Counted from the stretch's first letter, positions 1 through 64,000 are shown. The stretch is 64,000 nucleotides of DNA from an uncultured Oscillibacter sp. (GCF_947654275.1 NZ_CANTJS010000002.1:62001-126000); one strand, 5' to 3'. Made by a program: numbers and translations. The notes: generated by a model not told the origin, from the letters alone.

Positions 1-453
1 TTTGCGGTTGCTGGCCACGTCCATCCCCAGGCCCACGCGGCCCATGACCTCATAGCCCGCGACGACGGCCTCCAGAAACCTCCGGCCGTCTGCATTCAGT
101 GCGTCGGCCAGAGTCCAGGCCGCGGGAATCACCACCGCGCCCACGTGGGACTTGGACCCGGTGTGGACGTCGTCCAGCTCCAGTTCGTGGGACAGCAGCC
201 CGTTTATCATCAGCGCGCTGAAAAAGCCGGTCCGATGGCCCTGGCCCCAGGCGGCGGCGGTTTCCCCGCCTGTTCCCGTCCAGCGTTGAAACTCCTGTCC
301 GATGGCCCGGATTTCGCCGGACTCCGCCGCCCCCAGGGCTGCGCCCAGATTATCTACCACGCAGCGGCGGGCGGCGTCCAACGCCGGTTCCGGCAGGTCC
401 TCCAGCCGGAACCGGCAGGCAAACCGGGCAAGCGCTCTCAGTTCCTCCGCCAT
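1..453 (-). CDS. MmgE/PrpD family protein, 5' part only (cut by window edge)
   Basis: Only the first 151 codons are present; the reading frame runs off the left end of the window. The visible protein starts MAEELRALAR and contains the family's N-terminal helical signature, including LSHELELDDVHTGSKSHVGA and EAVVAGYEVMGRVG, which closely parallel the second MmgE/PrpD gene at 2319-3710. The family includes 2-methylcitrate dehydratase, cis-aconitate decarboxylase and iminodisuccinate epimerase, so the exact reaction cannot be read from sequence. The ATG lies three bases past the stop of the upstream small hydratase subunit gene, so it is very probably translated as the last visible gene of the leftward operon. 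Two paralogues in one operon suggest either a heteromer or two consecutive steps. Confidence 0.85.
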   Translation of the reverse strand, partial: MAEELRALARFACRFRLEDLPEPALDAARRCVVDNLGAALGAAESGEIRAIGQEFQRWTGTGGETAAAWGQGHRTGFFSALMINGLLSHELELDDVHTGSKSHVGAVVIPAAWTLADALNADGRRFLEAVVAGYEVMGRVGLGMDVASNRK

Positions 454-456
454 ATC

Positions 457-969
457 TCAGATATCCAGGGAGTTGTACTTCTCAATGTAGTTGAGAAGGC
501 CGCCCTCATTGATGATTTTTACTTCCTTCTCCGAGAGGGTGAAGGGCATTTCAAAATCGGGGTCGCCGGTCTTCCGGATGACCCGGCCCTTTACGTCTAC
601 AACCAGCTCGTCGCCCTCGGCAATCCGGTCGGTGTCGCATTCGATGAGCAGCATGCCGTTGTTAATGGCGTTCCGGTAGAAGATACGGCCAAAGGACTTG
701 GACAGCACCGCGCCCACGCCGGCCAGCTTGATGATGATGGGGGCAATCTCCCGGCTGGAGCCGCAGCCGAAGTTGCGGTCCGCAACGATGAAATCATCCG
801 CCTTCACACCCTGGACAAAGTCGGGCCGGGCGTCCTCCAGCACGTGCTTGGCGTATTCCTGGGGGTTGGCCCGCAGGGAGATGAGGCGTCCGGGGGCGAT
901 GGAGTCCGTACTGACGTTGGAGCCGAATTTCCAGGCCCTGCCCTGAATGGAATCTCTAATCATAATCAA
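457..969 (-). CDS. aconitase-superfamily (LeuD-like) hydratase small subunit
   Basis: This 170-residue protein is a swivel-domain subunit of the 3-isopropylmalate dehydratase/homoaconitase/2,3-dimethylmalate dehydratase group. The signature NFGCGSSREIAP lies around residues 66-77, followed by the SKSFGRIFYRNAINNG segment that closes the active site over the Fe-S cluster of the large subunit. It follows the large subunit gene at 988-2247 with an 18-base gap. The neighbours (MmgE/PrpD proteins, Tct transporter, citrate lyase) argue against leucine synthesis and for hydration or dehydration of an imported di- or tricarboxylate. Citramalate/mesaconate, 2,3-dimethylmalate or aconitate are all possible. 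The family assignment is firm and the substrate is unknown. Confidence 0.9.
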   Translation of the reverse strand: MIMIRDSIQGRAWKFGSNVSTDSIAPGRLISLRANPQEYAKHVLEDARPDFVQGVKADDFIVADRNFGCGSSREIAPIIIKLAGVGAVLSKSFGRIFYRNAINNGMLLIECDTDRIAEGDELVVDVKGRVIRKTGDPDFEMPFTLSEKEVKIINEGGLLNYIEKYNSLDI

Positions 970-987
970 TTACTCCTTCCGAATCGT

Positions 988-2247
988 TCAAGCCATGACT
1001 TCCCGGGGGTCGGTGATATAACCCGTCAGGGCGGTGGCGGCGGCGGTGGCGGGGCTGGAGAGGTAAATGCTGGCGGTGGGGTTGCCCATGCGGCCCTTGA
1101 AGTTGCGGTTCTGGGTGGCGACCACCACCTCGTTGTCCGCGGGGATGCCCTGGTGCACGCCCATGCAGGGCCCGCAGTTGGGGGCCTCGATCATGGCGCC
1201 GGCCTCCGCCAGGGTCAGCAGGGTGCCGTCCCGCAGGCACTCCTTGAAGACATAGGAGGAGTTGGGGATGACCAGAAGGCGGGTGCCCCTGGCTACTTTT
1301 TTCCCCCTGAGAATCTCCGCGGCCACGTGCAGGTCCTCCACACGGCCGTTGGTGCAGCTGCCGATGTAAATCAGGTCCACGTGCTCGCGGCTGCAATTTT
1401 TAGCCAGGTCCACGTTTTCCACATAGTGGGGCTTGGACACCAGGGGCTCCAGAGCGGCGGCGTCGATGTCAATGACCCGCTCAAAGGCGGCGTCCTCGTC
1501 GCCGCGAATCTCCACATAGTCCTCTTCCCGGCCGAATTTCCTCAGATATTCCCGGGTGTGCTCGTCCGTTTCCATGATGGCGTTTTTCGCCCCCACGTCC
1601 ACGCCCATGCTGGTGATGGTCAGGCGGCCCTCCATGGACAGGGAGGAGATGGTGTCCCCCCGGAATTCCAGGGATTTGTAAATCGCCTGGTCGGACTTGA
1701 TGATGCCGGCCAGCTTCAGCATGATATCCTTGGCGTACACGCCTTTGGGCAGCGCGCCGGTGACGTTGATTCGGAAGGTCTCCGGAACCTTGATCCAGGT
1801 CTGCCCGAACCGGGTCACCGCCACCATGTCCGTGGAGCCGCAGCCTGTGGCAAAGCAGCCGTAGGCCCCGTGGACCGTGGTGTGGGAGTCGCCCACGATG
1901 CAGACCGTGCCGCATTTCAGGAAGTTTTCGTAAACGTGGGCGTGGACGTGGCCCGTGCCGCCCTCCTCCCAGTGGCAGCCGTGGCCCAGGGCGTACTGCC
2001 GGCACAGGGCGTGCTCGTTGGCCACCTCTTTGGTGGACTCCGGGCCGAATTCGTTGGCGAAGAGCACCCGTTCCGGGTCGAATACCGGGTCCTTGTCATA
2101 GCCCCGTTCCTGCATCAGCCGGACCAGCAGGGGGCCGGACCCGTCGTGGAGGGCGGCGAAGTCCACGTTGACCACAACGGTTTCCCCCGCTTTTACGGGG
2201 TAGCCCATGTTTTTGCTGATAATCTTTTCAACAAGTGTCTGTCCCAT
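988..2247 (-). CDS. aconitase-superfamily (LeuC-like) hydratase large subunit
   Basis: This is a 419-residue [4Fe-4S] hydro-lyase large subunit. The three cluster ligands are visible as Cys298 in GSCTNGR and Cys358 and Cys361 in NCGPCMG. The substrate-loop histidines occur in GDSHTTVHGAYGCFATG (around 119-135). The length matches LeuC/HacA-type proteins that work with a separate small subunit, here encoded just downstream at 457-969. A Shine-Dalgarno-like AGGAGAT lies before the ATG at 2247. The operon pairs it with two MmgE/PrpD proteins, so it probably interconverts hydroxy acids and their unsaturated counterparts in a catabolic route. Leucine biosynthesis is not supported because no leuA or leuB lies nearby. 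Confidence 0.92.
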   Translation of the reverse strand: MGQTLVEKIISKNMGYPVKAGETVVVNVDFAALHDGSGPLLVRLMQERGYDKDPVFDPERVLFANEFGPESTKEVANEHALCRQYALGHGCHWEEGGTGHVHAHVYENFLKCGTVCIVGDSHTTVHGAYGCFATGCGSTDMVAVTRFGQTWIKVPETFRINVTGALPKGVYAKDIMLKLAGIIKSDQAIYKSLEFRGDTISSLSMEGRLTITSMGVDVGAKNAIMETDEHTREYLRKFGREEDYVEIRGDEDAAFERVIDIDAAALEPLVSKPHYVENVDLAKNCSREHVDLIYIGSCTNGRVEDLHVAAEILRGKKVARGTRLLVIPNSSYVFKECLRDGTLLTLAEAGAMIEAPNCGPCMGVHQGIPADNEVVVATQNRNFKGRMGNPTASIYLSSPATAAATALTGYITDPREVMA

Positions 2248-2318
2248 CGTTCATATCTCCTATCATAAAAATTTGCCGGTTTTTCCGATTTGCTTATGGC
2301 TGCTTATTGCAGGGGCTT

Positions 2319-3710
2319 TCAGCGGCGCAGGGCAGCTGTCAGCTCCCCGGCTCCGGACAGAGTTTCAAAGCGCCCGATCAGCTCCGCGAGGCGCTGGATT
2401 TGCCCGGCGCTGTACAGGGGGGCCAGGTTGTCCATGAATTTCCTGCGGACGGCGGCGGGGTCCAGGGGATTCTGGGGGGTGCCCATTTCATAGCGCTGGT
2501 CTCGGACGAAGCGCCGCCCGTCCTTCAGCGTCACGGTGAGGAAGCCGGGGAAGTAGCCGGGGTTGCGCTTGGAATCGTCGTCCACGCACTGAATCCGGTC
2601 CATCAGGCTCTGAATGCCAGGGTCCCGGGCATAGCTCAAATCTATCTCCCAGGGACTGACGCGGCCCTTTTTCGCCGCCATGGCCACCACATAGGGCAGG
2701 CTGAACCGCATGATATAATCGGTATTGGGCCGGGTCTTGGCCTCTCTGGGGGTGCAGACAATGGGGTAGCAGCGGCTTTCAATGCGGCACTCCGCGGAGT
2801 CGATTTCCTCCGCCGTGAAGCCCTCCTCCCGCTGCAAGGACAGCATGCAGTCGATGAAGGAATGGGTCATGTGGCAGACGGGATACAGCTTGACGGTGAT
2901 CTCCGTGGTGCGCCAGACCTCTCCCAGGTCGGCGCCGGCCAAAAACTCTTCCAGGCCGTCCGTGCCGCCGCAGTGGGTGTTCCAGAGGCCGAACTCCCCC
3001 TCAAACACCTCCCGGGGGCCGGTGAATCCGTTCCGGGCCAGGCCCAGGGCGTAGACGGCGCTGTGGGCGGCCCAGCCGGGGTGGATCTTTTTCACCCAGC
3101 TGCCGTCCCGCAGGAACTCCTGCAAGGCCGCCGCCTGGCTGCCGCAGATGCCCAGGGCGTTAACCAGCGTCTCTTCGCTGTCTCCCAGCAGGCGGGCCGC
3201 CGTGCAGGCCGCGGCGAAGGGCGCGACGATGCCGGTGCCGTGGAAGCCCACGTCGTGAAACCGGCCCTTTGCCGCCAGAGCCAGGCGGATGATGATTTCC
3301 CAGCCCGCGACGATGGCTTCCATCATCTGCCGCCCGGTGGCCCCACACTCCTCGCCCACGGTCAGCGCCGTGCTCACCACCGCCGCGCTGGGATGAACGA
3401 TGCCCCCCACGTGGGTGTCGTCATAGTCGGCGCCGTGAATCAGGGCGCTGTTGTACAAAACCGCATCCGCCAGGCGGACCTTTTCCTCCGTGCCCCACAG
3501 CGTGCAGCGGGGCGCGAAGCCCATTTCCGCCAGCGCGCCGCGGATGGCCTTCACGTGGTCCATGTCCTGGCAGGACATGGCGACGCCGAAGGTATCCATC
3601 AAAAGCAGCTTCCCGTACTCCACCACGGCATCCGGTATCTCCGAGAGTCTGGAGGACAGCGCGAACTTTGCGATTCTCTGTGAAATGGCCGCCTGATTCT
3701 GGGTCCCCAT
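2319..3710 (-). CDS. MmgE/PrpD family protein (complete)
   Basis: This 463-residue protein has the two-domain architecture of the MmgE/PrpD superfamily: an all-helical domain (roughly 1-270 plus the C-terminus) and a smaller alpha/beta lid. Family landmarks are SALIHGADYDDTHVGGIVHPSAAVVSTAL (residues about 93-121) and the GFHGTGIVAPFAAACTAARLLG stretch. The superfamily handles tricarboxylates (2-methylcitrate dehydratase, aconitate decarboxylase) and aminodicarboxylates (iminodisuccinate epimerase). The gene lies 71 bp upstream of the large hydratase subunit gene in the same orientation, so cotranscription is likely. A second copy starts at 453. No residue pattern lets me choose among the reactions. 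Confidence 0.88.
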   Translation of the reverse strand: MGTQNQAAISQRIAKFALSSRLSEIPDAVVEYGKLLLMDTFGVAMSCQDMDHVKAIRGALAEMGFAPRCTLWGTEEKVRLADAVLYNSALIHGADYDDTHVGGIVHPSAAVVSTALTVGEECGATGRQMMEAIVAGWEIIIRLALAAKGRFHDVGFHGTGIVAPFAAACTAARLLGDSEETLVNALGICGSQAAALQEFLRDGSWVKKIHPGWAAHSAVYALGLARNGFTGPREVFEGEFGLWNTHCGGTDGLEEFLAGADLGEVWRTTEITVKLYPVCHMTHSFIDCMLSLQREEGFTAEEIDSAECRIESRCYPIVCTPREAKTRPNTDYIMRFSLPYVVAMAAKKGRVSPWEIDLSYARDPGIQSLMDRIQCVDDDSKRNPGYFPGFLTVTLKDGRRFVRDQRYEMGTPQNPLDPAAVRRKFMDNLAPLYSAGQIQRLAELIGRFETLSGAGELTAALRR

Positions 3711-3850
3711 ATATACCCGCCTTTCCTGATTCGGTCCGTTTCGTTCCTCGAACCGTCTTCAATTCAATAGAGGATAAGATAAGGGTAATATAAGGGTAAA
3801 TGAAAGTCCAATATTGTTTCTGCGTGCCTGCTATTGCTTTTTTGCACAGG

Positions 3851-3880
3851 CGAAAAAAAGCGCCCCGGCAGGGCGCTTTC
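3851..3880 (-). terminator. intrinsic terminator after the LysR pair
   Basis: On the minus strand a 9-bp perfect stem (AAAGCGCCC with GGGCGCTTT, 3857-3865 and 3871-3879) with a five-base loop is followed by a run of seven T residues. It lies directly downstream of the LysR gene ending at 3892 and would separate regulator transcription from the MmgE/PrpD operon. Confidence 0.8.
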
Positions 3881-3891
3881 AATTCTCATCC

Positions 3892-4827
3892 TCATTTCTC
3901 CTGATTCTCTTTTGATTCCGCCCGGTCGTCCAGGGCCTTCAGCATCAGCCGTTTCAGCTGCTCCGCCGCGTGGGACAGGCTCTTTCCTCTCAGGGTGGCA
4001 ATGCCGATGGCCCAGCTGGCCTCCAGCTCCGGGTCCATTTGATAGTGCTCGATGGGGCCCTGCTCCGTCCGGGTGCAGCTCTCCGGCACCAGGGCATAGG
4101 CCAGACCGTCATAGGCCAGCATAGCCGCCGTGTAGTTGTTCCGGGTCTGAAAAATTACCTGGGGCTCATAGCCGGCCCGGCGGAACACCTGGTCGCAGAC
4201 CGCCCGGCTCTTCTGGCCGGGAAAGCCCAGGATGAAGCGCCTGTCCCGGAATTTCTCCAGATGGACATAGCGCTTGCCGTCCTTCTGATAGCAGTACAGG
4301 CGGGCAAAGGCGTCTTCCCGGGGGGCCACCAGCACCAGCCGTTCCGTCATCATCGGCTCGAAGACGATGCCCCGGCTCAGGGCCGGCTGGCTGATGACGG
4401 CGAAGTCCAGACGCTGGCTCAGAAGCCCGATGGAGAGATCTGCCGTGCTGATTTCATGGAGCTGGACGGAGATGTTGGGATAGCGGCGGTGAAACTCCGG
4501 CAGGACGAAGGGCAGCACCTGCTGAGACCGGTTGGATCCCATGCCGATGTCGATGGAACCGCTGTAGACCCCGTCGCCGGCGAAGTCGAACCGCAGGTTC
4601 TCCTCCTCCTTCAGGATTTCGCGGGCGTAGCGCAGGCAGATTTCCCCGAAGTTGGTGGGCACCGGGCCGTCCCCGGTGGTGATGAACAGCTGCGCGCCAA
4701 GCTCCTCTTCCAGCCGCTTGATGTTGCGGGTGACGGAGGAACGGTTGACTCCCAGGCGTGCCGCCGTCTTCTGGGCGGAGCCGCAGGCGGCATATTCCAC
4801 GGCGTATCGAAGCAGTGTGGTGTTCAT
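3892..4827 (-). CDS. LysR-family transcriptional regulator (second of pair)
   Basis: This 311-residue regulator starts at the ATG overlapping the stop of the upstream LysR gene (ATGA overlap). GGAGGT six bases upstream supports this start over an ATG two codons earlier. The N-terminal winged helix-turn-helix (about 1-60) contains GSAQKTAARLGVNRSSVTRNIKRLEEELG. The remainder is a periplasmic-binding-protein-like effector domain (about 90-300). The HTH departs from the usual LysR wording, with NRSSVTRNI instead of SQPAVSRQI. Translational coupling with the first LysR suggests a coordinated pair, possibly sensing different intermediates of the adjacent carboxylate pathway. The target promoter is probably in the divergent region 5757-6024. 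Confidence 0.9.
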   Translation of the reverse strand: MNTTLLRYAVEYAACGSAQKTAARLGVNRSSVTRNIKRLEEELGAQLFITTGDGPVPTNFGEICLRYAREILKEEENLRFDFAGDGVYSGSIDIGMGSNRSQQVLPFVLPEFHRRYPNISVQLHEISTADLSIGLLSQRLDFAVISQPALSRGIVFEPMMTERLVLVAPREDAFARLYCYQKDGKRYVHLEKFRDRRFILGFPGQKSRAVCDQVFRRAGYEPQVIFQTRNNYTAAMLAYDGLAYALVPESCTRTEQGPIEHYQMDPELEASWAIGIATLRGKSLSHAAEQLKRLMLKALDDRAESKENQEK

Positions 4828-5756
4828 GGGCATACCTCCGGCATAGACGCGATGCATTCCTGCATGATTCTGGCCAGCTCCAGACAGGGCTGGGACAGCG
4901 GCAGATTGGGGGCGTAGGCCGCCACCAGCTCCCAGCTGGCGTTCCAGGCGGGGGGAAAGCGAAAGAACGCCGGACGGTACTGCCTGGCGTAGTGGCGGGC
5001 GAAGCTCCTGGGGGCGAAGGCCGCTCCGATTCCGTCCGCCGTCAGGGCCAGCGACGTGGCGAAGCTGGTGGTGGAAAAGAGAATTTTGGGGACGATTCCG
5101 GCGGCGGTGCAGATGTTGTCCGCCACCTGGCGGCTGCGCTGGTTGGGGGTCAGCATATTGAAGGATTTGCGGGACATAATTTCCGCTGTGACGACGGGAA
5201 GGGGGTCCCCCCTTGCGGAGGCGGCCAGGTAATCCGGGTCGTCCGGGGGAACGGCCAGATAGATTTCTTCCCGGCAGAGGGAGATATACTCCAGGTCATA
5301 GTCCCGGAAGGGCCTGTGAAGTACCGCCAGATCCAGGCGGCCCTCCCAGGCCAGCTGCTCCAGCTGGGCGGAGGAGTTCTCCAGAAGCCGCAGGTCCATC
5401 ATGGGGAAGCGCTGGCGGTACAGCCGGATCAGGCCCGGCAGAATCATTCTGCTCTGAAAGGGGGTGATGCCCAGGGTCACGCGCCCCTGCCGGGTGCCGG
5501 CGGCCTCTCCAATCTCATACTCCATCCGCTGATAGGTCTGCTTCATCCGCTCTGCGGCGTTCAAATAGGCCTGTCCGGCCTCCGTCAGGCTCAGTCCGCC
5601 CTGGCCCCGGCGGAAAAATACGGTTCCGTATTCCGCCTCAATCCGGTGCAGGGCCTGGGTCAGGGACGGCTGTGCGATGAACAGCTGTTCCGCCGCCCTG
5701 GTGATGCTTCCACACCGCGCGATGGTGGATACATACGATATTTCCCGGTCTGTCAT
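4824..5756 (-). CDS. LysR-family transcriptional regulator (first of pair)
   Basis: This 310-residue protein has a canonical LysR HTH at residues about 3-62 (GSITRAAEQLFIAQPSLTQALHRIE) and a substrate-binding co-inducer domain after it. It is divergently oriented to the MalY-Prx-TctCBA-citrate lyase operon, the classical arrangement for LysR control of a catabolic/transport operon. The inducer is probably the imported di/tricarboxylate or a breakdown product, which is an inference from position only. It is the promoter-proximal gene of a two-regulator operon, and its last four bases overlap the next gene. Confidence 0.92.
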   Translation of the reverse strand: MTDREISYVSTIARCGSITRAAEQLFIAQPSLTQALHRIEAEYGTVFFRRGQGGLSLTEAGQAYLNAAERMKQTYQRMEYEIGEAAGTRQGRVTLGITPFQSRMILPGLIRLYRQRFPMMDLRLLENSSAQLEQLAWEGRLDLAVLHRPFRDYDLEYISLCREEIYLAVPPDDPDYLAASARGDPLPVVTAEIMSRKSFNMLTPNQRSRQVADNICTAAGIVPKILFSTTSFATSLALTADGIGAAFAPRSFARHYARQYRPAFFRFPPAWNASWELVAAYAPNLPLSQPCLELARIMQECIASMPEVCP

Positions 5757-6024
5757 CCATATTCCCCCGTTTCAAAAGCCGCCGGACGGCCCCTGTGTCT
5801 GCCGTTTATTATAGCATCTGCACGCTTTGCTTGCAAGCAGGGTCCCGTCCTTTGTGCAAAAAAGCTATGACCCCTGTGAAATATAAGTATTTGAGTCGAA
5901 AAAACAATCCCTTTATAATGGGACTATCAAAATCCCCAGGGTACCGGCGGGCGGCAGGATTTCAAAGGGGCTTCCGCCCTCTCACGCTCGGCATAAACAG
6001 AACAAAAGGATAAGGAGTAAAGGC
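5757..6024. promoter_or_regulatory. divergent control region between LysR and the tct/cit operon
   Basis: This 268-bp intergenic region holds the start signals of two diverging operons. A perfect 12-bp palindrome, TGCTTGCAAGCA, at 5828-5839 is a candidate LysR half-operator. The strong rightward promoter at 5891-5919 is listed separately. No riboswitch-like structure was recognised. The 5' leader of the rightward transcript would be about 100 nt. Confidence 0.5.
5891..5919 (+). promoter_or_regulatory. sigma-A promoter for malY-prx-tct-cit operon
   Basis: TTGAGT at 5891-5896 and TATAAT at 5914-5919 are separated by exactly 17 bp. This is the best promoter match upstream of the long rightward operon, about 105 bp before the first start codon. 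Confidence 0.75.
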
Positions 6025-7206
6025 ATGAAATACGATTTTGACGAAATCATCGACCGCCGCGGAACAAGCTCTTCCAAGTGGGACAATGTGGGCCCCCGGG
6101 TGGGAAACCCCGACGCCCTGCCCATGTGGGTGGCCGACACCGACTTCCGCTGTCCGCAGCCCATTGTGGACGCCGTGCTTCAGCGGGCGGCGCATCCTGT
6201 CTATGGCTATCCCTTTGTCACGCCGGACTTCAAGCAGGCCACTGTGGACTGGGTGGAAAAGCGCCACGGCTGGAAAATGGACCCGGAATGGCTGGTATTT
6301 GCCACCGGTATTGTGCCCGTCTTCAACACCATGATTCAGGCGCTGTCCCAGGAGGGGGACCGGATTATCATCTCCCGCCCCGTTTACCATCCCTTCGGCT
6401 TTGCCATTGAGGACAACCACCGGGAAATCAGCGACAACAGCTTGATTTACCGGGACGGGCGCTATACCATCGACTTCGACGATCTGCGCCGCCGGGCCGC
6501 GGACCCCAGGGCCAAGCTCATGATTATCTCCAATCCCCACAACCCCGTGGGCCGGGTCTGGACGCCGGAGGAGCTGACGGAAATGTCCTCCATCTGCGCG
6601 GAAAACGGCGTGACGGTTATCTGCGACGAGATTCATTCCGACCTGATGCTGTACGGCCACAGGCACACCCCCATGGGCATGCTGGGCAGCGAGGAAATGC
6701 GCCGGAACATCATCACCTGCTATGCGCCTTCCAAGACCTTCAACTGCGCAGGGCTCCGGGGCTCCGCCGTGGCCGTGCCCGACCCGGCCCTGAGGAAGCT
6801 GTTGAACGACCGCTTCAAGATGAACCGCAGCATTCAGCAGAATATCTTTGCCGTTCCCGCTCTGACGGCGGCCTATACTCAGTGTGAGGACTATCTGGAG
6901 CAGCTTCTGCCCTATCTGGAGAAAAACGTGGATTTCCTGCGGAGCTATCTGAAGGAGAAGATGCCCAGAATCAAGCTGGTGGAACCGGAATCCACCTACC
7001 TGATGTGGCTGGACTGCACGGACCTGGGCATCAGCGGCGACGAGCTGGCCCGCTTCATCATTCACGAGTGCCGGGTGGCGGTGAGCCGGGGCGATGGCTT
7101 CGGCCAGGAGGGGAGAAACTTCATCCGCCTGAATATTGGCTGCCCCACCGCAGTTTTGAAGCAGGGGCTGGATCAGATTTACCAGCAGTATCAAACCCGT
7201 TTTTAA
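6025..7206 (+). CDS. MalY/PatB-type PLP-dependent aminotransferase / C-S lyase
   Basis: This 393-residue fold-type I PLP enzyme resembles cystathionine beta-lyase PatB/MalY. The Schiff-base lysine is Lys237 in APSKTFN. The cofactor-binding residues are in SNPHNPVGRVW and CDEIHSDL, and the substrate-phosphate region is in RLNIGCP near the C-terminus. Members cleave C-S bonds of cystathionine or cysteine conjugates, or act as aminotransferases. AGGAG precedes the ATG. It heads the operon that continues with a peroxiredoxin-like gene and the Tct transporter. A direct role in carboxylate breakdown is not obvious; it could process a sulfur-containing or amino acid form of the substrate. Confidence 0.88.
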   Translation: MKYDFDEIIDRRGTSSSKWDNVGPRVGNPDALPMWVADTDFRCPQPIVDAVLQRAAHPVYGYPFVTPDFKQATVDWVEKRHGWKMDPEWLVFATGIVPVFNTMIQALSQEGDRIIISRPVYHPFGFAIEDNHREISDNSLIYRDGRYTIDFDDLRRRAADPRAKLMIISNPHNPVGRVWTPEELTEMSSICAENGVTVICDEIHSDLMLYGHRHTPMGMLGSEEMRRNIITCYAPSKTFNCAGLRGSAVAVPDPALRKLLNDRFKMNRSIQQNIFAVPALTAAYTQCEDYLEQLLPYLEKNVDFLRSYLKEKMPRIKLVEPESTYLMWLDCTDLGISGDELARFIIHECRVAVSRGDGFGQEGRNFIRLNIGCPTAVLKQGLDQIYQQYQTRF

Positions 7207-7220
7207 AGGAGGTCTTTCCC

Positions 7221-7796
7221 ATGCCCAGAGTTACAGCCGGAGAGCTCTTTCCCGACCTGAGCTTTGAGACCTACGCCGGGGAGTCATGCACCGCCAAACA
7301 GGCGGTCAAGCGCAGAAAGCACACGATTTTCTGGGTCATGCGCTTCATCGGCTGCCGGTTCTGCCAGTACGACATCGACCTGCTGGCCGGGCAGTATGCC
7401 CGCTTTGCCAACAAGGACGCCCAGGTCTATGTGGTGCTGCAAAGCAGCCGGGCGTCCATCACCGGTCTGAAGGGGGAGCTTCAGGTCCCCTTCGACGTGA
7501 TCTGCGACACGAAGCACGCTTTTTACAAGGCGCTGGATATCCGCGCCACCGCCACCAAGGAGGACCGGATGCCCTCCACGCCGGAGGGCCTGGCCCAATT
7601 GAAGGCCAAGCAGGAGGCGGTATCCGCCCGGAATTACCGGCGCAAGGCCGGAGAGGGGGAGGCCCAGCAGCTGCCCGCCCTCTTCATCGTGGACGCGGAG
7701 GGCCGGGTGGAATACGCCCACTACGCCGTCCACAGCATCGACATTCCCGGCGCGGACGAGCTGCTGGAGCTGCTGGAGGGCCTCGACGCCCGCTGA
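7221..7796 (+). CDS. AhpC/TSA-type peroxiredoxin-like protein
   Basis: This 191-residue thioredoxin-fold protein has the redox motif GCRFCQYD at about residues 44-51. Its two cysteines are spaced CxxC, unlike the single TPGC of classical peroxiredoxins. The C-terminal half carries PALFIVDAEGRVEYAHY, typical of the AhpC/TSA superfamily. A long charged insertion (around 110-150) is unusual. The start at 7221 follows AAAGGAGG with good spacing, 14 bp after the upstream gene. It may be a thiol peroxidase or disulfide reductase protecting oxygen-sensitive Fe-S hydratases encoded in the same locus, which is inference. Confidence 0.8.
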   Translation: MPRVTAGELFPDLSFETYAGESCTAKQAVKRRKHTIFWVMRFIGCRFCQYDIDLLAGQYARFANKDAQVYVVLQSSRASITGLKGELQVPFDVICDTKHAFYKALDIRATATKEDRMPSTPEGLAQLKAKQEAVSARNYRRKAGEGEAQQLPALFIVDAEGRVEYAHYAVHSIDIPGADELLELLEGLDAR

Positions 7797-7867
7797 GCAG
7801 GGTCTGTTTTCCCATGCGCAAAAGAGGGCTTCCTCTTTTCACAAACAAATTTTATGGAGGTATCACA

Positions 7868-8926
7868 ATGAAGAAGTTTCTTGCAATCGCGCTCAGCCTC
7901 GTTCTGCTCCTGGCTCTGACAGCCTGCGGCGGCGGAAAAGACACCCAGCAGTCCGGCGGCGGCAGCGCCGGAACCGGCAGCTCCGACGCCGCCGGAGACC
8001 AGGGCGCCCAGCTGGCCTTCCCCGAGAAGGACATCACCCTGATCGTCCCCTTCGACGCCGGCGGAGGCAACGACATCTATGGCCGGATTATTGCGAAAAT
8101 TGCCATGGAAAACGGGTATTTTAACGGGAAGAATGTTATTGTGGAGAACCAGCCCGGCGGCGGAGGCGCCATCGGACAGGCCTATGTGGCCAACACCGCC
8201 GCCCCCGACGGCTATACCCTGCTGACCTTCACGGCCTCCGGCATCAGCAATCCCATTCTGAAGGACGTCCCCTTTACCGTGGACGATTTCAAAACCATTA
8301 TCTGCGCCAACGCGGACCCCGCCGTCCTGGTGGCCCGGGCCGACGCCCCCTTTGACGACGTGGCCGGACTGCTGGAATACGCCAAGAGCAACACCCTGAT
8401 TGCCAACGACTCCGGCTTCGGAACCTCCAGCCACGTCCGCACGCTGGACTGGACCTCCAAGCTGGAGGAGGCCGCCGGCGTGAAGATTAACTACGACTGC
8501 ATCCATGTGGACTCCGGTAGCGTCCAGATTTCCGAGCTCATGGGCGGACACGCCGACCTCACCTGCCTGACCGCCGGCGAGTGCGCCGACGCCATTCTGG
8601 AGGGGAACATCAAGGGCATCGCCATCATGGCTGACGAGCGCTTCGAGGGCCTGCCCGACGTCCCCACCTTCAAGGAACTGGGCTATGAGGGCTTCATCGA
8701 CGGCGCGGACCGCGCCATCTCCTGCTCCTCCAATGTGCCCGACGACGTCTATGACTACCTGGTGGACGAGTTTACCAAGCTGTGCAGCAGCGAGGAATTC
8801 ATCAACGCCATGAAGGAAGCCAACCTGACCCCCGCCTGCCGGTCCGCCGCCGAGTATCAGGACTTTATCGACATGAAGACCGACCTCTTCATGAGCCTGA
8901 AGGATTATCTCCAGGCCGGCGAATAA
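7868..8926 (+). CDS. tctC: TctC-type tricarboxylate-binding lipoprotein
   Basis: This 352-residue solute-binding lipoprotein belongs to the tripartite tricarboxylate transporter (TTT) family. The signal peptide ends in a lipobox with the acylated residue at Cys20 (LALTAC), followed by a Gly/Ser-rich linker. The mature domain begins with ITLIVPFDAGGGNDI, the classic TctC/Bug ligand-loop motif, and has NQPGGGGAIGQ further on. It captures a carboxylate outside the membrane and delivers it to TctAB. The ATG at 7868 follows GGAGG. A hairpin after the stop (8964-8987) probably sets a higher mRNA level for this subunit. Confidence 0.93.
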   Translation: MKKFLAIALSLVLLLALTACGGGKDTQQSGGGSAGTGSSDAAGDQGAQLAFPEKDITLIVPFDAGGGNDIYGRIIAKIAMENGYFNGKNVIVENQPGGGGAIGQAYVANTAAPDGYTLLTFTASGISNPILKDVPFTVDDFKTIICANADPAVLVARADAPFDDVAGLLEYAKSNTLIANDSGFGTSSHVRTLDWTSKLEEAAGVKINYDCIHVDSGSVQISELMGGHADLTCLTAGECADAILEGNIKGIAIMADERFEGLPDVPTFKELGYEGFIDGADRAISCSSNVPDDVYDYLVDEFTKLCSSEEFINAMKEANLTPACRSAAEYQDFIDMKTDLFMSLKDYLQAGE

Positions 8927-8963
8927 TTTCCTCTCACATAATCCCTACCATACCATAAGAGCC

Positions 8964-8987
8964 GGGGCGGGCGCTTCCGTCCGCCCC
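8964..8987 (+). other. intercistronic hairpin after tctC
   Basis: A GC-rich 10-bp stem (one G-U pair) closed by a four-base loop, without a T run, lies in the 85-bp gap between tctC and tctB. Such hairpins commonly stabilise the binding-protein message or reduce read-through to the membrane subunits. Confidence 0.5.
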
Positions 8988-9011
8988 TTCCTGTCACAGA
9001 GAGGTACTCAA

Positions 9012-9443
9012 ATGACGAAAAACAAACTGGTCTCCCTGCTGAGTCCTGCCGCCTTTCTTCTCTTCGGCATCTGGATTAAGGTCTCCACGCTGTCCATGAG
9101 CAAGCGGGACGCCACCTTTCCCTCCCTGGTCTCCTATGTCATCATCGTCATCTCCGTCATCGACCTGATTTCCGAGCTCAGGAAGGCGGAGCACAAGGAC
9201 CGTTTCAAGGACACCAACCTCCTCCGGGTGCTGGCCTGTGTGGCCGCCATGTTTCTCTACGTGTTTCTGCTGAAGAAAATCGGCTTCTTCCTGGACACGG
9301 TTCTGCTGGGCGCCTTCATCATGTGGGTGCTGGGCTATCAGCGGTACAAGATCCTGGCGGCCTGCGCCGTGGGGATCGCCGCCGTGGTCTTCGGCGTGTT
9401 CTACGGGCTGCTGCATGTCCCCCTGCCCACTCTGTTTCTGTAA
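9012..9443 (+). CDS. tctB: TctB-type small membrane subunit
   Basis: This 143-residue protein has four predicted hydrophobic segments (about 10-28, 38-55, 75-92, 95-140), the normal size and topology of TctB, the small integral membrane component of TTT transporters. A GAGAGG ribosome site precedes the ATG. It is encoded between the binding protein and the large permease, the standard tctC-tctB-tctA order. TctB stabilises TctA and has no separate catalytic role known. Confidence 0.88.
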   Translation: MTKNKLVSLLSPAAFLLFGIWIKVSTLSMSKRDATFPSLVSYVIIVISVIDLISELRKAEHKDRFKDTNLLRVLACVAAMFLYVFLLKKIGFFLDTVLLGAFIMWVLGYQRYKILAACAVGIAAVVFGVFYGLLHVPLPTLFL

Positions 9444-9455
9444 GGAGGATTGCAT

Positions 9456-10994
9456 ATGGAAAATATCTTATTGGGTTTCCAGCAGCTGGCCGATCCCATT
9501 GTGCTCCTGACGCTGTTTCTGGGCGTCCTTCTGGGTCTGACGGTGGGCGCGCTGCCCGGGCTGAACGACAGCATCACCATCGCCGTGCTGATTCCCGTCA
9601 CCTTCGGCATGGAACCCACCCTGGCCTTTGCCCTGCTGGTGGGCATTTACTGCTCTTCCGCCTGCGGCGGCTCCATTCCGGCGGTGCTGCTGGAAATCCC
9701 CGGCACCGCCTCCGCCGTGGTGACGGCCTATGACGGCTATCCCCTCAAGCAAAAGGGCCACGGCCTCCAGGCGCTGAGCGTGTGCATGACCAGTTCCGTC
9801 TTCGGCGGCATCTCCAGCGCCCTGGTGCTGATGTTCCTCTCTCCTGTGCTGGCCTCCGTGGCCCTGAAATTCGGCCCGCCGGAGTACTTCATGCTGGGCA
9901 TGCTGGGCATCGCCACCGTCATCGGCATGGCGGGCAAGGACTGCTGGAAGCACTTTTTGTCCATGGGCTTCGGCCTGTGGCTCAGCTGCGTGGGCGTCAG
10001 CACCTCCACCGGCATGACCCGTTTTACCTTCGGCTCCATGAGCCTGATGGACGGCATCCCCCTGGTGCCCCGTATGATCGGCCTGTTCGGCATCCTCTCG
10101 GTGCTGAAGATTGCGGAAAAGGTGGGCCGGAAGTCGGACGACTGGAACAGCGAAATGGTGGAGGAGGCGGAGCACCAGGTCCACGCCAATTCCGGCGACA
10201 GGGTTTCCTTCCCCGACCGGGCCATGTGCAGACGGCTGCTGCCCACGTGGCTGCGGGCCTCCGCCATCGGCAACATCCTGGGCTGCCTGCCCGGCGCGGG
10301 CATGACCATGGCTATTTTCACCGCCTATGACGTGGAGAAGCGGGTCCACCCGGAGAAGAAATTCGGCACCGGAGAATGGGAAGGCATTGCCGCCCCAGAG
10401 GCCGCCAACAACGCCGTGGTAGCCAGCTCCATGGTGCCCCTGCTGTCCCTGGGCATCCCCGGCAACTCCACCGCCGCCCTGTTCATCGGCGCGCTGACCA
10501 TCCACGGCATGGTGGCGGGCCCCACCCTGTTCACCAAGAATCCGGACATGGCCTATCTCATCATTGTGGCCTTCCTGGTGGGCAACATCATGATGCTGCC
10601 CCTGGCGCTGCTGTACTGCAAGTACCTGGCCGCCCAGGTTCTGAAGCTGAACCCCAATGTCCTTTCCGCGGGCATTCTGGGGCTGTGCATGGCCGGAGCC
10701 TATGCCTATAAGAACAACCCCTTCCACGTGGGCGTGGCCATCGCCTTCGGCATCGTGGGCTATGTGTTCTATAAGTTTAACATCCCCACAGCCCCCTTCA
10801 TCCTGGCCAGCATTCTGGGCGGCATGATGGAGTCCAATTTTATCAACAGCCTGGTGTATACCGGCTCGCCCATGATTTTCCTTCAGCGCCCCATCAGCTG
10901 CGCGCTGGTGATTGTCTCCGCGGCCTTTATCCTCTGGCCCTGGGTCGGTCCCCTCGTCAAAAAGCTGCTGGGCAGGAACAAATCTGCCGCCTGA
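9456..10994 (+). CDS. tctA: TctA-type large permease subunit
   Basis: This 512-residue permease has about 11-12 membrane segments. The TctA signature GALPGLNDSITIAVLIPVTFGM is near residue 30, and the duplicated motif GCLPGAGMTMAIFTAY appears in the second half; the two Pro-Gly loops are thought to form the substrate path. The ATG at 9456 is preferred over an in-frame TTG two codons earlier because AAGGAGG sits eight bases upstream of the ATG. It catalyses ion-coupled uptake of a tricarboxylate or related carboxylate, most plausibly the substrate of the citrate-lyase-type enzymes encoded next. Confidence 0.94.
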   Translation: MENILLGFQQLADPIVLLTLFLGVLLGLTVGALPGLNDSITIAVLIPVTFGMEPTLAFALLVGIYCSSACGGSIPAVLLEIPGTASAVVTAYDGYPLKQKGHGLQALSVCMTSSVFGGISSALVLMFLSPVLASVALKFGPPEYFMLGMLGIATVIGMAGKDCWKHFLSMGFGLWLSCVGVSTSTGMTRFTFGSMSLMDGIPLVPRMIGLFGILSVLKIAEKVGRKSDDWNSEMVEEAEHQVHANSGDRVSFPDRAMCRRLLPTWLRASAIGNILGCLPGAGMTMAIFTAYDVEKRVHPEKKFGTGEWEGIAAPEAANNAVVASSMVPLLSLGIPGNSTAALFIGALTIHGMVAGPTLFTKNPDMAYLIIVAFLVGNIMMLPLALLYCKYLAAQVLKLNPNVLSAGILGLCMAGAYAYKNNPFHVGVAIAFGIVGYVFYKFNIPTAPFILASILGGMMESNFINSLVYTGSPMIFLQRPISCALVIVSAAFILWPWVGPLVKKLLGRNKSAA

Positions 10995-11111
10995 CTCCCG
11001 TCCGGCGTCTCAGACGGCTTTCCCTCCCGCCAGGCGAGAGGGAAAGTCGTTCCTGCGTTCCGACCAATTGAAATGAAGCCGGCGGCGCTGCCGCCGCAGG
11101 AGGTACTTGAT

Positions 11112-13376
11112 ATGATTCAACTGATAAAGCAGCCGGTCTGTCTGGGGCCGGAGGGACCCCAGGTTCTCTCCGAACCCGCCGCCCTGCCGGAGGGACGGGA
11201 GAAAACCATCTCCTATGGCATCCTGAAGGCCCACAACACCGCCGCCGGCGGAACCATGAAGCTGAAATTCGACTCCCTGATTTCCCACGACATCACCTAT
11301 GTGGGCATCATTCAGACCGCCCGGGCCAGCGGACTGAAGGAGTTCCCCCTCCCCTATGTGCTGACCAACTGCCATAACTCCCTCTGCGCCGTGGGCGGCA
11401 CCATCAACCGGGACGACCACATGTTCGGCATGTCCGCCTGCGAGAAATACGGCGGAATTTTCGTCCCCGCCAACCAGTCCGTCATCCACTCCTACGCCAG
11501 GGAGACCCTCAGCGGCTGCGGACGGATGGTGCTGGGCTCCGACTCCCACACCCGTTACGGCGCTCTGGGCACGCTGGGCGTGGGCGAGGGCGGAGGCGAG
11601 CTGGTGAAGCAGCTGCTGAGCCGTACATACGACATCGCCCCGCCGGAGGTGATCGCCGTATGGCTGAAGGGCCGTCCCCGCCACGGCGTGGGCCCCCAGG
11701 ACGTGGCGCTGGCCCTGGTGGGCGCGGTTTTTGAAAGCGGATTTGTGAAAAACAAGATTCTGGAATTCGTGGGCCCCGGCGTGAGCAGCCTGTCCGTGGA
11801 CTTCCGGAACGGCGTGGACGTGATGACCACGGAGACCACCTGCCTGAGCTCTGTCTGGAGGACGGACGCCGCGGTGGAGGAATTTTTCCGCATTCACGGC
11901 CGGCCCGGGGACTATCAGACACTGGACCCGGAGCCCGGAGCGTGTTATGATGGAGCTGTGGTCATCGACCTGGACGCGGTGGAGCCCATGATTGCCTTCC
12001 CCTTCCATCCCAGCAACGTCTATTCCATCCGCACCTTCCTGGAGAACCCCGAGGACATCCTGGCGGAGGTGGAGCGGAACGCCCAGACCCAGATTGCCAA
12101 TCCCAGGCTGCGCCTGGACCTGCGGAGCAAGCTCCGGAACGGCCGGTTCCGGGTGGACCAGGCGGACATTGCCGGCTGCTCAGGCGGCAGCTTTGAAAAC
12201 CTCGTTTCCGCCGCCCGCATTATGGAGGGCAAAGCCATTCCCAACGAGTTTTTCACCATGAGCGCCTATCCCGCCAGCGGCCCGGTGCTGATGGAGCTGC
12301 TGAAGACCGGCGTGGCCGGAACCCTCATCTCCGCCGGCGTCATTTTGAAGCCATCCTTCTGCGGGCCCTGCTTCGGGGCCGGGGACGTGCCCTCCAACGG
12401 GTCCATCGCCATCCGGCACACCACCCGGAACTTCCCCAACCGGGAGGGCTCCAAGCCCAAGGAGGAGCAGATGGCCTCCGTGGCCCTAATGGATGCCCGG
12501 TCCATCGCCGCCACCGCCGTCAACGGCGGCTGGCTCACTCCGGCCACGGAAGCGGAGTATGACGACGTCATGCCGGAATATCACTACGATGAAACGCTGT
12601 ACGCCAAAACGGTCTACAACGGCTTCGGCCGTCCCAAGCCGGATGTAGAGCTGCGCCTGGGCCCCAATATTACCGACTGGCCGGAGATGATTGCCCTTCA
12701 GGAGAACGCCCTGCTGGAGGTGGCCTCCGTCATTCCCGACAGCGTCACCACCACCGACGAGCTGATTCCCTCCGGGGACACCTCCTCGTACCGCTCCAAC
12801 CCCATACGCATGGCAGACTTCACCCTCTCCCGCCGGGACCCGGCCTATGTGGCCCGGGCCAAGGCCGTTCAGGCTCTGGAGCGCTGCCGGCAGAGCGGCA
12901 GTCCCTCCCGGGAGCTGGAGGACCTGGCCCAGAGGGTTCTGACAAAGGTGGATTATCAGGGCGGCAGCGGCGCGTTCCTCCGGGACACCTGCCTGGGCAG
13001 CGTGGTCTGCTCCAACCGGCCCGGGGACGGCTCCGCCAGAGAGCAGGCCGCCTCCTGTCAGCGGGTGCTGGGAGGACTGGCCAACATCTGTGTGGAATAC
13101 GCCACCAAGCGATACCGCTCCAATCTGGTGAACTGGGGCATGCTCCCCTTCACCTGGGAGGGGGAGCCGGCGGAGCGCTTTGCCCCCGGCGATCTGGTGT
13201 TCCTCCCGGGCATTCGGGAGGCGGTGCGGTCCCGGGCGCCTCAAATCCAGGGATGGCTCATTCCGGCGGACGGCCCCGCGGAGCCCATCACCCTGAGCCT
13301 GAAATCCCTGACGCCGGAGGAGTCCGGCATCATCCTGGCGGGAAGCCTCATCAACTACTATAGTCACTGCAGTTGA
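11112..13376 (+). CDS. YbhJ-like single-chain aconitase-superfamily hydratase
   Basis: This 754-residue protein matches the length of the E. coli YbhJ-type putative hydratases. It has fused large and swivel domains. The three predicted [4Fe-4S] ligands are retained at Cys356, Cys417 and Cys420 (CGPCFG). The first ligand sits in AGCSGGSFEN rather than the aconitase GSCTNSSYE/D wording, so the surrounding substrate contacts differ. SDSHTRYGALGTLGVGEGG near residues 134-152 is the conserved histidine loop. The ATG at 11112 follows AGGAGGT. Its position between the transporter and citrate lyase suggests it isomerises or hydrates the imported acid into the lyase substrate. Its last residues and stop codon lie inside a MITE-like terminal repeat. 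Confidence 0.85.
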   Translation: MIQLIKQPVCLGPEGPQVLSEPAALPEGREKTISYGILKAHNTAAGGTMKLKFDSLISHDITYVGIIQTARASGLKEFPLPYVLTNCHNSLCAVGGTINRDDHMFGMSACEKYGGIFVPANQSVIHSYARETLSGCGRMVLGSDSHTRYGALGTLGVGEGGGELVKQLLSRTYDIAPPEVIAVWLKGRPRHGVGPQDVALALVGAVFESGFVKNKILEFVGPGVSSLSVDFRNGVDVMTTETTCLSSVWRTDAAVEEFFRIHGRPGDYQTLDPEPGACYDGAVVIDLDAVEPMIAFPFHPSNVYSIRTFLENPEDILAEVERNAQTQIANPRLRLDLRSKLRNGRFRVDQADIAGCSGGSFENLVSAARIMEGKAIPNEFFTMSAYPASGPVLMELLKTGVAGTLISAGVILKPSFCGPCFGAGDVPSNGSIAIRHTTRNFPNREGSKPKEEQMASVALMDARSIAATAVNGGWLTPATEAEYDDVMPEYHYDETLYAKTVYNGFGRPKPDVELRLGPNITDWPEMIALQENALLEVASVIPDSVTTTDELIPSGDTSSYRSNPIRMADFTLSRRDPAYVARAKAVQALERCRQSGSPSRELEDLAQRVLTKVDYQGGSGAFLRDTCLGSVVCSNRPGDGSAREQAASCQRVLGGLANICVEYATKRYRSNLVNWGMLPFTWEGEPAERFAPGDLVFLPGIREAVRSRAPQIQGWLIPADGPAEPITLSLKSLTPEESGIILAGSLINYYSHCS

Positions 13377-13548
13377 AAAGAAGCCTTTGCTTTTTTTCAA
13401 CAAGTGCGGCGATGGTTCGCCGCACAGGCCGCAAAACGGCCTTGCGGTGGACTTCATAGTCAGCGCAAGGGGTTTTTACCTTACCCGTCAGCGGCTCTGC
13501 CGCTGGTTGAAAATCGGTATCTGTCGATTTTCAACTGTGCTGACTATA
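13359..13548. mobile_element. MITE-like palindromic element
   Basis: The two ends, 13359-13379 and 13528-13548, are 21-bp inverted repeats with three mismatches, beginning TATAGTCA and ending TGACTATA. Between them lie several nested hairpins: GCGGCGA..TCGCCGC, GCCGCAAAACGGCC, CAGCGG..CCGCTG, and a long TTGAAAATCG..CGATTTTCAA stem. An internal ATAGTCAGC at 13457 also pairs with GCTGACTAT at the right end. It has no coding capacity. The TA at each end fits a Tc1/mariner (IS630)-type target duplication. It overlaps the end of the hydratase gene and separates it from citD. Confidence 0.65.
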
Positions 13549-13602
13549 CGCCGGGGAATCCGGCTGTCCCTGACGCCAACGAGAGAACAGAAAGGAGATA
13601 CG

Positions 13603-13899
13603 ATGAAGGTAGTAAAAGCCGCCGTCTCCGGCACCATGGAGTCCAGCGATATCATGGTGACCGTTGCACCCAACGAGGGGGGAGGCCTGGCAATCGACCT
13701 GAACAGCACGGTGGAAAAGCAGTTTGGAGCGGCCATCCGCGCCGCCATTGCCGAAACCCTGGAGCAACTGGGCATCCGGGACGCCCGGGTCACCGCCGTG
13801 GACAAGGGCGCTCTGGACTGCGTGATTCGGGCCCGGGTGAAGGCCAGCGCCTTCCGGGCCTGTGAACGGGAGGACTATGTGTGGGAGGTGCGGACATGA
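13603..13899 (+). CDS. citD: citrate lyase acyl carrier protein (gamma subunit)
   Basis: This 98-residue CitD protein has the prosthetic-group attachment serine at Ser14 in GTMESSD, where the 2'-(5''-phosphoribosyl)-3'-dephospho-CoA arm is attached by CitX. AAAGGAG lies upstream of the ATG at 13603. It is the carrier on which acetyl and citryl (or citramalyl) thioesters are exchanged. The stop overlaps the citE start (ATGA), showing translational coupling. Its transcript passes through, or restarts after, the palindromic element upstream. Confidence 0.93.
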   Translation: MKVVKAAVSGTMESSDIMVTVAPNEGGGLAIDLNSTVEKQFGAAIRAAIAETLEQLGIRDARVTAVDKGALDCVIRARVKASAFRACEREDYVWEVRT

Positions 13900-14795
13900 A
13901 GCGGCTCAGACGCACCATGCTCTTTGTCCCGGGCAACAACCCCGGCATGATTAAGGACGCCGGAATCTACGCCCAGGACGCCATCATGTTCGACCTGGAG
14001 GACTCCGTCTCCCTGGCTGAGAAGGACGCCGCCCGGTTCCTGGTCTATCAGGCTCTGATGACCATGGACTACGGAGACAAGGAGCTGGTGGTTCGAATCA
14101 ACGACCCCTCCGCCAAGGGCGGACGGGAGGACCTGGAGGCCATAGTCCGCACCCGGCGGGCCGTCATCCGCCTGCCCAAGACCGAGACGGCGGAGGACGT
14201 ACTGCTCTGTGAGAAGGAGATTGCCCGCATCGAGGGCGAATGCGGCATTGAAGAGGGCTCCACCCCCATGATGGCCGCCATTGAAAGCGCCGCCGGCGTG
14301 CTGAACGCCAGGGAAATCGCCTTTTCCAGCAAGCGCCTCATTGGCATCGCCCTGGGAGCCGAGGATTATGTCACCGATTTGAAGACGAACCGGTCTCCCG
14401 GCGGCATCGAGCTGCTGTTTGGCCGGAGCATGATTCTCCTGGCCGCCCGGGCTGCGGGCATCGACGCGATTGACACCGTATACAGTGATGTCAACAACGA
14501 AGAGGGCTTCCGGGCCGAGGTGGAACTCATCCACCAGCTGGGTTTCGATGGAAAGTCCATCATCAATCCCAGACAGATCAAAACAGTCCACGAGATCTAT
14601 ACGCCTTCGGAAAAGGAAATTGCAAAGGCCCAGGCAGTTATGGAGGCCATTGAGGAGGCCCGCCGGAAGGGCTCCGGCGTGATTTCCCTGAACGGAAAAA
14701 TGGTGGACCGGCCCATTGTGCTGCGGGCCCAGCGCGTGCTGGCCCTGGCCAGGGCGGCGGGCGTATTGCGGGAGGAGGCTGAAAACGATGCATGA
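13896..14795 (+). CDS. citE: citrate lyase beta subunit (citryl-ACP lyase)
   Basis: This 299-residue HpcH/HpaI-superfamily TIM barrel has the characteristic N-terminus RRTMLFVPGNNPGM. The Mg-binding and CoA-contact regions are visible as DLEDSVSLAEKD (about residues 33-44), AAIESAAGVLNA and ALGAEDYVTDL. It cleaves the citryl- (or citramalyl-) carrier thioester to acetyl-carrier plus oxaloacetate (or pyruvate). The ATG is in an ATGA overlap with citD, and GGGAGGTG precedes it. The 3' end overlaps citF by eight bases. The sequence alone does not separate citrate from citramalate specificity. Confidence 0.93.
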   Translation: MKRLRRTMLFVPGNNPGMIKDAGIYAQDAIMFDLEDSVSLAEKDAARFLVYQALMTMDYGDKELVVRINDPSAKGGREDLEAIVRTRRAVIRLPKTETAEDVLLCEKEIARIEGECGIEEGSTPMMAAIESAAGVLNAREIAFSSKRLIGIALGAEDYVTDLKTNRSPGGIELLFGRSMILLAARAAGIDAIDTVYSDVNNEEGFRAEVELIHQLGFDGKSIINPRQIKTVHEIYTPSEKEIAKAQAVMEAIEEARRKGSGVISLNGKMVDRPIVLRAQRVLALARAAGVLREEAENDA

Positions 14796-16353
14796 ACCTT
14801 CTATTTCGCGTGAACCTTCTATTTCGCGTGAACCTTCTATTTCGTGTCTGGAGGGACTGGGACTCCCCGGCGGGCAGTTCTCTGACGAAAACCTGGGCAA
14901 GAGCTATTCCACCCTGGCCGAGCGGAAGGCCTCCTACAGCAAAATCATCCCCTCCCTGGAGGAGGCCGTCACCCTCTCTGGCCTGCGGGACGGGATGACC
15001 GTCTCCTTCCACCATCATTTCCGCAACGGCGACTATATTGTCAACCTGGTCATGGACAAGCTGGCGGAAATGGGCTTTAAAAACCTCACCCTGGCCGCCT
15101 CATCCCTGTCGGACTGCCACGCACCCTTGATTCGCCATATTCAAAGCGGCGTCATCCGCCGGATTGAAACCTCCGGTCTCCGGGGCAGTCTGGCAGACGC
15201 CATTTCCAACGGCCTGATGGAGACCCCTGTGGTCTTCCGCAGCCACGGCGGAAGGGCCCGGGCCATTGAGAGCGGAGAGCTTCCCATCGACGTGGCCTTC
15301 CTGGGAGCGCCCTCCTGCGACCCCTATGGAAACGCCAACGGCTACAGCCGGGACGTGGACGGCGGCGTCATGTGCGGCTCCATGGGATACGCCAAGTGCG
15401 ACGCCCAGCACGCCGCCAGAACCATCATCCTGACCAATCATATCGTTCAGTATCCCAACGCCCCCTTCGGCATTCCCTCCACCGATGTGGACTACATTGT
15501 GGAGGTCCCCAACATCGGGGACCCCGCCGGCATCATGTCCGGGGCCACCCGCTTCACGAAAAACCCCAAGGAGCTGACCATTGCGGAGTCCGCCGCCAAC
15601 GTCATCGCCGCCAGCGGCGTCTTTGAGGACGGTTTTTCCATTCAGATGGGCTCCGGCGGCGCGTCCCTGGCCGTGGCCCGGTTCCTCCGGGAAAAGATGC
15701 TGGCCAAGGGCATCACCGCCAGCTTCGCGCTGGGCGGCATCACCGGCTCCATCGTGGACCTCCACGAGGAGGGCCTGGTGAAAAAGATTCTGGATGTGCA
15801 GTCCTTCGACCTGCGGGCGGCGGAGTCCCTGAAAAACAACCGCTTCCACCAGCAGATTTCCGCGTCCTATTACGCCAGCCCCGCCGACCCCGGCTGTGCC
15901 GTGAACCTGCTGGACGCCGTGGTCCTCTCCGCACTGGAGGTGGACACGAATTTCGACGTCAACGTGCTCACCGGCTCCGACGGCGTCATCCGGGGCGCCA
16001 TCGGCGGACACCCGGACACCGCCTATGGCGCGGCGCTGGCCATCGTCGTCTGTCCCCTGGTCCGGGGCCGCATTCCCTGCGTGGTGGAAAAGGTCAACAC
16101 CGTGGTGACCCCCGGGAAAACGGTGGATGTCATTGTCACGGACTACGGCATCGCCGTCAATCCCCGGCGCTACAAGCTGCGCCAGCGTCTCGTGGATGCG
16201 GGCATCGCCGTCTCCACAATTGAGGAGCTCCAGCAGAAGGCCCAGCGCATTGTAGGCGTCCCCGCGCCCATCGCCTACAAGGACACGGTGGTCGGCGTCG
16301 TCACCTACCGGGACGGCTCCGTCATGGATTTAATCCGCCAGGTGCGGGACTGA
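14788..16353 (+). CDS. citF: citrate lyase alpha subunit (citrate:acyl-carrier transferase)
   Basis: This 521-residue CitF protein is a family I CoA-transferase-like enzyme that swaps acetyl for citryl on the carrier. Family landmarks include MTVSFHHHFRNGDYIVN, GVIRRIETSGLRG, EVPNIGDPAGIMSGATRFTKNP and VVTPGKTVDVIVTDYGIAVNPRR. The N-terminus is odd: the start at 14788, after GGGAGGAGG, leads into three consecutive six-residue repeats EPSISR/EPSISR/EPSISC encoded by an 18-bp tandem repeat. The family's core begins only at about LEGLGLPGGQ. The overlap with citE shows tight coupling. Confidence 0.94.
   Translation: MHEPSISREPSISREPSISCLEGLGLPGGQFSDENLGKSYSTLAERKASYSKIIPSLEEAVTLSGLRDGMTVSFHHHFRNGDYIVNLVMDKLAEMGFKNLTLAASSLSDCHAPLIRHIQSGVIRRIETSGLRGSLADAISNGLMETPVVFRSHGGRARAIESGELPIDVAFLGAPSCDPYGNANGYSRDVDGGVMCGSMGYAKCDAQHAARTIILTNHIVQYPNAPFGIPSTDVDYIVEVPNIGDPAGIMSGATRFTKNPKELTIAESAANVIAASGVFEDGFSIQMGSGGASLAVARFLREKMLAKGITASFALGGITGSIVDLHEEGLVKKILDVQSFDLRAAESLKNNRFHQQISASYYASPADPGCAVNLLDAVVLSALEVDTNFDVNVLTGSDGVIRGAIGGHPDTAYGAALAIVVCPLVRGRIPCVVEKVNTVVTPGKTVDVIVTDYGIAVNPRRYKLRQRLVDAGIAVSTIEELQQKAQRIVGVPAPIAYKDTVVGVVTYRDGSVMDLIRQVRD
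14795..14848 (+). repeat. 18-bp tandem repeat, three copies, at start of citF
   Basis: The unit GAACCTTCTATTTCGCGT is repeated three times without interruption; the third copy differs only in its last triplet (TGT for CGT). It is in frame and encodes EPSISR-EPSISR-EPSISC. It is AT-richer than the surrounding gene and immediately follows the citF start codon. Confidence 0.85.
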
Positions 16354-16425
16354 CCCTGCAGGGCGGCTCCCGCAGGGGGCCGCCCCGCCGCCGTGTATCA
16401 CATTTCTCGAAAAGGAGGCCTGCGT

Positions 16426-17439
16426 ATGGAGCTGGAGCTGGGACCCCTCCGGGGACGCCGTTTTCAGGCCGTGCAGGAATTTTTGGCTCAAAACGGCCTC
16501 ACGCCGCCGGAAGCCCCGCCTGCCTTCACCGTGACGCTTCTGGAGGAGGGGAGGCCCCTGGCCACCGGCTCCCTGGACGGCGGCGTGATTCAGTACGTGG
16601 CCGTGGACTCCGGCTGCCAGGGCGGCGGCCTCTGCGCTGCGGTGGTCAGCCACCTGACCCGGCAGGCCCTTCAGGAGGGGCGGGAACACCTGATGCTGTG
16701 CACCAAGCCGGAGAACCGCGCCCTATTCGTGGGCCTGGGCTTTTACCCTGTGACGGAAACCGCCGGTATGCTGCTGATGGAAAACCGCCGGAACGGCGCG
16801 GCGGACTTTGTTGCCGCCCTGCCCAAGCCGCCCCCGGGGGCGGGGCCTGCCGGCGCGGTGGTGGCCAACTGCAACCCCTTTACCCGGGGACACCTCTGGC
16901 TTGCGGAGCAGGCGGCGGCGCGGTGCGGCTTTCTGTACTTCTTCCTGGTGTCCGAGGACCGGAGCTTTTTCCCGGCGGACGTCCGGCTGGAGCTGGCCCG
17001 GCAGAACCTGGCGGACCTGCCCCATACGGCGGTCTGCCCCACCGGGGACTACCTGATTTCCGCCGCCACATTCCCCACGTACTTCCTGAAGGACCAGGCC
17101 AACGCCGCCTTCCACAGCGCCGAACTGGACCTGAAGCTCTTCGCGGAGCGCTTCGCCGCCCCGCTGGGCATCACGCTCCGCTTTGTGGGAGAAGAACCCC
17201 TGTGCCCCGTCACCCGGGCCTATAACCGGCAGATGATGGACCTGCTCCCCGGCTGGGGCGTCCGGACGGTGGTCCTGCCCCGGCTGGAGGAGGGCGGCGC
17301 GGTCATCAGCGCCAGCCGGGTCCGGGCGCTCTTCCAGAGGGGAGAGCTGGAGACCCTGCGGCCCCTGGTGCCCGGGCCGACGTATCAATACCTGTTGGAG
17401 GAGTACCGCCATGGAGCTTCAGGACATTCTGGGAACTGA
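16426..17439 (+). CDS. citC: [citrate (pro-3S)-lyase] ligase
   Basis: This 337-residue protein has an N-terminal GNAT-like domain (about 1-130, with VAVDSGCQGGGLCAAVVSHL) and a C-terminal nucleotidyltransferase domain. The nucleotidyltransferase carries the T/HxGH motif in NCNPFTRGHLWL and a late ISASRVR motif. It acetylates the thiol of the citrate lyase prosthetic arm with ATP and acetate, switching the lyase on. The ATG at 16426 follows AAAGGAGG. The 3' end overlaps the next gene by 29 bp. Its presence supports true carrier-dependent citrate/citramalate lyase activity. Confidence 0.92.
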   Translation: MELELGPLRGRRFQAVQEFLAQNGLTPPEAPPAFTVTLLEEGRPLATGSLDGGVIQYVAVDSGCQGGGLCAAVVSHLTRQALQEGREHLMLCTKPENRALFVGLGFYPVTETAGMLLMENRRNGAADFVAALPKPPPGAGPAGAVVANCNPFTRGHLWLAEQAAARCGFLYFFLVSEDRSFFPADVRLELARQNLADLPHTAVCPTGDYLISAATFPTYFLKDQANAAFHSAELDLKLFAERFAAPLGITLRFVGEEPLCPVTRAYNRQMMDLLPGWGVRTVVLPRLEEGGAVISASRVRALFQRGELETLRPLVPGPTYQYLLEEYRHGASGHSGN

Positions 17440-18733
17440 ACAGACGCCGCTGGAAGACATGCTGGCCGAGCGGGAGCGGCGGGCGGAAACCCAGCGCCGC
17501 CTGCTGGCCGCTTACGGCGGCCCTCTGCTGTGCCTGAGCCTGAATATGGCGGGGCCCGTGAAGGATTTTCCCCTGCTCCGCCGGGGATACCGGGAGGGCC
17601 GGAGGCTGGCCGAGGCCGCCCTGACCCGGGCCGGAGGCTCTGCGCGCCTTCTGGAGGAGCGTCTGGAGAAGGCCGGGCCCTGTGCCTTTTATCAGGTGGA
17701 GGGAATTTCGCCCCTGGACGCCAAGCGGGCCCTGTGCTCGGTGGAGGACGGCGTGTTCCTGGGACGGCTGCTGGACCTGGATTTGCTGCTGGAAAGCGGC
17801 GAAAAGTTCTCCCGGCAGGAAATCGGCCGCCCGCCCCGCCGCTGTCTGCTCTGCGGCGGGGACGCGGCTGTCTGCGGCAGAAGCCGCCGCCACCCCGTGG
17901 AACAGCTCCAGCGGGAGACCGTCCGGCTGCTGACAGAGTTTTTTTCCGCCCAGTGGGCGGAGCATGTCTCCGTTCAGGCCCTGCGGGCCATGCTCTATGA
18001 GGTTTCCGTCACGCCTAAGCCAGGTTTGGTGGACCGCCGGAACAGAGGGGCCCACCAGGACATGGACTTTTTCACCTTTCTGGACAGCGCGGCGGCTTTG
18101 ACCCCCTGGTTCCGGCGGCTGTGCCAGCTGGGCCTTCAATCCCCGGAGGGGGAGGACCAGGCCCTGTTCGACGCCGCCCGGAGTCTGGGCCTGGAGGCGG
18201 AGGCGGCCATGCGCTCCGCCACCGGAGGCGTGAATACCCATCAGGGTCTGATCTTCTCCCTGGGCCTTCTCTGCGCCGCCGCCGGACAGCTGTATGCCCG
18301 ACTTCTTCCCAGGGAGGGCGGGGACGCTTTGGAGCCGGAGGCCCTCTGCCAGCGGGCGGCGGCGCTGGCCCGCTGCCATGGGCACAAGGGCGGCGCCTCC
18401 TCCGGAGGGGCCCGGGGGGAGGCCGTCAGGGGCTTTCCCTCCGTGAGGCGCTGGGTTCTCCCTGCCCTCCGGCAGGCGGAGTCCCCGGAGGACGGCGGCA
18501 GGCGGGCCCTGCTGGCCCTGATTGGACAGGTGGAGGATACCAACCTCCTCCGCCGGGGAGGCCGGGCCGCCCTGGAGCAAGCCGCCCGGCGGGCCCGGCA
18601 GGTGCTCTCCGCGCCGCCGGAGGAGCTTTCCGGCCTTTTGGAGGACTTTGACCAGGAGCTGATTCAGGCCGGGCTCAGTCCCGGAGGCTGCGCAGATTTG
18701 CTGGCGGTGGGATACTTCCTGACCTTTCTGTGA
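17411..18733 (+). CDS. citXG: CitX-CitG fusion: apo-citrate lyase phosphoribosyl-dephospho-CoA transferase and triphosphoribosyl-dephospho-CoA synthase
   Basis: This 440-residue bifunctional protein has CitX in the N-terminal part (about 1-165: SLNMAGPVKDFPL, and RRCLLCGGDAAVCGRSRRH with the conserved R-S-R-x-H). CitG is in the C-terminal part (about 175-440: EVSVTPKPGLVDRRNRGAHQDMDFFTF, ATGGVNTHQGLIFSLG, GHKGGASSGG). Together they make the 2'-(5''-triphosphoribosyl) dephospho-CoA precursor and attach it to CitD. Separate citX and citG genes are the more common arrangement, but fusions are known. It is the last gene of the operon and is followed by a strong terminator. Confidence 0.92.
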   Translation: MELQDILGTEQTPLEDMLAERERRAETQRRLLAAYGGPLLCLSLNMAGPVKDFPLLRRGYREGRRLAEAALTRAGGSARLLEERLEKAGPCAFYQVEGISPLDAKRALCSVEDGVFLGRLLDLDLLLESGEKFSRQEIGRPPRRCLLCGGDAAVCGRSRRHPVEQLQRETVRLLTEFFSAQWAEHVSVQALRAMLYEVSVTPKPGLVDRRNRGAHQDMDFFTFLDSAAALTPWFRRLCQLGLQSPEGEDQALFDAARSLGLEAEAAMRSATGGVNTHQGLIFSLGLLCAAAGQLYARLLPREGGDALEPEALCQRAAALARCHGHKGGASSGGARGEAVRGFPSVRRWVLPALRQAESPEDGGRRALLALIGQVEDTNLLRRGGRAALEQAARRARQVLSAPPEELSGLLEDFDQELIQAGLSPGGCADLLAVGYFLTFL

Positions 18734-18780
18734 GGGGCCCGGCCCCAGCGGCGCAAAACCGTGCGCCCGGCTGCGCGGCA

Positions 18781-18812
18781 AAAGCGGCAGGCTGAAAAGC
18801 CTGCCGCTTTTG
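18781..18812 (+). terminator. intrinsic terminator of the tct/cit operon
   Basis: A perfect 13-bp stem (18781-18793 with 18798-18810) is closed by a GAAA tetraloop and ends in a short T tract, 47 bp after the citXG stop. Confidence 0.85.
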
Positions 18813-19100
18813 CTATGAAACCGCCTTGGGGTTGGTCCTTCTTAAACATCCCGGCCAGCATTTTTATGAAAAAACAGAATAGATGTTCCCGTTGGTGAGT
18901 TCTAAAGGAGCCGTTTCGCCAATATATTTTACGTTCAACCGTGCAGCCGCCTCCTTACCTTAGATATTACCTTTCCCACAGCCGATTCCTGAAACCAATG
19001 AGCCTCCGCCTCAGTTTTTCACCATCCTTTTGCGCCTGCCATTCTGCCGTTTGTACACGGGCGGCGGCTGAATGGTGCGAAGGCCTGTTCTTCAACGTGG
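18813..19100. other. intergenic spacer
   Basis: About 290 bp lie between the cit terminator and the convergent WYL gene. I see no convincing gene, RNA structure or repeat here, only short open frames. Confidence 0.5.
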
Positions 19101-20021
19101 CTATGTGGCATCCTCCCGCAGATAGCGGCTCTGCTTTTGGATGCGGCTCCGGATCAGATGGATAAATGCAGCCGGGGCCTTCACCTCCAGCACCGGGCCG
19201 AAGGACAGCACCCGTATGAGCAGCTCGGTTTCATCGTCCTTGTCATATCGGAGGCGAATCCGGTAAAGCCCGTCGTCCAGCTTCACGGTCTCCTTTTCAA
19301 AATGGGAGAAGTGCAGCAATACGCGCTCAAGCCCGTTGCGCTCATCGTGAAGCAGCAGAACAAGCTCCTCGGAATGGCCCTGCGGCGGGGCGGCGGATTT
19401 GGGGTCGAAGGGCTCCAGCAGCTCGCAGGAGCGCAACCGGGCCATGTTGACGGTGCCGAACCGCCCCGTGCCGGCAGTCAGAAGCCTGAATTTGTCATCC
19501 TTGGAGGAATATTCCAGACGGCAGGGAATGCAGACGATTGAATGCCGGCCGCCGGTACGGCCGTGAAAACGGACGCGCAGCTTTCTGTTCTCCCGGATGG
19601 CTTTCAGCGCCGTTTGAAAGCATTGAATGTAAACAGGGTCCTCATACGGGTCCCCGTCGGCATACCGGTCAAAGAACACGAAGCTATCCTGAGCATACAG
19701 CGGATCGACGTCCTCCAGGCCGGCGGCATCCGGAGCGAACAGGGCTATCCTGGGATCGGACAGCAGGGCCTTCAGCCATCTCCTCTGAAGTGTGGTCAGG
19801 GGCATGGTGGGCTTGTGCCGCAGTACGGAACGGTATTCCCCGTCCAGCAGCGGCCACGCCTCTGATTTCAGAGCGGAGGGAATGGTGAGGGCGCTTTCCG
19901 CAAAGGCCTTCTCCCGGACAAGCTCTGTCATGCGTCTCTCCGTCAGAGTCCCGTCGCAGGCCTCCGCCAGCACCTCCGCGACGGTCTGGAAATAGCTGCC
20001 GTAGATTTCACTGAACAGCAT
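19101..20021 (-). CDS. WYL-domain regulator-like protein (second of pair)
   Basis: This 306-residue protein has a C-terminal WYL-type ligand-sensing domain (about residues 130-300, with VRFHGRTGGRHSIVCIPCRLEYSSKDDKFRLLTAG) and a helical N-terminus without an obvious complete HTH. The ATG at 20021 is chosen because GGAGGTGG lies upstream and it overlaps the end of the preceding WYL gene. The frame is open further upstream, but that stretch overlaps the first gene. WYL domains bind nucleic-acid or nucleotide ligands and commonly control defence and repair loci. Here it is the downstream member of a pair diverging from an RtcB RNA-repair operon, so it may act as partner of the first WYL protein. 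Confidence 0.8.
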   Translation of the reverse strand: MLFSEIYGSYFQTVAEVLAEACDGTLTERRMTELVREKAFAESALTIPSALKSEAWPLLDGEYRSVLRHKPTMPLTTLQRRWLKALLSDPRIALFAPDAAGLEDVDPLYAQDSFVFFDRYADGDPYEDPVYIQCFQTALKAIRENRKLRVRFHGRTGGRHSIVCIPCRLEYSSKDDKFRLLTAGTGRFGTVNMARLRSCELLEPFDPKSAAPPQGHSEELVLLLHDERNGLERVLLHFSHFEKETVKLDDGLYRIRLRYDKDDETELLIRVLSFGPVLEVKAPAAFIHLIRSRIQKQSRYLREDAT

Positions 20022-21255
20022 CGCCGCCACCTCCATACAGTGCTTCCATCCGGGCCAGGTCCTCCCGGAACAAATCCTCAACGGCCTGACTGGTGCAGCG
20101 GAGAGACACGATGCGGCCCATGAAGGTGCGCAGCCAGGGCAGCATTTCCGCCGCGTCGTAGACGTCGGCTGAAAACCTGCATGTCTCCGCGTCCAGACGT
20201 TCAACGTCGCCGTGGCGCTTCTCCCGCTGGAGACGCCGGAGGATGAATTCCTCCTCCGGACCAAAATGAACCGTCATTTCAATATGGTCCAGATTGTAGT
20301 CCGGGCCGGTGGAGACGCCCCATAGGTGCCGGTCGAACTTCTCCTGATACTCCAGGTATTTGCTGTAATGTTTTTCAACGTTTCCGGCCGTCACCTTTTG
20401 AATGGCATCCAGCCGGAAGAAGACCATATGGCGGCTGCTGTAATGATAGCCCAGAAGGTACTGCCGCCCGGACTGGGTGCTGATATAGATTTTCAGCGGG
20501 CAGACCGTCCTGCGGTAATCCCGCCCGCTCCGCAGGCTCTTGACGGCAAGCTCGACGGCCCTTTGCCCGTCGATGGCCAGCAGCAGATCGCACAGTATAT
20601 CGCTGTCCAGGGCGTGGAGGATGTAGTGATGCTTGAAGCGGAAGGCGTCGGAGGGACTGCCCAGCTTGTCAATCAGGAACGAGCCAACCACTCCAAGTGG
20701 ATTTTCCTCGGAGAAAAAGGCCAGGGCGTCCGCCCAGGCGTCCAGCCGGAAGGCGGGGTTGTCGGTTCTTTGGTAGAATACCTCGCGGCCTCTCTTCTCA
20801 GAGCGGAGCAGGCCCAGGGCCTCGTATTCCCTGAGCTTTTTGCGCACCGTAGATTCGTCCGGGAAAAAAGCGCCGCTGAACCGGGAGAGATACCTGTCAT
20901 GGATGCCGCCGGCAATCTCCCTGGTGGAGAGGACGCCTCCGCCGTCCAGCAAATCCATGATATAGAAGTGGAGTGTGATGTCCTTATCCGTAAAGCTCTT
21001 GGCCTTGAAGGCCCTGTGGAGCGGATTGTGAGGAATGTGCCTGCTGTCAACGGAGAGGAATACAGTTTTGCCGGAGGCGTCCTGGCGGAAGGACATATAG
21101 CTGCCAATCCAGCTCTCAATTCTGCGCCGCTCGTTGTCATAGCTGCGGGCGCTTTTGAGTCTGTACTCCTCCCGGCTCTTCAGGCCGTAGACATAGAATT
21201 CACGCATGTAGTTCCGGATGCGCTGGAAGTTCTTAATCAGCTCGCTGTATGCCAC
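20008..21255 (-). CDS. WYL-domain transcriptional regulator (first of pair)
   Basis: This 415-residue protein starts at GTG 21255 (VAYSELIKNF), six bases after GGGGGAGGTGG; the frame continues upstream but without a good ribosome site. The N-terminal region is helical. A winged HTH lies at about 120-185 (STREIAGGIHDRYLSRF..DESTVRKKLREYEALGLL). The WYL domain is at about 225-330, with the motif represented by QYLLGYHYSSRHMVFFRLD, followed by a C-terminal extension. It diverges from the tRNA-like RNA/DUF2828/RtcB/RlaP genes. A likely job is sensing RNA-damage products to control repair, replacing the sigma-54 activator RtcR of enterobacteria. Confidence 0.85.
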   Translation of the reverse strand: MAYSELIKNFQRIRNYMREFYVYGLKSREEYRLKSARSYDNERRRIESWIGSYMSFRQDASGKTVFLSVDSRHIPHNPLHRAFKAKSFTDKDITLHFYIMDLLDGGGVLSTREIAGGIHDRYLSRFSGAFFPDESTVRKKLREYEALGLLRSEKRGREVFYQRTDNPAFRLDAWADALAFFSEENPLGVVGSFLIDKLGSPSDAFRFKHHYILHALDSDILCDLLLAIDGQRAVELAVKSLRSGRDYRRTVCPLKIYISTQSGRQYLLGYHYSSRHMVFFRLDAIQKVTAGNVEKHYSKYLEYQEKFDRHLWGVSTGPDYNLDHIEMTVHFGPEEEFILRRLQREKRHGDVERLDAETCRFSADVYDAAEMLPWLRTFMGRIVSLRCTSQAVEDLFREDLARMEALYGGGGDAVQ

Positions 21256-21393
21256 AGTTTCCACCTCCCCCGGGCTTTGGACCATTCTACCACAAAGGGC
21301 GTCCAAATGGAAGGAGGCAATGGATTTTCCGGATTTCCGAGAGCCTGTCTGTGAGTTCGCAACTTTTTTTCCGTGATTTTCCTCCCGCCGGGC

Positions 21394-21407
21394 GGTATGC
21401 TTATACC
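21394..21407. promoter_or_regulatory. candidate operator palindrome between WYL and RNA-repair genes
   Basis: GGTAT-N4-ATACC is a 14-bp inverted repeat in the 267-bp divergent region. It is the only clear dyad there and a candidate WYL-protein site. No convincing -35/-10 pair was found. Confidence 0.35.
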
Positions 21408-21522
21408 ATGAAAAGCGCAGACAGCAGCCCAGGAATATGGTTTGAGACCGTATACGCCGCTTTGCCGGGGCTCCGGCAGGGTGACACATGCGCTTTGTAC
21501 CCCCAAAGGCACCCACAGCAGC

Positions 21523-21595
21523 CATTGAATCGCTAAGTTGGTATAGCAGGCGGCTCAGAGCCGCCGTTTCGTGGGTTCGAGTCCCACTTCAAACG
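21523..21595 (+). ncRNA. tRNA-like RNA (class-I cloverleaf, CAG anticodon loop)
   Basis: The 73-nt segment folds as a cloverleaf. The acceptor arm has five of seven pairs (21525-21529 with 21588-21592), with the two outermost pairs mismatched. U8 is at 21530. The D arm is GCTA/TAGC with the loop AGTTGGTA. The anticodon arm is GGCGG/CCGCC with loop CTCAGAG (U33 present, anticodon CAG). There is a five-base variable loop. The T arm is GTGGG/CCCAC with the canonical loop TTCGAGT. CAG would be leucine, but leucine tRNAs have a long variable arm, and no CCA follows. I therefore read it as a tRNA mimic or degenerate tRNA tied to the RNA-repair operon whose first ATG is at 21630. Confidence 0.75.
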
Positions 21596-21629
21596 GTGCC
21601 TTGTTAATTCTTTGCGGAGGAGTGATTTC

Positions 21630-23090
21630 ATGCTGAAGTTTTTGAAAAGAGAATCGAATCTGACCTGTACCGAAAACGGGGCGCTTACATATCGGTCCAC
21701 CCGGTCTGAGTGCCTGGACCTGTTTGCCGCCGTCGGCGGCCTGCGCCGGGAGAGCGAAGAGGAAATCACCGGCCGGTTCCTCCGCGCTTACGCCGAGGAC
21801 GCGGACCTGGCGATGAAAATTCTGTTTTTCGCCAGGGATGTCAGAGGCGGCGCCGGTGAGCGCCGTGTCTTCCGGACGGTTCTCCGGTGGCTGGCGGAGA
21901 ACGAGCCGCAGTCCCTGGAAAAGAATATTCCGTACATCGCGGAGTATGGGCGCTTCGACGATCTCCTGACCCTGATGGGAACGCCCTGCGAGGACGGGGT
22001 GCTGCGGCAGATTCAAAAACAGCTGGATGCCGACCGCGCCGCGCTGGCGTCCGGCGGCTCCGTTTCGCTGCTGGCCAAGTGGCTGCCCTCCGTCAACGCC
22101 TCCAATCAGGACACGGTCCGGACCGCCAAGCGCCTTGCCCGCAGAATGGGCATGAACGACGCGGAATACCGCAAAACCCTCAGCGCTCTGCGCGCCGGGA
22201 CGGACCTCATCGAGAACCGTCTGCGGGAAAAGGACTACACCTTTGATTATGCAAAACAGCCCTCCAGGGCCATGTTCAAGTACCGCAGGGCCTTCATTCG
22301 GAATGACGGAGAGCGCTACGGCGCTTTTATGAGCAGAGCCGCCGAGGGAGCGGAGCGGCTCCACACCGGGGCGCTGACCCCCTACGAGATCATTCGGCCC
22401 CTCCTGGGCTATGGCTCCATCCCCGCCCAGGAGCGGCAGGCTATCAATGCCACATGGAACGCCCAGGAGGACTTCACCGGCGGCGAGAACGCCCTGGTGG
22501 TCATCGACGGTTCGGGCTCCATGTACGGAGGGGCGGACCCCCTTCCGGCGGCGGTGGCGCTGTCCCTGGGCATCTACTATGCCGAGCGCAGCACCGGCGC
22601 GTTTCATAACCACTTCATTACCTTTTCCGAGACCCCCAGGCTGGTGGAAATCAAGGGGAACGACATCTGCGAGAAGGTGCGCTACTGCCGCCGGTTCAAC
22701 GAGATTGCAAACACCAATCTCCAGCGGGTGTTTGAACTGATTCTCAGCGCCGCCGTAAAAAACCGCGTGCCTCAGAGGGAGATGCCCGCTAAAATCTACA
22801 TCATTTCCGACATGGAGTTTGACCGCTGCACGGCAGACCGCTCTGTGACGAACTTCGAGTACGCAAAGCGGCTGTTTGCCAAGAGGGGTTACCGGCTGCC
22901 CGAGGTGGTTTTCTGGAATGTGGCAAGCCGCAGCCGGCAGCAGCCCGTAAGGCTCGATGAAACAGGGACCGCCCTGGTGTCCGGCTGCAATCCCCGGATT
23001 TTCTCCATGCTGAAGCAGGGAATCCTATCCCCCTATGCCTTTATGATGAGCGTTCTGGGCTCCGGGCGTTACGCGGTGATCGAGGCATAG
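21630..23090 (+). CDS. DUF2828/TROVE-vWA-like RNA-binding protein (Ro60-like)
   Basis: This 486-residue protein has an N-terminal alpha-helical repeat region (about 1-270), comparable to the HEAT-like TROVE ring, and a C-terminal von Willebrand A domain. The vWA MIDAS motif is visible as DGSGSM (around residue 294) with later IISDMEFD. The sequence pattern (ITFSETPRLVEIKG, NTNLQRVFELIL) is that of the DUF2828 family. Ro60/Rsr-type proteins bind misfolded or tRNA-like (Y) RNAs, so a tRNA-like RNA directly upstream is telling. GGAGG precedes the ATG. RtcB follows 74 bp downstream, suggesting that this protein presents damaged RNA to the ligase. Confidence 0.85.
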   Translation: MLKFLKRESNLTCTENGALTYRSTRSECLDLFAAVGGLRRESEEEITGRFLRAYAEDADLAMKILFFARDVRGGAGERRVFRTVLRWLAENEPQSLEKNIPYIAEYGRFDDLLTLMGTPCEDGVLRQIQKQLDADRAALASGGSVSLLAKWLPSVNASNQDTVRTAKRLARRMGMNDAEYRKTLSALRAGTDLIENRLREKDYTFDYAKQPSRAMFKYRRAFIRNDGERYGAFMSRAAEGAERLHTGALTPYEIIRPLLGYGSIPAQERQAINATWNAQEDFTGGENALVVIDGSGSMYGGADPLPAAVALSLGIYYAERSTGAFHNHFITFSETPRLVEIKGNDICEKVRYCRRFNEIANTNLQRVFELILSAAVKNRVPQREMPAKIYIISDMEFDRCTADRSVTNFEYAKRLFAKRGYRLPEVVFWNVASRSRQQPVRLDETGTALVSGCNPRIFSMLKQGILSPYAFMMSVLGSGRYAVIEA

Positions 23091-23164
23091 GAAAACCGCC
23101 GCCGGGCTCCGTCTCCGGCGCGCGGAGGGACGAAGCATTAGAAAACAGGAAACAGGAGGCCGTC

Positions 23165-24367
23165 ATGATTACCATTCAGGGTTTATATAATACCGCCGTC
23201 TGCTACACCTCCGAGCTGGAGGAGGCCGCCCGCAGTCAAATTCAGGCGGTCTGCGACCGGCCGGAGTTCAGCGGCTGCAAGATTCGGATTATGCCCGACG
23301 TCCATGCCGGAAAGGGCTGCACCATCGGCACCACCATGACCATACGGGACAAAATCGTGCCCGGCATGGTGGGGGTCGATATCGGCTGCGGCATGGAAAC
23401 CGTCGAGCTGGCGGAGCGGGAGATTGATTTTGAGAAGCTGGACCGGCTGATTCGCAAAAAGATTCCCTATGGCCGGGAGGTCCGGAAGGCTCCCCATAAG
23501 CTGAGCGCCGGAATAGACCTGACGCGGCTCCGCTGTGCCGGACAGGTCAACCTGGACCGGGCGGCCCTCAGCATCGGTTCCCTGGGGGGCGGCAACCACT
23601 TCATTGAGGTGGACCGCGCCGGGGACGGACGCCTCTTCCTGGTGGTCCACTCCGGTAGCCGGCATCTGGGTACGGAGGTTGCCGAATACTACCAGGACGA
23701 AGGCCGCCGGGCCCTCTGGGGCGGCGCGGACTTTCAGATTCAGGCGCTCATTGCCCGGCTGAAGGCCGAGGGCCGCCACCGGGAGATTCAGAAGACCATT
23801 ACCGGGCTGAAAAAGGAACACGCCCTGAGCATCCCCAGGGACCTGGCCTATGTGGAAGGCAGGCTGTTTGAAGACTACATTCACGACATGAAGCTGACCC
23901 AGCAGTTTGCAGCGCTCAACCGGAAGGCCATGGTGGACGTCATCCTGTCCGGCCTGGGCCTCACCGCCGCGGAGACCTTTACCACGATTCACAACTATAT
24001 TGACACCGACGCCATGATTCTGCGGAAGGGCTCTGTCTCCGCGAAGGCCGGGGAAAAGCTGCTGATTCCCATCAACATGCGGGACGGCAGCCTGATCTGC
24101 GCCGGGAAGGGGAATACGGACTGGAACTGTTCCGCGCCTCACGGCGCGGGCCGGCTGATGAGCCGCCGGGCGGCGTTTCACACGCTGTCCATGGAGACGT
24201 TCAAGAGGGAGATGGAAGGCATCTTTACCACCTGCGTGCTGCCCGACACCCTGGATGAAAGCCCCATGGCCTATAAGAGCATGGATGAAATCGTCGCTCA
24301 GATTGGCCCCACAGCGGAGATTCTTGAATCCATCCGGCCCGTCTATAATTTCAAGGCGGCGGACTAA
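23165..24367 (+). CDS. rtcB: RtcB 3'-phosphate/5'-OH RNA ligase
   Basis: This 400-residue RtcB-family ligase belongs to the shorter RtcB subgroup. Metal and GTP-site motifs in order are MPDVHAGKGCTIG, VGVDIGCGM, SLGGGNHFIEV, VVHSGSRHLG, TIHNYID and SAPHGAGRLMSR. The predicted guanylylated histidine is His326 in the last motif. It joins RNA ends left by metal-independent endonucleases such as tRNA-cleaving toxins. AGGAGG precedes the ATG. It sits between the DUF2828 and RlaP-type genes in what looks like a single operon. Confidence 0.95.
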   Translation: MITIQGLYNTAVCYTSELEEAARSQIQAVCDRPEFSGCKIRIMPDVHAGKGCTIGTTMTIRDKIVPGMVGVDIGCGMETVELAEREIDFEKLDRLIRKKIPYGREVRKAPHKLSAGIDLTRLRCAGQVNLDRAALSIGSLGGGNHFIEVDRAGDGRLFLVVHSGSRHLGTEVAEYYQDEGRRALWGGADFQIQALIARLKAEGRHREIQKTITGLKKEHALSIPRDLAYVEGRLFEDYIHDMKLTQQFAALNRKAMVDVILSGLGLTAAETFTTIHNYIDTDAMILRKGSVSAKAGEKLLIPINMRDGSLICAGKGNTDWNCSAPHGAGRLMSRRAAFHTLSMETFKREMEGIFTTCVLPDTLDESPMAYKSMDEIVAQIGPTAEILESIRPVYNFKAAD

Positions 24368-24401
24368 ACCGCGTTCATTTTTTTGAAGGGAGGCGTTGGC
24401 C

Positions 24402-25151
24402 GTGGAGGCATTGATTCAGGAAAAACTGCGTGAAATTGAGGGGCGGGAGGACTGCCGTATTCTGCTGGCGGTGGAATCCGGCAGCCGCGCCTGGGGCTTC
24501 GCCTCTCCGGACAGCGACTATGACGTGCGTTTCATCTACGTTCGCCCCAGGGAGAGCTATCTCAGGCTCAACCGGCTTCGTGATGTGATAGAACTGCCTG
24601 CTGACGATGTTTTGGACATCAACGGATGGGATTTGGATAAAACTTTGAGGCTGCTATATAAATCCAACCCCACTGTGTTTGAGTGGTTTTCCTCACCCCT
24701 GGTCTATCAGACCACGCCGTTTGCTGAAACCTTCAAATCGGTCATGCGCTGTTACTTTCTGTCAAAAAGCAGCCTTTGGCACTACCTGCATATGGCCGAT
24801 GGTAACTACTGTGAATCCCTGCGGGGCGGCACAGTCAAGACCAAAAAGTACTTCTATGTGCTGCGCCCGGTCCTCGCCTGCCGCTGGATTCTGGAGCGGG
24901 AAACCCCGCCGCCGGTGCTGTTTTCGGAGCTGGCGGAAAGCCAGCTCCCGGAATATCTGGAGGACACCGTCAGGGAGCTGCTTGAGCTGAAAATAAACGC
25001 CCCTGAGATTCAAATGATCCCGAGAATTGATATCCTCAACGAGTATCTGGAGCAAAGCATCGTCGAAATCGGGGAGCTGGTCCGGCAGTACCCCAAGGAG
25101 AGTCCGCGGGATTGGGAGGAGCTGAACAGCCTGTTCCTCTCCGCGCTCTGA
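24402..25151 (+). CDS. RlaP-type (YcgL/DUF2117-like) predicted nucleotidyltransferase
   Basis: This 249-residue protein is of the DNA polymerase-beta nucleotidyltransferase superfamily. The catalytic pattern GSRAWGFASPDSDYDVRF lies at about residues 29-46 (GS followed by DxD). An all-helical C-terminal part includes RGGTVKTKKYFYVLRPVLACRW. This is the family found next to RNA ligases and called RNA-ligase-associated polymerase; it may add or trim nucleotides on RNA ends before sealing. GTG at 24402 is chosen because AAGGGAGG lies eight bases upstream; a TTG two codons earlier is too close to that site. It is the last gene of the repair operon. Confidence 0.85.
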   Translation: MEALIQEKLREIEGREDCRILLAVESGSRAWGFASPDSDYDVRFIYVRPRESYLRLNRLRDVIELPADDVLDINGWDLDKTLRLLYKSNPTVFEWFSSPLVYQTTPFAETFKSVMRCYFLSKSSLWHYLHMADGNYCESLRGGTVKTKKYFYVLRPVLACRWILERETPPPVLFSELAESQLPEYLEDTVRELLELKINAPEIQMIPRIDILNEYLEQSIVEIGELVRQYPKESPRDWEELNSLFLSAL

Positions 25152-25242
25152 CGCGTGTCTTCAGCGAAAACGCCGAGAACTGTCTGCGGCGGAAGGGGAG
25201 AGGCGTTTCATGCCTCTCCCCCTTGCCTGTCAATCAGAACGT

Positions 25243-25383
25243 TCAGTGACAGCTGCGGCAGCTTCCGCAGTCGCCGTTACAGCCGCCGCGGTCTCTGCGG
25301 GATTTTCGCAGGGACCGCACGGCCAGAAGCACGGCGGCGGCCAGAACGACGGTTACAATGACATTTCCCCATACGGCGTGCAT
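25243..25383 (-). CDS. FeoB-associated Cys-rich membrane peptide
   Basis: This 46-residue peptide starts MHAVWGN. It has one membrane helix (about residues 7-25, VIVTVVLAAAVLLAV), a basic segment RSLRKSRRDR, and a cysteine-rich tail with the pattern C-x3-C-x2-C-x2-C (GGCNGDCGSCRSCH). It matches the small proteins encoded after feoB in many Firmicutes. They are thought to handle or shield Fe(II) at the cytoplasmic exit, though this is not proven. AGGAGG is seven bases before the ATG. The gene begins 25 bp after feoB. Confidence 0.85.
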   Translation of the reverse strand: MHAVWGNVIVTVVLAAAVLLAVRSLRKSRRDRGGCNGDCGSCRSCH

Positions 25384-25408
25384 TCTCAAAGCCTCCTTTC
25401 CAGACCGG

Positions 25409-27787
25409 TTACATCACGGCGGCAGCGGCGGAGCCCGCCCGCTTCTCACCCTGCCACCCCCTGCGGACCAGCAGGTGGACGACCGCGGCCAGCGCTGCCA
25501 GGGTGATTACCGTCCACAGGCCAAAGGTTACCGTTCCTGTGAGCAGACTGCCCAGCTGGTAGACCATCAGTGCGCACACGTAAGCAAAGACGCACATATA
25601 GCCGACAGCGGCCCAGGTCCATTGAGCACTGTTCATCTCCCGCCTGATGGCCCCTATGGCGGCGAAGCAGGGGGCACACAGCAGATTGAAGACCATGAAG
25701 GAATAAGCATAGGCGGCGGTAAAGGCCGTGCCGATGTTCAGCGTCAGATTTCCGGGATACAGGACACCCAGGGTGGAAACCACTTCCTCCTTGGCAATCA
25801 GGCCGGTGATCACAGCGACAGAGGCCTGCCAGGTGCCAAAGCCCAGAGGCGCGAATACCACCGCAATCATGCCGCCCACGGCGGCCAGGATGGAATCGGC
25901 GCTGTCCTCCACCATGCCGAAGCCCCCGGCGGTAAATCCGAAGCTCTGGAGGAACCAGAGGCTTATGGCAGAGAGCAGGATAACGGTTCCGGCCCGCCTG
26001 ATGAAGGACCAGCCCCGTTCCCACGCGGAGCGCAGAACATTGCCGGGGGAGGGGACATGATAGGCGGGCAGCTCCATGATGAAGGGGGCGGGGTCCCCGG
26101 CGAACGCCCTGAACTTTTTGAGGATGATTCCGGACACCACCACGGCGGCCATGCCAATGAAGTAGGCGGAGGCGGCGGCCAGAGGGGAGCCGCCGAACAG
26201 CGCCCCGGCGAACAGGGCGATGATGGGCATTTTGGCCCCGCAGGGGATGAAACCGGCGGTCATGATGGTGATCCTCCGGTCCCGCTCCTGTTCAATGGTC
26301 CGGGAGGCCATAATGCCGGGCACGCCGCAGCCCGTGGACACCAGCATGGGGATGAAGCTCTTGCCGGAGAGGCCGAAGCGGCGGAAAATCCGGTCCATGA
26401 TGAACGCAATCCGGGCCATATACCCCATATCCTCCAGAACGGCCAGCAGCAGAAACAGCACCAGCATTTGGGGCACAAAGCCCAGGACAGCGCCCACGCC
26501 GCCCACAATGCCGTCCAGGACCAGGGACGTCAGAGTTTCGCCGGCCCCTATGGTCTTCAGCAGCCTTTCAGCCAGCACAGGCAGGCCGGGGACCCAGGCT
26601 CCATAGGCGGCGGGGTCGGGCTCCTCTACCGTGAGGGCGCCGGCGTAGCTCTCCGCCGTAACGGTCAGGGCTCTGACCTCACCGGCATCGGCATCGTAGA
26701 GGTATGCCGTGGACGCCCCGCTCTCGTATGCCTCAATGATGGCGGAAGCTTCCTCAAAGGCCCCTGCGGCCTCGCCGTACCCGTCCGCGTCGGAGCCGGA
26801 GAAGGGCAGGAACCAGCCGTCTCCAAATAGACCGTCATTGGCCCAGCCGGTGGCGGCGGCGCCGATGGAGATGCCCCAGCTTCCCATAGCGACGGCATAG
26901 ACCAGGAACATCACCGCCGCGAAGACAGGCAGTGCCAAAATGCGGTTGGTTACCACCCGGTCGATTTTGTCCGAGACGGACAGGCTGTGCCTGGGGGCTT
27001 TCTGCCGCACAGCCTGGGACACCACCTGGCTGATGTAGGCGTACCGCTGATTGGTGATGATGGAGGCCCCGTCGTCGTCCAGCTCCTGTTCACAGGCGGC
27101 AATCTGCTCCTCCAGGCGGGCCGTCAAACCGGCGGGGAGGTCCAGGTCCCGCATGGCCTTCTCGTCCCTCTCGAATATCTTGACGGCGTACCAGCGCAGA
27201 CAGCCCTCCGCCGCCCTGCCCCCAAGGGATTCCTCAATGCCGCGCAGGGTGCGCTCCACGCTGCCGGTAAACACAGGGGGGCGTTTCCCGGCCTGACGGC
27301 GGCGGGCCAGGGATACGGCCTTTTCGGCGGCGGCCATGCCGCCCTCGCCCTTCAGGGCGCTCATCTCCACCACCTCACAGCCCAGGGCGTCGCCCAGTTT
27401 GGCGAGGTCGATGGTATCGCCGTTTTTCCGCACCAGGTCCATCATGTTCACCGCCGCCACCACGGGCAGGCCCAGCTCTATCAGCTGGGTGGTGAGGTAA
27501 AGGCCGCGCTCAATGCTGGTTCCGTCTATGACATTGAGAATGGCGTCCGGCCTCTCGTTCACCAGATAATCCCGGGCCACCACCTCCTCCAGGGTGTAGG
27601 GGGACAGGGAGTAGATGCCGGGCAGGTCCTGAATCACCACGTCCCTGCGGCCCTTCAGGCGGCCCTCCTTTTTCTCCACCGTGACCCCCGGCCAGTTGCC
27701 CACATACTGGCTGGAGCCGGTGAGGGCGTTGAACAGGGTGGTCTTGCCGCAGTTGGGATTGCCCGCCAGGGCAATTTTCATGTCCAT
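25409..27787 (-). CDS. feoB: ferrous iron transporter FeoB
   Basis: This 792-residue FeoB has an N-terminal GTPase: G1 GNPNCGKTT (9-17), G2 region GNWPGVTVEKKEG, G3 DLPGIYSLSPYT, and G4 NMMD. A helical GDI-like domain follows, then a membrane domain with two Gate segments (VPQMLVLFLLLAVLEDMGYMARIAF, STGCGVPGIMASRT and a later AKEEVVSTLGVLY). It is longer than the common 650-700 residue form because of an acidic, Ala/Gly/Tyr-rich extracellular insertion after the first membrane segment (around 325-400). It imports Fe(II), coupled to FeoA and the small Cys-rich peptide. A GTTAG-type operator lies just upstream (27811-27826). Confidence 0.96.
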   Translation of the reverse strand: MDMKIALAGNPNCGKTTLFNALTGSSQYVGNWPGVTVEKKEGRLKGRRDVVIQDLPGIYSLSPYTLEEVVARDYLVNERPDAILNVIDGTSIERGLYLTTQLIELGLPVVAAVNMMDLVRKNGDTIDLAKLGDALGCEVVEMSALKGEGGMAAAEKAVSLARRRQAGKRPPVFTGSVERTLRGIEESLGGRAAEGCLRWYAVKIFERDEKAMRDLDLPAGLTARLEEQIAACEQELDDDGASIITNQRYAYISQVVSQAVRQKAPRHSLSVSDKIDRVVTNRILALPVFAAVMFLVYAVAMGSWGISIGAAATGWANDGLFGDGWFLPFSGSDADGYGEAAGAFEEASAIIEAYESGASTAYLYDADAGEVRALTVTAESYAGALTVEEPDPAAYGAWVPGLPVLAERLLKTIGAGETLTSLVLDGIVGGVGAVLGFVPQMLVLFLLLAVLEDMGYMARIAFIMDRIFRRFGLSGKSFIPMLVSTGCGVPGIMASRTIEQERDRRITIMTAGFIPCGAKMPIIALFAGALFGGSPLAAASAYFIGMAAVVVSGIILKKFRAFAGDPAPFIMELPAYHVPSPGNVLRSAWERGWSFIRRAGTVILLSAISLWFLQSFGFTAGGFGMVEDSADSILAAVGGMIAVVFAPLGFGTWQASVAVITGLIAKEEVVSTLGVLYPGNLTLNIGTAFTAAYAYSFMVFNLLCAPCFAAIGAIRREMNSAQWTWAAVGYMCVFAYVCALMVYQLGSLLTGTVTFGLWTVITLAALAAVVHLLVRRGWQGEKRAGSAAAAVM

Positions 27788-27810
27788 GCTGAGTCTCTCC
27801 TTTTTTCTAT

Positions 27811-27826
27811 ATTAGTTCTGGCTAAC
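27811..27826 (-). promoter_or_regulatory. candidate DtxR/IdeR-type operator before feoB
   Basis: ATTAG-N6-CTAAC is an inverted repeat of the same form as the sites upstream of the first feoA gene. It lies 23 bp before the feoB start. It suggests separate metal-dependent control of feoB. Confidence 0.5.
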
Positions 27827-27864
27827 TCACGGCGCAAATAACAGCGGCCTTCCGCCGCGCCGCT

Positions 27865-28086
27865 TTACCGTACTTCGATGCTCTCCGCGTCGCCCTTGCG
27901 GACAGACAGCTCATAGCCCCGGACGTTCAGCTCCATGGGGTCGCCCAGAGGGGCCACCTTGCGGACAAAAATCTCCACGCCCCTGGTGATGCCCATGTCC
28001 ATAATCCGGCGCTTCACAGGGCCTTCCCCGTGGAGCCGCGCCACGGTTGCGGTTTCGCCCACATGGACGTCCTTCAGTGTTTTCAT
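27865..28086 (-). CDS. feoA: FeoA domain protein (second copy)
   Basis: This 73-residue SH3-like FeoA protein (MKTLKDVHVGETATVARL..RRIMDMGITRGVEIFV..GDPMELNVRGYELSVRK) is of normal length for a stand-alone FeoA. FeoA binds the cytoplasmic part of FeoB and is needed for efficient Fe(II) uptake. GGAGG precedes the ATG. It lies 77 bp upstream of feoB and 61 bp after the other feoA gene. Confidence 0.92.
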   Translation of the reverse strand: MKTLKDVHVGETATVARLHGEGPVKRRIMDMGITRGVEIFVRKVAPLGDPMELNVRGYELSVRKGDAESIEVR

Positions 28087-28147
28087 TTGCGTTCCTCCTT
28101 GTCAGTTTTTTGCGTCCCGCCTGTTCGTGACGGCTTGAAGACCTCCG

Positions 28148-28360
28148 CTAAATCATGATGCGGTTTGCCATGGTCCTGTCCAGCGCAATCCGGCTGTTCC
28201 TCACCTCTACGATCAGATTTCCCGCGATTTTGTTGACTACCGTCACATTGCCGTCCGCCGCAAAGCCCAGCTCCGCCAAATGCCGTCGCACCTCGTCCCT
28301 GCCGGAAATGCTGCGGATGATAAACGACTCTCCCGCCTTTGCCATTGTCAGCGGCATCAT
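28148..28360 (-). CDS. feoA: FeoA domain protein (first copy)
   Basis: This 70-residue FeoA-like SH3 protein (MMPLTMAKAGESFIIRSISG..HLAELGFAADGNVTVVNKIAGNLIVEVRNSRIALDRTMANRIMI) starts at the ATG seven bases after AAAGGAGG. An in-frame ATG six codons earlier would overlap that ribosome site. Two divergent FeoA copies before feoB are common in clostridia. It is the first gene of the iron operon and follows an operator-overlapped promoter. Confidence 0.9.
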   Translation of the reverse strand: MMPLTMAKAGESFIIRSISGRDEVRRHLAELGFAADGNVTVVNKIAGNLIVEVRNSRIALDRTMANRIMI

Positions 28361-28383
28361 GTGTCTGCCTCCTTTCACAAGTG

Positions 28384-28399
28384 GTTAGCTTTATCTAAC
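28384..28399 (-). promoter_or_regulatory. candidate metal-regulator operator 1 upstream of feoA
   Basis: GTTAG-N6-CTAAC is a perfect 5-bp inverted repeat of the DtxR/IdeR/MntR type, placed just downstream of the expected transcription start of the feo operon. Confidence 0.6.
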
Positions 28400-28414
28400 T
28401 CGTAAATCGGGCTC

Positions 28415-28443
28415 AGTTTAACATAACTAACCTCTGCTGTCAA
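28415..28443 (-). promoter_or_regulatory. feo operon promoter overlapped by a second operator copy
   Basis: On the minus strand TTGACA (28443-28438) and TAAACT (28420-28415) are 17 bp apart. A second copy of the operator, GTTAG-N6-TAAAC (28416-28431), covers the spacer and the -10 box and lies 32 bp (about three helical turns) from operator 1. The arrangement predicts repression by an iron-loaded DtxR-family protein. Confidence 0.65.
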
Positions 28444-28915
28444 GATTTTTCTGCTTTTTTCAAAAAATTTTTTGGACAGGAGGCGGGGACGCCGGCCGGC
28501 CTTTTTTTGGGGGGGAACAGCCCTGTTATGTGCGGGACGCGCCGTGAAGGGGCTGGGGGCATGTCTCTGCCGTGCTGGTCAATCGCTGCGGCTTTTGCCG
28601 TCACCCCAGGCCCGTTTTCGCAAAAATATAAAAACCTGCAACCACTGGGGTTACAGGTTTTTTCGTTCTGGTCCCGAATGAATTTCCGGAAAATCCGCCG
28701 CTCTGCGAAGCGCGGGGCCGCTTTTTCCGGTTTTTGTGAGCGGTGAAAGGATGGGGGCAGGCGCTCCGCCGGGCGTCCATCTAAAATAGGGAGGTATGAC
28801 GAAACGCTGGTTTCCCGGGAATATGTCTTCACCTCCCGGGCAGCGGAGACCGTGCCCCCCGTTTGGCGGGTCATCCTGAAGCGAGCGGACGCCGTCGCCG
28901 GAGAGGAGCCGCCCG
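28444..28915. other. non-coding interval with a transcription-terminator-like hairpin
   Basis: About 470 bp lie between the feo promoter and the end of the GHKL kinase gene. A hairpin at roughly 28632-28660 (AAACCTGCAACC pairing with GGTTACAGGTTT, one mismatch) is flanked by T-rich tracts on both strands and could end the leftward kinase transcript. A leftward open frame of 159 codons (28440-28919) covers the interval but has no family resemblance or ribosome site. I do not call it a gene. Confidence 0.45.
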
Positions 28916-30256
28916 TCACGGACTAACCCCGCCGTCCAGGGGCAGGCAGGCCACCAGCTCAAAGCGCCCCGCCTGGGCCCGGGTCTCCAGGGACCCGCCC
29001 AGGCGCTCCGCAATCTCCCGTATCCCCGCCAGGCCGAAGCCGTGGGAAGCCTTGTCCGTCTTGGTGGTGGCCAGGTCCGGGGCCAGCTCCCCGGCGTAGG
29101 CGTTTTCCATCCGGAGCATGAAGAGGCCCTTCTCCGCCCGGCAGCGGAGGGTAACCGTCTTGTCCTCCGCCCGCTCCGCCGCCTCCATGGCGTTGTCCAG
29201 AGCGTTGCCCAGCAGGGCGCAGAGGTCCACCTCCGCCAGGGGCAGCGCCTTGGGCAGGGACACGGCAAAGTCCGCCGTGAGGCCCGAACGGCCCATGGCC
29301 TCCGCCTTGGCGGAGAGGACGGCGTTGGCGGCGTCGTTTTCGCACAGCCGTTTCCCGCCCCGGAGGGCGGAGGAGTCCGCCAGCTGGTCGATGTACTGAA
29401 GGGCCTTGTCCCCCTGACCCAGCTCCACCAGACCCCGGAGGGCCGTCAGGTGGTTCCGGAGGTCGTGGCGGAGAGTGCGGACCTGCCGTTCCTCCCGCCG
29501 GAGGCCCTGGTAATAGCTTTCTCGGAGGGAGGCCAGCTTGTCCGCCTCCTCCAGCCGCTCGTGTTCCTCCAGCACCCGGATGGCGTACAGCAGGGCCAGG
29601 GCGGTGAGGAAGATGAAGGGGAGCACCGCCACCCCCAGATTCATAATCAGGCTGTGGAGGAGGAAGTCGCTGTAGATGTAATCCGACTGGAGTAGGGGCA
29701 GCAGCACCACCGCCAGCAGGGAGCTGAAGGGCATGGCCGCCAGAAGCAGCACCAGTCTCCAGAACCGGGGGGAGAGCTGGGGCGGCTTCTCCGGCAGATG
29801 CTTCCGGGTTCCCAGGTACAAAAGGCCCCAGACGCCGGGGCGGATGAATTTGTCGGTGAGGTAGAATACGTTATCCAGCCCGAAGTGCGCCATGGCGGGG
29901 GCATAGTAGGTGTCCAGAACGGCGTTGACGGGCATAATCAGGCAGAAGAAAATAACCGTCACCGCCAGCCGTCCCACCCGGTTTCCTCTGGAGGCCAGCA
30001 TGAGCAGCGGGACAAAGGCCAGCAGCGTGAAGAGCAGATTCGTGTCCCCCAGCCAGATAATCATCCCGGAAATGAAGGTCAGTGAGAAAACCAGCCCAAT
30101 CCGCCAGCCCCGGCGGGGCTTCACCGGGAGAAAGGCGGAGAGAAGGCGGAAGAGGAAAAAGCCGCTGGCCAGCCCCGGGAGGAACCAGAACCAATTTGCG
30201 AGGCAGAGCATGACATACTCCGCCAGCCGTTCCAGAAAGTTCAGAATGCCCTCCAC
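28916..30256 (-). CDS. GHKL-type sensor histidine kinase (AgrC/ComD-like)
   Basis: This 446-residue sensor has six to seven membrane segments in the first 225 residues. A cytoplasmic coiled region (EEHERLEEADKLASLRESYYQGL) follows, then the dimerisation/phosphorylation site with the histidine in TLRHDLRNHLTALRG (around residue 270). The C-terminus is a GHKL ATPase, with the N box LLGNALDNAMEAAER and G box GFGLAGIREIAERLGG. This is the architecture of AgrC-like peptide-pheromone or cell-envelope sensors. It starts three bases after the stop of the LytTR regulator gene. I found no AgrD-like peptide or AgrB gene beside it, so the signal is unknown. Confidence 0.9.
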   Translation of the reverse strand: MEGILNFLERLAEYVMLCLANWFWFLPGLASGFFLFRLLSAFLPVKPRRGWRIGLVFSLTFISGMIIWLGDTNLLFTLLAFVPLLMLASRGNRVGRLAVTVIFFCLIMPVNAVLDTYYAPAMAHFGLDNVFYLTDKFIRPGVWGLLYLGTRKHLPEKPPQLSPRFWRLVLLLAAMPFSSLLAVVLLPLLQSDYIYSDFLLHSLIMNLGVAVLPFIFLTALALLYAIRVLEEHERLEEADKLASLRESYYQGLRREERQVRTLRHDLRNHLTALRGLVELGQGDKALQYIDQLADSSALRGGKRLCENDAANAVLSAKAEAMGRSGLTADFAVSLPKALPLAEVDLCALLGNALDNAMEAAERAEDKTVTLRCRAEKGLFMLRMENAYAGELAPDLATTKTDKASHGFGLAGIREIAERLGGSLETRAQAGRFELVACLPLDGGVSP

Positions 30257-30259
30257 GGC

Positions 30260-30967
30260 CTAGCCCTCCAGGGCCGACCGGGCCAGGGCCGCCAGGGCGG
30301 CGGACCGGCAGGCCCGGCTGACGGGGATGGCCTCCTCCCCCACGAAGACCTGACTGCCCTCCAGCCGGTCCACGGCGGCGGTCCGGACCAGATAGCGCTG
30401 GTGGACCCGGACGAAGCCGTCTCCCACGTCCCGTTCCACGTCGTCCAGCTTGCCGTAAAAGGTATAGGTCCGGGCGACAGAGACGCAGGACACCTGCCGC
30501 CGGTCCGAGGCGAAATAAAGGATGGACTTCTTGGGAATCCGGTACAGGGTTTCGCCGCTGCGGCAGATGAATGCGGAGTCGAAGTCCCGCATAAGCGCCT
30601 CGGCGGCCCGCTCCAGCACGCCGTCCAGCTGCTCCGGCCTGGGGGGCTTCATCAGGTAGCCCAGGGCCCCCACGGAATAGCCGTCAAACACATGGTCCGT
30701 GTAGCCGGTGACGAAAACCAGCTGGAGACCCTCGTCGGCGGCGCGGAGGCGGCGGGCGGTCTCCATGCCGTCCACCTCTCCCATTTCAATATCCAGAAAC
30801 ACCAGGTCCAGCTCCCCGGCGTGGTTCTCCATCCAGCGGAGAAGCCCCTCACCGGAGGAGAACTCAAGAAAGCCCCCTTCGGACTGCCGCCGGTCCAGAG
30901 CCCGTTCCAGGGCGGCCCGAAGGGCCAGGCGGGCCTCGGCGCTGTCGTCGCAGATGCCAATCTGCAC
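30260..30967 (-). CDS. LytTR-family response regulator (AgrA-like)
   Basis: This response regulator of about 235 residues has a receiver domain (1-120: VQIGICDD acidic pocket, phosphoacceptor Asp in LVFLDIEMGEVDG, switch Lys in YLMKPPRP) and a C-terminal LytTR DNA-binding domain (about 135-235: YRIPKKSILYFASDRRQVSCV, FVRVHQRYLV). GTG 30967 is preferred because AAGGAG lies nine bases upstream; an in-frame ATG three codons earlier touches that ribosome site. It pairs with the downstream GHKL kinase. TTTGGCGG repeats near its own promoter may be its binding sites. Confidence 0.9.
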   Translation of the reverse strand: MQIGICDDSAEARLALRAALERALDRRQSEGGFLEFSSGEGLLRWMENHAGELDLVFLDIEMGEVDGMETARRLRAADEGLQLVFVTGYTDHVFDGYSVGALGYLMKPPRPEQLDGVLERAAEALMRDFDSAFICRSGETLYRIPKKSILYFASDRRQVSCVSVARTYTFYGKLDDVERDVGDGFVRVHQRYLVRTAAVDRLEGSQVFVGEEAIPVSRACRSAALAALARSALEG

Positions 30968-30998
30968 GGTAATCATCTCCTTATTGCTTGCTGCGGCT

Positions 30999-31027
30999 AT
31001 TATAGCACATCCCCGGCTGTCCGCCAA
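30999..31027 (-). promoter_or_regulatory. promoter of the LytTR/GHKL operon
   Basis: On the minus strand TTGGCG (31027-31022) and TATAAT (31004-30999) are separated by 17 bp, about 32 bp upstream of the GTG start. Confidence 0.65.
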
Positions 31028-31084
31028 ACCAATTATGACGGTAAAACCGCCAAAAATGACATCGCTTCCCGCCGCGCCGCCAAA
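31021..31084. repeat. three direct CCGCCAAA repeats in the LytTR upstream region
   Basis: Identical 8-mers start at 31021, 31047 and 31077, and a near copy (CTGCCAAA) starts at 31177. The first overlaps the -35 box of the LytTR promoter. Regularly placed direct repeats are typical of LytTR regulator sites, so autoregulation and control of the rightward TraX gene are plausible. Confidence 0.45.
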
Positions 31085-31110
31085 CTTTACAAGAAAACCT
31101 CCAAAGAGAG

Positions 31111-31138
31111 CGGCCCCGTTTGCGGGGGCCGTTTTTTT
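31111..31138 (+). terminator. intrinsic terminator in the leader region of the TraX gene
   Basis: A 7-8 bp GC stem (CGGCCCCG with CGGGGGCCG) around TTTG is followed by seven T residues on the plus strand. No gene ends upstream on that strand, so it may attenuate the TraX/ABC transcript or end a short RNA. Confidence 0.65.
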
Positions 31139-31227
31139 GCGCTATTCTGGCAATGGAAACGGAAGTGAAGAATTGACTGCCAAACTTTCGTATCAATTGA
31201 CATCACAGGAAAAAGGAAGTGCTTGTT

Positions 31228-31986
31228 ATGAACTGGAAGTCCCTTCGTACCGCCCTGACCGTCCCCACAGAGCTCCCCCGGCAGGGGCCCCGGCTGCAGA
31301 CGAATCTGGACACGGACCTTTTGAAGCTGGCCGCCATCGTCTCCATGCTCATCGACCATGTGGGCGGGGCCTTCTTCCCGGAGGCGGGGGCCTTCCGCTG
31401 GATTGGCCGGCTGGCCTTTCCCATCTTCTGCTACTGCATGACCGTGGGCCTGCTGTACACCCGGGATATCAAGCGGTATCTGGGCCGGCTGGCAGTGTTT
31501 GCCGTGGTCTCCCAGCCCTTCTATGTGCTGGCCTTCCATCCCCACGACTGGATGGTGGACCGGAACTGGAGCAACTGGAACATCTTCTTCACCCTGTTCC
31601 TGTCCCTGCTGGCCATGTATGGATTCAAGGAGCGGAAATGGTGGCTGTTCCTGGGGGCTCTCTTCGCGGTGAGCTGGTGGAACTTCGACTACTCCGGTAT
31701 GGGGATTCAATTGATGCTGATTTTCTTCCTCTGCCGGAATCACCCCAAAATTGGCGCGGCCCTCTATGTGCTGAGCTACCTTCCGGCCCTGTGGAACGGC
31801 TATCCCGAGGACCCCCTCTGCCTGACCCTGGGAGGGCTGACGGCGGACTGGAGCATCTTTGCCGTCTTCGCCGCCCTGCTGATTTTCATTCCCACCCGCT
31901 CCGGCCTGAAAATCCCCAAGTGGTTTTTCTACGCCTTTTATCCCGTCCATCTTGCCGTCATCGCGGCAGTTCAATTCATGCTCTGA
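31228..31986 (+). CDS. TraX-family membrane protein
   Basis: This 252-residue membrane protein has about seven hydrophobic segments. The TraX-family N-terminal motif is LLKLAAIVSMLIDHVGGAF (about residues 31-49), followed by RWIGRLAFPIFCYCMTVG. TraX proteins were first described as pilin N-acetylases of conjugative plasmids. Chromosomal copies are widespread in Firmicutes and resemble membrane acyltransferases. The ATG at 31228 has GGAAG eight bases upstream; an in-frame GTG lies three codons earlier. No conjugation genes are nearby, so it is probably a cell-surface modification enzyme. It is 15 bp upstream of an ABC transporter. Confidence 0.85.
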   Translation: MNWKSLRTALTVPTELPRQGPRLQTNLDTDLLKLAAIVSMLIDHVGGAFFPEAGAFRWIGRLAFPIFCYCMTVGLLYTRDIKRYLGRLAVFAVVSQPFYVLAFHPHDWMVDRNWSNWNIFFTLFLSLLAMYGFKERKWWLFLGALFAVSWWNFDYSGMGIQLMLIFFLCRNHPKIGAALYVLSYLPALWNGYPEDPLCLTLGGLTADWSIFAVFAALLIFIPTRSGLKIPKWFFYAFYPVHLAVIAAVQFML

Positions 31987-32001
31987 GAAAGGATGACCAT
32001 T

Positions 32002-32751
32002 ATGCTGACTGTTGAAAACCTGCGCAAATCCTATCAGGTGGGCAAAACCTCCTACGAAGTTCTGAAGGGGGTTTCCCTTCAGGTGGGCAAGGGGGAGTTT
32101 GTCGCCGTTATGGGGCCCTCCGGCTCCGGCAAAACCACCCTGCTGAACTGTATTTCCTGCTACATTCCCGCGGACTCCGGCAGCATCCGCCTGGGCAAAA
32201 CCGAGCTGGCCCGTCTGAACGGAGACGCCCTGGCGGAGGTGCGGAACAAGCAGCTGGGCTTTGTCTTTCAGGACTTCCTCCTGCTGGACGGCCTGACGGT
32301 GCGGCAGAACATCCTCCTGCCCGCCATCATCGGCGGCATCGTCTCCGATATGACGGAACAGCGGGCGGACCAGCTCTGCGAGGTCTTCGGCATCGCCGCC
32401 ATCCGGGACAAATACCCGGCGGAAATCTCCGGCGGCGAGAAGCAGCGCACCGCCGTGGCCCGGGCCCTCATCAACCATCCCCTGCTGATTCTGGCCGACG
32501 AGCCCACCGGCAATCTGGATAGCAAGTCCACCCGGGCGGTGATCCGCTCCTTTGAGCAGGCGAAAAGCGCCCTGGAGGCCACGATTTTTATGGTGACCCA
32601 CGACTCCTATGCCGCGTCCTTCTGCGACCGGGTGGTGATTCTCCGGGACGGCGTGGTCTGGAGAACCCTGGAGAAGGGGAACACGGAGCGGGAGACATTT
32701 CAGGATGAGCTGCTGGACGCCATTCGGGAGATGGGACGCTCTGACAATTAG
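32002..32751 (+). CDS. ABC transporter ATP-binding protein (BceA/FtsE-like)
   Basis: This 249-residue ATPase has Walker A GPSGSGKTT (about 39-47), Q loop FVFQDF, signature SGGEKQR, Walker B LLILADEP and the switch His in MVTHD. It belongs to the MacB/BceA class that works with FtsX-like permeases in bacitracin-type peptide resistance or sensing. The ATG at 32002 follows GAAAGGA. Its stop codon lies within an 80-bp inverted repeat that separates it from the permease gene. The short sequence before the permease argues for one operon. Confidence 0.93.
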   Translation: MLTVENLRKSYQVGKTSYEVLKGVSLQVGKGEFVAVMGPSGSGKTTLLNCISCYIPADSGSIRLGKTELARLNGDALAEVRNKQLGFVFQDFLLLDGLTVRQNILLPAIIGGIVSDMTEQRADQLCEVFGIAAIRDKYPAEISGGEKQRTAVARALINHPLLILADEPTGNLDSKSTRAVIRSFEQAKSALEATIFMVTHDSYAASFCDRVVILRDGVVWRTLEKGNTERETFQDELLDAIREMGRSDN

Positions 32752-32825
32752 AAATCAGGAATGAAGAATTAGGAATTTTATATTCTCCCGGTAAATTCCT
32801 AACTCCTAATTCCTTATTTCTAATT
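32746..32825. repeat. 80-bp imperfect inverted repeat between ABC ATPase and permease genes
   Basis: The arms AATTAGAAATCAGGAATGAA.. (32746-32780) and ..TTCCTTATTTCTAATT (32792-32825) pair over 34 bp with four mismatches around an 11-bp loop. The left arm contains the stop codon of the ATPase gene. The AT-rich composition contrasts with the GC-rich flanks, which is typical of a dispersed MITE/REP-like unit. Confidence 0.7.
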
Positions 32826-32843
32826 GAAAAGAAAGGTGATTTT

Positions 32844-35009
32844 ATGAGACATTTTTCCGAGGTTTACGCCCTGATGCGCCGGAAGAACAAACAGCAATAC
32901 GCCCTTCTGGCGGGCTGCTGCTTCTTCTCCGTGCTGCTGATTACGGCCTACGTCTGCATGATGCGGGCCCCCACCATCCTGAACGTCCTCCCCGAGGGAG
33001 GCGACAGCCGCAAGCAGATCATGATGATTTTTGCCCTGGCGGTTCTTGGCTGCGCCGTGTTTACCACCTATGCCTCCGGTCTCTTCTTCCGGCAGAAGTC
33101 CCGGGAGACCGGCGTGTTCCTGGCCCTGGGGGCCTCCCGGTCTCAGGTCCGCAGGGAGCTGTACCGGGAGCTGGGGGTGATCTCCCTGGGCTCCTGCGCC
33201 GCCGGGGCCGCCCTGGGCGGGCCCCTGGCCTGGGGGCTGTGGCAGGTGTTCCGCCTCTGCGTGGTGGATACGGAGGAGATGCGCCTGGTGTTCAACCCTG
33301 CCGCCTATGTCTGGTCCCTGGCCTTTTCCGCCTTTGTGATTGTCATGATGTTCCTTCTGGGGAGCCGGTCCGTGAAGCGGACCAACATCATCGACATCGT
33401 TCAGGAGAGCCACACATCCGAGCCCATCCGGGATGTCCCCCGGTGGTATGGGCCTGTTGGCATCGGCCTGCTGGCCCTGGGTGGCTTTCTGGGCTATATG
33501 TCCTCCTTCTTCTTCATAGGCATTCTCCACTGGTATCCCCCGGAGGGCCTGACCGGCATTTTCTATCTCCCCGCCCTGATGGGCCTCTATATGATTCTGC
33601 TCCACACGGTGGTCAACGGCTGGAACGGGAAAAAGAAGCTCTACAAGGACCTCATTGCCACCAGTCAGATGCGCTTCCAGGGCCGCCAGACTGTGCGGAA
33701 CATGCTGGTGATGACCCTGCTGATTGCCGGCGCGTACTTCGGCAGCTTCTACACCCCCATGCTGGGCACCGGGTCCATGATTGAATACGATACCCGGCCT
33801 GTGGACTATGTGTATAACTTCCGGGCAGACCAGGACATCCCCCTGGAGGAGGAGGTCCGGGCCCTGGCGGAGGAGTACGGCGTGACCGTCACGGACTTTG
33901 CCGCCGTCCCCATGATTCGTCTGGCGGTGGACGGTGACCACCACATCGAGGAGGAGGGCCCCATGGGCACCACCTGGCGTGCGGAATACGAGGAGGTCAT
34001 GAGCACCGAGCTGTTTCTTTCCGCCTCCGGCTACGAGGCCCTGACGGGAGAGCGGGTGGACCTGGCCCCGGGCGAACTTCGCGGCGTCGTCGACGTGGAG
34101 GGGAGCAAGCTGGGCTTTGCCCCGGACAAGAGCCTCGTGACCAACTATCTGACCGGGGAACAGATCCCCGTCACGTCCCTGGAGCCCCTGCGCTATGACA
34201 GCCTCTTCGGGCGCTATGTGATGAACGACGCCGACTTTGCCGCCCTCAGCGCGGGCCTGCCGGAGGAGTGGCGGGAGACTCAGGTCTGTTTCAACGTGGA
34301 AAACTGCGAGGAAACCTATGACTTTGCCAAGGCGCTGTTCAACGAGATCGTGGACCGCTCCACCCTGGACGTGGCCCAGTTCAGCGGCTGGGACCCGGTG
34401 ATCCGGGACCGGTACCTGGCGGAGGAGGGCGTTTACTTCCTGGACCGGGAGAACTGCGCAGAATACGGTTTTACAGTCATCGACTACGCTCAGCGGGACA
34501 GCTCTGCCTTCCGGATGAGCTGGCAGTACATGCCTGCGTTCCGGATTCTGGACAGGATGGACTTTGTGAAGACCATGGCGGTGTTCCTCATCCTTTTTGT
34601 CTTCGTGGCCGTGGTGTGTTTTTCCGCTGTGTTTGTGATTGCCTATACCCGGTGCATGACCATCGCCCTGACGAACCGGAAGGTCTACGACGACCTGCGG
34701 CATCTGGGGGCCTCCGACGCCTGGCTCCGCCGCTCCGTCCGGGGGCAGGTAAAGCGGGTGTTCCTGGTGCCCGCCCTGGCGGGCACGAGCCTGATCTACG
34801 CCTTCTACGTCATGATTATGTACTTCAACGGCAGTCCCGCAGGCATTACGCCCAGCGAGGCGGCGGGCCTTCTGGCCGCACTGGCGGTGGTGGCGGCGGT
34901 GTCTGCCCTGATCTACGGCGTGTACCGCCTGACCCTGGCCAGGGTCTGCCAGGCTCTCGGCCTGGAGCGGTCCGGGCGTCTTCCCGGCGGCCCTGCACTT
35001 CCAAAGTAA
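32844..35009 (+). CDS. FtsX/BceB-like ABC transporter permease
   Basis: This 721-residue permease has an FtsX-like layout: one membrane segment at the N-terminus (about 20-42), three more by residue 180, further segments around 205-260, a large extracellular domain (about 300-560), and three terminal segments (about 575-700). The FtsX signature FRQKSRETGVFLALGASRSQVRRELYRELG is at about 83-112. BceB-type permeases sense or flip cell-wall-active peptides and often signal to a two-component system. GAAAGGTG precedes the ATG. The LytTR/GHKL pair or the hybrid kinases downstream could be partners, but neither is the BceS type. Confidence 0.9.
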   Translation: MRHFSEVYALMRRKNKQQYALLAGCCFFSVLLITAYVCMMRAPTILNVLPEGGDSRKQIMMIFALAVLGCAVFTTYASGLFFRQKSRETGVFLALGASRSQVRRELYRELGVISLGSCAAGAALGGPLAWGLWQVFRLCVVDTEEMRLVFNPAAYVWSLAFSAFVIVMMFLLGSRSVKRTNIIDIVQESHTSEPIRDVPRWYGPVGIGLLALGGFLGYMSSFFFIGILHWYPPEGLTGIFYLPALMGLYMILLHTVVNGWNGKKKLYKDLIATSQMRFQGRQTVRNMLVMTLLIAGAYFGSFYTPMLGTGSMIEYDTRPVDYVYNFRADQDIPLEEEVRALAEEYGVTVTDFAAVPMIRLAVDGDHHIEEEGPMGTTWRAEYEEVMSTELFLSASGYEALTGERVDLAPGELRGVVDVEGSKLGFAPDKSLVTNYLTGEQIPVTSLEPLRYDSLFGRYVMNDADFAALSAGLPEEWRETQVCFNVENCEETYDFAKALFNEIVDRSTLDVAQFSGWDPVIRDRYLAEEGVYFLDRENCAEYGFTVIDYAQRDSSAFRMSWQYMPAFRILDRMDFVKTMAVFLILFVFVAVVCFSAVFVIAYTRCMTIALTNRKVYDDLRHLGASDAWLRRSVRGQVKRVFLVPALAGTSLIYAFYVMIMYFNGSPAGITPSEAAGLLAALAVVAAVSALIYGVYRLTLARVCQALGLERSGRLPGGPALPK

Positions 35010-35142
35010 AAAGGGGAGTCTCCTGGAGCCGTCTGTTCCGAGGGTATCCAGTCCCGAAACAGGCGGCGTCAGGAAAGCCCTGGAGCAAACCGGCCTTCTC
35101 TCCGGCAGGCAGACACAGCGCATCCCAGAGGATACAGCAAAA

Positions 35143-35180
35143 CGGGGCCGCTCTTCGAGGAAAGTCGAAAAGCGGCCCCG
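35143..35180. terminator. bidirectional terminator between permease and kinase-DegV gene
   Basis: A strong stem pairs CGGGGCCGCT plus TTCG with CGAA plus AGCGGCCCCG (35143-35157 with 35166-35180). T-rich flanks are best on the minus strand (TTTTG after the stem). It separates the convergent rightward ABC permease and leftward kinase genes. Confidence 0.75.
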
Positions 35181-35217
35181 CTTGATGTTCAGCGGGCTGC
35201 GCGGATTGTGAAACAGG

Positions 35218-37929
35218 CTACGCGGTTCCCTCCCGGTCCGGTGTACGGAGGAAGGTATCCGCCGCGTCGTCCCGCCGCATGAACAGCAGGCCGAAGGACT
35301 CCGGGCCGCAGTTGCTGGAGATGGCGGAAGATGCCTTTTGCAGATACACCCGTTCAAAGGGGCAGTGCTGCTGCACCAGGCTCTCGATATACTGGAGCCG
35401 TTTTTCATCCATTCCGGAGTAGGTGATGAAGAGAATCCGCCGGTCGATGCTTCCGGTGTTCTGGAGCGTCTTCTTGATATACCGCTTCGCCACATGGGAA
35501 AAGTTCCCCATCTCCATGCTTCCCACCACCATCCGGCTCTTTTTCAGCACCAGAACCGGATGCAGGAGAAGGGCGTCGCAGAGAACCTGCACCCGCTTTG
35601 AAATGCGCCCGGACCGGCACATCATATGGGTGCTGTTGATGATGAACGCAGAGGAGATGAGCCGCTCTATCCGCCTCACCGCGTCCAGGATTTCCGTCTT
35701 CGAGGCATGATGCTCCGCCATATGGGCCGCGCACAGCACCGACAGGCCCATGCTGCTGGAGAGGTGTCCGGAATCGATCACCGTGACATTTTCAAAGGAT
35801 TTTGCCGCCTCAAGGGCGTTTTGATAGCCCTCGCTGACGTGCTTTGCCATGCTGATGTGAATGATATTCTGGGCCTCTGTCAGCTTCCCCGCGAAAAACC
35901 GCTCGTAGTCCTCCACGTCGGGCGGCTGGGAATACCCTTTCCGCCCCGCGGCAAGGTGCATCAGCAGCTCGTCGGGCCGCAGCTCCTCCAGGTCCAGGAA
36001 CCGCCCCTCTTCTGTGCAGACATAGTAGGGACAGACGGAGATGCCGAACTCCTTCCGGAGGGACTCCGGCAGATCGCACACGCTGTCCGTCGTAATCAGG
36101 ATGGAGCGCCTCTGGGCCTGTTCAAAAATCAGGATGTCCTTTTCAATGTCCGCCTGCCGGGCCTCCTCATTCAGCCGCACCAGGCCCTTGGGCAGGATGC
36201 TCAGCACCGCCGCCTCCAGCAGCGCGCCGCTGACCGGCTTGGCCAGATATCCGCTGAAGCCCTCCTTCCGGTAGAGAAGCTGGTTGTCGCTGCCCGCATT
36301 GGCGGTCAGGGCCACCACAGGCACGTCCTGGCACAGGCCGCCCGGCTGGACCCGCAGGGCGTGGAGGCACTTGATTCCGTCCATCTCCGGCATGAGATGG
36401 TCCATCAGAATACAGTCGTAATGATGGTTCTGGGCCAGACGCAGGCACTCGGCTCCGCTGCGGGCAGTGTCAATTTGAATCTTGGTCTCCGACAGCAGCT
36501 TTTTCACCACCATCAGATTCATGTCATTGTCGTCTACCACCAGGATATGGGCGTCCGGCGCCTCGAAGCTCTGCCGGTACGCCTCACCCTCCCGCACTCT
36601 TGTCCGGGTGGCCAGCGTAAAGGTTCCCAGCTCCGTGTCGTCCACAATGTCCTGGTCCAGCACCACCACAAACTTGGAGCCCTTGGTGTAGACGCTGTTC
36701 ACGCTGATCTCGCCGTCCATCAGCTCCACCAGCTGATGAACAATGCTCAGCCCCAGTCCGGTGCCCTCAATGTAGCGGTTCCGCTCCTCCTCCACCCGCC
36801 GGAAGGCGTTGAAGATGTAGGGAATGTTCTCCTTTTTCACGCCCTGGCCGGTGTCCTCCACGGAATACCAGACCCGGACCCGGTTGATTCCCTGACGCTC
36901 GCACCGGACGGAGAGGGTGACGGACCCCTCGCTGGTGTATTTCACCGCGTTGTTCAGCAGATTGATCAGAATTTGTTTGATGCGCACTTCATCGCCGCAG
37001 AGCATGCTGGGAATGGAGGAATCCACCTGGAGCTTGAATTCCAGGCCCTTTTCCTTGGCCTTGATCCAGATCATGTTGACAATTTCGGAGAAGAGGGCCC
37101 CGGTCTCATAGGAGACGTTTACAATCTCCATCTTCCCGGATTTGATTTTGGAGATGTCCAGAATGTCGTTAATCAGGGACAGCAGCATCTTGCTGGCCCC
37201 CTGGATATTCCGGGCATTCTCCGCCACTTCCTCCGAGATGTGCTCCCGGAGAATGATTTCATTCAGCCCGATGATGGTGTTGATGGGCGTGCGGATCTCA
37301 TGGCTCATGCTGGAAAAGAAGTGGTTTTCCGCCCGGTTCAGCTCCTCAATCTCCTTTTTCTGCCGCTGGGAAAGGGCGTTTTCCTCCTCATACATCCGGT
37401 TCAGGAACATGAGCAGGATGCTGGTGAGCAGTCCCACCATAATCATGGAAAAGGCGGAATCAAACAGGGCGTCGTGCTGGGTGTTCGGCGCGGCCAGCGC
37501 CGGAACATAAAAGGCCGTGCCGTAGCAAAGCATGGTTTCCGCCGTGCACAAAATGAAAAACACGACTCTCCGCCGTCCCTGAAGGGTGATGCAGACATAG
37601 ATGAAGCAGAGCACGAACCACTCCGGCACACCGCTGTAAAAGCCGCCTGCGGAGAAGAAGGTGATGGGAAACAGGGTCAGTAGCAGCATCGCAATGAGTG
37701 TAGCCCCCGTGTGGACGCGCTTTTTCTGAATGCTCAGCTTGACGATCAGCGCCATGGCGGCCAGGCTGGCCAGCATAATCAGAATATTCCAGATGTTCCT
37801 GCCCATGGGCAGGGTGAACGCAATCGCAATCATGCACACGCCCGTCACGATGCGGAACATCCGCTCCCGGAGGCTGATGCTGTGATCGCTGATGATTTCA
37901 AACCATTTTTTTATCACGAAGACTTCCAC
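35218..37929 (-). CDS. hybrid histidine kinase-receiver fused to a DegV lipid-binding domain
   Basis: This 903-residue protein has a membrane sensor with about six helices (25-178) and a HisKA dimerisation domain with phospho-His210 in SMSHEIRTP. A HATPase domain (about 310-425) has N box LINLLNNAVKYT, DTGQG and GTGLGLSIV. A receiver (about 460-575) has Asp466/Asp467, phosphoacceptor Asp510 and Lys564. A complete DegV domain (about 609-885) starts ILITTDSVCDLPESL and ends SSNCGPESFGLLFM. DegV/FakB proteins bind fatty acids for phosphorylation by FakA. Fusion of DegV to a hybrid kinase is unusual and suggests coupling of fatty-acid status to phosphorelay output. The start codon choice is only moderately certain. 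Confidence 0.92.
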   Translation of the reverse strand: MEVFVIKKWFEIISDHSISLRERMFRIVTGVCMIAIAFTLPMGRNIWNILIMLASLAAMALIVKLSIQKKRVHTGATLIAMLLLTLFPITFFSAGGFYSGVPEWFVLCFIYVCITLQGRRRVVFFILCTAETMLCYGTAFYVPALAAPNTQHDALFDSAFSMIMVGLLTSILLMFLNRMYEEENALSQRQKKEIEELNRAENHFFSSMSHEIRTPINTIIGLNEIILREHISEEVAENARNIQGASKMLLSLINDILDISKIKSGKMEIVNVSYETGALFSEIVNMIWIKAKEKGLEFKLQVDSSIPSMLCGDEVRIKQILINLLNNAVKYTSEGSVTLSVRCERQGINRVRVWYSVEDTGQGVKKENIPYIFNAFRRVEEERNRYIEGTGLGLSIVHQLVELMDGEISVNSVYTKGSKFVVVLDQDIVDDTELGTFTLATRTRVREGEAYRQSFEAPDAHILVVDDNDMNLMVVKKLLSETKIQIDTARSGAECLRLAQNHHYDCILMDHLMPEMDGIKCLHALRVQPGGLCQDVPVVALTANAGSDNQLLYRKEGFSGYLAKPVSGALLEAAVLSILPKGLVRLNEEARQADIEKDILIFEQAQRRSILITTDSVCDLPESLRKEFGISVCPYYVCTEEGRFLDLEELRPDELLMHLAAGRKGYSQPPDVEDYERFFAGKLTEAQNIIHISMAKHVSEGYQNALEAAKSFENVTVIDSGHLSSSMGLSVLCAAHMAEHHASKTEILDAVRRIERLISSAFIINSTHMMCRSGRISKRVQVLCDALLLHPVLVLKKSRMVVGSMEMGNFSHVAKRYIKKTLQNTGSIDRRILFITYSGMDEKRLQYIESLVQQHCPFERVYLQKASSAISSNCGPESFGLLFMRRDDAADTFLRTPDREGTA

Positions 37930-38062
37930 TCCTCAGAACACGGCATTTTCAATAAAGAAGGCCGGAATATCACATGCATAAACGAAGCGGGGATTCCCGG
38001 GCGGACGTCAGTGGTCCGGACGTCCGCATGGGGCAAGGGAAAGACACACGCTTTGGTTCGCC

Positions 38063-40609
38063 TCAGAGCCCGGCAATCCGTCCGCAGAGCTCCTCGTGAG
38101 CCCGCAGCAGGGCGTCGTGGTGCTCCCGGATAAACGCCACATCGCCCCGTTTTCCCGCAAGTTCCAGCTCCTTTGCCTGAGCAGAGAGGGTTTCCGCCCC
38201 GATGGTCAGAGACGTGCTTTTCAGCGCGTGGACCTTAACCGCATAGTCCGTCCAGTTGGCGCTTTCATACAAAGAGACAATCTCAGCCCGCTTTTCCTCC
38301 CCCTGGTCGTGGAACATCCGCAGCATCTCCCGGTAAAAGCTTTCATCCCCGGCGCAGTAGTCCATGCCCAGATCCACGTTGATGCCGGCCTCGACAAGCA
38401 GGCCGCAGGGAAGAGCAGAGCCGCTGCCTCCGGTCTCCGGCAAGCCGGCGGCCTCCGGGGCAGGGAGAACCTCCCCGGCAGAGGGCTCCGGGACCGCCGC
38501 CGGAGCGGCCCCTGCGGGGCCGGGCGGCACGTCCTTGCCCGCGGGCCGGGCGCTGTACTGAATGCAGCTCTTGGGCAGCACCTTCCGCAGGACCCGCTCC
38601 AGAACGGTGCGCTCAATGGGCTTGGGAACAAATTCGGTAAAGCCCTCGCTGCGGAACATCTCCCGGGCGCCGCTGACCGTGTTGGCGGTCAGTGCAATCA
38701 CCGGCAGATCCTGATACATGCCGTCGCGCAGCTTGCGGATTTTTTTCAGCGTTTCCACGCCGTCGAATCCCGGCATCATATGGTCCAGGAAAATGATGTC
38801 GTAGGAAACGCTGCCGCACTGGGCAATTGCTTCCCTTCCGCTGAGGCAGGTGTCCACCTCGATCCCGTAGCTTCCAAGAACGCCCTTGGCCACTACGAGG
38901 TTCATCTCCTCGTCGTCCACCGCCAGAGCCCGGACGCCTACGCAGGTGAAGGGCTTCCGGCCTGCGGCCTGGTCCTCCGCAAAGCCCCGCTCGCCGGTCT
39001 CCCCGTTCAGCAGATTCGCGACGGAAAGGGCGGAGAAGGGCTTATGTATCACCAGGAGCCGGCTTCCGCTGTTCAGGTTAAACTCCCTGTCCGCGATAAT
39101 CACCACCCGGAGGCTGTCCGCCAGCTCTTCATAATACGCCGGGTTCTCCTCATATTCCGATTGGACGATGAACACATGGGTCAGCTCGTGGCTGCGCCGC
39201 ACCTTGAGCAGGCCTTCAAAGTTGTGCACCTGATAGCCCTTCACACCCAGTCCCCGCATCAGACTCAGAATCAGACCGTCGTAATATTCCCGGACCTCGT
39301 CGCAGCTGTATTTCTCCGGCCGGAAATAGCACGCGATGCAGAGCTGATCCGGCTGGTTCAGCACAATGCAGGGCTGTTCGTCCGCGACGCCCTGGGGCAC
39401 CACAATATGGGCGGACAGACCCTGCCGGTCTCCTCCGTCAAAATGGAGAAAACCGCCCATGGCCTTCAGCAGTCCCTGGGCGATGGGCAGACCCAGTCCA
39501 AGCCCGCCTGCGAAGCGGCTGCTTCCGGAATCCGCCTGGTAAAACACGTCGCACATCTGCGTCAGCTGGTCGCTGGTCATGCCGATGCCGGTGTCCCGGA
39601 TATCCACAATCAGGTTGATTCCGTAATGCTCCCGGCGGGATTTGATGCGGACGTTGATTCCGCCCTCTTCCGTGAATTTGATGGAGTTCTCCACCAGGGT
39701 TTTGAGCACATGGGAGATTTTCTCCGGGTCGCCCACCAGCACCGCCGGCATCTTGGGGTCAATGTCAAATACCAGCTCCAGATGCTGGCGGTTGCTTTGC
39801 AGAGCGGTCGTCGTGATGACGTCGTTGAGGACTGAGGTGATCGTATATTCCTTTTTGGCGGGCGTCAGTGTGCCCTCCACGATTTCCGTGTAGTCCAGCA
39901 TATTGTTGATCTGGTTGGACAGCCGCTTTCCCGCCATTTTGATGGAGGTCATGTCCGCCCGGATGTCCGGGGGGAGTTCTTTCCCCAGGGCCACCTCGCT
40001 GATTCCGATGACCATATTGATGGGCGTGCGGAGCTCATGGGATACGTTGGACAAAAAGACCGCGTTCTGCTTCCCGGCGGATTCCAGCTCCGCGAATACG
40101 TGCTCATACCACTTTCCCTGAGCGGTCCGGCGGTTGATCCAATATGCCGCCAGCACCGCGCCGCCCAGGGTCACCAGGAACCCCAGCGCCAGACGGAAGG
40201 CATTCTGAAGCCCCATCTGATGGGAGATTGTGCGGAGAATCAGGCCGTGATACAGCAGGATCACCCCATACAGCAGCCCCAGCACATAGAGAATCCACTT
40301 TTTGTTCAGCATGAACAGGGACAGTATCAGAATGCAGGCGATGGCGGGCACATCAAAAAGACTGGATTCATGCACACCGAAAAAGAAGAATTCAATGAGC
40401 ATCAGTCCAGCGCTTAAATTTTCATAGAACGTATTGGAACCGAGCCTTGCGATATGCAGAATCCATACGCTGAAGCAGCCCGCCGTCATCAGCGGGAGCA
40501 TCCAGAGCTCCCAGTCCATGACCAGAGTCACCAGGCCCAGGACTCCGCTGAACACCGTAGCGACGACAGCCAGCAGCAGGTGCCGGCTGATCTGCTCCTC
40601 CGCCCTCAT
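38063..40609 (-). CDS. hybrid histidine kinase with receiver(s) and C-terminal Hpt domain
   Basis: This 848-residue sensor has six membrane helices (about 8-158). The HisKA domain has His191 in NVSHELRTP, and the HATPase domain (about 290-405) has VENSIKFT, DTGIGM and GGLGLGLPIA. A degenerate receiver-like segment (about 412-535) lacks clear acidic residues. A true receiver (about 557-680) has phosphoacceptor Asp609 in FLDHMMPG. A Pro/Ala-rich linker (690-735) leads to an Hpt domain with His794 in VHALKSTS. This is a full multi-step phosphorelay protein. It starts in an ATGA overlap with the stand-alone receiver gene. Its Hpt could pass phosphate to that receiver or to the kinase-DegV protein. 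Confidence 0.92.
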   Translation of the reverse strand: MRAEEQISRHLLLAVVATVFSGVLGLVTLVMDWELWMLPLMTAGCFSVWILHIARLGSNTFYENLSAGLMLIEFFFFGVHESSLFDVPAIACILILSLFMLNKKWILYVLGLLYGVILLYHGLILRTISHQMGLQNAFRLALGFLVTLGGAVLAAYWINRRTAQGKWYEHVFAELESAGKQNAVFLSNVSHELRTPINMVIGISEVALGKELPPDIRADMTSIKMAGKRLSNQINNMLDYTEIVEGTLTPAKKEYTITSVLNDVITTTALQSNRQHLELVFDIDPKMPAVLVGDPEKISHVLKTLVENSIKFTEEGGINVRIKSRREHYGINLIVDIRDTGIGMTSDQLTQMCDVFYQADSGSSRFAGGLGLGLPIAQGLLKAMGGFLHFDGGDRQGLSAHIVVPQGVADEQPCIVLNQPDQLCIACYFRPEKYSCDEVREYYDGLILSLMRGLGVKGYQVHNFEGLLKVRRSHELTHVFIVQSEYEENPAYYEELADSLRVVIIADREFNLNSGSRLLVIHKPFSALSVANLLNGETGERGFAEDQAAGRKPFTCVGVRALAVDDEEMNLVVAKGVLGSYGIEVDTCLSGREAIAQCGSVSYDIIFLDHMMPGFDGVETLKKIRKLRDGMYQDLPVIALTANTVSGAREMFRSEGFTEFVPKPIERTVLERVLRKVLPKSCIQYSARPAGKDVPPGPAGAAPAAVPEPSAGEVLPAPEAAGLPETGGSGSALPCGLLVEAGINVDLGMDYCAGDESFYREMLRMFHDQGEEKRAEIVSLYESANWTDYAVKVHALKSTSLTIGAETLSAQAKELELAGKRGDVAFIREHHDALLRAHEELCGRIAGL

Positions 40610-40974
40610 GCCTTCTCAAACTCCAGTGCGACCCGTCTGAGGAGCTCTTCCGGCCGGTAGGGCTTTTTCAAATAGTTCACTGCGCCCAGTTTGATGGCAT
40701 TCTGGACGTCTTCCTCCAGACCGGATGCCGTCAGGAAGATGACGGGGACGTCCGCGGCGAATTCCTTCATGCGCTCAAAGGTCTCGATGCCGTTCATTCC
40801 CGGCATGTCAATATCCAAAAGGACCATATCGGCCTTCTCGCTTCTCAGCTTCTCCAGCGCGTCAATTCCGGAATCCGCCAGGAATACGTCATATTCCTTG
40901 CCCAGGATGATCCTGGTTCTGGCCAGGTTCATGTTGTCGTCGTCAACCACTAAAATCCGTTTTTTCATGTCCAT
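40606..40974 (-). CDS. stand-alone CheY-like receiver protein
   Basis: This 122-residue single-domain response regulator has the acidic pocket Asp11-Asp13 (LVVDDDNMN), phosphoacceptor Asp54 (VLLDIDMPG), Thr in FLTASG and Lys in YLKKPYRPEEL. It has no output domain, so it probably acts through protein interaction or as a phosphate shuttle. It is the first gene of the three-gene leftward signalling operon (receiver, Hpt kinase, DegV kinase) and is translationally coupled to the Hpt kinase. GGGAGG precedes the ATG. Confidence 0.92.
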   Translation of the reverse strand: MDMKKRILVVDDDNMNLARTRIILGKEYDVFLADSGIDALEKLRSEKADMVLLDIDMPGMNGIETFERMKEFAADVPVIFLTASGLEEDVQNAIKLGAVNYLKKPYRPEELLRRVALEFEKA

Positions 40975-41113
40975 ATCATAGCCTCCCTGTTATGCTGCCG
41001 GGACCAAAGCCCTATCGCCTTGTATTTTAAATGAAACCCGCAGGAAAATCAAGCCCATAATTCACGAAAAATGTAAATGTTCCATCCCCGGGAAAACAGA
41101 TGGCGGAGGGGGT

Positions 41114-41497
41114 TCAGCGCCGCCCCGCGTCCGGGGCCGGGGTGGTGACGATGATCTTCTCCGGGGTAATGACCAGCGCGCCCTTGGCGGTGGCAGAGCC
41201 TTTAAACAGGGTTTCCACCGATTTCTTGAAGGCGTCCACAATGGGGCCCTCCGTGATATACCCGGCGGAGCCCTTGATCTGATAGCCCTCCAGAGTAGCT
41301 CCGCTGCTGACGGAAACGGCGATTTTGCCATTCTTCCGGATGTTGCGCAGGGTGGTTTCCAGGAACACGTCGCCCACCAGCAGCCTGCCGTCATCGCTTA
41401 CGTCCTTGAACGCCACAGGCACCACGTTGGGCTCCTGGTCATAGGTTGCCAGATACCACATCTGTTCCTTCAGCAGCTTTTTCACGTTTTCGTTCAT
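41114..41497 (-). CDS. pyridoxamine 5'-phosphate oxidase-like flavin-binding protein
   Basis: This 127-residue split-barrel protein of the PPOX-like family begins MNENVKKLLKEQMWYLATYDQEPNVVPVAF and has GDVFLETTLRNIRKNGKIAVSV. Members of this small-protein class bind FMN or F420 and reduce diverse substrates; true vitamin B6 synthesis is unlikely. AAGGAGG precedes the ATG. It diverges from an HxlR-type regulator, the usual partner for redox-stress-induced flavoproteins, so that regulator probably controls it. Confidence 0.85.
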   Translation of the reverse strand: MNENVKKLLKEQMWYLATYDQEPNVVPVAFKDVSDDGRLLVGDVFLETTLRNIRKNGKIAVSVSSGATLEGYQIKGSAGYITEGPIVDAFKKSVETLFKGSATAKGALVITPEKIIVTTPAPDAGRR

Positions 41498-41560
41498 ATT
41501 TAACAGCCTCCTTCTGAATTTGCGGAATGGGAAGAATTCCCGCTGTCTGGAAGTGGCCTT

Positions 41561-41589
41561 ATTGTAGCCCAGGGGATTGCGACCGTAAA
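41561..41589 (-). promoter_or_regulatory. promoter of the PPOX-like gene
   Basis: On the minus strand TTTACG (41589-41584) and TACAAT (41566-41561) are 17 bp apart, about 64 bp upstream of the ATG. Confidence 0.55.
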
Positions 41590-41597
41590 GATATCAA

Positions 41598-41635
41598 TAA
41601 ATTTATGAGTTGCTTATAAATTTCATAGTAACTTG
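41598..41635. promoter_or_regulatory. candidate HxlR operator: two 19-bp direct repeats
   Basis: TAAATTTATGAGTTGCTTA (41598-41616) is followed directly by TAAATTTCATAGTAACTTG (41617-41635). They lie between the two divergent promoters, and the second reaches the -35 box of the HxlR gene. Confidence 0.45.
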
Positions 41636-41661
41636 TAAGGGCCCGGCACAGACGCTATACT
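41633..41661 (+). promoter_or_regulatory. promoter of the HxlR-type gene
   Basis: TTGTAA and TATACT are separated by 17 bp. Transcription would begin at about 41667-41669, only a few bases before the GTG start at 41674. Confidence 0.6.
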
Positions 41662-41673
41662 CAACATAAAGAG

Positions 41674-42063
41674 GTGACGAACATATATCAGGCAAAATTG
41701 GAAAAAGACATCCGCTGTCCCCTGGAATACGGCCTGGAGGTATTCGGCGGCAAATGGAAATCCCGAATCATCTGCGTCCTGGCGGTCAAGGAGGTTCTGC
41801 GGTACGGCGAGCTGCGGAGGGAAATGGGGAATATCACAGACGCCGTGCTGGCGTCGGCTCTGAAGGAGCTGATTGCCTCGCAGCTCGTGTCGCGAACCTC
41901 CTATGATGAGATTCCGCCCCGGGTGGAATATTCCCTGACGGACAGGGGGCGGTCGGTTGTTCCGATTTTGCGGAGCATCTGCCAGTGGGCGGGCTTTCAT
42001 TATAAGGAGGATTACAGTAGCGCCATGGTCCACTGCCGGAAATGCGACTATAAGCCGCATTAA
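41674..42063 (+). CDS. HxlR-family winged-helix regulator
   Basis: This 129-residue regulator has the HxlR core CPLEYGLEVFGGKWKSRIICVL, RYGELRREMGNITDAVLASALKELIASQLV and RVEYSLTDRGRSVVPIL. HxlR/YodB proteins often sense electrophiles or aldehydes through a cysteine near the N-terminus, here Cys15 in RCPLEY. The start is uncertain: there is no ATG, and the first usable codon is GTG 41674, which overlaps the AAAGAGG sequence and is almost at the transcription start. The message could therefore be leaderless. It is divergent from a PPOX-like gene. Confidence 0.85.
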   Translation: MTNIYQAKLEKDIRCPLEYGLEVFGGKWKSRIICVLAVKEVLRYGELRREMGNITDAVLASALKELIASQLVSRTSYDEIPPRVEYSLTDRGRSVVPILRSICQWAGFHYKEDYSSAMVHCRKCDYKPH

Positions 42064-42393
42064 AAGCCGCCGGCGGCTTTCCTGTCAGCGCGGTGTCCTT
42101 GCGGTGCGCTCTGGCTGGCCGGTTTCGATGCCAGCCCCTCCGACAGTTCGGAACGACCCTCCGTTTCAGCGGAATCCCAATGTGCCAAGTGCTTTCCGGT
42201 TTATCATGAAAAAGCAACGGCCCCCGCTGGATACAGCGGGGGCTTAAACCATTGGTCAGCCAATTTGGCCGGTGGATTTGAATGGATAAATACAGACTTT
42301 ATACTTTCCGCAAGCTTCAATCTCCCAGCCTGATAAAAGAAGCCGCTCAGTCAAGCCCTATTCGAGAGAGGAAATTCCGCAGCGGCAGAGAAC
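42064..42393. other. intergenic spacer with one hairpin
   Basis: About 330 bp lie between convergent HxlR and GntR genes. The only structure recognised is the hairpin at 42220-42243. No gene or repeat was seen. Confidence 0.5.
42220..42243. terminator. terminator-like hairpin between HxlR and GntR genes
   Basis: A perfect 9-bp stem GCCCCCGCT/AGCGGGGGC surrounds a six-base loop. On the minus strand it is followed by CGTTGCTTTTTC, so it best serves the leftward GntR gene. Confidence 0.6.
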
Positions 42394-43131
42394 TCAGATT
42401 TTTTTTCGCAGAATCATATGGCGGATAATGCGGTCAATCAGATATTCCTCCGAATAAAGCACCGGGCGGCCCCCGAAATCAAATCCCACCTCTCCCAAAA
42501 AAAGCAACGGCGAGCCAGGCTCCACCTGGAGAAAATCCGCAACCCTGGGCGGCGCCGGAAGGGCCCGGATCTCTGTCAGATTAAGATAAACCTCGATGTT
42601 TGCCTGCTTTTGAAGGAATGTAAAAATCGACGGCATAAAATCCCGCTTTGTAAACTTCCGCTTGGGCAGACCGGCCAGAGACACATAATCCTTGATATGC
42701 ACGGCGGGACGGTCGCCAGCCCGGGTCACCCGCTCCACTACCAGCAGCGGCGAGCCGGGGGGCAGCTCCAAACTCTTCGCCACCTCACCTTCCGCCGGCT
42801 CCTGGGTTGCCTCAATGAAGTCCGTAGAGGGCTTATATCCTATTTTCTCCAGCGTAGAATCCAGGGACGCCACCAGATCCAGCCGGGTATCCGCACTGAC
42901 AACCCGACGATTAATCAGCGTCCCCACACCCCGGCGGCGGTTGATCATCCCCTCCCGCTCAATCTGAGTCAGGCACTCACGCATCATATTGCGACTGACC
43001 CCAAAATGCTCCGCCAACTCGTTTTCCGGCGGAAGACGGGTGGCATGTAGGAAGGCTCCGCTCTGAATTTCTTCTAAAAGGCGCTGGCGAATACTGTCGG
43101 AAAGATAACGCGAGTCATTTTTCTTCTGCAT
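42394..43131 (-). CDS. GntR/HutC-family transcriptional regulator
   Basis: This 245-residue regulator has an N-terminal GntR winged HTH (about 8-75: RLPPENELAEHFGVSRNMMRECLTQIEREGMINRRRGVGT) and a C-terminal UTRA effector domain (about 90-240: LLVVERVTRAGDRPAVHIKDYVS, LLFLGEVGFDFGGRPVLYSEEYLID). HutC-type regulators sense histidine-degradation products, sugars, nucleoside-like or other small ligands. It is divergent from the catabolic island at 43.6-56 kb and is its natural regulator. The ATG at 43131 (MQKKNDSRYL) is chosen because upstream residues do not match the family; its ribosome site (GAGGG) is weak. Confidence 0.9.
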   Translation of the reverse strand: MQKKNDSRYLSDSIRQRLLEEIQSGAFLHATRLPPENELAEHFGVSRNMMRECLTQIEREGMINRRRGVGTLINRRVVSADTRLDLVASLDSTLEKIGYKPSTDFIEATQEPAEGEVAKSLELPPGSPLLVVERVTRAGDRPAVHIKDYVSLAGLPKRKFTKRDFMPSIFTFLQKQANIEVYLNLTEIRALPAPPRVADFLQVEPGSPLLFLGEVGFDFGGRPVLYSEEYLIDRIIRHMILRKKI

Positions 43132-43500
43132 AGACGCCCTCACATTCTGTCTCTCTGACGGTGGTACTCCCGCCAGAGAACTCATTTGGGATAGTTTTTG
43201 TCGATTTTGTTCATATCATATCATAAATACAAAAAAGGTCAACCCCTGTCAGGAAATATCTGTATGTTTCTCAAGGATCATCAGCCGGAATCAGCGGAAA
43301 AGCTCCTGCCACAGGACAGGTTATTTTTTTGTCCCTTATAAAAATTAGTCAAAAATCACAAAATTTTGAAAGTCAACTACTTTCCTACGGATTTGAATCG
43401 GTTCCAATTATTTGGCGAAATTGATTACAATTTGTAAAAAAAACAAATTTGTTCATCAAAAAGACATAAGTCTTTCCTGCGGGGACAAAGTATAACGTTC

Positions 43501-43529
43501 TTGACACAGGGAAGGAATTACAGTACATT
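43501..43529 (+). promoter_or_regulatory. promoter P1 for the deacetylase-like gene
   Basis: TTGACA (43501-43506) and TACATT (43524-43529) are 17 bp apart. The palindrome TTTGTA-G-TACAAA (43528-43540) begins inside the -10 box, a position suited to repression by the divergent GntR protein. Confidence 0.6.
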
Positions 43530-43540
43530 TGTAGTACAAA
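43528..43540. promoter_or_regulatory. candidate GntR operator O1
   Basis: TTTGTA-G-TACAAA is a perfect 6-bp dyad overlapping the -10 region of P1. Confidence 0.5.
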
Positions 43541-43545
43541 CCAAT

Positions 43546-43574
43546 TTGACCTACATAGATGTAGAACATAATGG
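43546..43574 (+). promoter_or_regulatory. promoter P2 for the deacetylase-like gene, with palindrome in the spacer
   Basis: TTGACC (43546-43551) is followed after 17 bp by TAATGG (43569-43574), or after 15 bp by CATAAT. The dyad CTACAT-AG-ATGTAG (43551-43564) fills the spacer, so a bound protein would block polymerase directly. Confidence 0.5.
43551..43564. promoter_or_regulatory. candidate GntR operator O2
   Basis: CTACAT-AG-ATGTAG is a perfect 6-bp dyad between the -35 and -10 elements of P2. It is similar in size to O1 and 23 bp from it. Confidence 0.5.
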
Positions 43575-43637
43575 TAGGACATATATGTGTTATTATTTGA
43601 GCGGACCCAGCCGGTTCCCGGAGAGGAGGATGCACAG

Positions 43638-44195
43638 TTGGCAAAAATCTTTTATCTGACCTTTGACGGGGCGGTAAATCCCCCCAATACTCTGCGCATT
43701 TTGGAGCAGCTGGAAAAGCTGGACGTCCGGGCAACCTTTTTCGTGGAGGGCCACCGCATTGCGGGACACGAGAGGATTCTGCGGGACATGGCCTCTGCGG
43801 GGCACCACATCGGCAATCACTCCTTTCACCACCCGGAATTTGATAAAATTCCCATGGAGGACTGCATGGAGGAAATTCGCAGCACGGATGAAGCACTATA
43901 CGCAGCCCTGGGCTTCCGGACGCGGCTGGTGCGCCCGCCCTGCGGCATTCTGCCGGAGGACCGGCGGAGACTGCTGGAACAGGCGGGATACCGGATCAAC
44001 CTCTGGAGCATCAGCGTCAAGGACTGGCTGGGGCCGGATGCCGAGACCGTGGCGGAACGAACCCTTTCCCTGTCCTCCGGCAATGAGGTAACGGCGGTAT
44101 TTCACGACCATCTGGATACCACGGCGGACACGGTGGCCCTTGTGATTCCCCGGCTTCGGGACAAAGGATATGAACTTATGCCAATCCCCTACTGA
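43638..44195 (+). CDS. polysaccharide-deacetylase-fold (NodB-like) protein with altered motif 1
   Basis: This 185-residue protein starts at TTG 43638, eight bases after GGAGAGGAGG; there is no usable in-frame ATG. It has NodB-type motifs 2 to 5: NHSFHH with His61 and His65, RPPCG (99-103), KDWLGPD and FHDH. Motif 1 reads TFDGA instead of TFDDG, so the metal-ligand aspartate is Gly11. The family includes peptidoglycan and chitin deacetylases and also PuuE-type allantoinases. No signal peptide is present, so it is probably cytoplasmic. Placed at the head of an N-heterocycle island, a small-molecule amidase role is more likely than cell-wall modification. Confidence 0.82.
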   Translation: MAKIFYLTFDGAVNPPNTLRILEQLEKLDVRATFFVEGHRIAGHERILRDMASAGHHIGNHSFHHPEFDKIPMEDCMEEIRSTDEALYAALGFRTRLVRPPCGILPEDRRRLLEQAGYRINLWSISVKDWLGPDAETVAERTLSLSSGNEVTAVFHDHLDTTADTVALVIPRLRDKGYELMPIPY

Positions 44196-44268
44196 GGGTT
44201 GAGATAAGGGCCTGTATGCATAAGCGTCAAACGCCGCCAGGCGAGGCCGACAGATGGCAGGAAATTCC

Positions 44269-44296
44269 TTGCACTCCGGCGTTCCGCGCTTATACT
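44269..44296 (+). promoter_or_regulatory. promoter of the mch-led operon
   Basis: TTGCAC (44269-44274) and TATACT (44291-44296) are 16 bp apart, about 36 bp upstream of the mch-like ATG. It implies that the operon has its own start in addition to P1/P2. Confidence 0.65.
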
Positions 44297-44331
44297 ACAG
44301 ATTCTAAAACAACGAAAAGGAGCGGCTTAGC

Positions 44332-45294
44332 ATGTTTAGTGTCAATCAATACGCGGCGCGGATCGTAAAGGAAGAAATCATCCCCTATGCCGAGAGAATG
44401 AACTGCAAGGTACACCAGCTGAAAAACGGCGCCACTGTTGTCGACATGGGTGTGGAAGCGCCCGGCGGTTACATGGCAGGTAAGCTGTTCGTGGACGCCA
44501 CCATTGGAGGCATGGGCCATGTGGCCTTCAGCCGCTTCCAGTGCGGCGAGATCGATCTTCCCGCCATTGACGTTTACATCGACCAGCCTCCCACGGCCTG
44601 CCTGTCCACCCAGTTTTCCGGCTGGAAGATGCGGGGCAAGGACATCGAGGGCTATATCAATCCCATTGGCTCCGGTCCCGCCCGGGCGATTGCTGTCAAC
44701 GACGTCTTCGCCCAGGCCTGGACCTATCAGGACACCCACCATGAGGCTGTCTTCGGCGCGCAGACCCAGGAGCTTCCCACCGAGGAGGACGCCCAGGACA
44801 TCGCCGACAAGTGCCATATTTCTCCGGAAAATGTTTACATTCTGGCGGCGCGCACTGGCAGCCTTACCGGCTCCATTCAAATCTGCTCCCGCACGGTGGA
44901 GGCCACCATCTCCCGTCTTCAGAAGAAGGGCTTTGACATCAGCAAGGTCATCAGCGGCTATGGCACCTGCCCCATCGCGCCTCCTATCTTTGACGAGCTC
45001 CGGGCCATGGACCGGGTGAACACCGCCTTGATTTACGGCGCAACGGTGAAATATCTGGTGAACTGCGAGGACGCAGAAATCGAAGCCGTGCTGGATCAGC
45101 TGCCCTTCTCTGCCTCCCGCCGCTTCGGAGAGAGATTTTATGACCTCTTCGAGGAGGGAAAGCACGACTTCTACATCGTGGACAAGGATATCCACACCAT
45201 TGCGTACTATGAAATCACCAACCTGGCCACTGGAAGAACCTTCCGTGCCGGTAAAATCCGGGAGGATATGCTGAAGGACTCCCTGTTTAATTAA
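44332..45294 (+). CDS. mch: methenyl-tetrahydromethanopterin cyclohydrolase (Mch)-family protein
   Basis: This 320-residue protein fits the normal Mch size and is collinear with archaeal and methylotroph Mch throughout. Matching segments are MFSVNQYAARIV, NGATVVDMGVEAPGGYMAG, GSGPARAIA (113-121), ENVYILAARTGSLTGSIQICSRTVEATI and SGYGTCPIAPP. The Arg/Glu pair implicated in catalysis (Arg183/Glu186 in the Archaeoglobus enzyme, from memory) is present as Arg187/Glu190. Mch hydrolyses an amidinium carbon between two nitrogens to an N-formyl group. No other tetrahydromethanopterin gene lies in this window and clostridia normally use folate, so its substrate here may be different. AAAGGAG precedes the ATG; it heads a 13-gene operon. 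Confidence 0.88.
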   Translation: MFSVNQYAARIVKEEIIPYAERMNCKVHQLKNGATVVDMGVEAPGGYMAGKLFVDATIGGMGHVAFSRFQCGEIDLPAIDVYIDQPPTACLSTQFSGWKMRGKDIEGYINPIGSGPARAIAVNDVFAQAWTYQDTHHEAVFGAQTQELPTEEDAQDIADKCHISPENVYILAARTGSLTGSIQICSRTVEATISRLQKKGFDISKVISGYGTCPIAPPIFDELRAMDRVNTALIYGATVKYLVNCEDAEIEAVLDQLPFSASRRFGERFYDLFEEGKHDFYIVDKDIHTIAYYEITNLATGRTFRAGKIREDMLKDSLFN

Positions 45295-45314
45295 GGGCTT
45301 AAAGGAGCTGGGCT

Positions 45315-46454
45315 ATGAAAACCACGTATGACGCCATCGTCATCGGCGCCGGGGTCCTGGGCGCCTCCGCGGCGGCCCATCTGGCGGAGGCGGGACATTC
45401 CGTTCTGATTCTGGAACGGGGGGAAACGGTCAGCGGCGCTTCAGGCGGAAATCTGGGGCAGATTTCCATTTCCGACCGGACGGAGTCCTGGCATATGCCC
45501 CTGGCCCTGCGCTCCCAGGACTATTACAGGGAGGTGCTCTCCAAAGAGTACCCCATCGAATATGTCCCTTCCGGCGGCAGCGTAACCCTGACCGGCGAGG
45601 AGCAGATTGCCGCCGGTCAGGACGCTCAGAGACGGATGGCCGCCTTCGGCGTGGAATCTGTCATCTATTGGGGAGAGGACATCCGAAAGGCAGAGCCGGG
45701 TCTGAGTCTGAACGCGGCGGACGCGCTTCTCTTCTGCCCTGCGGAGGGGAAACTGAATCCTCTGCAAACCACGCTGGCATTTCTTGACAAGGCGCAGAAG
45801 AGCGGTGCGATCCTGCTCAGGCGTACGCCGGTAACGGCTTTTCAAAAGGAAGGGACCCACATCACCGGAGTGGAAACCCCGGCAAGCGTCTTTTCCGCCA
45901 AATGGGTGGTAAACTGTGCAGGTCCCCAGGCCGCTTTCATTGGAAAACTGGCAGGCGTCTCTCTTCCCATCCGTTTTCACAAGGGCACCGCCTTTGTGTC
46001 TGAGCCGGTGGGGCCAGTGATTCGGGGGCCCATTGTGGGCGGCGGCTTCTTCCTGGCACCTCCGAAGGTCCGGCCCAGGCGGTCCATCGGCTTCGGCTGC
46101 GTGCAGACCGCTGACGGCAGCATCCTCATCGCCCAGTCTACCGAGGAATGTGAGGCCGGGGACCGCTCGGTGAATATGCCGTCCCTGCAATTGGTGGCTC
46201 TGCGGTTTTTACAGTACTATCCTCAGATGCGGGACCTCCGGATCGTCCGGGCCTGGGCGGCAGCCACCACCTATACGGAGGATGACCTGCCGGTATTCGG
46301 ATTCAGCGCAGGCGCGGACAACCTCTTTACCGCCGCCGGATTCAAGGGGGCCTTCACCACCGCGCCGGAGGTTGGCCGTGTCACCTTGGAGACCTTGGAG
46401 GGCCGTGCGGACCAGGTGTTTGCGGTCTGTTCGCCGGACCGCGCCGGAACATGA
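45315..46454 (+). CDS. DAO-family FAD-dependent oxidoreductase (HcnC/LhpB-like beta subunit)
   Basis: This 379-residue protein has an N-terminal FAD-binding Rossmann motif, VIGAGVLGASAAAHLAEAG, and the glycine-oxidase/sarcosine-oxidase pattern ASGGNLGQIS after it. The C-terminal flavin-contact segment is AAATTYTEDDLPVFGFSAG followed by AAGFKGAFTTAPEVG. With the ferredoxin-like, FAD/NAD and BFD-like proteins encoded at 47.3-49 kb it would form a heteromeric amine/imino-acid dehydrogenase like HcnABC or the hydroxyproline dehydrogenase LhpBEF. It oxidises a secondary or primary amine next to a carboxylate. AAAGGAG precedes the ATG. Confidence 0.88.
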   Translation: MKTTYDAIVIGAGVLGASAAAHLAEAGHSVLILERGETVSGASGGNLGQISISDRTESWHMPLALRSQDYYREVLSKEYPIEYVPSGGSVTLTGEEQIAAGQDAQRRMAAFGVESVIYWGEDIRKAEPGLSLNAADALLFCPAEGKLNPLQTTLAFLDKAQKSGAILLRRTPVTAFQKEGTHITGVETPASVFSAKWVVNCAGPQAAFIGKLAGVSLPIRFHKGTAFVSEPVGPVIRGPIVGGGFFLAPPKVRPRRSIGFGCVQTADGSILIAQSTEECEAGDRSVNMPSLQLVALRFLQYYPQMRDLRIVRAWAAATTYTEDDLPVFGFSAGADNLFTAAGFKGAFTTAPEVGRVTLETLEGRADQVFAVCSPDRAGT

Positions 46455-46466
46455 GAGGAACGCGCT

Positions 46467-47243
46467 ATGAAAATCGACGTACATATGCACATCACCCAAC
46501 CGCTGGAGCTTTTAACGGAGCAGCTGAGAAAAACCGGCTTTGATCGGGCCTATCTCTGTTCCTCTGCCGTGGCAAGAGGGGAGCTTATAGACTCCCTGGA
46601 AACCGCCAGGGAAGTTATGGGCCGTGTGGCCGGCGTCCAGAACCAGGCCGGAGACTGCACCGTCTCCCAGATCAACCGGGCGCTGGCGGAGGAAATCAGG
46701 CGATATCCCGCTCTTCTGCGGGGCTTCGGCAAAGTGGACCTGTTTCAGCCGGACATTGCCGCGGCAGTGGGGGAAATTGCAGAGCTAGGCCTTTCCGGCA
46801 TTGGTGAAATCGTGGGCATCCATGGTAACACCGGCCGGCTGGCCCTGGTGCTGGAGGCGGCGGAAGCCCGTTCCCTGCCGGTATTTCTCCACACGGATTA
46901 TCCGGTGGATCCCGGAGACCTGAAGGAAATCGCGGCTCAGGCGAAGAAATACCGGGGTACACAAATCATACTGGGCCACATGGGAGGCAACTTCTGGATG
47001 GATGCCGTCGCCATCGCCAGAGAGACGCCCAACGTCTGGTTGGACACCTCGGAGATTGTAAATCAGGTGGCCCTTCAGGTGGCGGTAAACACTGTGCCGG
47101 ACCGGGTGCTGTTCTCCACGGACTTCCCCTGGGATGTGCCGGAGAGCATGGAGGCTCGTGTGGCGGCTCTGCGCGTCAGCGAGGCCGTAAAGGCGGCGGT
47201 GTTGGGCGGCAACGCGGCGCGGCTCTTTTCCAAGCAGGGATAG
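46467..47243 (+). CDS. amidohydrolase-2-type TIM-barrel hydrolase
   Basis: This 258-residue protein begins with the HxH metal motif MKIDVHMHITQP. It has a barrel histidine in FLHTDYP and another in LGHMGGNFW, and a late aspartate in FSTDFPWDVP. This set is typical of the PF04909 amidohydrolase group, which contains decarboxylases, lactonases and ring-opening hydrolases. It is encoded between subunits of the flavin dehydrogenase with a 12-bp gap on either side, which suggests it acts on that enzyme's product or substrate. The exact reaction cannot be inferred. Confidence 0.85.
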   Translation: MKIDVHMHITQPLELLTEQLRKTGFDRAYLCSSAVARGELIDSLETAREVMGRVAGVQNQAGDCTVSQINRALAEEIRRYPALLRGFGKVDLFQPDIAAAVGEIAELGLSGIGEIVGIHGNTGRLALVLEAAEARSLPVFLHTDYPVDPGDLKEIAAQAKKYRGTQIILGHMGGNFWMDAVAIARETPNVWLDTSEIVNQVALQVAVNTVPDRVLFSTDFPWDVPESMEARVAALRVSEAVKAAVLGGNAARLFSKQG

Positions 47244-47255
47244 GAGGCGGTCTGA

Positions 47256-47576
47256 ATGAGACGTATAACACAGCATCCCATTCTGGACATTCCGGAGAGA
47301 GGGAGGCTGACCTTTTTCTACAACGGCCAGCCTATGGAGGCCCGGGAGGGAGACACCATCGCCGCCGCCCTGACGGACCAGGGCATTCGGGTCTTTCGGG
47401 AGACCCATAAGCGCCATGAACCTCGGGGGCTGTTCTGCGCTGTCGGCCAATGTACGGACTGTATCATGGTGGTGAACGGACGGCCCAACGTACGCGCCTG
47501 CGTCACCCGCGTAGAGGCGGGGATGCGGGTGGAAACCCAGAGAGGACTGGGGGAGAACGCGGATGAAAACATATGA
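47256..47576 (+). CDS. [2Fe-2S] ferredoxin-like subunit (HcnA/LhpF-like)
   Basis: This 106-residue small subunit has the plant-ferredoxin-type cluster motif GLFCAVGQCTDCIMVVNG plus a later Cys in VRACVTRVEAG (C-x4-C-x2-C-x11-C), as in the N-terminal part of sarcosine oxidase alpha and in HcnA. It transfers electrons within the multi-subunit dehydrogenase. The 3' end overlaps the next gene by 14 bp, so expression is coupled. Confidence 0.88.
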   Translation: MRRITQHPILDIPERGRLTFFYNGQPMEAREGDTIAAALTDQGIRVFRETHKRHEPRGLFCAVGQCTDCIMVVNGRPNVRACVTRVEAGMRVETQRGLGENADENI

Positions 47577-48669
47577 TGTAATTGTGGTGGGCGCCGGGCC
47601 GGCGGGTCTGGGTGCGGCCATTGAGAGCGGGAAGGCCGGAGCCTCTGTCCTGCTGGCGGACGAAAACGACCAGCCCGGCGGGCAGCTGTTCAAGCAGATT
47701 CACAAGTTCTTCGGCTCCCATGACCACTATGCCGGGACCCGCGGCTTCCAAATCGGGCAGCAGCTTTTGGAGGAAGCCGCCCGGGCCCATGTGGAAATCA
47801 GGCTGAGCACACGGGTCTGGGGCATTTTCGAGGATGGAACCGTCTCTGCCTGTACGGAGGACGAGAGTTTTCGGTGCCGGGGAACATGGCTGATTCTGGC
47901 CACCGGCGCCACAGAAAACAGTCTGGTCTTTCCAGGAAATACTCTGCCGGGGGTCATCACCGCCGGCGCGGCTCAGACTATGGTCAACCTGCGGCATGTA
48001 CGGCCCGGCTCCCGCGCCGTGGTGGTGGGATCGGGCAATGTGGGGCTCATTGTGAGCTACCAGTTGCTCCAGGCGGGCATGGACGTGGCCGCCATTCTGG
48101 AGGCCGCCCCCCAGGTTACCGGCTATGCGGTCCACGCCGGGAAGGTCCGGCGGGCGGGGGTGCCTGTTCTCTGTTCTCACACGGTGCTGGAGGCACGGGG
48201 AGAGCGGGAACTGGAAGAGGTGGTCGTCGCCCAGGTGGACGGGCAGTTCCGTCTCATTCCGGGAACGGAGGAGGTCATTCAGGCGGACACCCTGTGCATC
48301 TCTGTGGGGCTGACGCCCCGCTGGGAGCTGGCGGCTCTGTGCGGCTGCAAAATGGATTTCTGCGGCCCCCTGGGCGGGCGGCTTCCCCTCCACAGCGAAA
48401 CGCTGGAAACCACCTGTCCCCATGTTCTGGTGGCCGGGGATCTCTCCGGCATCGAGGAAGCCAGCACCGCCCTGGACGAGGGCCGTCTGGCAGGGGTTCA
48501 CGCGGCGGCAGCCCTGGGGCTTCTGAGCACCGCAGAAAGCGCGGAGCGGGAGCGGGAGATTCAGTCGCGGATCGCCGCCCTGCGGCAGGGGGCCTTCGGC
48601 CGGAAGCGGCAGACCAGCAAGGAGCAAATCTGGAGCCGCTATCACCAGCATCAGGGAGGCGGGCTTTGA
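47563..48669 (+). CDS. FAD/NAD-binding oxidoreductase alpha subunit (HcnB/LhpE-like)
   Basis: This 368-residue pyridine-nucleotide-disulfide-oxidoreductase fold has two dinucleotide motifs: VVGAGPAGLGAAIESGKAG at the N-terminus and VVVGSGNVGLIVSYQLLQAG around residue 148. ENDQPGGQLFKQIHKFFGS is the hallmark found in HcnB/LhpE and sarcosine oxidase alpha subunits. A C-terminal VLVAGDLSGIEEASTALDEGR closes the FAD site. It passes electrons from the amine-oxidising beta subunit to a carrier. It overlaps the genes on both sides. Confidence 0.9.
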   Translation: MKTYDVIVVGAGPAGLGAAIESGKAGASVLLADENDQPGGQLFKQIHKFFGSHDHYAGTRGFQIGQQLLEEAARAHVEIRLSTRVWGIFEDGTVSACTEDESFRCRGTWLILATGATENSLVFPGNTLPGVITAGAAQTMVNLRHVRPGSRAVVVGSGNVGLIVSYQLLQAGMDVAAILEAAPQVTGYAVHAGKVRRAGVPVLCSHTVLEARGERELEEVVVAQVDGQFRLIPGTEEVIQADTLCISVGLTPRWELAALCGCKMDFCGPLGGRLPLHSETLETTCPHVLVAGDLSGIEEASTALDEGRLAGVHAAAALGLLSTAESAEREREIQSRIAALRQGAFGRKRQTSKEQIWSRYHQHQGGGL

Positions 48670-48953
48670 TGGAGAGGAAAAACGCTTATGTGTGCCGCTG
48701 CGAGGAGGTCACCCAGGAGGAAATCATTGCCGCCATCCGGGCGGGAGACACCACCCTGGACGCTGTGAAGCGGCGGACCCGGGCCGGCATGGGGTTCTGC
48801 CAGGGACGGACCTGCCGGCGGCTGGTGGCCCAGCTCATCAGCGCATACAGCGACGTTCCCTTTGACACCGCCCTGGAGGGCAGCGTCCGAATGCCGGTAG
48901 GCCCTCTAAGCCTGGGACTGATTGCCGATACCGCCGGCGGAACGGAGGAGTGA
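48669..48953 (+). CDS. BFD-like [2Fe-2S] domain protein
   Basis: This 94-residue protein has the bacterioferritin-associated-ferredoxin-like cysteine set CRCEEVT .. GFCQGRTC (CxC-x33-CxxxxC). In sarcosine oxidase and LhpE this domain is fused to the C-terminus of the FAD/NAD subunit; here it is a separate gene whose ATG shares one base with the stop of that subunit. The frame is translationally coupled on the other side too (ATGA with the next gene). It probably completes the electron path of the heteromeric dehydrogenase. Confidence 0.87.
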   Translation: MERKNAYVCRCEEVTQEEIIAAIRAGDTTLDAVKRRTRAGMGFCQGRTCRRLVAQLISAYSDVPFDTALEGSVRMPVGPLSLGLIADTAGGTEE

Positions 48954-50293
48954 GCATGCTTCTGATCAAAGACGCTTCCTATGTCATCGTCTCAGCCGAT
49001 CAGGTGCTGCGGAACACGGACGTCCTGATCGACGGCAGCCGCATTTTTCAGGTTGGGCAGAATCTGCCGGAGGCGGGCTGTGAAACCGTCATTGACGCAC
49101 GGGGAAAGCTCCTCTCTCCCGGCTTTGTCAACGCCCATACCCATCTCTATCAGAACATGCTCAAGGGCATGGGAGACAGCCTGCGGCTGAAAGAATGGTG
49201 CGAACAGGTCACGTTCCCCTTTTCCAACGTCATCCACCGTTATGAACGCCAGTTGGGAGACGAGACCCTGGGCTATGCCTATGGGCTGTTGGGTGCGGTG
49301 GAGATGCTCCGCGGCGGCGTCACTGCCTTTATCAACATGGACAACAACATGACCACCCAGCTGGAGGCCTGGGAGGATGTGGGCATCCGGGGTGCGCTGG
49401 CCATTCAGTCCGTGAACAGATGGGTTCCCAAGGAGCTGATGATTCCCGACGGGAAGCGGCTGGAGAAGCTGGAGGAGACCATCTCGGCCTGGCATGGCCG
49501 GGGTCTTCAGGATGTGTATATCGCCCCCTCCACGCCCTTCACCTGCACGCCGGAGTTTATGAAAAAGCTTCAGGCCCTGGCCCGGAAATACGGGGTTAAA
49601 ATCCAGACCCATGTCTCCGAAACCGAGTGGGAGATCCAACAGTCCCTGGAGGAAACAGGTATGACGCCCCTGCGGTATCTGGAGTCCATCGGCTTCCTGG
49701 ACGATCCCATCATCGCCGTCCACTGTGTTCATTTAACGTCGGAGGAAATGGAGCTCTGCCGCCGCCGGAAGGTCACCGTTTGCTACAATCCCAAGTCCAA
49801 CGCCAAGCTGGGCAGCGGCATTGCCCCCATTGCGGAACTGCGGGAAATGGGCGTGGACCTGTGTATCGCCACCGACGGCGCCGCCTCCAACGACCTGCTG
49901 AATATCTTCGAGGACATGCGTCTGGGCGCTATGCTGCAAAAGCTGCGCTACAACGACCCCGCCCGCTTCGGTGAAAAAGAGGTCTTCCGTATGGTCACCG
50001 AAGGCGGCGCCAAGGCCATGGGGCTGGATGCCGGGCGCATTGAGGCCGGAAAGCTGGCGGACCTGATTCTGATTGACTGTGCCTCCGCCTTCATTGCCCC
50101 GGTCCACGATCCTATTTCCACGCTGGTCTATTGCGGAAAGTGCGCGGATACGGTCATCATCAATGGCCGCATCGTCATGGAGGGCGGCGTCATCCAGACA
50201 GTTCCCGAGGCCGAGAAGGTACGGGAGGCCGTCCGGCTGGGTGAGAAACGGTTTGCAGAGACAGCCGGCAGCCCGCTGGCCTCCGAATTCTGA
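48950..50293 (+). CDS. amidohydrolase of the SAH/MTA deaminase-chlorohydrolase family
   Basis: This 447-residue metal-dependent deaminase-type hydrolase has an almost complete metal/catalytic set: His63 and His65 (NAHTHLYQN), His221 and Glu224 (QTHVSE), His258 (VHCVHL) and Asp309 (IATDG). The family's PxSN-motif histidine (usually HxPxSN) reads YNPKSN, so Tyr279 replaces it. Relatives deaminate adenosine derivatives, guanine, pterins or triazines. In this island the likely job is removing an exocyclic amino group from a ring. The start is in an ATGA overlap with the BFD-like gene. Confidence 0.9.
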   Translation: MSMLLIKDASYVIVSADQVLRNTDVLIDGSRIFQVGQNLPEAGCETVIDARGKLLSPGFVNAHTHLYQNMLKGMGDSLRLKEWCEQVTFPFSNVIHRYERQLGDETLGYAYGLLGAVEMLRGGVTAFINMDNNMTTQLEAWEDVGIRGALAIQSVNRWVPKELMIPDGKRLEKLEETISAWHGRGLQDVYIAPSTPFTCTPEFMKKLQALARKYGVKIQTHVSETEWEIQQSLEETGMTPLRYLESIGFLDDPIIAVHCVHLTSEEMELCRRRKVTVCYNPKSNAKLGSGIAPIAELREMGVDLCIATDGAASNDLLNIFEDMRLGAMLQKLRYNDPARFGEKEVFRMVTEGGAKAMGLDAGRIEAGKLADLILIDCASAFIAPVHDPISTLVYCGKCADTVIINGRIVMEGGVIQTVPEAEKVREAVRLGEKRFAETAGSPLASEF

Positions 50294-50305
50294 AAGGGGG
50301 AGCTT

Positions 50306-50743
50306 ATGCGAATAATATTCATCGACTGCCCCCAGGAGATTCCCTGCAACCCCTGCCAGTCCGCCTGTGCCGCCGGAGCAATCCAGGTGCCCAGCCTGAC
50401 GGAACGGCCAAGGATTCTGCCGGAAAAATGCGTCGCCTGCGGAAACTGCGTGGCTGCGTGTCCGGGGCAGGCCTGCTTTTTGATTGATGAGGAGTATTCT
50501 GAGACCGAAGCTACCATAGAATTCCCCTTTGAGTTTCTGCCCGTGCCGGAGCAGGGCGAGCTGCGGGAAGCCAGGGACAACGAGGGACAGACGGTCTGCC
50601 TGGGCCGGGTGGTGGAGGTCCTGCCCCGAAATCGCTGGCATGGGACCATGGTGGTCCGGCTGGCAGTGCCGAAAGAGCTGGTCCGGCAGGTCCGGGGCAT
50701 GGCCCGGACGGCTGCGGAGGCGCAAGAAGAAGGGGGGATGTGA
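50306..50743 (+). CDS. two-cluster ferredoxin-like protein
   Basis: This 145-residue protein has eight or more cysteines in two groups: CPQEIPCNPCQSAC at the N-terminus and CVACGNCVAACPGQAC around residues 52-67. This fits two [4Fe-4S] clusters, the first with atypical spacing. The C-terminal half lacks cysteines and reads as a small beta-rich domain. It is encoded directly after the deaminase and near the flavin dehydrogenase, so it may be the electron acceptor linking amine oxidation to the cell's ferredoxin or quinone pool. Confidence 0.82.
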   Translation: MRIIFIDCPQEIPCNPCQSACAAGAIQVPSLTERPRILPEKCVACGNCVAACPGQACFLIDEEYSETEATIEFPFEFLPVPEQGELREARDNEGQTVCLGRVVEVLPRNRWHGTMVVRLAVPKELVRQVRGMARTAAEAQEEGGM

Positions 50744-50744
50744 T

Positions 50745-52262
50745 ATGCCGCAGGAAATTCTGAGGTTTGAGCAGGTCAGTAAGTTCTTTCCCGGCGTTGT
50801 GGCCAACGACAAGGTGGACCTGACCATTTACAAGGGCGAGATTCACAGTCTGCTGGGGGAAAACGGAGCAGGAAAGTCCACGCTGATGAACATTCTCTAC
50901 GGCTTGTATAAAGCCGACGGCGGCCAGATTTATTATGAGGGCCGTCCGGTCTCCATCCTCTCCCCTAACGACGCGCTGAAGCATGGCATCGGCATGATTC
51001 ATCAGCACTTCATGCTCATTCCCAATTTCACCGTATGGGAAAACGTCACCCTGGGCCAGAAAATGGAGGGCTCCCCTGTCCTGCCGGTGACCCAGCTGAA
51101 GCAGAAAGTGCAGGAAATCGCCGGACAACTTCACATGAATATCGACGTCAACCAGCTGGTGGGCGAACTATCCGTAGGCGTGCAGCAAAAGGTTGAAATT
51201 TTGAAAGCCATTTACCGGGGCGCCCGGCTGTTGATTCTGGACGAGCCCACCTCGGTGCTGACGCCCCAGGAGAGCGAGGAGCTCTTCGTCACCCTGGACC
51301 GTCTGAAAGGAGACGGGTGCACCATCATCTTCATCTCCCACAAGCTCAACGAGGTCATGTCCATCAGCGACCGGGTCTCCGTTCTGCGGGACGGCCACCT
51401 CATCGAGACTAGGGACAAGGAAGGCTGCACCCCCGCCATGATGACGGCATTGATGGTGGGCCGGGACGTGAACCTGGCTATTGAGAAAAAGCCCTGCATC
51501 CCCGGGGAGGTGGCCCTAGAGGTCCGGGATCTCTGCGCCGCGGGAGAAACCCACGCCAGCACCCTGAAGCACATCAGCTTTCAGGTCCGGGCCGGCGAGA
51601 TTGTGGGTATCGCCGGTGTGGACGGCAACGGTCAGGGGGCGCTGTCCAACGCCATCGCCGGCATCCAGAAGCCGGAGAGCGGCACGGTGCTGTTTCGGGG
51701 AGAGGACGTCACTGCCGAGAATGTCCGCCGCCGGAACGAGCGGAAATTTTCCTATATCCCGGCGGACCGCCGGGGCGAGGGCCTGACTCTGGACTTCAAG
51801 CTCTTTGAGAACATAGCCCTGACTCAGTATTATAAGGAGCCCTGTTCCAAAAAGGGACTGCTGAACTTCAGGGGCATGCGGGAGCGCGCCGCCGCCTATA
51901 TGAAGGACTTTAACGTTAAGGCACCAAACACGGAGGCAGAGGCCCGGAACCTCTCCGGCGGCAATCAGCAGAAGCTGGTGCTGGCCCGGGAGATTCTGAA
52001 GCGGCCGGACATCCTGCTGGTGGTCCAGCCCACCTGGGGGCTGGATATTGGGGCATGTGAATTCGTTTATCAGAAGATTGTAGAGGAGCGGGACCGGGGC
52101 GCAGCCGTGCTGCTGATTTCCACGGACCTGGAGGAGGTGCGGAATCTTTCAGACCGGCTTCTTGTTCTCTTTGAGGGGCAGATCATGGGGGAGGTGGACC
52201 CCGCCGTGGCAAGGGTAGAGGACATCGGCCAGCTGATGGCCGGTTCCCAAATACAACAATAA
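50745..52262 (+). CDS. BMP-type ABC importer ATPase (tandem domains, YufO-like)
   Basis: This 505-residue protein carries two ATPase domains, as in ribose/purine-nucleoside importers. The first has Walker A LGENGAGKSTLMNILYG, signature LSVGVQQKVEILKA and Walker B LLILDEPTSVL. The second has GVDGNGQGALSNAI in place of a canonical Walker A, and LSGGNQQKLVLAREI with LLVVQPTWGLDIGA. Closest in layout are the nucleoside importers YufO/NupA. GGGGGG precedes the ATG, and the upstream stop is one base away. It powers uptake of the island's substrate together with the binding protein and two permeases encoded next. Confidence 0.93.
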   Translation: MPQEILRFEQVSKFFPGVVANDKVDLTIYKGEIHSLLGENGAGKSTLMNILYGLYKADGGQIYYEGRPVSILSPNDALKHGIGMIHQHFMLIPNFTVWENVTLGQKMEGSPVLPVTQLKQKVQEIAGQLHMNIDVNQLVGELSVGVQQKVEILKAIYRGARLLILDEPTSVLTPQESEELFVTLDRLKGDGCTIIFISHKLNEVMSISDRVSVLRDGHLIETRDKEGCTPAMMTALMVGRDVNLAIEKKPCIPGEVALEVRDLCAAGETHASTLKHISFQVRAGEIVGIAGVDGNGQGALSNAIAGIQKPESGTVLFRGEDVTAENVRRRNERKFSYIPADRRGEGLTLDFKLFENIALTQYYKEPCSKKGLLNFRGMRERAAAYMKDFNVKAPNTEAEARNLSGGNQQKLVLAREILKRPDILLVVQPTWGLDIGACEFVYQKIVEERDRGAAVLLISTDLEEVRNLSDRLLVLFEGQIMGEVDPAVARVEDIGQLMAGSQIQQ

Positions 52263-52280
52263 GTGAAGGAGTTGGATCGT

Positions 52281-53324
52281 ATGAAAAAGAAGTCGTTTTT
52301 TGCTGTGACCATGTCCATCACTCTGCTGCTCACGCTGCTGGCGGGATGCAGCGACCCCGGCGCCGGCAGCGGTGGCGGCCCCTCCGGCGGCGACAGCGCC
52401 GGGCAGACCGGCGGCGAGGCCTCCAGGCTGAAGGTGGCCTGGATCTGCGACGGCGTTCTGACCGACGGTGGCTGGAACACAAACGGTTACGAGGGCATGC
52501 AGAAGCTGGCTGAAGAGTACGATCTGGAAGTCAGCTATCAGGAGAACGTGCCCCAGACCGACGTGGGCGACGTGTTGCGGAACTACGCCAGCGAGGGCTA
52601 TGATATGGTCCTCTCCAATGAACAGTATCACTGTGAGCCCATGGTAGAAGTGGCTGCGGACTTTCCCAACGTAACCTTCGGTTGCGTCAACGCCTATGTG
52701 TCCGCCGAAAATATGATTGCCTTCAGCGGCACCCTTTGGCAGCACAACTACCTGGCCGGCGTCATGAGCGGCATGGTGACCAAGTCTAACAAGCTGGGCC
52801 TGATCACCTTCTCAACCGACTCCGACTCCGCACTGACCTACCTGAGCAGTTTCAGGGCCGGCGCCCAGTCCGTAAATCCGGATATTGAGGTTGTCCATGT
52901 GGCCACCGGCAGCTTCAGCGACCTGGCTGCCGGCAAGGAAATGGCCACCAGTCTGATTGACCAGGGCTGCGATGTGGTCTACTGCAATTCCGGCGACTGC
53001 AACGCCACCGTAATGGAGCTTTGCATTGAGCGGGGGGTCTACACCATCAGTGCCATTGTGGACCGGAACGGCATGTCCGACGAATATGTTCTCGGAAGCA
53101 CCGTCAACTTGCCCAGCACCCAGCTCCGCATGATGGTGGAGGGCAAGCTGAGCGGAACCCACACCGGCAATGTCACCCCCATTGTCGGCGGAATCGAGGA
53201 TGGAATTGAGGCCTTCCTGGTGAATGAAAGCCTGCAAGACAAGCTGGACGCATCCGTCTTTGAGGCAATCGACGAGGCCACTGCCGAAATCATAGCTGGC
53301 AATGTCACCGTGGAGCTTCCCTGA
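52281..53324 (+). CDS. BMP-family substrate-binding lipoprotein
   Basis: This 347-residue lipoprotein has its lipobox cysteine at Cys23 (LLAGC) and a Gly/Ser linker. The mature Bmp/PnrA-type domain begins LKVAWICDGVLTDGGWNTNGYEG. BMP proteins bind purine nucleosides, riboflavin or related nitrogen heterocycles, usually stacking the ring between aromatic residues. Many Trp/Tyr/Phe residues are present. AAGGAG is nine bases before the ATG at 52281. A perfect hairpin follows the gene. This is the best clue that the operon's substrate is an N-heterocycle. Confidence 0.92.
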   Translation: MKKKSFFAVTMSITLLLTLLAGCSDPGAGSGGGPSGGDSAGQTGGEASRLKVAWICDGVLTDGGWNTNGYEGMQKLAEEYDLEVSYQENVPQTDVGDVLRNYASEGYDMVLSNEQYHCEPMVEVAADFPNVTFGCVNAYVSAENMIAFSGTLWQHNYLAGVMSGMVTKSNKLGLITFSTDSDSALTYLSSFRAGAQSVNPDIEVVHVATGSFSDLAAGKEMATSLIDQGCDVVYCNSGDCNATVMELCIERGVYTISAIVDRNGMSDEYVLGSTVNLPSTQLRMMVEGKLSGTHTGNVTPIVGGIEDGIEAFLVNESLQDKLDASVFEAIDEATAEIIAGNVTVELP

Positions 53325-53380
53325 CCCCTGAGCGGCACAGGAGAGGAAACATCCGCCTCTTCGGAGATAAAAGCTGGATA

Positions 53381-53409
53381 CGCGCTGGGAGAAATTCTCT
53401 CCCAGCGCG
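53381..53409 (+). other. intercistronic hairpin after the BMP lipoprotein gene
   Basis: A perfect 12-bp stem CGCGCTGGGAGA/TCTCCCAGCGCG with a five-base loop and no T run lies in the 107-bp gap before the permeases. It probably stabilises the binding-protein message or tunes downstream expression. Confidence 0.55.
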
Positions 53410-53431
53410 GGACAGAGTTGGAGGTCTGCCC

Positions 53432-54508
53432 ATGCACAACCAGAAATTAAAGGCGTTCCTGCGGAAACGGAGTTTTCTGATCACGGGCGGGATGGCGCTG
53501 ATCGCCATTTTGCTGGCTATGCTGGTCGGCGGCGTGCTGATCATGCTGATTGGGATTGATCCGATTCTGGCATACCGGTATTTTTTCTATGGCGCTTTCG
53601 GCAACATCTACGGATTTGGTGAAACGATCAACAAATTCACGCCGCTGCTCTGCTGTGCGCTGGGCTTTTCCATTGCGCAGAAATCCGGATTTTTCAACCT
53701 GGGCGGCGAGGGCCAGTTTTATGCTGGCGCTCTGTGCGCTGCTCTGGCGGCAGCCAACATGGGCAGCGCCTCCCCCATCGTGGGAATCGCCCTGCCGGTT
53801 CTGGCGGGCATCGTGGGCGGCGCGGTGCTGAGCAGCATCGCCGGCGCGCTGAAAATTCTCTTCAATGCCAACGAGCTGCTGAGCACCATGATGCTCAACT
53901 ATATCATGCAGTATCTCATCGCGCTGCTGGTCAGCGGGGCTCTGAAGAACCCTAACAGTTCCATGGAGCAAACCGTCCCCATTCCGGACCCGGTCCGGCT
54001 CCCCGCCCTGATGGAGGGCTCCCGTCTTCACGCCGGTTTTTTCATTGCCCTGGCAGCGCTGCTACTGGTGTGGTTTCTGCACCAGCGAACCGTACTGGGC
54101 TTCGAGATGCGCCTGTCCGGCATGAATCCCAAATCCGCCCGATACGCAGGCGTCAACGAGCGGCGCTCCCTCATCATTGTCATCCTGGTATCCGGAGCCC
54201 TGGCGGGCCTAGGCGGTGCACTGGAGCTCCAAGGCAACCAGTATAAGCTGATGAGCGGCTTTTCCAACAATTTCGGCTTTGACGGCATCGGCATCGCGGT
54301 GATGGGCCAGTACACGCCCGCGGGCATTTTCCTCTCCACTCTGCTCTTCGCCGCGCTCCGGGTAGGCACCGGCAGCATGCAGCGGGGCGTAGGTGTGCCG
54401 ACACCGATCCTGTATATCCTACAGGGCGTCATCATCATCTCAGTCATCGTCAGCAACTACTTTGTCCGCCGCATCAAGGATTCCTTGGTAGAAGGGAGGG
54501 ACGCGTAA
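53432..54508 (+). CDS. ABC importer permease, BMP/nucleoside type (first)
   Basis: This 358-residue integral membrane protein has about eight to ten hydrophobic segments. It shows the branched-chain/ribose-type permease pattern GFSIAQKSGFFNLGGEGQFYAGALCA and, later, GMNPKSARYAGVNERRSLIIVILVSGALAGLGGALE, the ATPase-coupling region. It matches YufP-like subunits of nucleoside importers. Its stop codon overlaps the ATG of the second permease (TAATG). Confidence 0.92.
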   Translation: MHNQKLKAFLRKRSFLITGGMALIAILLAMLVGGVLIMLIGIDPILAYRYFFYGAFGNIYGFGETINKFTPLLCCALGFSIAQKSGFFNLGGEGQFYAGALCAALAAANMGSASPIVGIALPVLAGIVGGAVLSSIAGALKILFNANELLSTMMLNYIMQYLIALLVSGALKNPNSSMEQTVPIPDPVRLPALMEGSRLHAGFFIALAALLLVWFLHQRTVLGFEMRLSGMNPKSARYAGVNERRSLIIVILVSGALAGLGGALELQGNQYKLMSGFSNNFGFDGIGIAVMGQYTPAGIFLSTLLFAALRVGTGSMQRGVGVPTPILYILQGVIIISVIVSNYFVRRIKDSLVEGRDA

Positions 54509-55443
54509 TGCCAGTATCTCTGCTGGACACGACTCTGGGCATGGCGGTCCGGATGTCTACGCCGTACCTGTTCGCCGCGCTGGGGGGACTTCTGGCCCAG
54601 CGCAGCGGCGTCTATAACTTCGCCCTGGAGGGCATGATGCTGGGCGGGGCCTACTTCGGGTATTTCTTCACCCTGCTGACCGGGAATCTCCTTCTGGGCA
54701 TCCTGGGGGCCGTCATTTTCGGCCTGCTCTCCGGCTGGCTTCTGGCCTTCATTTCCATCCGCTTCGGCGTCAGTCAGATGGTGGTGGGGCTGGGCATGAA
54801 CACCCTATTCATGGGTCTTACCAGCTTCTGTTCCCGGCTTCTGAGCAACTCTCGGGACGGCAGCGCCCTGAACCTAGACCGTCTAATTGGCAATATCATC
54901 AGCGGCCCCGCGGCAGAAATTCCAGTCATTGGAAGCGTGTTGTGCAGTCAGAACCTGATGACCTATCTCATCATTGCTCTGTTTGTGTTCTATGCCTGGT
55001 TTACCAGACGGACGGAGTACGGCCTGGCCCTGCGGGCCGTGGGCGAGAACCCCGCTGCCTCCCAGACCGCCGGCATCAATGTCTTCCGTTACCGCTATCT
55101 GTCGGTCATCATCTCCGGAGCACTGGCCGCTCTGGGCGGAGCCTACCTGACACTGACTCAGGTCAGCCGTTTTTCTGAAAACATGACCAATGGCCGGGGC
55201 TGGATTGCCATTGCCGCCATCTGTCTGGGCCGCTGGTCTCCTGCGGGCACCTTTTTCAGCTGTCTGCTGTTCGGCCTGGCCTCCGCCGCGTCCAATCAAA
55301 TTCAGGTGCTGAATATTGGCATCCCCTATCAGTTCGCCTTAATGGTTCCTTACATTCTGGCCATTCTGGCCTTGGTCAGCATTCAAGGAAAGTCCTCCCA
55401 CGGGCCGGCCGCCCTTGGCAAGCCATATATGAAAAACCGCTGA
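54508..55443 (+). CDS. ABC importer permease, BMP/nucleoside type (second)
   Basis: This 311-residue permease has about eight to nine membrane segments. YufQ-like motifs are LAQRSGVYNFALEGMMLGGAYFGYF near the N-terminus and LRAVGENPAASQTAGINVFRYRYLSVIISGALAALGGAYL in the second half. It forms a heterodimeric channel with the first permease. It is translationally coupled at both the DNA and ribosome level (TAATG overlap) and followed 15 bp later by a flavin reductase gene. Confidence 0.92.
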   Translation: MPVSLLDTTLGMAVRMSTPYLFAALGGLLAQRSGVYNFALEGMMLGGAYFGYFFTLLTGNLLLGILGAVIFGLLSGWLLAFISIRFGVSQMVVGLGMNTLFMGLTSFCSRLLSNSRDGSALNLDRLIGNIISGPAAEIPVIGSVLCSQNLMTYLIIALFVFYAWFTRRTEYGLALRAVGENPAASQTAGINVFRYRYLSVIISGALAALGGAYLTLTQVSRFSENMTNGRGWIAIAAICLGRWSPAGTFFSCLLFGLASAASNQIQVLNIGIPYQFALMVPYILAILALVSIQGKSSHGPAALGKPYMKNR

Positions 55444-55458
55444 GAGAGGAGTACTCAA

Positions 55459-56088
55459 ATGTCAGTTAAAATCCTGGGTATCTGCGGAAGCTACCGGCGG
55501 GCGTCCACCCATGCCGTTTTACAGGCGGCTTTGGAGGAAGCGGCCCTGCAGGAGGGGGTGGAAATCCGCCTCATAGAGCTGCGGGGAATGGATATCCACG
55601 CCTGTGTGGGCTGCAACCGCTGCATACGGGAGAAGGTCAACGCCTGTCTCTCCTTCGACAGTAAGGATGATATGCGGAAGCTGTTTGACGCTTTCCTGGA
55701 GTCAGACGCCTATATCATCGCAACGCCCGTTTACGGCATGGGCATCACGCCCATCCTGTCCGCCGCCTTTTCCCGGTTCCGGCCCAACTTCCTTCTGTCC
55801 CGTGAAAATCCGGACATGAACCTCTATAAGGTAGGCGGAGCCATTGCCGTGGGCGGCGCCCGGAACGGCGGCGAAGAAAGCGCCGTCAGTTGTATCCACG
55901 GCTTCTATCACACCAAAGGCATCACCGTGGTCAACGGCGGACTGGGCGCGTACAGCGGCGGCTGCGTCTGGAGCCGGGACCAGGGGGCCGAGGGGGCTAT
56001 GGCGGACGAAATCGGCATCCGCCACGCCCGTGCTCTGGGCCGCCGGGTGGCCAAGGCCGCCATAGTTATGAAAAAGGGCTCCACATAA
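55459..56088 (+). CDS. NADPH-dependent FMN reductase / iron-sulfur flavoprotein
   Basis: This 209-residue flavodoxin-fold protein has the FMN phosphate loop ILGICGSYRRASTHAVL. A cysteine-containing segment, ACVGCNRCIREKVNAC, resembles the Cys motif of archaeal-type iron-sulfur flavoproteins. ATPVYGMGITP and GGARNGGEES are the remaining flavin contacts. It probably supplies electrons or reduced flavin to the island's redox enzymes. It is the last gene of the rightward operon, 93 bp before a strong terminator. GAGAGGAG precedes the ATG. Confidence 0.88.
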   Translation: MSVKILGICGSYRRASTHAVLQAALEEAALQEGVEIRLIELRGMDIHACVGCNRCIREKVNACLSFDSKDDMRKLFDAFLESDAYIIATPVYGMGITPILSAAFSRFRPNFLLSRENPDMNLYKVGGAIAVGGARNGGEESAVSCIHGFYHTKGITVVNGGLGAYSGGCVWSRDQGAEGAMADEIGIRHARALGRRVAKAAIVMKKGST

Positions 56089-56180
56089 CCGTCCTCTTGT
56101 GTCGGGGGCCTTCCCCACGGTACAGGCAAACGGATAGACCGCACCCTCCGGCTGAGCCGGAGCGAGACGAGAAACAGAGA

Positions 56181-56216
56181 AACGGCATGGTCAGAAGACC
56201 ATGCCGTTCTTTTTCC
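56181..56216 (+). terminator. terminator of the mch-led operon
   Basis: A perfect 12-bp stem AACGGCATGGTC/GACCATGCCGTT with an AGAA loop is followed by CTTTTTCC on the plus strand. It lies between the convergent operons and may serve both. Confidence 0.85.
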
Positions 56217-56254
56217 GGTTTCAGTGCCGCGCCCGCCACCGGGCTCCCTCTCAC

Positions 56255-56701
56255 TTAATCGGCATATCCGCCGTCCTGGCGCTCCAGGGGATTGATGCCG
56301 GTATAAGGCACGGCGTTTCCGTCGCTGAGCGCCCCTTTGCCGGTGCGGGTAATGGTGCAGCCGGTATATTCCACAATACCACCGATAGCCACAAAGGGCT
56401 TTTTGACGGTGACGGTCACCTTCTCCACCGCGTCGCTGGCGTCGAAAATCTCATCGGAAATCCGCTGTGCGATGCGCTGAACCATTTTGTGCTGCTCGGT
56501 GGTAACCACCTTCTTGGCAGCCGCATACAGGGTCAGGTAGCTGACGCCGGTGGAATAATCATCATCCTGACACTTGCCGGTTTCATCAGACTCGGCCGTG
56601 ATATCGACCACAAATTTCGCGCCGAATTTGTTTTCCTCCGGGAAATAGCCGTGGGTGCCCCAGAACTGCATGCCCTGGGCAATTGTAACGCAGTTTGTCA
56701 T
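56255..56701 (-). CDS. FolB-like T-fold protein (dihydroneopterin-aldolase family) with Glu-to-Gln anchor change
   Basis: This 148-residue protein aligns over residues 1-120 with dihydroneopterin aldolase: GMQFWGTHGYFPEENKFGAKFVVDI, SYLTLYAAAK, and KKP near residue 100. Against the S. aureus enzyme (from memory), Glu22, Tyr54 and Lys100 correspond to Glu23, Tyr55 and Lys100/101. Glu74, which anchors the 2-amino/N3 edge of the pterin, is Gln75 (MVQRIAQRI). T-fold urate oxidases use Gln to hold a 2-oxo ring. About 28 extra residues follow the fold. No folate-synthesis genes are near; it is the last gene of the xdh/dihydropyrimidinase operon. AAGGAGAG precedes the ATG. Confidence 0.83.
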   Translation of the reverse strand: MTNCVTIAQGMQFWGTHGYFPEENKFGAKFVVDITAESDETGKCQDDDYSTGVSYLTLYAAAKKVVTTEQHKMVQRIAQRISDEIFDASDAVEKVTVTVKKPFVAIGGIVEYTGCTITRTGKGALSDGNAVPYTGINPLERQDGGYAD

Positions 56702-56720
56702 AATCGCTTCTCTCCTTCCG

Positions 56721-58055
56721 TCAGTCTGCAAGCTGATAGGGCTGGCCCTTCCAGAAGTCGCGGACGCAGTCCTTGAACTCCTGACGGATGCGGGTCTCGT
56801 CCAGGTGGATAGCGCGGCCGTCCCTGGCCACCAGTTCTCCGTTGACATAAACCTCCTTGATATCCTCGGGCTCCTTGCGCCAGAAGACCTCCTGCACCAC
56901 GTTCTCCTCCCGCAGGTAAATGGCGGCGGAGCCGGTAAGAATCTGGAAGTCAGCGCTGTAGCCGGGCCGGAGGGCGCCCACGTCGGTGAAGCCCAGGCCC
57001 TTTGGCCCCATCTCCGTGGCAATCTCAAAAGCCTGGAGGGGTGTCAGGGCGTATTTAGTGTAGTTCTTACCCATCTGCATCAGGGCCAGATACCGCATGT
57101 TTTCAAAGAAGTTGCCTTCTCCGTTGTCGGTGCCCAGGCCTACGTTGATGCCGTTTTTCAGCATGTCGCTGACAGGGGCGATGCCTGCGTTGCACAGGGC
57201 GTTGGACCGGGGCTGGGTGGAAATGCCCACGCCCAGAGTGCCCATGATGTTCAGCTCCACAGGCTCCATGCAGCTGCATTGGTTGGCCCAGGCCTTGCCG
57301 CCCTCCCAAAAACCAATCTTTTTGTAGAGCTCGGCGGTGGTCATGCCGTATTGGTCGAAGCAGCATTTATCCTCATCGGGTCCTTCGTTCATGTGAATCT
57401 GGATATATTCGTCCATATCCCGGGCCATGCCAGCGGCCTTCATCAGAAACGGCACAGAGCAGGAGAAGGTGGTATGCGTGCAGATGGTACCCCGGATATC
57501 CCGGCTGCCGGTCTCCCGCATAGCCAGAATGAAGTCCTGATTTTCCTTCAGGTTTACCTCTCCGTTTTCGGTGCTGATTCGTTCGTTGGACTCCAGGGAC
57601 AGCACGCCCTTGATGCCCGCCTTCCGCAGGACCTTTTCCTCGGTCAGCAGACGCTTGCCGGCCTCGGCAAAGGGGGCCTCCAGAATATCGTTAATCAGGG
57701 TCACGCCGGTCTTCAGGTGCTCCAGAGAGGCATATTCAGAGGTGATGCGGATGGTCTCCAGCGTCTGGCGGTTCTCTACCACCGGCCACCAGAAGTCCTC
57801 CAGCAGGGGCTTGAGGCTCAGGTTGGGCTCCACCGCGCCATGTGCGATGGTCTCATACATATGGGTGTGGGTGCAGGCAAAGGTGGGGCAGACAATATGT
57901 TCCCGGGCGTCAATGACCCCCTCTTTGCCCATCAGCTTTTCATTGGGTACGATTTCCACGATTTTGCCGTTTTCGATGACAAATCCGTGGCCCTTTTTGG
58001 CCTCATTCGCGGATACGATCAGCCATCCGGCCATGATTCCAGTCGTTTTCGCCAT
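56721..58055 (-). CDS. SsnA/chlorohydrolase-family amidohydrolase with altered metal site
   Basis: This 444-residue TIM-barrel hydrolase retains His63 and His65 (CTHTHMYET), His221 and Glu224 (IHMNEG) and Asp310 (LGTDN). The metal histidine normally in an AHC/HCxH motif is Gln259 (NQCSC), and the HxPxSN histidine is Gln281 (TQPRSN). Either the metal is bound differently or the protein is not a conventional deaminase. A related gene, ssnA, sits in the E. coli xdh/hyu/ygfK purine cluster, matching the neighbours here. It lies 19 bp upstream of the FolB-like gene and follows the dihydropyrimidinase gene in the same operon. Confidence 0.87.
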   Translation of the reverse strand: MAKTTGIMAGWLIVSANEAKKGHGFVIENGKIVEIVPNEKLMGKEGVIDAREHIVCPTFACTHTHMYETIAHGAVEPNLSLKPLLEDFWWPVVENRQTLETIRITSEYASLEHLKTGVTLINDILEAPFAEAGKRLLTEEKVLRKAGIKGVLSLESNERISTENGEVNLKENQDFILAMRETGSRDIRGTICTHTTFSCSVPFLMKAAGMARDMDEYIQIHMNEGPDEDKCCFDQYGMTTAELYKKIGFWEGGKAWANQCSCMEPVELNIMGTLGVGISTQPRSNALCNAGIAPVSDMLKNGINVGLGTDNGEGNFFENMRYLALMQMGKNYTKYALTPLQAFEIATEMGPKGLGFTDVGALRPGYSADFQILTGSAAIYLREENVVQEVFWRKEPEDIKEVYVNGELVARDGRAIHLDETRIRQEFKDCVRDFWKGQPYQLAD

Positions 58056-58124
58056 AATTTCACAAGTCCTTTCTGATGTCCTGATTGATACGGTTATCGG
58101 TTTATCGGCGTTCTTCGCCGGGAC

Positions 58125-59480
58125 TCACTTGGTGAAGAGGAAGGTTCCGCTGCCCTTCTTCGCGGTGACCACACCGTTTTCCATGACCACCTCGCCGCCC
58201 TTGATGGTGCGGGTGCACCTTCCCCGGAGGGGAAATCCCTCAAAGATGGAATAGTCGGTGGCTCCGGCTACGTCCTCCATGGTATAGGTCCAGGAGAGGG
58301 CGGGGTCAAAAAAGGCCAGGTCCGCGTCGCTGCCCACGGCGATGACGCCCTTTTGGGGATACAGGCCGTAAAACTTCGCGGCGTTGGAAGATGTCATGCG
58401 TACGAAGGCCTCCATGGACAGCCCCCGCTTCAGCACCGCTTCGGAAAAATAATACTGCATCCGCGTCTGCACGCCGTCCACGCCGCAGGGGACCGTCTCG
58501 TAATTGGTTCCCAGCTTGTACTGTTTGGAGTAGGGGCAATGGTCCGTAGACAGGATGGAAATATCCTCCCGCAGCACCGCCTCCATCAGGGCGTCGGCGT
58601 CCTCCCGGGCCCGGAGGGGCGGGTTCATGGTGTACAGCGCGCCTCTGGGGCCCTCCATGCTCTTCCGGGTGAACTGCATGTAGTGGGGGCAGGATTCCAG
58701 GATAAACGACTCGTTTCCCGCCATGCGTTCCCGGCGGCGGATAGCGGCGGTCTCCCTGCTGCTGGCGTGGGCGATGCAGAGCCGGGTCCCGGTCTCCCTG
58801 GCAATGGCCAGCACGGATTCCACGGCGATCTTCTCAGCAATGTTGGGCCGGGTCAGAGACAGGGCCGTCATGTCGGAGGACTCCGGGTGGAAACGCTCCT
58901 TCATGCAGTCAATGATGCTCTTTTCCTCTGCGTGAACCAACAGGGTCCCCTTGTCGTGAATGACCTCCATGATGTTCCGGAAATCCCCCGGCAGCAGGGA
59001 GGTGCGGGGATAATAGGTATAGGCCTTAAAGGCGGTAATGCCCTGGTCCAGAATGTCCGGAATCCGGGGCAGTTCCCGGCGATAATCCTCAGTAAAGGTG
59101 TAGTGCAGGGCATAGTCCACGGCGCTGTCCCGACCGAAGTCTTTCCGGACCCGGATACACTCCAGGGGATCCTCTCCTTCGCCCGGCTCACAGAAGTCCA
59201 CCACCGTGGTGGTGCCGCCGGCCAGGGCAGCTTTGGAACCGGTATAGAAATCGTCGGCAATGGGCACAGAGCCGAAGCCGCCGAAGTGTACGTGTCCGTC
59301 TACGCCGCCGGGGACCACATACTGTCCCCCGGCGTCGATAATCCCGCAGCCGGGATAGAGAGCGGAAACGTCGCAGTCCGGAGCCAGAATGGCCCGAATC
59401 TTCCCGCCGTCCAGAATCAGAGACACGGAGGCAACCCCGTGCTCCAGGACGGCTTTGCCATTGATGACCGCAGTGACCAT
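58125..59480 (-). CDS. hydA: dihydropyrimidinase / D-hydantoinase family ring-opening hydrolase
   Basis: This 451-residue cyclic amidohydrolase has a complete di-metal site: His63 and His65 (DGHVHF), carbamylated Lys152 (AFKAYTYY), His183 (LLVHAE), His238 (CIAHAS) and Asp313 (STDHCPY). It hydrolyses a cyclic amide or imide such as dihydrouracil, hydantoin or a reduced purine/pterin ring. The ATG at 59480 follows GGAGGAAGGAG; the open frame upstream overlaps the PreA-like gene. It is translated 22 bp after that gene, so reduction followed by ring opening is the natural reading. Confidence 0.93.
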   Translation of the reverse strand: MVTAVINGKAVLEHGVASVSLILDGGKIRAILAPDCDVSALYPGCGIIDAGGQYVVPGGVDGHVHFGGFGSVPIADDFYTGSKAALAGGTTTVVDFCEPGEGEDPLECIRVRKDFGRDSAVDYALHYTFTEDYRRELPRIPDILDQGITAFKAYTYYPRTSLLPGDFRNIMEVIHDKGTLLVHAEEKSIIDCMKERFHPESSDMTALSLTRPNIAEKIAVESVLAIARETGTRLCIAHASSRETAAIRRRERMAGNESFILESCPHYMQFTRKSMEGPRGALYTMNPPLRAREDADALMEAVLREDISILSTDHCPYSKQYKLGTNYETVPCGVDGVQTRMQYYFSEAVLKRGLSMEAFVRMTSSNAAKFYGLYPQKGVIAVGSDADLAFFDPALSWTYTMEDVAGATDYSIFEGFPLRGRCTRTIKGGEVVMENGVVTAKKGSGTFLFTK

Positions 59481-59502
59481 AGAGCAAGCTCCTTCCTCCG
59501 TG

Positions 59503-60594
59503 TTACCGGATGTAAATGGCTTTCCTCGGGCACAGGCCGAAGCAGAGTCCGCAGACACGGCACTGCTCCGGGTCCACGTGCATGCCGCCCTGCCCGTCAA
59601 GAGAACGGGCCCGGTAGGCACAGGCGGTGACACAGCGGCCGCAGCGGGTGCACTTCTCCGCGTCGAAGCCGAAGTCGGCGGGTTTTTTTTCCTCCAGGCC
59701 GCCCTTGCGGAGTGTCAGGCCGGAGACAGAGGGAATATCGGGATAGCCGTATTGGTCCATCAGGGCGCTGAGCTTTTCCGTCAGCTCCGTAAACACGCCA
59801 GGTCCCTTCACAATGGCGGCGGTGCACACGCCCACGGCGGTGGCGCCGGCCATCAGCATCTCCAGGGCCGCCTCCGCATTTGTGACGCCGCCCAGGCCAA
59901 TGAGGTCCTTGTCCGTATTAATAGCGATGTCATGAACATACCGCAGGGCGATGGGCAGGATGGGCGCGCCGGTCATGTAGCCGTATCCATTGCCGCCAAT
60001 CAGCGGGCGGCCGGTGGCGATATTCACCCGGTAGGTGGGCCCGATGGAATCAATGGCGGTGATGCCGTCGGCCCCCGCCTCGTCGCAGGCCCGTGCGATG
60101 ATCTCCGTATCTTTCCAGTTTCCATTGACCTTGGCAATGATGGGAATTTTAATCGTTTTCTTGACAGCCGTCAGCAGCTCCACCAGGTCCGCCGCCTCGG
60201 TGTATCCGTTGACCAGTTCGATCATATCCGCGCCGGTCTCCTCCGCCATGGAAGCAACCTCCAGAGTCTCCTCCAGACCGCCATAGCCGTAGACGCTGGC
60301 AATCAGGGTCTTGACGCCCAAATCCTTGGCCCGCTTGATCTCATAATCCCGCCAGCGGGTCATAGGCATGTCGGAGCCGCCTTCGTTGTTCAAAAGGCTC
60401 ATGTTCCCGTTGGAAATCATGTGCCGGGTGGTGTTCACCGCGCCGCTGATGGTGATGGACTTGGTCACAACAGCCCCGCAGCCCGCCTTGGCGCAGGCCG
60501 CCAGAGCCTCCGCGTCCCAGCCGCAGGGACCGGAGCCCAGCACAAAGGGGCTGTCCAGCTCCCTTCCGCAGAGCATCGTTTTCAGGTTCGCCAT
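59503..60594 (-). CDS. PreA/dihydroorotate-dehydrogenase-like flavoprotein with two C-terminal [4Fe-4S] clusters
   Basis: This 363-residue protein has an FMN TIM barrel (about 1-300) with SPFVLGSGPCG, VTKSITISG and a phosphate-binding GLGGVTNAEAALEML. A C-terminal ferredoxin domain has two cluster motifs, CTRCGRCVTAC and CRVCGLCFGLCP. It resembles the PreA half of bacterial dihydropyrimidine dehydrogenase. The usual active-site NxSCP loop is replaced by ELVNGYTE (126-133), so the catalytic Cys/Ser is missing. It might reduce another ring or act through a different proton donor. No PreT partner is visible. The ATG at 60594 is chosen by family N-terminus. Confidence 0.88.
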   Translation of the reverse strand: MANLKTMLCGRELDSPFVLGSGPCGWDAEALAACAKAGCGAVVTKSITISGAVNTTRHMISNGNMSLLNNEGGSDMPMTRWRDYEIKRAKDLGVKTLIASVYGYGGLEETLEVASMAEETGADMIELVNGYTEAADLVELLTAVKKTIKIPIIAKVNGNWKDTEIIARACDEAGADGITAIDSIGPTYRVNIATGRPLIGGNGYGYMTGAPILPIALRYVHDIAINTDKDLIGLGGVTNAEAALEMLMAGATAVGVCTAAIVKGPGVFTELTEKLSALMDQYGYPDIPSVSGLTLRKGGLEEKKPADFGFDAEKCTRCGRCVTACAYRARSLDGQGGMHVDPEQCRVCGLCFGLCPRKAIYIR

Positions 60595-60625
60595 AATCGT
60601 TCTCCTTTCTCTCGCCCCCTGGACG

Positions 60626-61075
60626 TCAGGGCATTTGCAGGTATTCCAGAACCGCCTCAATCCGCACAATGTAGCCCGTGCAGCGGCAGAGGTTTCCATT
60701 GAGATAGGCCTTGACCTCGTCATAGGTGGGATTGTGAAGCTCCCTCTTCAGGGCGTAGGCCAGCACCACGAATCCGGGGGCGCACCAGCCGCAGCCTTCG
60801 CCCCCCAGACGGGTCAGGCAATCCACAATTTTGTCCGCCTCCTCCTCCAGCCCCTCCACGGTGACGATCTCCGCTCCGTCCGCCCGGACGGAGAGAACCT
60901 CGCAGCTAACCATAGGCTTCCCGTTCAGCAGCACCGTGCAGGTACCGCAGGCCCCGTCGCCGCAGCTGATTTTCACCGAGGGACAGCCGTGAGCCCGAAG
61001 GGTGTCCGCCAGATATTCGTTGGGAGTGACGTCCCACTCCTGCTTTTTCCCGTTCAGTGTGACTTGAATCTTCAT
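60626..61075 (-). CDS. molybdenum hydroxylase [2Fe-2S] subunit (XdhC/CoxS-like)
   Basis: This 149-residue small subunit has two [2Fe-2S] clusters. The plant-type N-terminal motif is CGDGACGTCTVLLNG with an upstream Cys contact. The helical C-terminal motif is GCGWCAPGF .. LNGNLCRCTGY. It carries electrons from the molybdenum centre to FAD in xanthine-dehydrogenase-type enzymes. Its start overlaps the end of the FAD subunit gene by four bases. Confidence 0.94.
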   Translation of the reverse strand: MKIQVTLNGKKQEWDVTPNEYLADTLRAHGCPSVKISCGDGACGTCTVLLNGKPMVSCEVLSVRADGAEIVTVEGLEEEADKIVDCLTRLGGEGCGWCAPGFVVLAYALKRELHNPTYDEVKAYLNGNLCRCTGYIVRIEAVLEYLQMP

Positions 61076-61869
61076 TGGGCCAGCTCCTCAATTCCCCGCC
61101 GGGCAAACACCCGGCACAATTCCCGCCGGTACTCCGCCGAACCCCGGTAATTGCTGCCGAAACGGTATTCGGCGGCGATATTCTCCGCCAGGGTGGCGGC
61201 TTCCTCCCGGGCCACAGGTCCGCCGTTCATGACAGCCATGGTCCTCTCCGCCAGCTTCGCCCGGCCTGGGAAGGCGCCGGCGGATACAATCCAGTTTCCT
61301 CCTGCCCGGCTCATGGCCAGGCAGAAAACAGAATAGTCGCTGTAGCTAAGCCGGGCCATTTGGACCACGGTGCGGCGTCCCTCTTTCGGCAGGAGAATCT
61401 CCACCAGAATATCCTTCTCCAGACGCTCCTCTTCCATGTAATCCCTCAGGGTCTTAACGCCCCCGCGGTAAAACCGCAGCTTTGCGTTCATGGCCAGCAG
61501 GGTGGGAATGATATCGGAGAAACCGAAGCGGGAGGCTGCATGAGCCCCGATGGTAATGGCATTTCGCAGCTGCACGCCGATGAGATGCTCCATGGATTCC
61601 CGGAGCGCAGGCCCGAATTCCCGCAGGATGACCTCGCTGGTCTCCACCGTCCGCAGGGAGGTATACGCGCCCACGGCCACCTCCGTATCCATCTCCCGAA
61701 TGTAGTCCAGGCCGCAGGCCGCCAGATCGATGGCGGTTCCAATTTTAAGATTGGTCCGCTTAAGAAAGGTGCAGCCCCCCAAAATCCGATTGGCCTTTCC
61801 CTTCATAAGAAGGGCATAGGCTTCTTCCAGCGTATCAGGCTTCACATATTCACGAATCTGCATGGCCAC
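61072..61869 (-). CDS. molybdenum hydroxylase FAD subunit (XdhB/CoxM-like)
   Basis: This 265-residue protein is of the CO/xanthine-dehydrogenase FAD-binding family. The FAD-pyrophosphate motif is GKANRILGGCTFLKRT (around 24-39) and the second motif is QLRNAITIGAHAASRFGFSDIIPTLLA. It oxidises the Fe-S clusters and passes electrons to NAD+ or ferredoxin. The start lies 20 bp inside the end of the molybdenum-subunit gene, so the three subunits are tightly coupled in the order large-medium-small. Confidence 0.93.
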   Translation of the reverse strand: MAMQIREYVKPDTLEEAYALLMKGKANRILGGCTFLKRTNLKIGTAIDLAACGLDYIREMDTEVAVGAYTSLRTVETSEVILREFGPALRESMEHLIGVQLRNAITIGAHAASRFGFSDIIPTLLAMNAKLRFYRGGVKTLRDYMEEERLEKDILVEILLPKEGRRTVVQMARLSYSDYSVFCLAMSRAGGNWIVSAGAFPGRAKLAERTMAVMNGGPVAREEAATLAENIAAEYRFGSNYRGSAEYRRELCRVFARRGIEELAQ

Positions 61870-64000
61870 CCTCCTTTTCCTGGATTGCCTTCAGCACCTT
61901 TTCCGGCGTGATGGGGAGACTGTCGAAATGGATGCCCAAAGCATTAAACAGCGCGTCGGAAATCGCAGGGGCCGGAGAGCCGGTGGCGATTTCTCCCAGG
62001 GACTTGGCGCCAAAGGGCCCCGAAGGCTCGCAGCTTTCAATAAACTCGATGTCCAGCAGAGGCATATCCATCTGACAGGGAATTTTATAGCTCTGGAGAT
62101 CCCGGTTCAGCATCCGATAATCCGTTTTGCCGTATTTGATTTCCTCAAACATGGTCATGCCAATGCTTTGGGTAATGCCGCCCATGGCCTGAATGCGGGC
62201 GTTGCCGGGGTTCAGCACCCGGCCGCAGTCTATGGCGGAGGACATCCGCAGTACCCGGTAGACGCCGGTCTCCCTGTCCACCTCCACCTCCGCGCAGCTT
62301 GCCACATAGGGACTGGGGGCAAAGGTATCCGGGAAGGAAGCGCCGACCACCAGCGGGTCGCCGCCGCCCCAGTAGAAGCCCCATTTGTCAGCAAACTCAA
62401 TCAGGTCCATCAGACGTTCCCCGTTCTCCCGGTAAAAAACCTCATCCCGGAACACCAGCGGCTCATTCTCCGGCAGTCCAGAGGTTTCCCGCACGCTTTT
62501 CCAAAGCAGCTTCTTCATCTTCTCTGCCGCCAGCTTGGCCGCGCCGCCGCAGCGGTAGACATTGGAAGAGGCGTAGGTGCCTGGGTCAAAGGGCGTGCAG
62601 GCGGTATCCGCCGCGAAGAGATGGATGTGGTCCGGCGATACCTCCAGCACCTCCGCCACAATCTGGAGCATAACGGTGTTGGAGCCGGTGCCGATGTCCG
62701 CGTGTCCCGAAAACACGCAGAAGGACCCGTCGGCGTTCATGGCGATATTTACATTGCCCCGGTCGACGCGGGGCACGCCGGAGGCGTGAGAGGCGACGCC
62801 GATGCCCACGCCCCGGACGATGGTTCCGGAGGGCGGCGTGGCGTTGCGCTTCTCCTCCCAGCCAATCAGCTCCATGGACCGCTGGATGCACTCTGCCAGG
62901 GTGGAGCTCTCCACATAGGCCGGGTCGTCCTCCATCCATCCGTTCATGACAGGGTGGGAATCCCCCACCCGGGCAATGTTTTTCAAAAAGACCTCGGAGA
63001 GGTCCAATCCCAACTCATCAGCCAGGTGCCGGGCCGCCACGTTGAGCAAAAAGCAGTTCTGCGTCGCCCCAAAGCCCCGAAAGGCACAGCCCTCCAGCTT
63101 GTTGGTGAATACGGAATACTGCCGGATCCGCATAGCGTCCACCCTGGGGAACAGGGAATAGGAATTTTTGATGCCGGTTTCCAGCACGTCTTCGGAAATT
63201 TCCGAATAGGCGCCGGCATTCTGGATGCCGCTGGAGTCGATGGCCCGGAAGGTCCCGTCCCGGTCGGTGCCGACCGTGAGCTCCAGCATGTATTCGTGAC
63301 GGGTGCCGATGGTGGCCATGGCCTCCTCCCGGCTGAAAATCAGCACGGCGGGGCGCTTGGTCAGATAGGTCACCAGGGCGCACCAGCAGTAGGGACTGAA
63401 GATATTCTTGCCGCCGAAGCCGCCGCCCACCTGGGTCTTGATGACCCGCAGCTTCCTCCGGTCGATGCCCAGGCTCCGGGCCACATCCTCCTGCATGGCG
63501 TCCGCCGCCTGGGTAGGGGCGGAGATGGTCAGAAAACCCCGGTCATCATAGTAGGTATAGCAGCGGTGTGTCTCCAGCTGGGTGTGAATCTGCTGAGGTG
63601 TGTAGACCTTCACATGGGTCACGTGATCGCATTGGGCCAGGACGCCTTCAATATCGCCGTATTCCCGGCAGCTGTAATGGACCTGGTTCTTTTGAGGCAG
63701 GTAGTGCCCCGCCAACTGGGGCTGAATATACATCTCGTCCAGGTGGTCCCCATGGACCACCACATCACTGCCCAGCGCCTGGGTAAAATCCATAACGGGC
63801 CGGTGGATTTTCCACTTGATTTTCAGCAGCCTCCGGGCCCGCTCCGCCGCCTCCTCGGTCTCCGCCGCCACAAGAGCCACCACATCCCCCTCGTACCGGC
63901 CCACCCGGTTCAGGACATGGCGCTCAAAGGGGGTGTAATTCCATCCGAAATTCGTGATGATTCCGGTGTCCTCCCAGGTAAACAGCCGGACAAATCCAGG
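61850..64000 (-). CDS. molybdenum hydroxylase large subunit (XdhA-like), 5' end beyond window
   Basis: At least 716 codons are visible, and the frame remains open to the window edge (first visible residues PGFVRLFTWEDTG), so the N-terminus is missing. Molybdopterin-binding landmarks are QVGGGFGGKN, CAFRGFGATQNCF, GHADIGTGSNTVMLQI and the C-terminal KSLGEIATGSPAPAISDAL, where the catalytic Glu lies in the GE pair. A GVPRV .. HASG segment replaces the xanthine-contact loop wording I remember, so the substrate ring may differ from xanthine. It hydroxylates a C-H between ring nitrogens. An accessory sulfurase or Mo-cofactor gene is not visible here. Confidence 0.92.
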   Translation of the reverse strand, partial: PGFVRLFTWEDTGIITNFGWNYTPFERHVLNRVGRYEGDVVALVAAETEEAAERARRLLKIKWKIHRPVMDFTQALGSDVVVHGDHLDEMYIQPQLAGHYLPQKNQVHYSCREYGDIEGVLAQCDHVTHVKVYTPQQIHTQLETHRCYTYYDDRGFLTISAPTQAADAMQEDVARSLGIDRRKLRVIKTQVGGGFGGKNIFSPYCWCALVTYLTKRPAVLIFSREEAMATIGTRHEYMLELTVGTDRDGTFRAIDSSGIQNAGAYSEISEDVLETGIKNSYSLFPRVDAMRIRQYSVFTNKLEGCAFRGFGATQNCFLLNVAARHLADELGLDLSEVFLKNIARVGDSHPVMNGWMEDDPAYVESSTLAECIQRSMELIGWEEKRNATPPSGTIVRGVGIGVASHASGVPRVDRGNVNIAMNADGSFCVFSGHADIGTGSNTVMLQIVAEVLEVSPDHIHLFAADTACTPFDPGTYASSNVYRCGGAAKLAAEKMKKLLWKSVRETSGLPENEPLVFRDEVFYRENGERLMDLIEFADKWGFYWGGGDPLVVGASFPDTFAPSPYVASCAEVEVDRETGVYRVLRMSSAIDCGRVLNPGNARIQAMGGITQSIGMTMFEEIKYGKTDYRMLNRDLQSYKIPCQMDMPLLDIEFIESCEPSGPFGAKSLGEIATGSPAPAISDALFNALGIHFDSLPITPEKVLKAIQEKEGGHADS

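What the first reader, a model, noticed from the sequence alone, without database searches (positions are those of the whole stretch)
42394..64000. Possible undescribed anaerobic N-heterocycle degradation island combining Mch, a T-fold protein, molybdenum hydroxylase, deaminases and dihydropyrimidinase
Two convergent operons under an apparent GntR regulator encode every function needed to import a ring compound (BMP-type ABC importer), hydroxylate it (three-subunit molybdenum hydroxylase), reduce it (PreA-like), deaminate it (two SsnA/MtaD-family proteins), open a six-membered ring (dihydropyrimidinase), hydrolyse an amidinium carbon (Mch family) and oxidise a resulting amino acid (HcnABC/LhpBEF-like enzyme). 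The xdh-hydantoinase-ssnA-PreA part resembles the E. coli/clostridial purine cluster. Mch and the FolB-like protein are not part of any such cluster I know. Candidate substrates are purines (via imidazolone/formimino intermediates, where Mch chemistry would fit) or pterins/folate fragments.
Basis: partly seen in the sequence, partly recalled or inferred. Interest (0 to 1): 0.88.

Follow-up and report, generated by a model that had tools for sequence, protein, structure and literature searches.

The report
Second anaerobic fused-ring (pterin-like) degradation island
A gut bacterium carries a set of genes that looks built to take up and break apart a purine- or pterin-like ring compound without oxygen, using two enzymes borrowed from vitamin and one-carbon metabolism in which a conserved residue has been switched; what it eats is not yet proven.

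Summary
The genes are real and the set recurs elsewhere. The island runs past the window end to about C2:140,200. There it holds a second Mch, a degenerate Mch-like partner, a YgeY hydrolase, a RibD-like reductase and a second GntR. A Lachnospiraceae contig has nearly the same gene order; Marasmitruncus holds most of the set in one island. The window genome has a true SsnA/YgfK uric-acid set on another contig, so this is a paralogous second reductive pathway.

Island Mch proteins form a clade of 30, separate from 61 other Mch rows. All 91 keep the catalytic Arg and Glu. One Glu, invariant in the 61, is Gln in all 30. The island FolB keeps its aldolase residues but has Gln at the Glu known (recalled) to anchor the pterin 2-amino group; two folate-operon FolBs examined keep Glu. 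No HPPK was found in the genome, so this FolB is unlikely to serve folate synthesis. Both swaps suggest a deaminated (2-oxo) fused pyrimidine.

I favour pteridine (lumazine) degradation, with xanthine-type purines as main rival. Substrate and every reaction remain unproven.

The parts
42394..43185 (-). GntR/UTRA regulator 1 (GntR1), paralogue of GntR2 at C2:127616-128383 outside the window
   Evidence: PF07702 88 bits, PF00392 61 bits; 47% identical to GntR2
43587..44195 (+). Small polysaccharide-deacetylase-family protein heading operon 1; role unknown
   Evidence: PF01522 97 bits; PDA-type genes near orphan Mch elsewhere are on the other strand
44332..45294 (+). Mch1, island-type Mch with catalytic R187/E190 kept and Gln at position 144
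   Evidence: PF02289 345 bits; tree; residues
45315..46454 (+). DAO-fold FAD oxidoreductase (best NCBIfam model ThiO 104 bits, below cut-off)
   Evidence: PF01266 191 bits
46467..47243 (+). Amidohydro_2 family hydrolase or decarboxylase
   Evidence: PF04909 110 bits; weak counterpart (27%, 41 bits) beside Mch in L087
47256..47576 (+). 2Fe-2S subunit (HcnA-like by position and domain)
   Evidence: PF13510 109 bits
47563..48669 (+). FAD/NAD subunit (Pyr_redox_2)
   Evidence: PF07992 117 bits; sarcosine oxidase alpha family 160 bits, below cut-off
48669..48953 (+). BFD-like 2Fe-2S subunit
   Evidence: PF04324 61 bits; coordinates
48950..50293 (+). SsnA/TRZ-ATZ-family amidohydrolase a (deaminase-like)
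   Evidence: PF01979 235 bits; nearest PDB 4f0r, 3hpa
50306..50743 (+). Ferredoxin-like 4Fe-4S protein
   Evidence: PF12838 32 bits
50745..52262 (+). ABC transporter ATPase of the BMP-type importer
   Evidence: ORF read; 43% to the ABC ATPase of the second importer
52263..53324 (+). BMP-type substrate-binding lipoprotein
   Evidence: NF047927 90 bits, below cut-off
53432..54508 (+). Importer permease a
   Evidence: similarity to permeases of BMP importers in related loci
54508..55443 (+). Importer permease b
   Evidence: similarity to permeases of BMP importers in related loci
55459..56088 (+). NADPH-dependent FMN reductase family protein
   Evidence: PF03358 78 bits; family near 9 of 30 island Mch genes, 0 of 61 others
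56255..56701 (-). FolB-like T-fold protein with Gln at the pterin-anchor position and a conserved C-terminal tail
   Evidence: PF02152 85 bits; TIGR00525 86.8 bits
56721..58055 (-). SsnA-like amidohydrolase b, 90% identical to its Lachnospiraceae counterpart
   Evidence: SsnA model 173.7 bits, cut-off 444; nearest PDB 3hpa, 7ww2
58125..59480 (-). Dihydropyrimidinase/hydantoinase-like hydrolase (HyuA-like)
   Evidence: TIGR02033 308 bits, cut-off 393
59503..60594 (-). PreA/UacX-like DHO_dh flavoprotein with C-terminal ferredoxin motifs
   Evidence: PF01180 95 bits; 41% to a C. difficile homologue beside SsnA-like genes, 37% to the one beside true SsnA
60626..61075 (-). Mo hydroxylase 2Fe-2S subunit (XdhS)
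   Evidence: PF01799 68 bits
61072..61869 (-). Mo hydroxylase FAD subunit (XdhM)
   Evidence: NCBIfam FAD-subunit models up to 60 bits, all below cut-off
61850..64000 (-). Mo hydroxylase large subunit (XdhL); extends to C2:126183. Asn where two uric-set XdhDs have Glu

Best explanation
The island is a second, paralogous version of the anaerobic reductive ring-degradation pathway known for uric acid. It acts on another fused pyrimidine, most likely a pteridine such as pterin, neopterin, monapterin or biopterin, imported by BMP-type ABC (or, in sister clusters, NCS2) permeases. Proposed order, inferred throughout: a TRZ/ATZ-type SsnA paralogue removes the 2-amino group, giving a 2-oxo lumazine; the Mo hydroxylase oxidises or reduces ring or side-chain carbon; FolB removes a C6 polyol side chain by retro-aldol chemistry; Mch, helped by the degenerate Mch-like partner, hydrolyses a C=N bond at N5. 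Candidates for that bond are the N5=C6 imine of a 7,8-dihydrolumazine, which would open the pyrazine ring to a 5-amino-6-alkylaminouracil that the RibD-like enzyme could reduce, or a cyclic amidine. The PreA-like flavoprotein then reduces the pyrimidine, HyuA/SsnA-like hydrolases open it, YgeY cleaves the ureido acid, and the Hcn/Lhp-like dehydrogenase oxidises the amine left. Shown here: gene content, conservation, an operator motif shared within the GntR2 set, a separate island Mch clade and diagnostic residue changes. Not shown: substrate, any reaction, expression.
For: Recurring set: L077 has importer-SsnA-FMN reductase-Mch2-MchLike-GntR2-XdhLMS-PreA-HyuA-SsnA-FolB in one run; Marasmitruncus has Mch2-MchLike-FMN reductase-FolB-UbiD-XdhL/M-ALDH-ABC-SsnA-PreA-YgeY-HyuA-SsnA. 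One regulon: ATAGGTnnnACCTAT is exact at only 2 sites in the 3.05 Mb assembly, before GntR2 and before the FGGY kinase, and one-mismatch before the importer-Mch2 operon (5 sites with up to 1 mismatch; reversed control 2); L077 has 3 exact sites, one before a permease gene and one before its GntR2. Not uric acid: true SsnA (607 bits, cut-off 444) and true YgfK (1277.6 bits, cut-off 835) lie on contig C28; the Mo hydroxylase residue after GGKx is Asn in 4 of 4 window-type enzymes and Glu in the two XdhDs of uric sets. Changed Mch: 30-row clade at 100/99; Glu to Gln 30/30 against 0/61, catalytic Arg/Glu 91/91. FolB: Gln anchor in window, L077, L059, L075; Glu in two folate-operon FolBs; no HPPK hit in this genome. 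Pteridine hints: FolB itself; a RibD_C-type reductase, 11/30 against 0/61; UbiD in Marasmitruncus. No Fae in 10 Mch+ genomes.
Against: No substrate is demonstrated, and a bare lumazine has no amidine, so the Mch step needs an untested imine hydrolysis. The role of the Mch Glu (AfMch E140 by my count) is assumed from the FolB parallel; I could not inspect 4GVQ/4GVR/4GVS. Residue roles in DHNA, XDH and uricase are recalled. Both Glu-to-Gln changes fit xanthine as well as lumazine. A second Xdh at the uric locus of this genome has Gln, not Glu, at the Mo-hydroxylase position, so that marker is not clean. FolB is within about 10 kb of 3 of 30 island Mch genes; 9 of 30 island loci had none of XdhL, SsnA, RibD-like, FolB, LsrF or FGGY by the threshold, some at contig ends. 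With 2 mismatches allowed the operator count in L003 is not rare (3 matches; 16 of 200 shuffles reach it). The lipoyl-complex and sugar-type genes of sister clusters are not explained in detail. No YgeW/UacY or YgeX was recognised in the window island. G064, with Mch, has no SsnA over the cut-off.
Confidence: 0.45

Rival explanations
1. The island degrades a purine without the 8-oxo group (xanthine/guanine, or an N-substituted purine or nucleoside). The PreA-like enzyme reduces the C4=C5 bond of xanthine, giving an imidazoline (cyclic amidine N7-C8H=N9), and Mch hydrolyses it to a formamido dihydrouracil, as it hydrolyses methenyl-H4MPT. HyuA, SsnA-like and YgeY then finish as in the uric-acid pathway.
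For: Chemical fit of Mch to a cyclic amidine (inference); Gln anchors suit a 2-oxo purine; PreA/HyuA/YgeY types as in the published uric-acid pathway; NCS2 and BMP importers in sister clusters; nearest PDB relatives of the SsnA-like enzymes include an 8-oxoguanine deaminase.
Against: FolB and RibD-like have no obvious role; window-type XdhL lacks the Glu of two uric-set XdhDs; the genome already has an SsnA/YgfK set with Xdh genes; type A clusters have Mch but no PreA/HyuA on the stretches held.
Confidence: 0.3
2. Mch works in its classical role in one-carbon metabolism (methenyl-H4MPT or methenyl-H4F cyclohydrolase) and merely sits beside catabolic genes, for instance recycling C1 units released from ring carbon.
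For: Catalytic Gln/Arg/Glu invariant; Mch1 above the TIGR03120 cut-off.
Against: No Fae in 10 Mch+ genomes (other H4MPT genes not searched); separate 30-row clade; invariant Glu replaced in 30 of 30; neighbours XdhL, SsnA-like, RibD-like and E1 near island Mch but near 0 of 61 others; up to five Mch or Mch-like hits per genome; a degenerate partner.
Confidence: 0.1
3. The island degrades folate- or methanopterin-type cofactors: Mch opens the 5,10-methenyl bridge, FolB and the Mo hydroxylase trim the C6 carbon, and FGGY, LsrF-like aldolase and dehydrogenases of sister clusters use the polyol part.
For: Mch and FolB chemistry both occur on such cofactors (established knowledge); FGGY, LsrF-like and three alcohol dehydrogenases sit with Mch2 in L042-L044; folic acid deamination to deaminofolic acid is published for Variovorax (PMC9513972, abstract).
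Against: NCS2 and BMP permeases suggest a small nucleobase- or nucleoside-like substrate; no enzyme to cut the aryl part was recognised; the Gln anchors would require deamination first.
Confidence: 0.1

Closest known systems
Reductive uric acid degradation cluster (XdhD, YgfK/UacX, SsnA, HyuA, YgeW/UacY, YgeY, YgeX; Li et al. 2025, PMC12507026)
   Same: Mo hydroxylase, DHO_dh-type reductase (UacX type), SsnA-like and HyuA-like hydrolases, YgeY; ring reduction followed by hydrolysis
   Different: SsnA paralogues far below the SsnA cut-off, three in the window genome's island; Mch, Mch-like partner, FolB, RibD-like and FMN reductase added; a true SsnA/YgfK set coexists in the same genome. The word methanopterin does not occur in that paper's main text
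Methenyl-H4MPT cyclohydrolase (Mch) of methanogens and methylotrophs (PDB 1QLM, 4FIO, 4GVQ-S)
   Same: Family, length, catalytic Arg and Glu
   Different: Island clade; Gln for a Glu invariant in 61 others; His/Asp for a Phe invariant in 61 others; no Fae in 10 Mch+ genomes; catabolic gene neighbourhood; degenerate second Mch-like protein
Dihydroneopterin aldolase FolB
   Same: FolB domain, catalytic Glu/Tyr/Lys equivalents by alignment, over the TIGR00525 cut-off
   Different: Pterin-anchor Glu is Gln; conserved C-terminal tail; no HPPK hit in the genome; sits in a catabolic operon
Pterin, isoxanthopterin and 8-oxoguanine deaminases of the amidohydrolase superfamily
   Same: Same TRZ/ATZ amidohydrolase family; nearest solved structures include an 8-oxoguanine deaminase entry
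   Different: Substrate of the island enzymes unknown; published pterin deamination of folic acid is in soil Variovorax (PMC9513972, abstract)

Membership tests
Reductive uric acid cluster (Li et al. 2025) | SsnA over its curated cut-off (NF005540, 444 bits) | tested here: not met
   Island paralogues 159, 173.7 and 145.9 bits; a true SsnA (607 bits) lies on contig C28
Reductive uric acid cluster (Li et al. 2025) | Reductase YgfK or UacX (DHO_dh) | tested here: inconclusive
   PreA-like DHO_dh present, 37% to the C. difficile homologue beside true SsnA and 41% to another beside SsnA-like genes; true YgfK is on contig C28
Reductive uric acid cluster (Li et al. 2025) | XdhD-type Mo hydroxylase with Glu after GGK | tested here: not met
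   18 aligned rows: Asn in window, L077, L059 island and L151; Glu in the uric-set XdhDs of L152 and L153; Gln in the other Xdh of L153; Ile or Leu in nine type A rows; Asp in two. That this position is a defining purine contact is recalled
Reductive uric acid cluster (Li et al. 2025) | YgeY hydrolase | tested here: met
   485.5 bits, cut-off 321, at C2:126390-127574, just outside the window
Reductive uric acid cluster (Li et al. 2025) | YgeW/UacY and YgeX in the cluster | tested here: inconclusive
   None recognised by eye among island ORFs; no family search was made for them. A weakly UacY-like amidohydrolase is in the Marasmitruncus island (23%; no model over cut-off)
C1-type Mch | TIGR03120 equivalog cut-off | tested here: met
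   Mch1 289.5 over 228.8; Mch2 216.4, just below
C1-type Mch | Catalytic Arg and Glu (AfMch R183/E186) | tested here: met
   91 of 91 rows
C1-type Mch | Glu at the AfMch E140 position | tested here: not met
   Gln in 30 of 30 island rows, Glu in 61 of 61 others; the role of this residue was not checked in a structure
C1-type Mch | H4MPT-dependent C1 pathway in the genome | tested here: not met
   Fae (PF08714) in 0 of 10 Mch+ genomes; other H4MPT genes not searched
FolB for folate synthesis | TIGR00525 cut-off | tested here: met
   86.8 over 72.15
FolB for folate synthesis | Pterin-anchor Glu | tested here: not met
   Gln in window, L077, L059, L075; Glu in the FolBs of G688 and G599 and in the 3 PDB alignments shown of 10 hits
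FolB for folate synthesis | HPPK in the same genome | tested here: not met
   PF01288 without a hit in 9 of 11 genomes, the window genome among them (93% complete); present in G688 and G599
Pteridine degradation pathway | Activity on pterin or lumazine | not testable with these tools
   No assay possible; residue and context inference only

The most novel reading that the evidence does not exclude
An undescribed anaerobic pteridine catabolic pathway in gut Clostridia, with relatives in some Anaerolineales, built on the reductive purine pathway. In it two cofactor enzymes of unrelated fold, Mch and FolB, each exchanged a conserved Glu for Gln so as to bind deaminated (2-oxo) rings, and Mch, with a degenerate paralogue as partner, became a ring-opening dihydrolumazine cyclohydrolase.
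Probability: 0.27. Interest if true: 0.88.

Novelty: new variant of a known kind. Interest (0 to 1): 0.72.

Why it matters
If right, it gives a non-C1 role to Mch, an enzyme known to me only from one-carbon metabolism, and a fate for the pterins that bacteria release (PMC13259868, passages only: pterins are excreted; a term search of its text gave no hit for catabol-, deaminase or lumazine). It would also show that the reductive purine logic has been copied for other rings in gut anaerobes. The Glu-to-Gln prediction in two unrelated folds is directly testable by single-residue enzymology.

Tried and rejected
Rejected: PDA-Mch adjacency as a conserved pair. In four Oscillospiraceae genomes a PDA-type gene lies within about 5 kb of an orphan Mch, but on the other strand, and these Mch rows belong to the 61-row group. 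Rejected: FolB as a folate gene. Rejected: the island as the uric-acid pathway itself. Rejected: one GntR for both operons.

Led nowhere: paper searches for a published Mch cluster of this kind or for pterin degradation, for the role of AfMch E140 and for T-fold anchors; a clear GntR1 operator (only a 2-mismatch GntR2-like site at 43570, 4 matches against 2.86 expected). An unbiased count of FolB with Gln was weak because it is rare: 1 of 391 genomes, the window's own, and 2 of 300, own and G050, both with Mch. The G284 double FolB was missed at that threshold and found later. Not used: structure prediction, fold search.

Rows dropped or uneven: the contig scan kept the best 80 of 358 confirmed loci. 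The tree used 91 of 105 Mch hits; 4 short Mch-like rows and identical duplicates were left out. The regular expression scored 10 of 18 Mo-hydroxylase rows; one search aligned all 18. In one search the pattern did not catch the G284 FolBs; their Gln was read by eye. In the neighbour scripts the first ABC ATPase reference was in a wrong frame (noted), so ABC genes were recognised through the second. Flanks cut by contig ends make absences there count little. Several named loci are the same contigs as G-handle stretches (for example L117 and L028, L093 and L033); identical Mch rows were counted once in the tree.

Full report
WHAT IS THERE. The window is C2:62001-126000 of a 3.05 Mb assembly in 111 contigs. 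The island continues beyond it. Reading on past the Mo hydroxylase large subunit, which extends to C2:126183, come a YgeY-type M20 hydrolase (485.5 bits, cut-off 321), a second GntR, a degenerate Mch-like protein, a second Mch (239 bits), an FMN reductase, a third SsnA-like amidohydrolase, a RibD_C-like reductase and a second ABC/BMP importer, all on the minus strand, with a divergent FGGY kinase. So there are two Mch genes and two BMP importers in about 36 kb.

CONSERVATION. In 300 genomes of the family PF02289 occurs in 9, the window genome included, and in none of 5 others of the genus; in a class sample in 2 of 391. It is a rare, patchy trait. One contig scan gave 80 loci, the best of 358 confirmed. 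Gene order around Bacillota and Chloroflexota Mch genes shows several cluster types. (a) Window-like: the Lachnospiraceae contig L077 follows the window genome from importer to FolB at 51-90% identity per gene, with one extra BMP gene and without RibD-like and YgeY on the stretch held. Marasmitruncus (L059 plus L156) has Mch2, Mch-like, FMN reductase, FolB, a UbiD decarboxylase, XdhL/M, an aldehyde dehydrogenase, ABC, SsnA-like, PreA-like, YgeY, HyuA-like, SsnA-like and a weakly UacY-like gene. (b) Type A, 14 stretches tallied: Mch with an SDR, E1 and lipoyl E2 subunits in 14 of 14, SsnA-like and RibD-like in 10, XdhL in 9, an NCS2 permease in 8; hosts include Pseudoflavonifractor, a Clostridium and three genomes labelled Clostridioides difficile; some stretches end at contig ends. 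(c) Sugar type (L042-L044): LacI, LsrF-like aldolase, FGGY, FMN reductase, three alcohol dehydrogenases, Mch2 with its Mch-like partner, and in L043/L044 a BMP importer. (d) L075, which joins parts of several: Xdh, SDR, LsrF-like, Hcn/Lhp-like dehydrogenase, Mch, E2, an HpaB-family protein, SsnA-like, two GntR, FolB. L075, L059 and L077 were found through their Mch, so they show linkage, not an unbiased frequency.

A SECOND REDUCTIVE PATHWAY. The published uric-acid pathway uses XdhD, YgfK or UacX, SsnA, HyuA, YgeW or UacY, YgeY, YgeX (PMC12507026: abstract, passages and section 9 seen). The island has the same logic, but its SsnA-like proteins score 146-174 bits against a cut-off of 444. A true SsnA (607 bits) and a true YgfK (1277.6 bits, cut-off 835.3) lie with Xdh genes on contig C28 of the same genome; the Lachnospiraceae and Marasmitruncus genomes likewise have separate SsnA and YgfK, C. 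difficile a separate SsnA with a PreA-like (UacX-type) gene, and G050 a separate SsnA; G064 has Mch but no SsnA over the cut-off. The island is therefore a paralogous set, presumably for another compound. The Mo hydroxylase agrees in part. At the residue after GGK, 18 aligned rows show Asn in 4 of 4 window-type enzymes, Glu in the two uric-set XdhDs, Ile or Leu in nine type A rows and Asp in two others; but a second Xdh at the C28 locus has Gln. That this position corresponds to the purine-binding Glu802 of bovine XDH is recalled.

MCH HAS CHANGED. A tree of 91 Mch rows puts 30 island rows, both window-genome Mch proteins included, apart from 61 archaeal, methylotroph, planctomycete and orphan Firmicutes rows (100/99; long branches noted, root by midpoint). 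Gln, Arg and Glu at window positions 183, 187 and 190 are invariant in all 91; Glu186 of the archaeal enzyme is placed by the Glu-to-Gln difference between the sequences of 4gvq and 4gvr in the alignment. Position 144, Glu140 of the archaeal enzyme by my count, is Glu in 61 of 61 and Gln in 30 of 30; position 288 is Phe in 61 of 61 and His or Asp in 30 of 30. Neighbours within about 10 kb differ too: XdhL 13/30 against 0/61, SsnA-like 15/30 against 0/61, RibD-like 11/30 against 0/61, E1 subunits 15/30 against 0/61, Mch-like partner 13/30 against 0/61, but FolB only 3/30, PreA 2/30, HyuA and YgeY 1/30. Related loci make these counts non-independent, and nine island rows had none of XdhL, SsnA, RibD-like, FolB, LsrF, FGGY. 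The Mch-like partner is a shortened Mch relative (hhalign probability 99.2%); the catalytic Glu is missing in 6 of 6 and the Gln in 6 of 6, while the Arg is uncertain (kept in 3 of 6 in one alignment; opposite a gap in the window-genome row in the other). No Fae in 10 Mch+ genomes.

FOLB HAS CHANGED LIKEWISE. The FolB-like protein keeps, by alignment, the Glu, Tyr and Lys of dihydroneopterin aldolase, but the Glu that binds the pterin 2-amino group and N3 (recalled role) is Gln. Gln is found in window, L077, L059 and L075, in three further FolB-like proteins of G050 and in both halves of a fused FolB of G284; these last lie beside BMP importers and FMN reductases without a nearby Mch. Two of the G050 proteins also lack the first Glu. 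In G688 and G599, where FolB sits beside HPPK, the anchor is Glu. The window, Lachnospiraceae and Marasmitruncus genomes have one FolB-family hit each and no HPPK hit. From general knowledge, urate oxidase, another T-fold enzyme, uses Gln for its 2-oxo substrate; recalled, not tested.

REGULATION. ATAGGTnnnACCTAT lies before GntR2, before the FGGY kinase and, with one mismatch, before the importer-Mch2 operon; two exact and five up-to-one-mismatch sites exist in the whole assembly against two for the reversed pattern. In L077 three exact sites occur, one before a permease gene and one before its GntR2. With two mismatches allowed, L077 has 5 matches (0 of 100 shuffles reach that) and L003 has 3 (16 of 200 shuffles do). 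So the second operon of the finding and the Mch2 operon probably form one GntR2 regulon. The first operon has GntR1 (47% identical) and no clear copy of this site.

MECHANISM. Two unrelated folds with Glu to Gln at, or probably at, the pterin anchor point to a 2-oxo fused pyrimidine, lumazine- or xanthine-like. FolB, the RibD-like reductase, UbiD and the changed Mo hydroxylase favour pteridine. Mch on a cyclic amidine favours purine, since C4=C5-reduced xanthine contains an imidazoline. In the pteridine reading Mch would hydrolyse the N5=C6 imine of a dihydrolumazine, the reverse of the ring closure in pterin formation, and the RibD-like enzyme would trap the product; this is inference. In type A clusters the SDR and the E1/E2/E3 complex would suit oxidation and cleavage of a biopterin-like side chain; also inference. 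I give 0.45 to pteridine, 0.30 to purine, 0.10 each to C1 metabolism and to folate/methanopterin breakdown. The checks did not change these odds.

NOVELTY. Searches in the held library for Mch with purine or pterin degradation found no such cluster (listings only except the papers named here); subscription papers are mostly not held. The closest prints seen are the uric-acid pathway and folic acid deamination by Variovorax (PMC9513972, outline and abstract only). The system is a new variant of reductive N-heterocycle degradation with two recruited and altered enzymes.

Noticed in passing
L051, L053, L054, L129: Three genomes labelled Clostridioides difficile, and G599, carry a conserved type A cluster: NCS2 permease, XdhS/L, SDR, Mch, E1/E2/E3 complex, SsnA-like, RibD-like.
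   Followed up: partly
L151 (G688:C79): The same C. difficile genome as L051 has a further PreA-like/SsnA-like x2/XdhLMS/HyuA-like/YgeY cluster on an 11.5 kb contig, distinct from its true-SsnA set (L152).
   Followed up: partly
L028 (=L117), L029, L033 (=L093), L034, L091: Orphan Mch of the Glu type in Oscillospiraceae and Formimonas; alaS lies next to it in L028, L029 and L034. Fae absent in the one tested (G098). Function unexplained.
   Followed up: partly
L087 9938-10909 and flanks: Anaerolineales Mch of the island clade beside two SsnA-like genes, a luciferase-family oxidoreductase (PF00296), a carbamoyltransferase (nearest model N-acetylornithine carbamoyltransferase) and two proteins that look like aldehyde:ferredoxin oxidoreductases; no Xdh seen.
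   Followed up: partly
L128 (G050:C124) and L169 (G284:C57): FolB-like genes with Gln anchor (three separate; one fused double) beside a BMP importer and FMN reductase without Mch near; in G050 followed by a GlpA-like gene and a true glycerol kinase.
   Followed up: partly
window 56255-56701, C-terminal part: The four island FolBs share a nearly invariant tail after the FolB domain (consensus KGANSDGNAVPYTGINP), not part of the Pfam domain match.
   Followed up: no
L003 18284; L077 20554-20895: Small cupin-looking protein conserved next to the FGGY kinase (window genome) and next to FolB (L077).
   Followed up: no
L059 12690-14045; L075 13297-14775: UbiD-family decarboxylase beside FolB in Marasmitruncus, and an HpaB-family protein between E2 and SsnA-like in L075; their steps are unknown.
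   Followed up: partly
window 43587-44195: Small PF01522 protein heads the Mch1 operon; could be an N-deformylase or cyclic amide hydrolase, but no operon counterpart was seen in the relatives examined.
   Followed up: no
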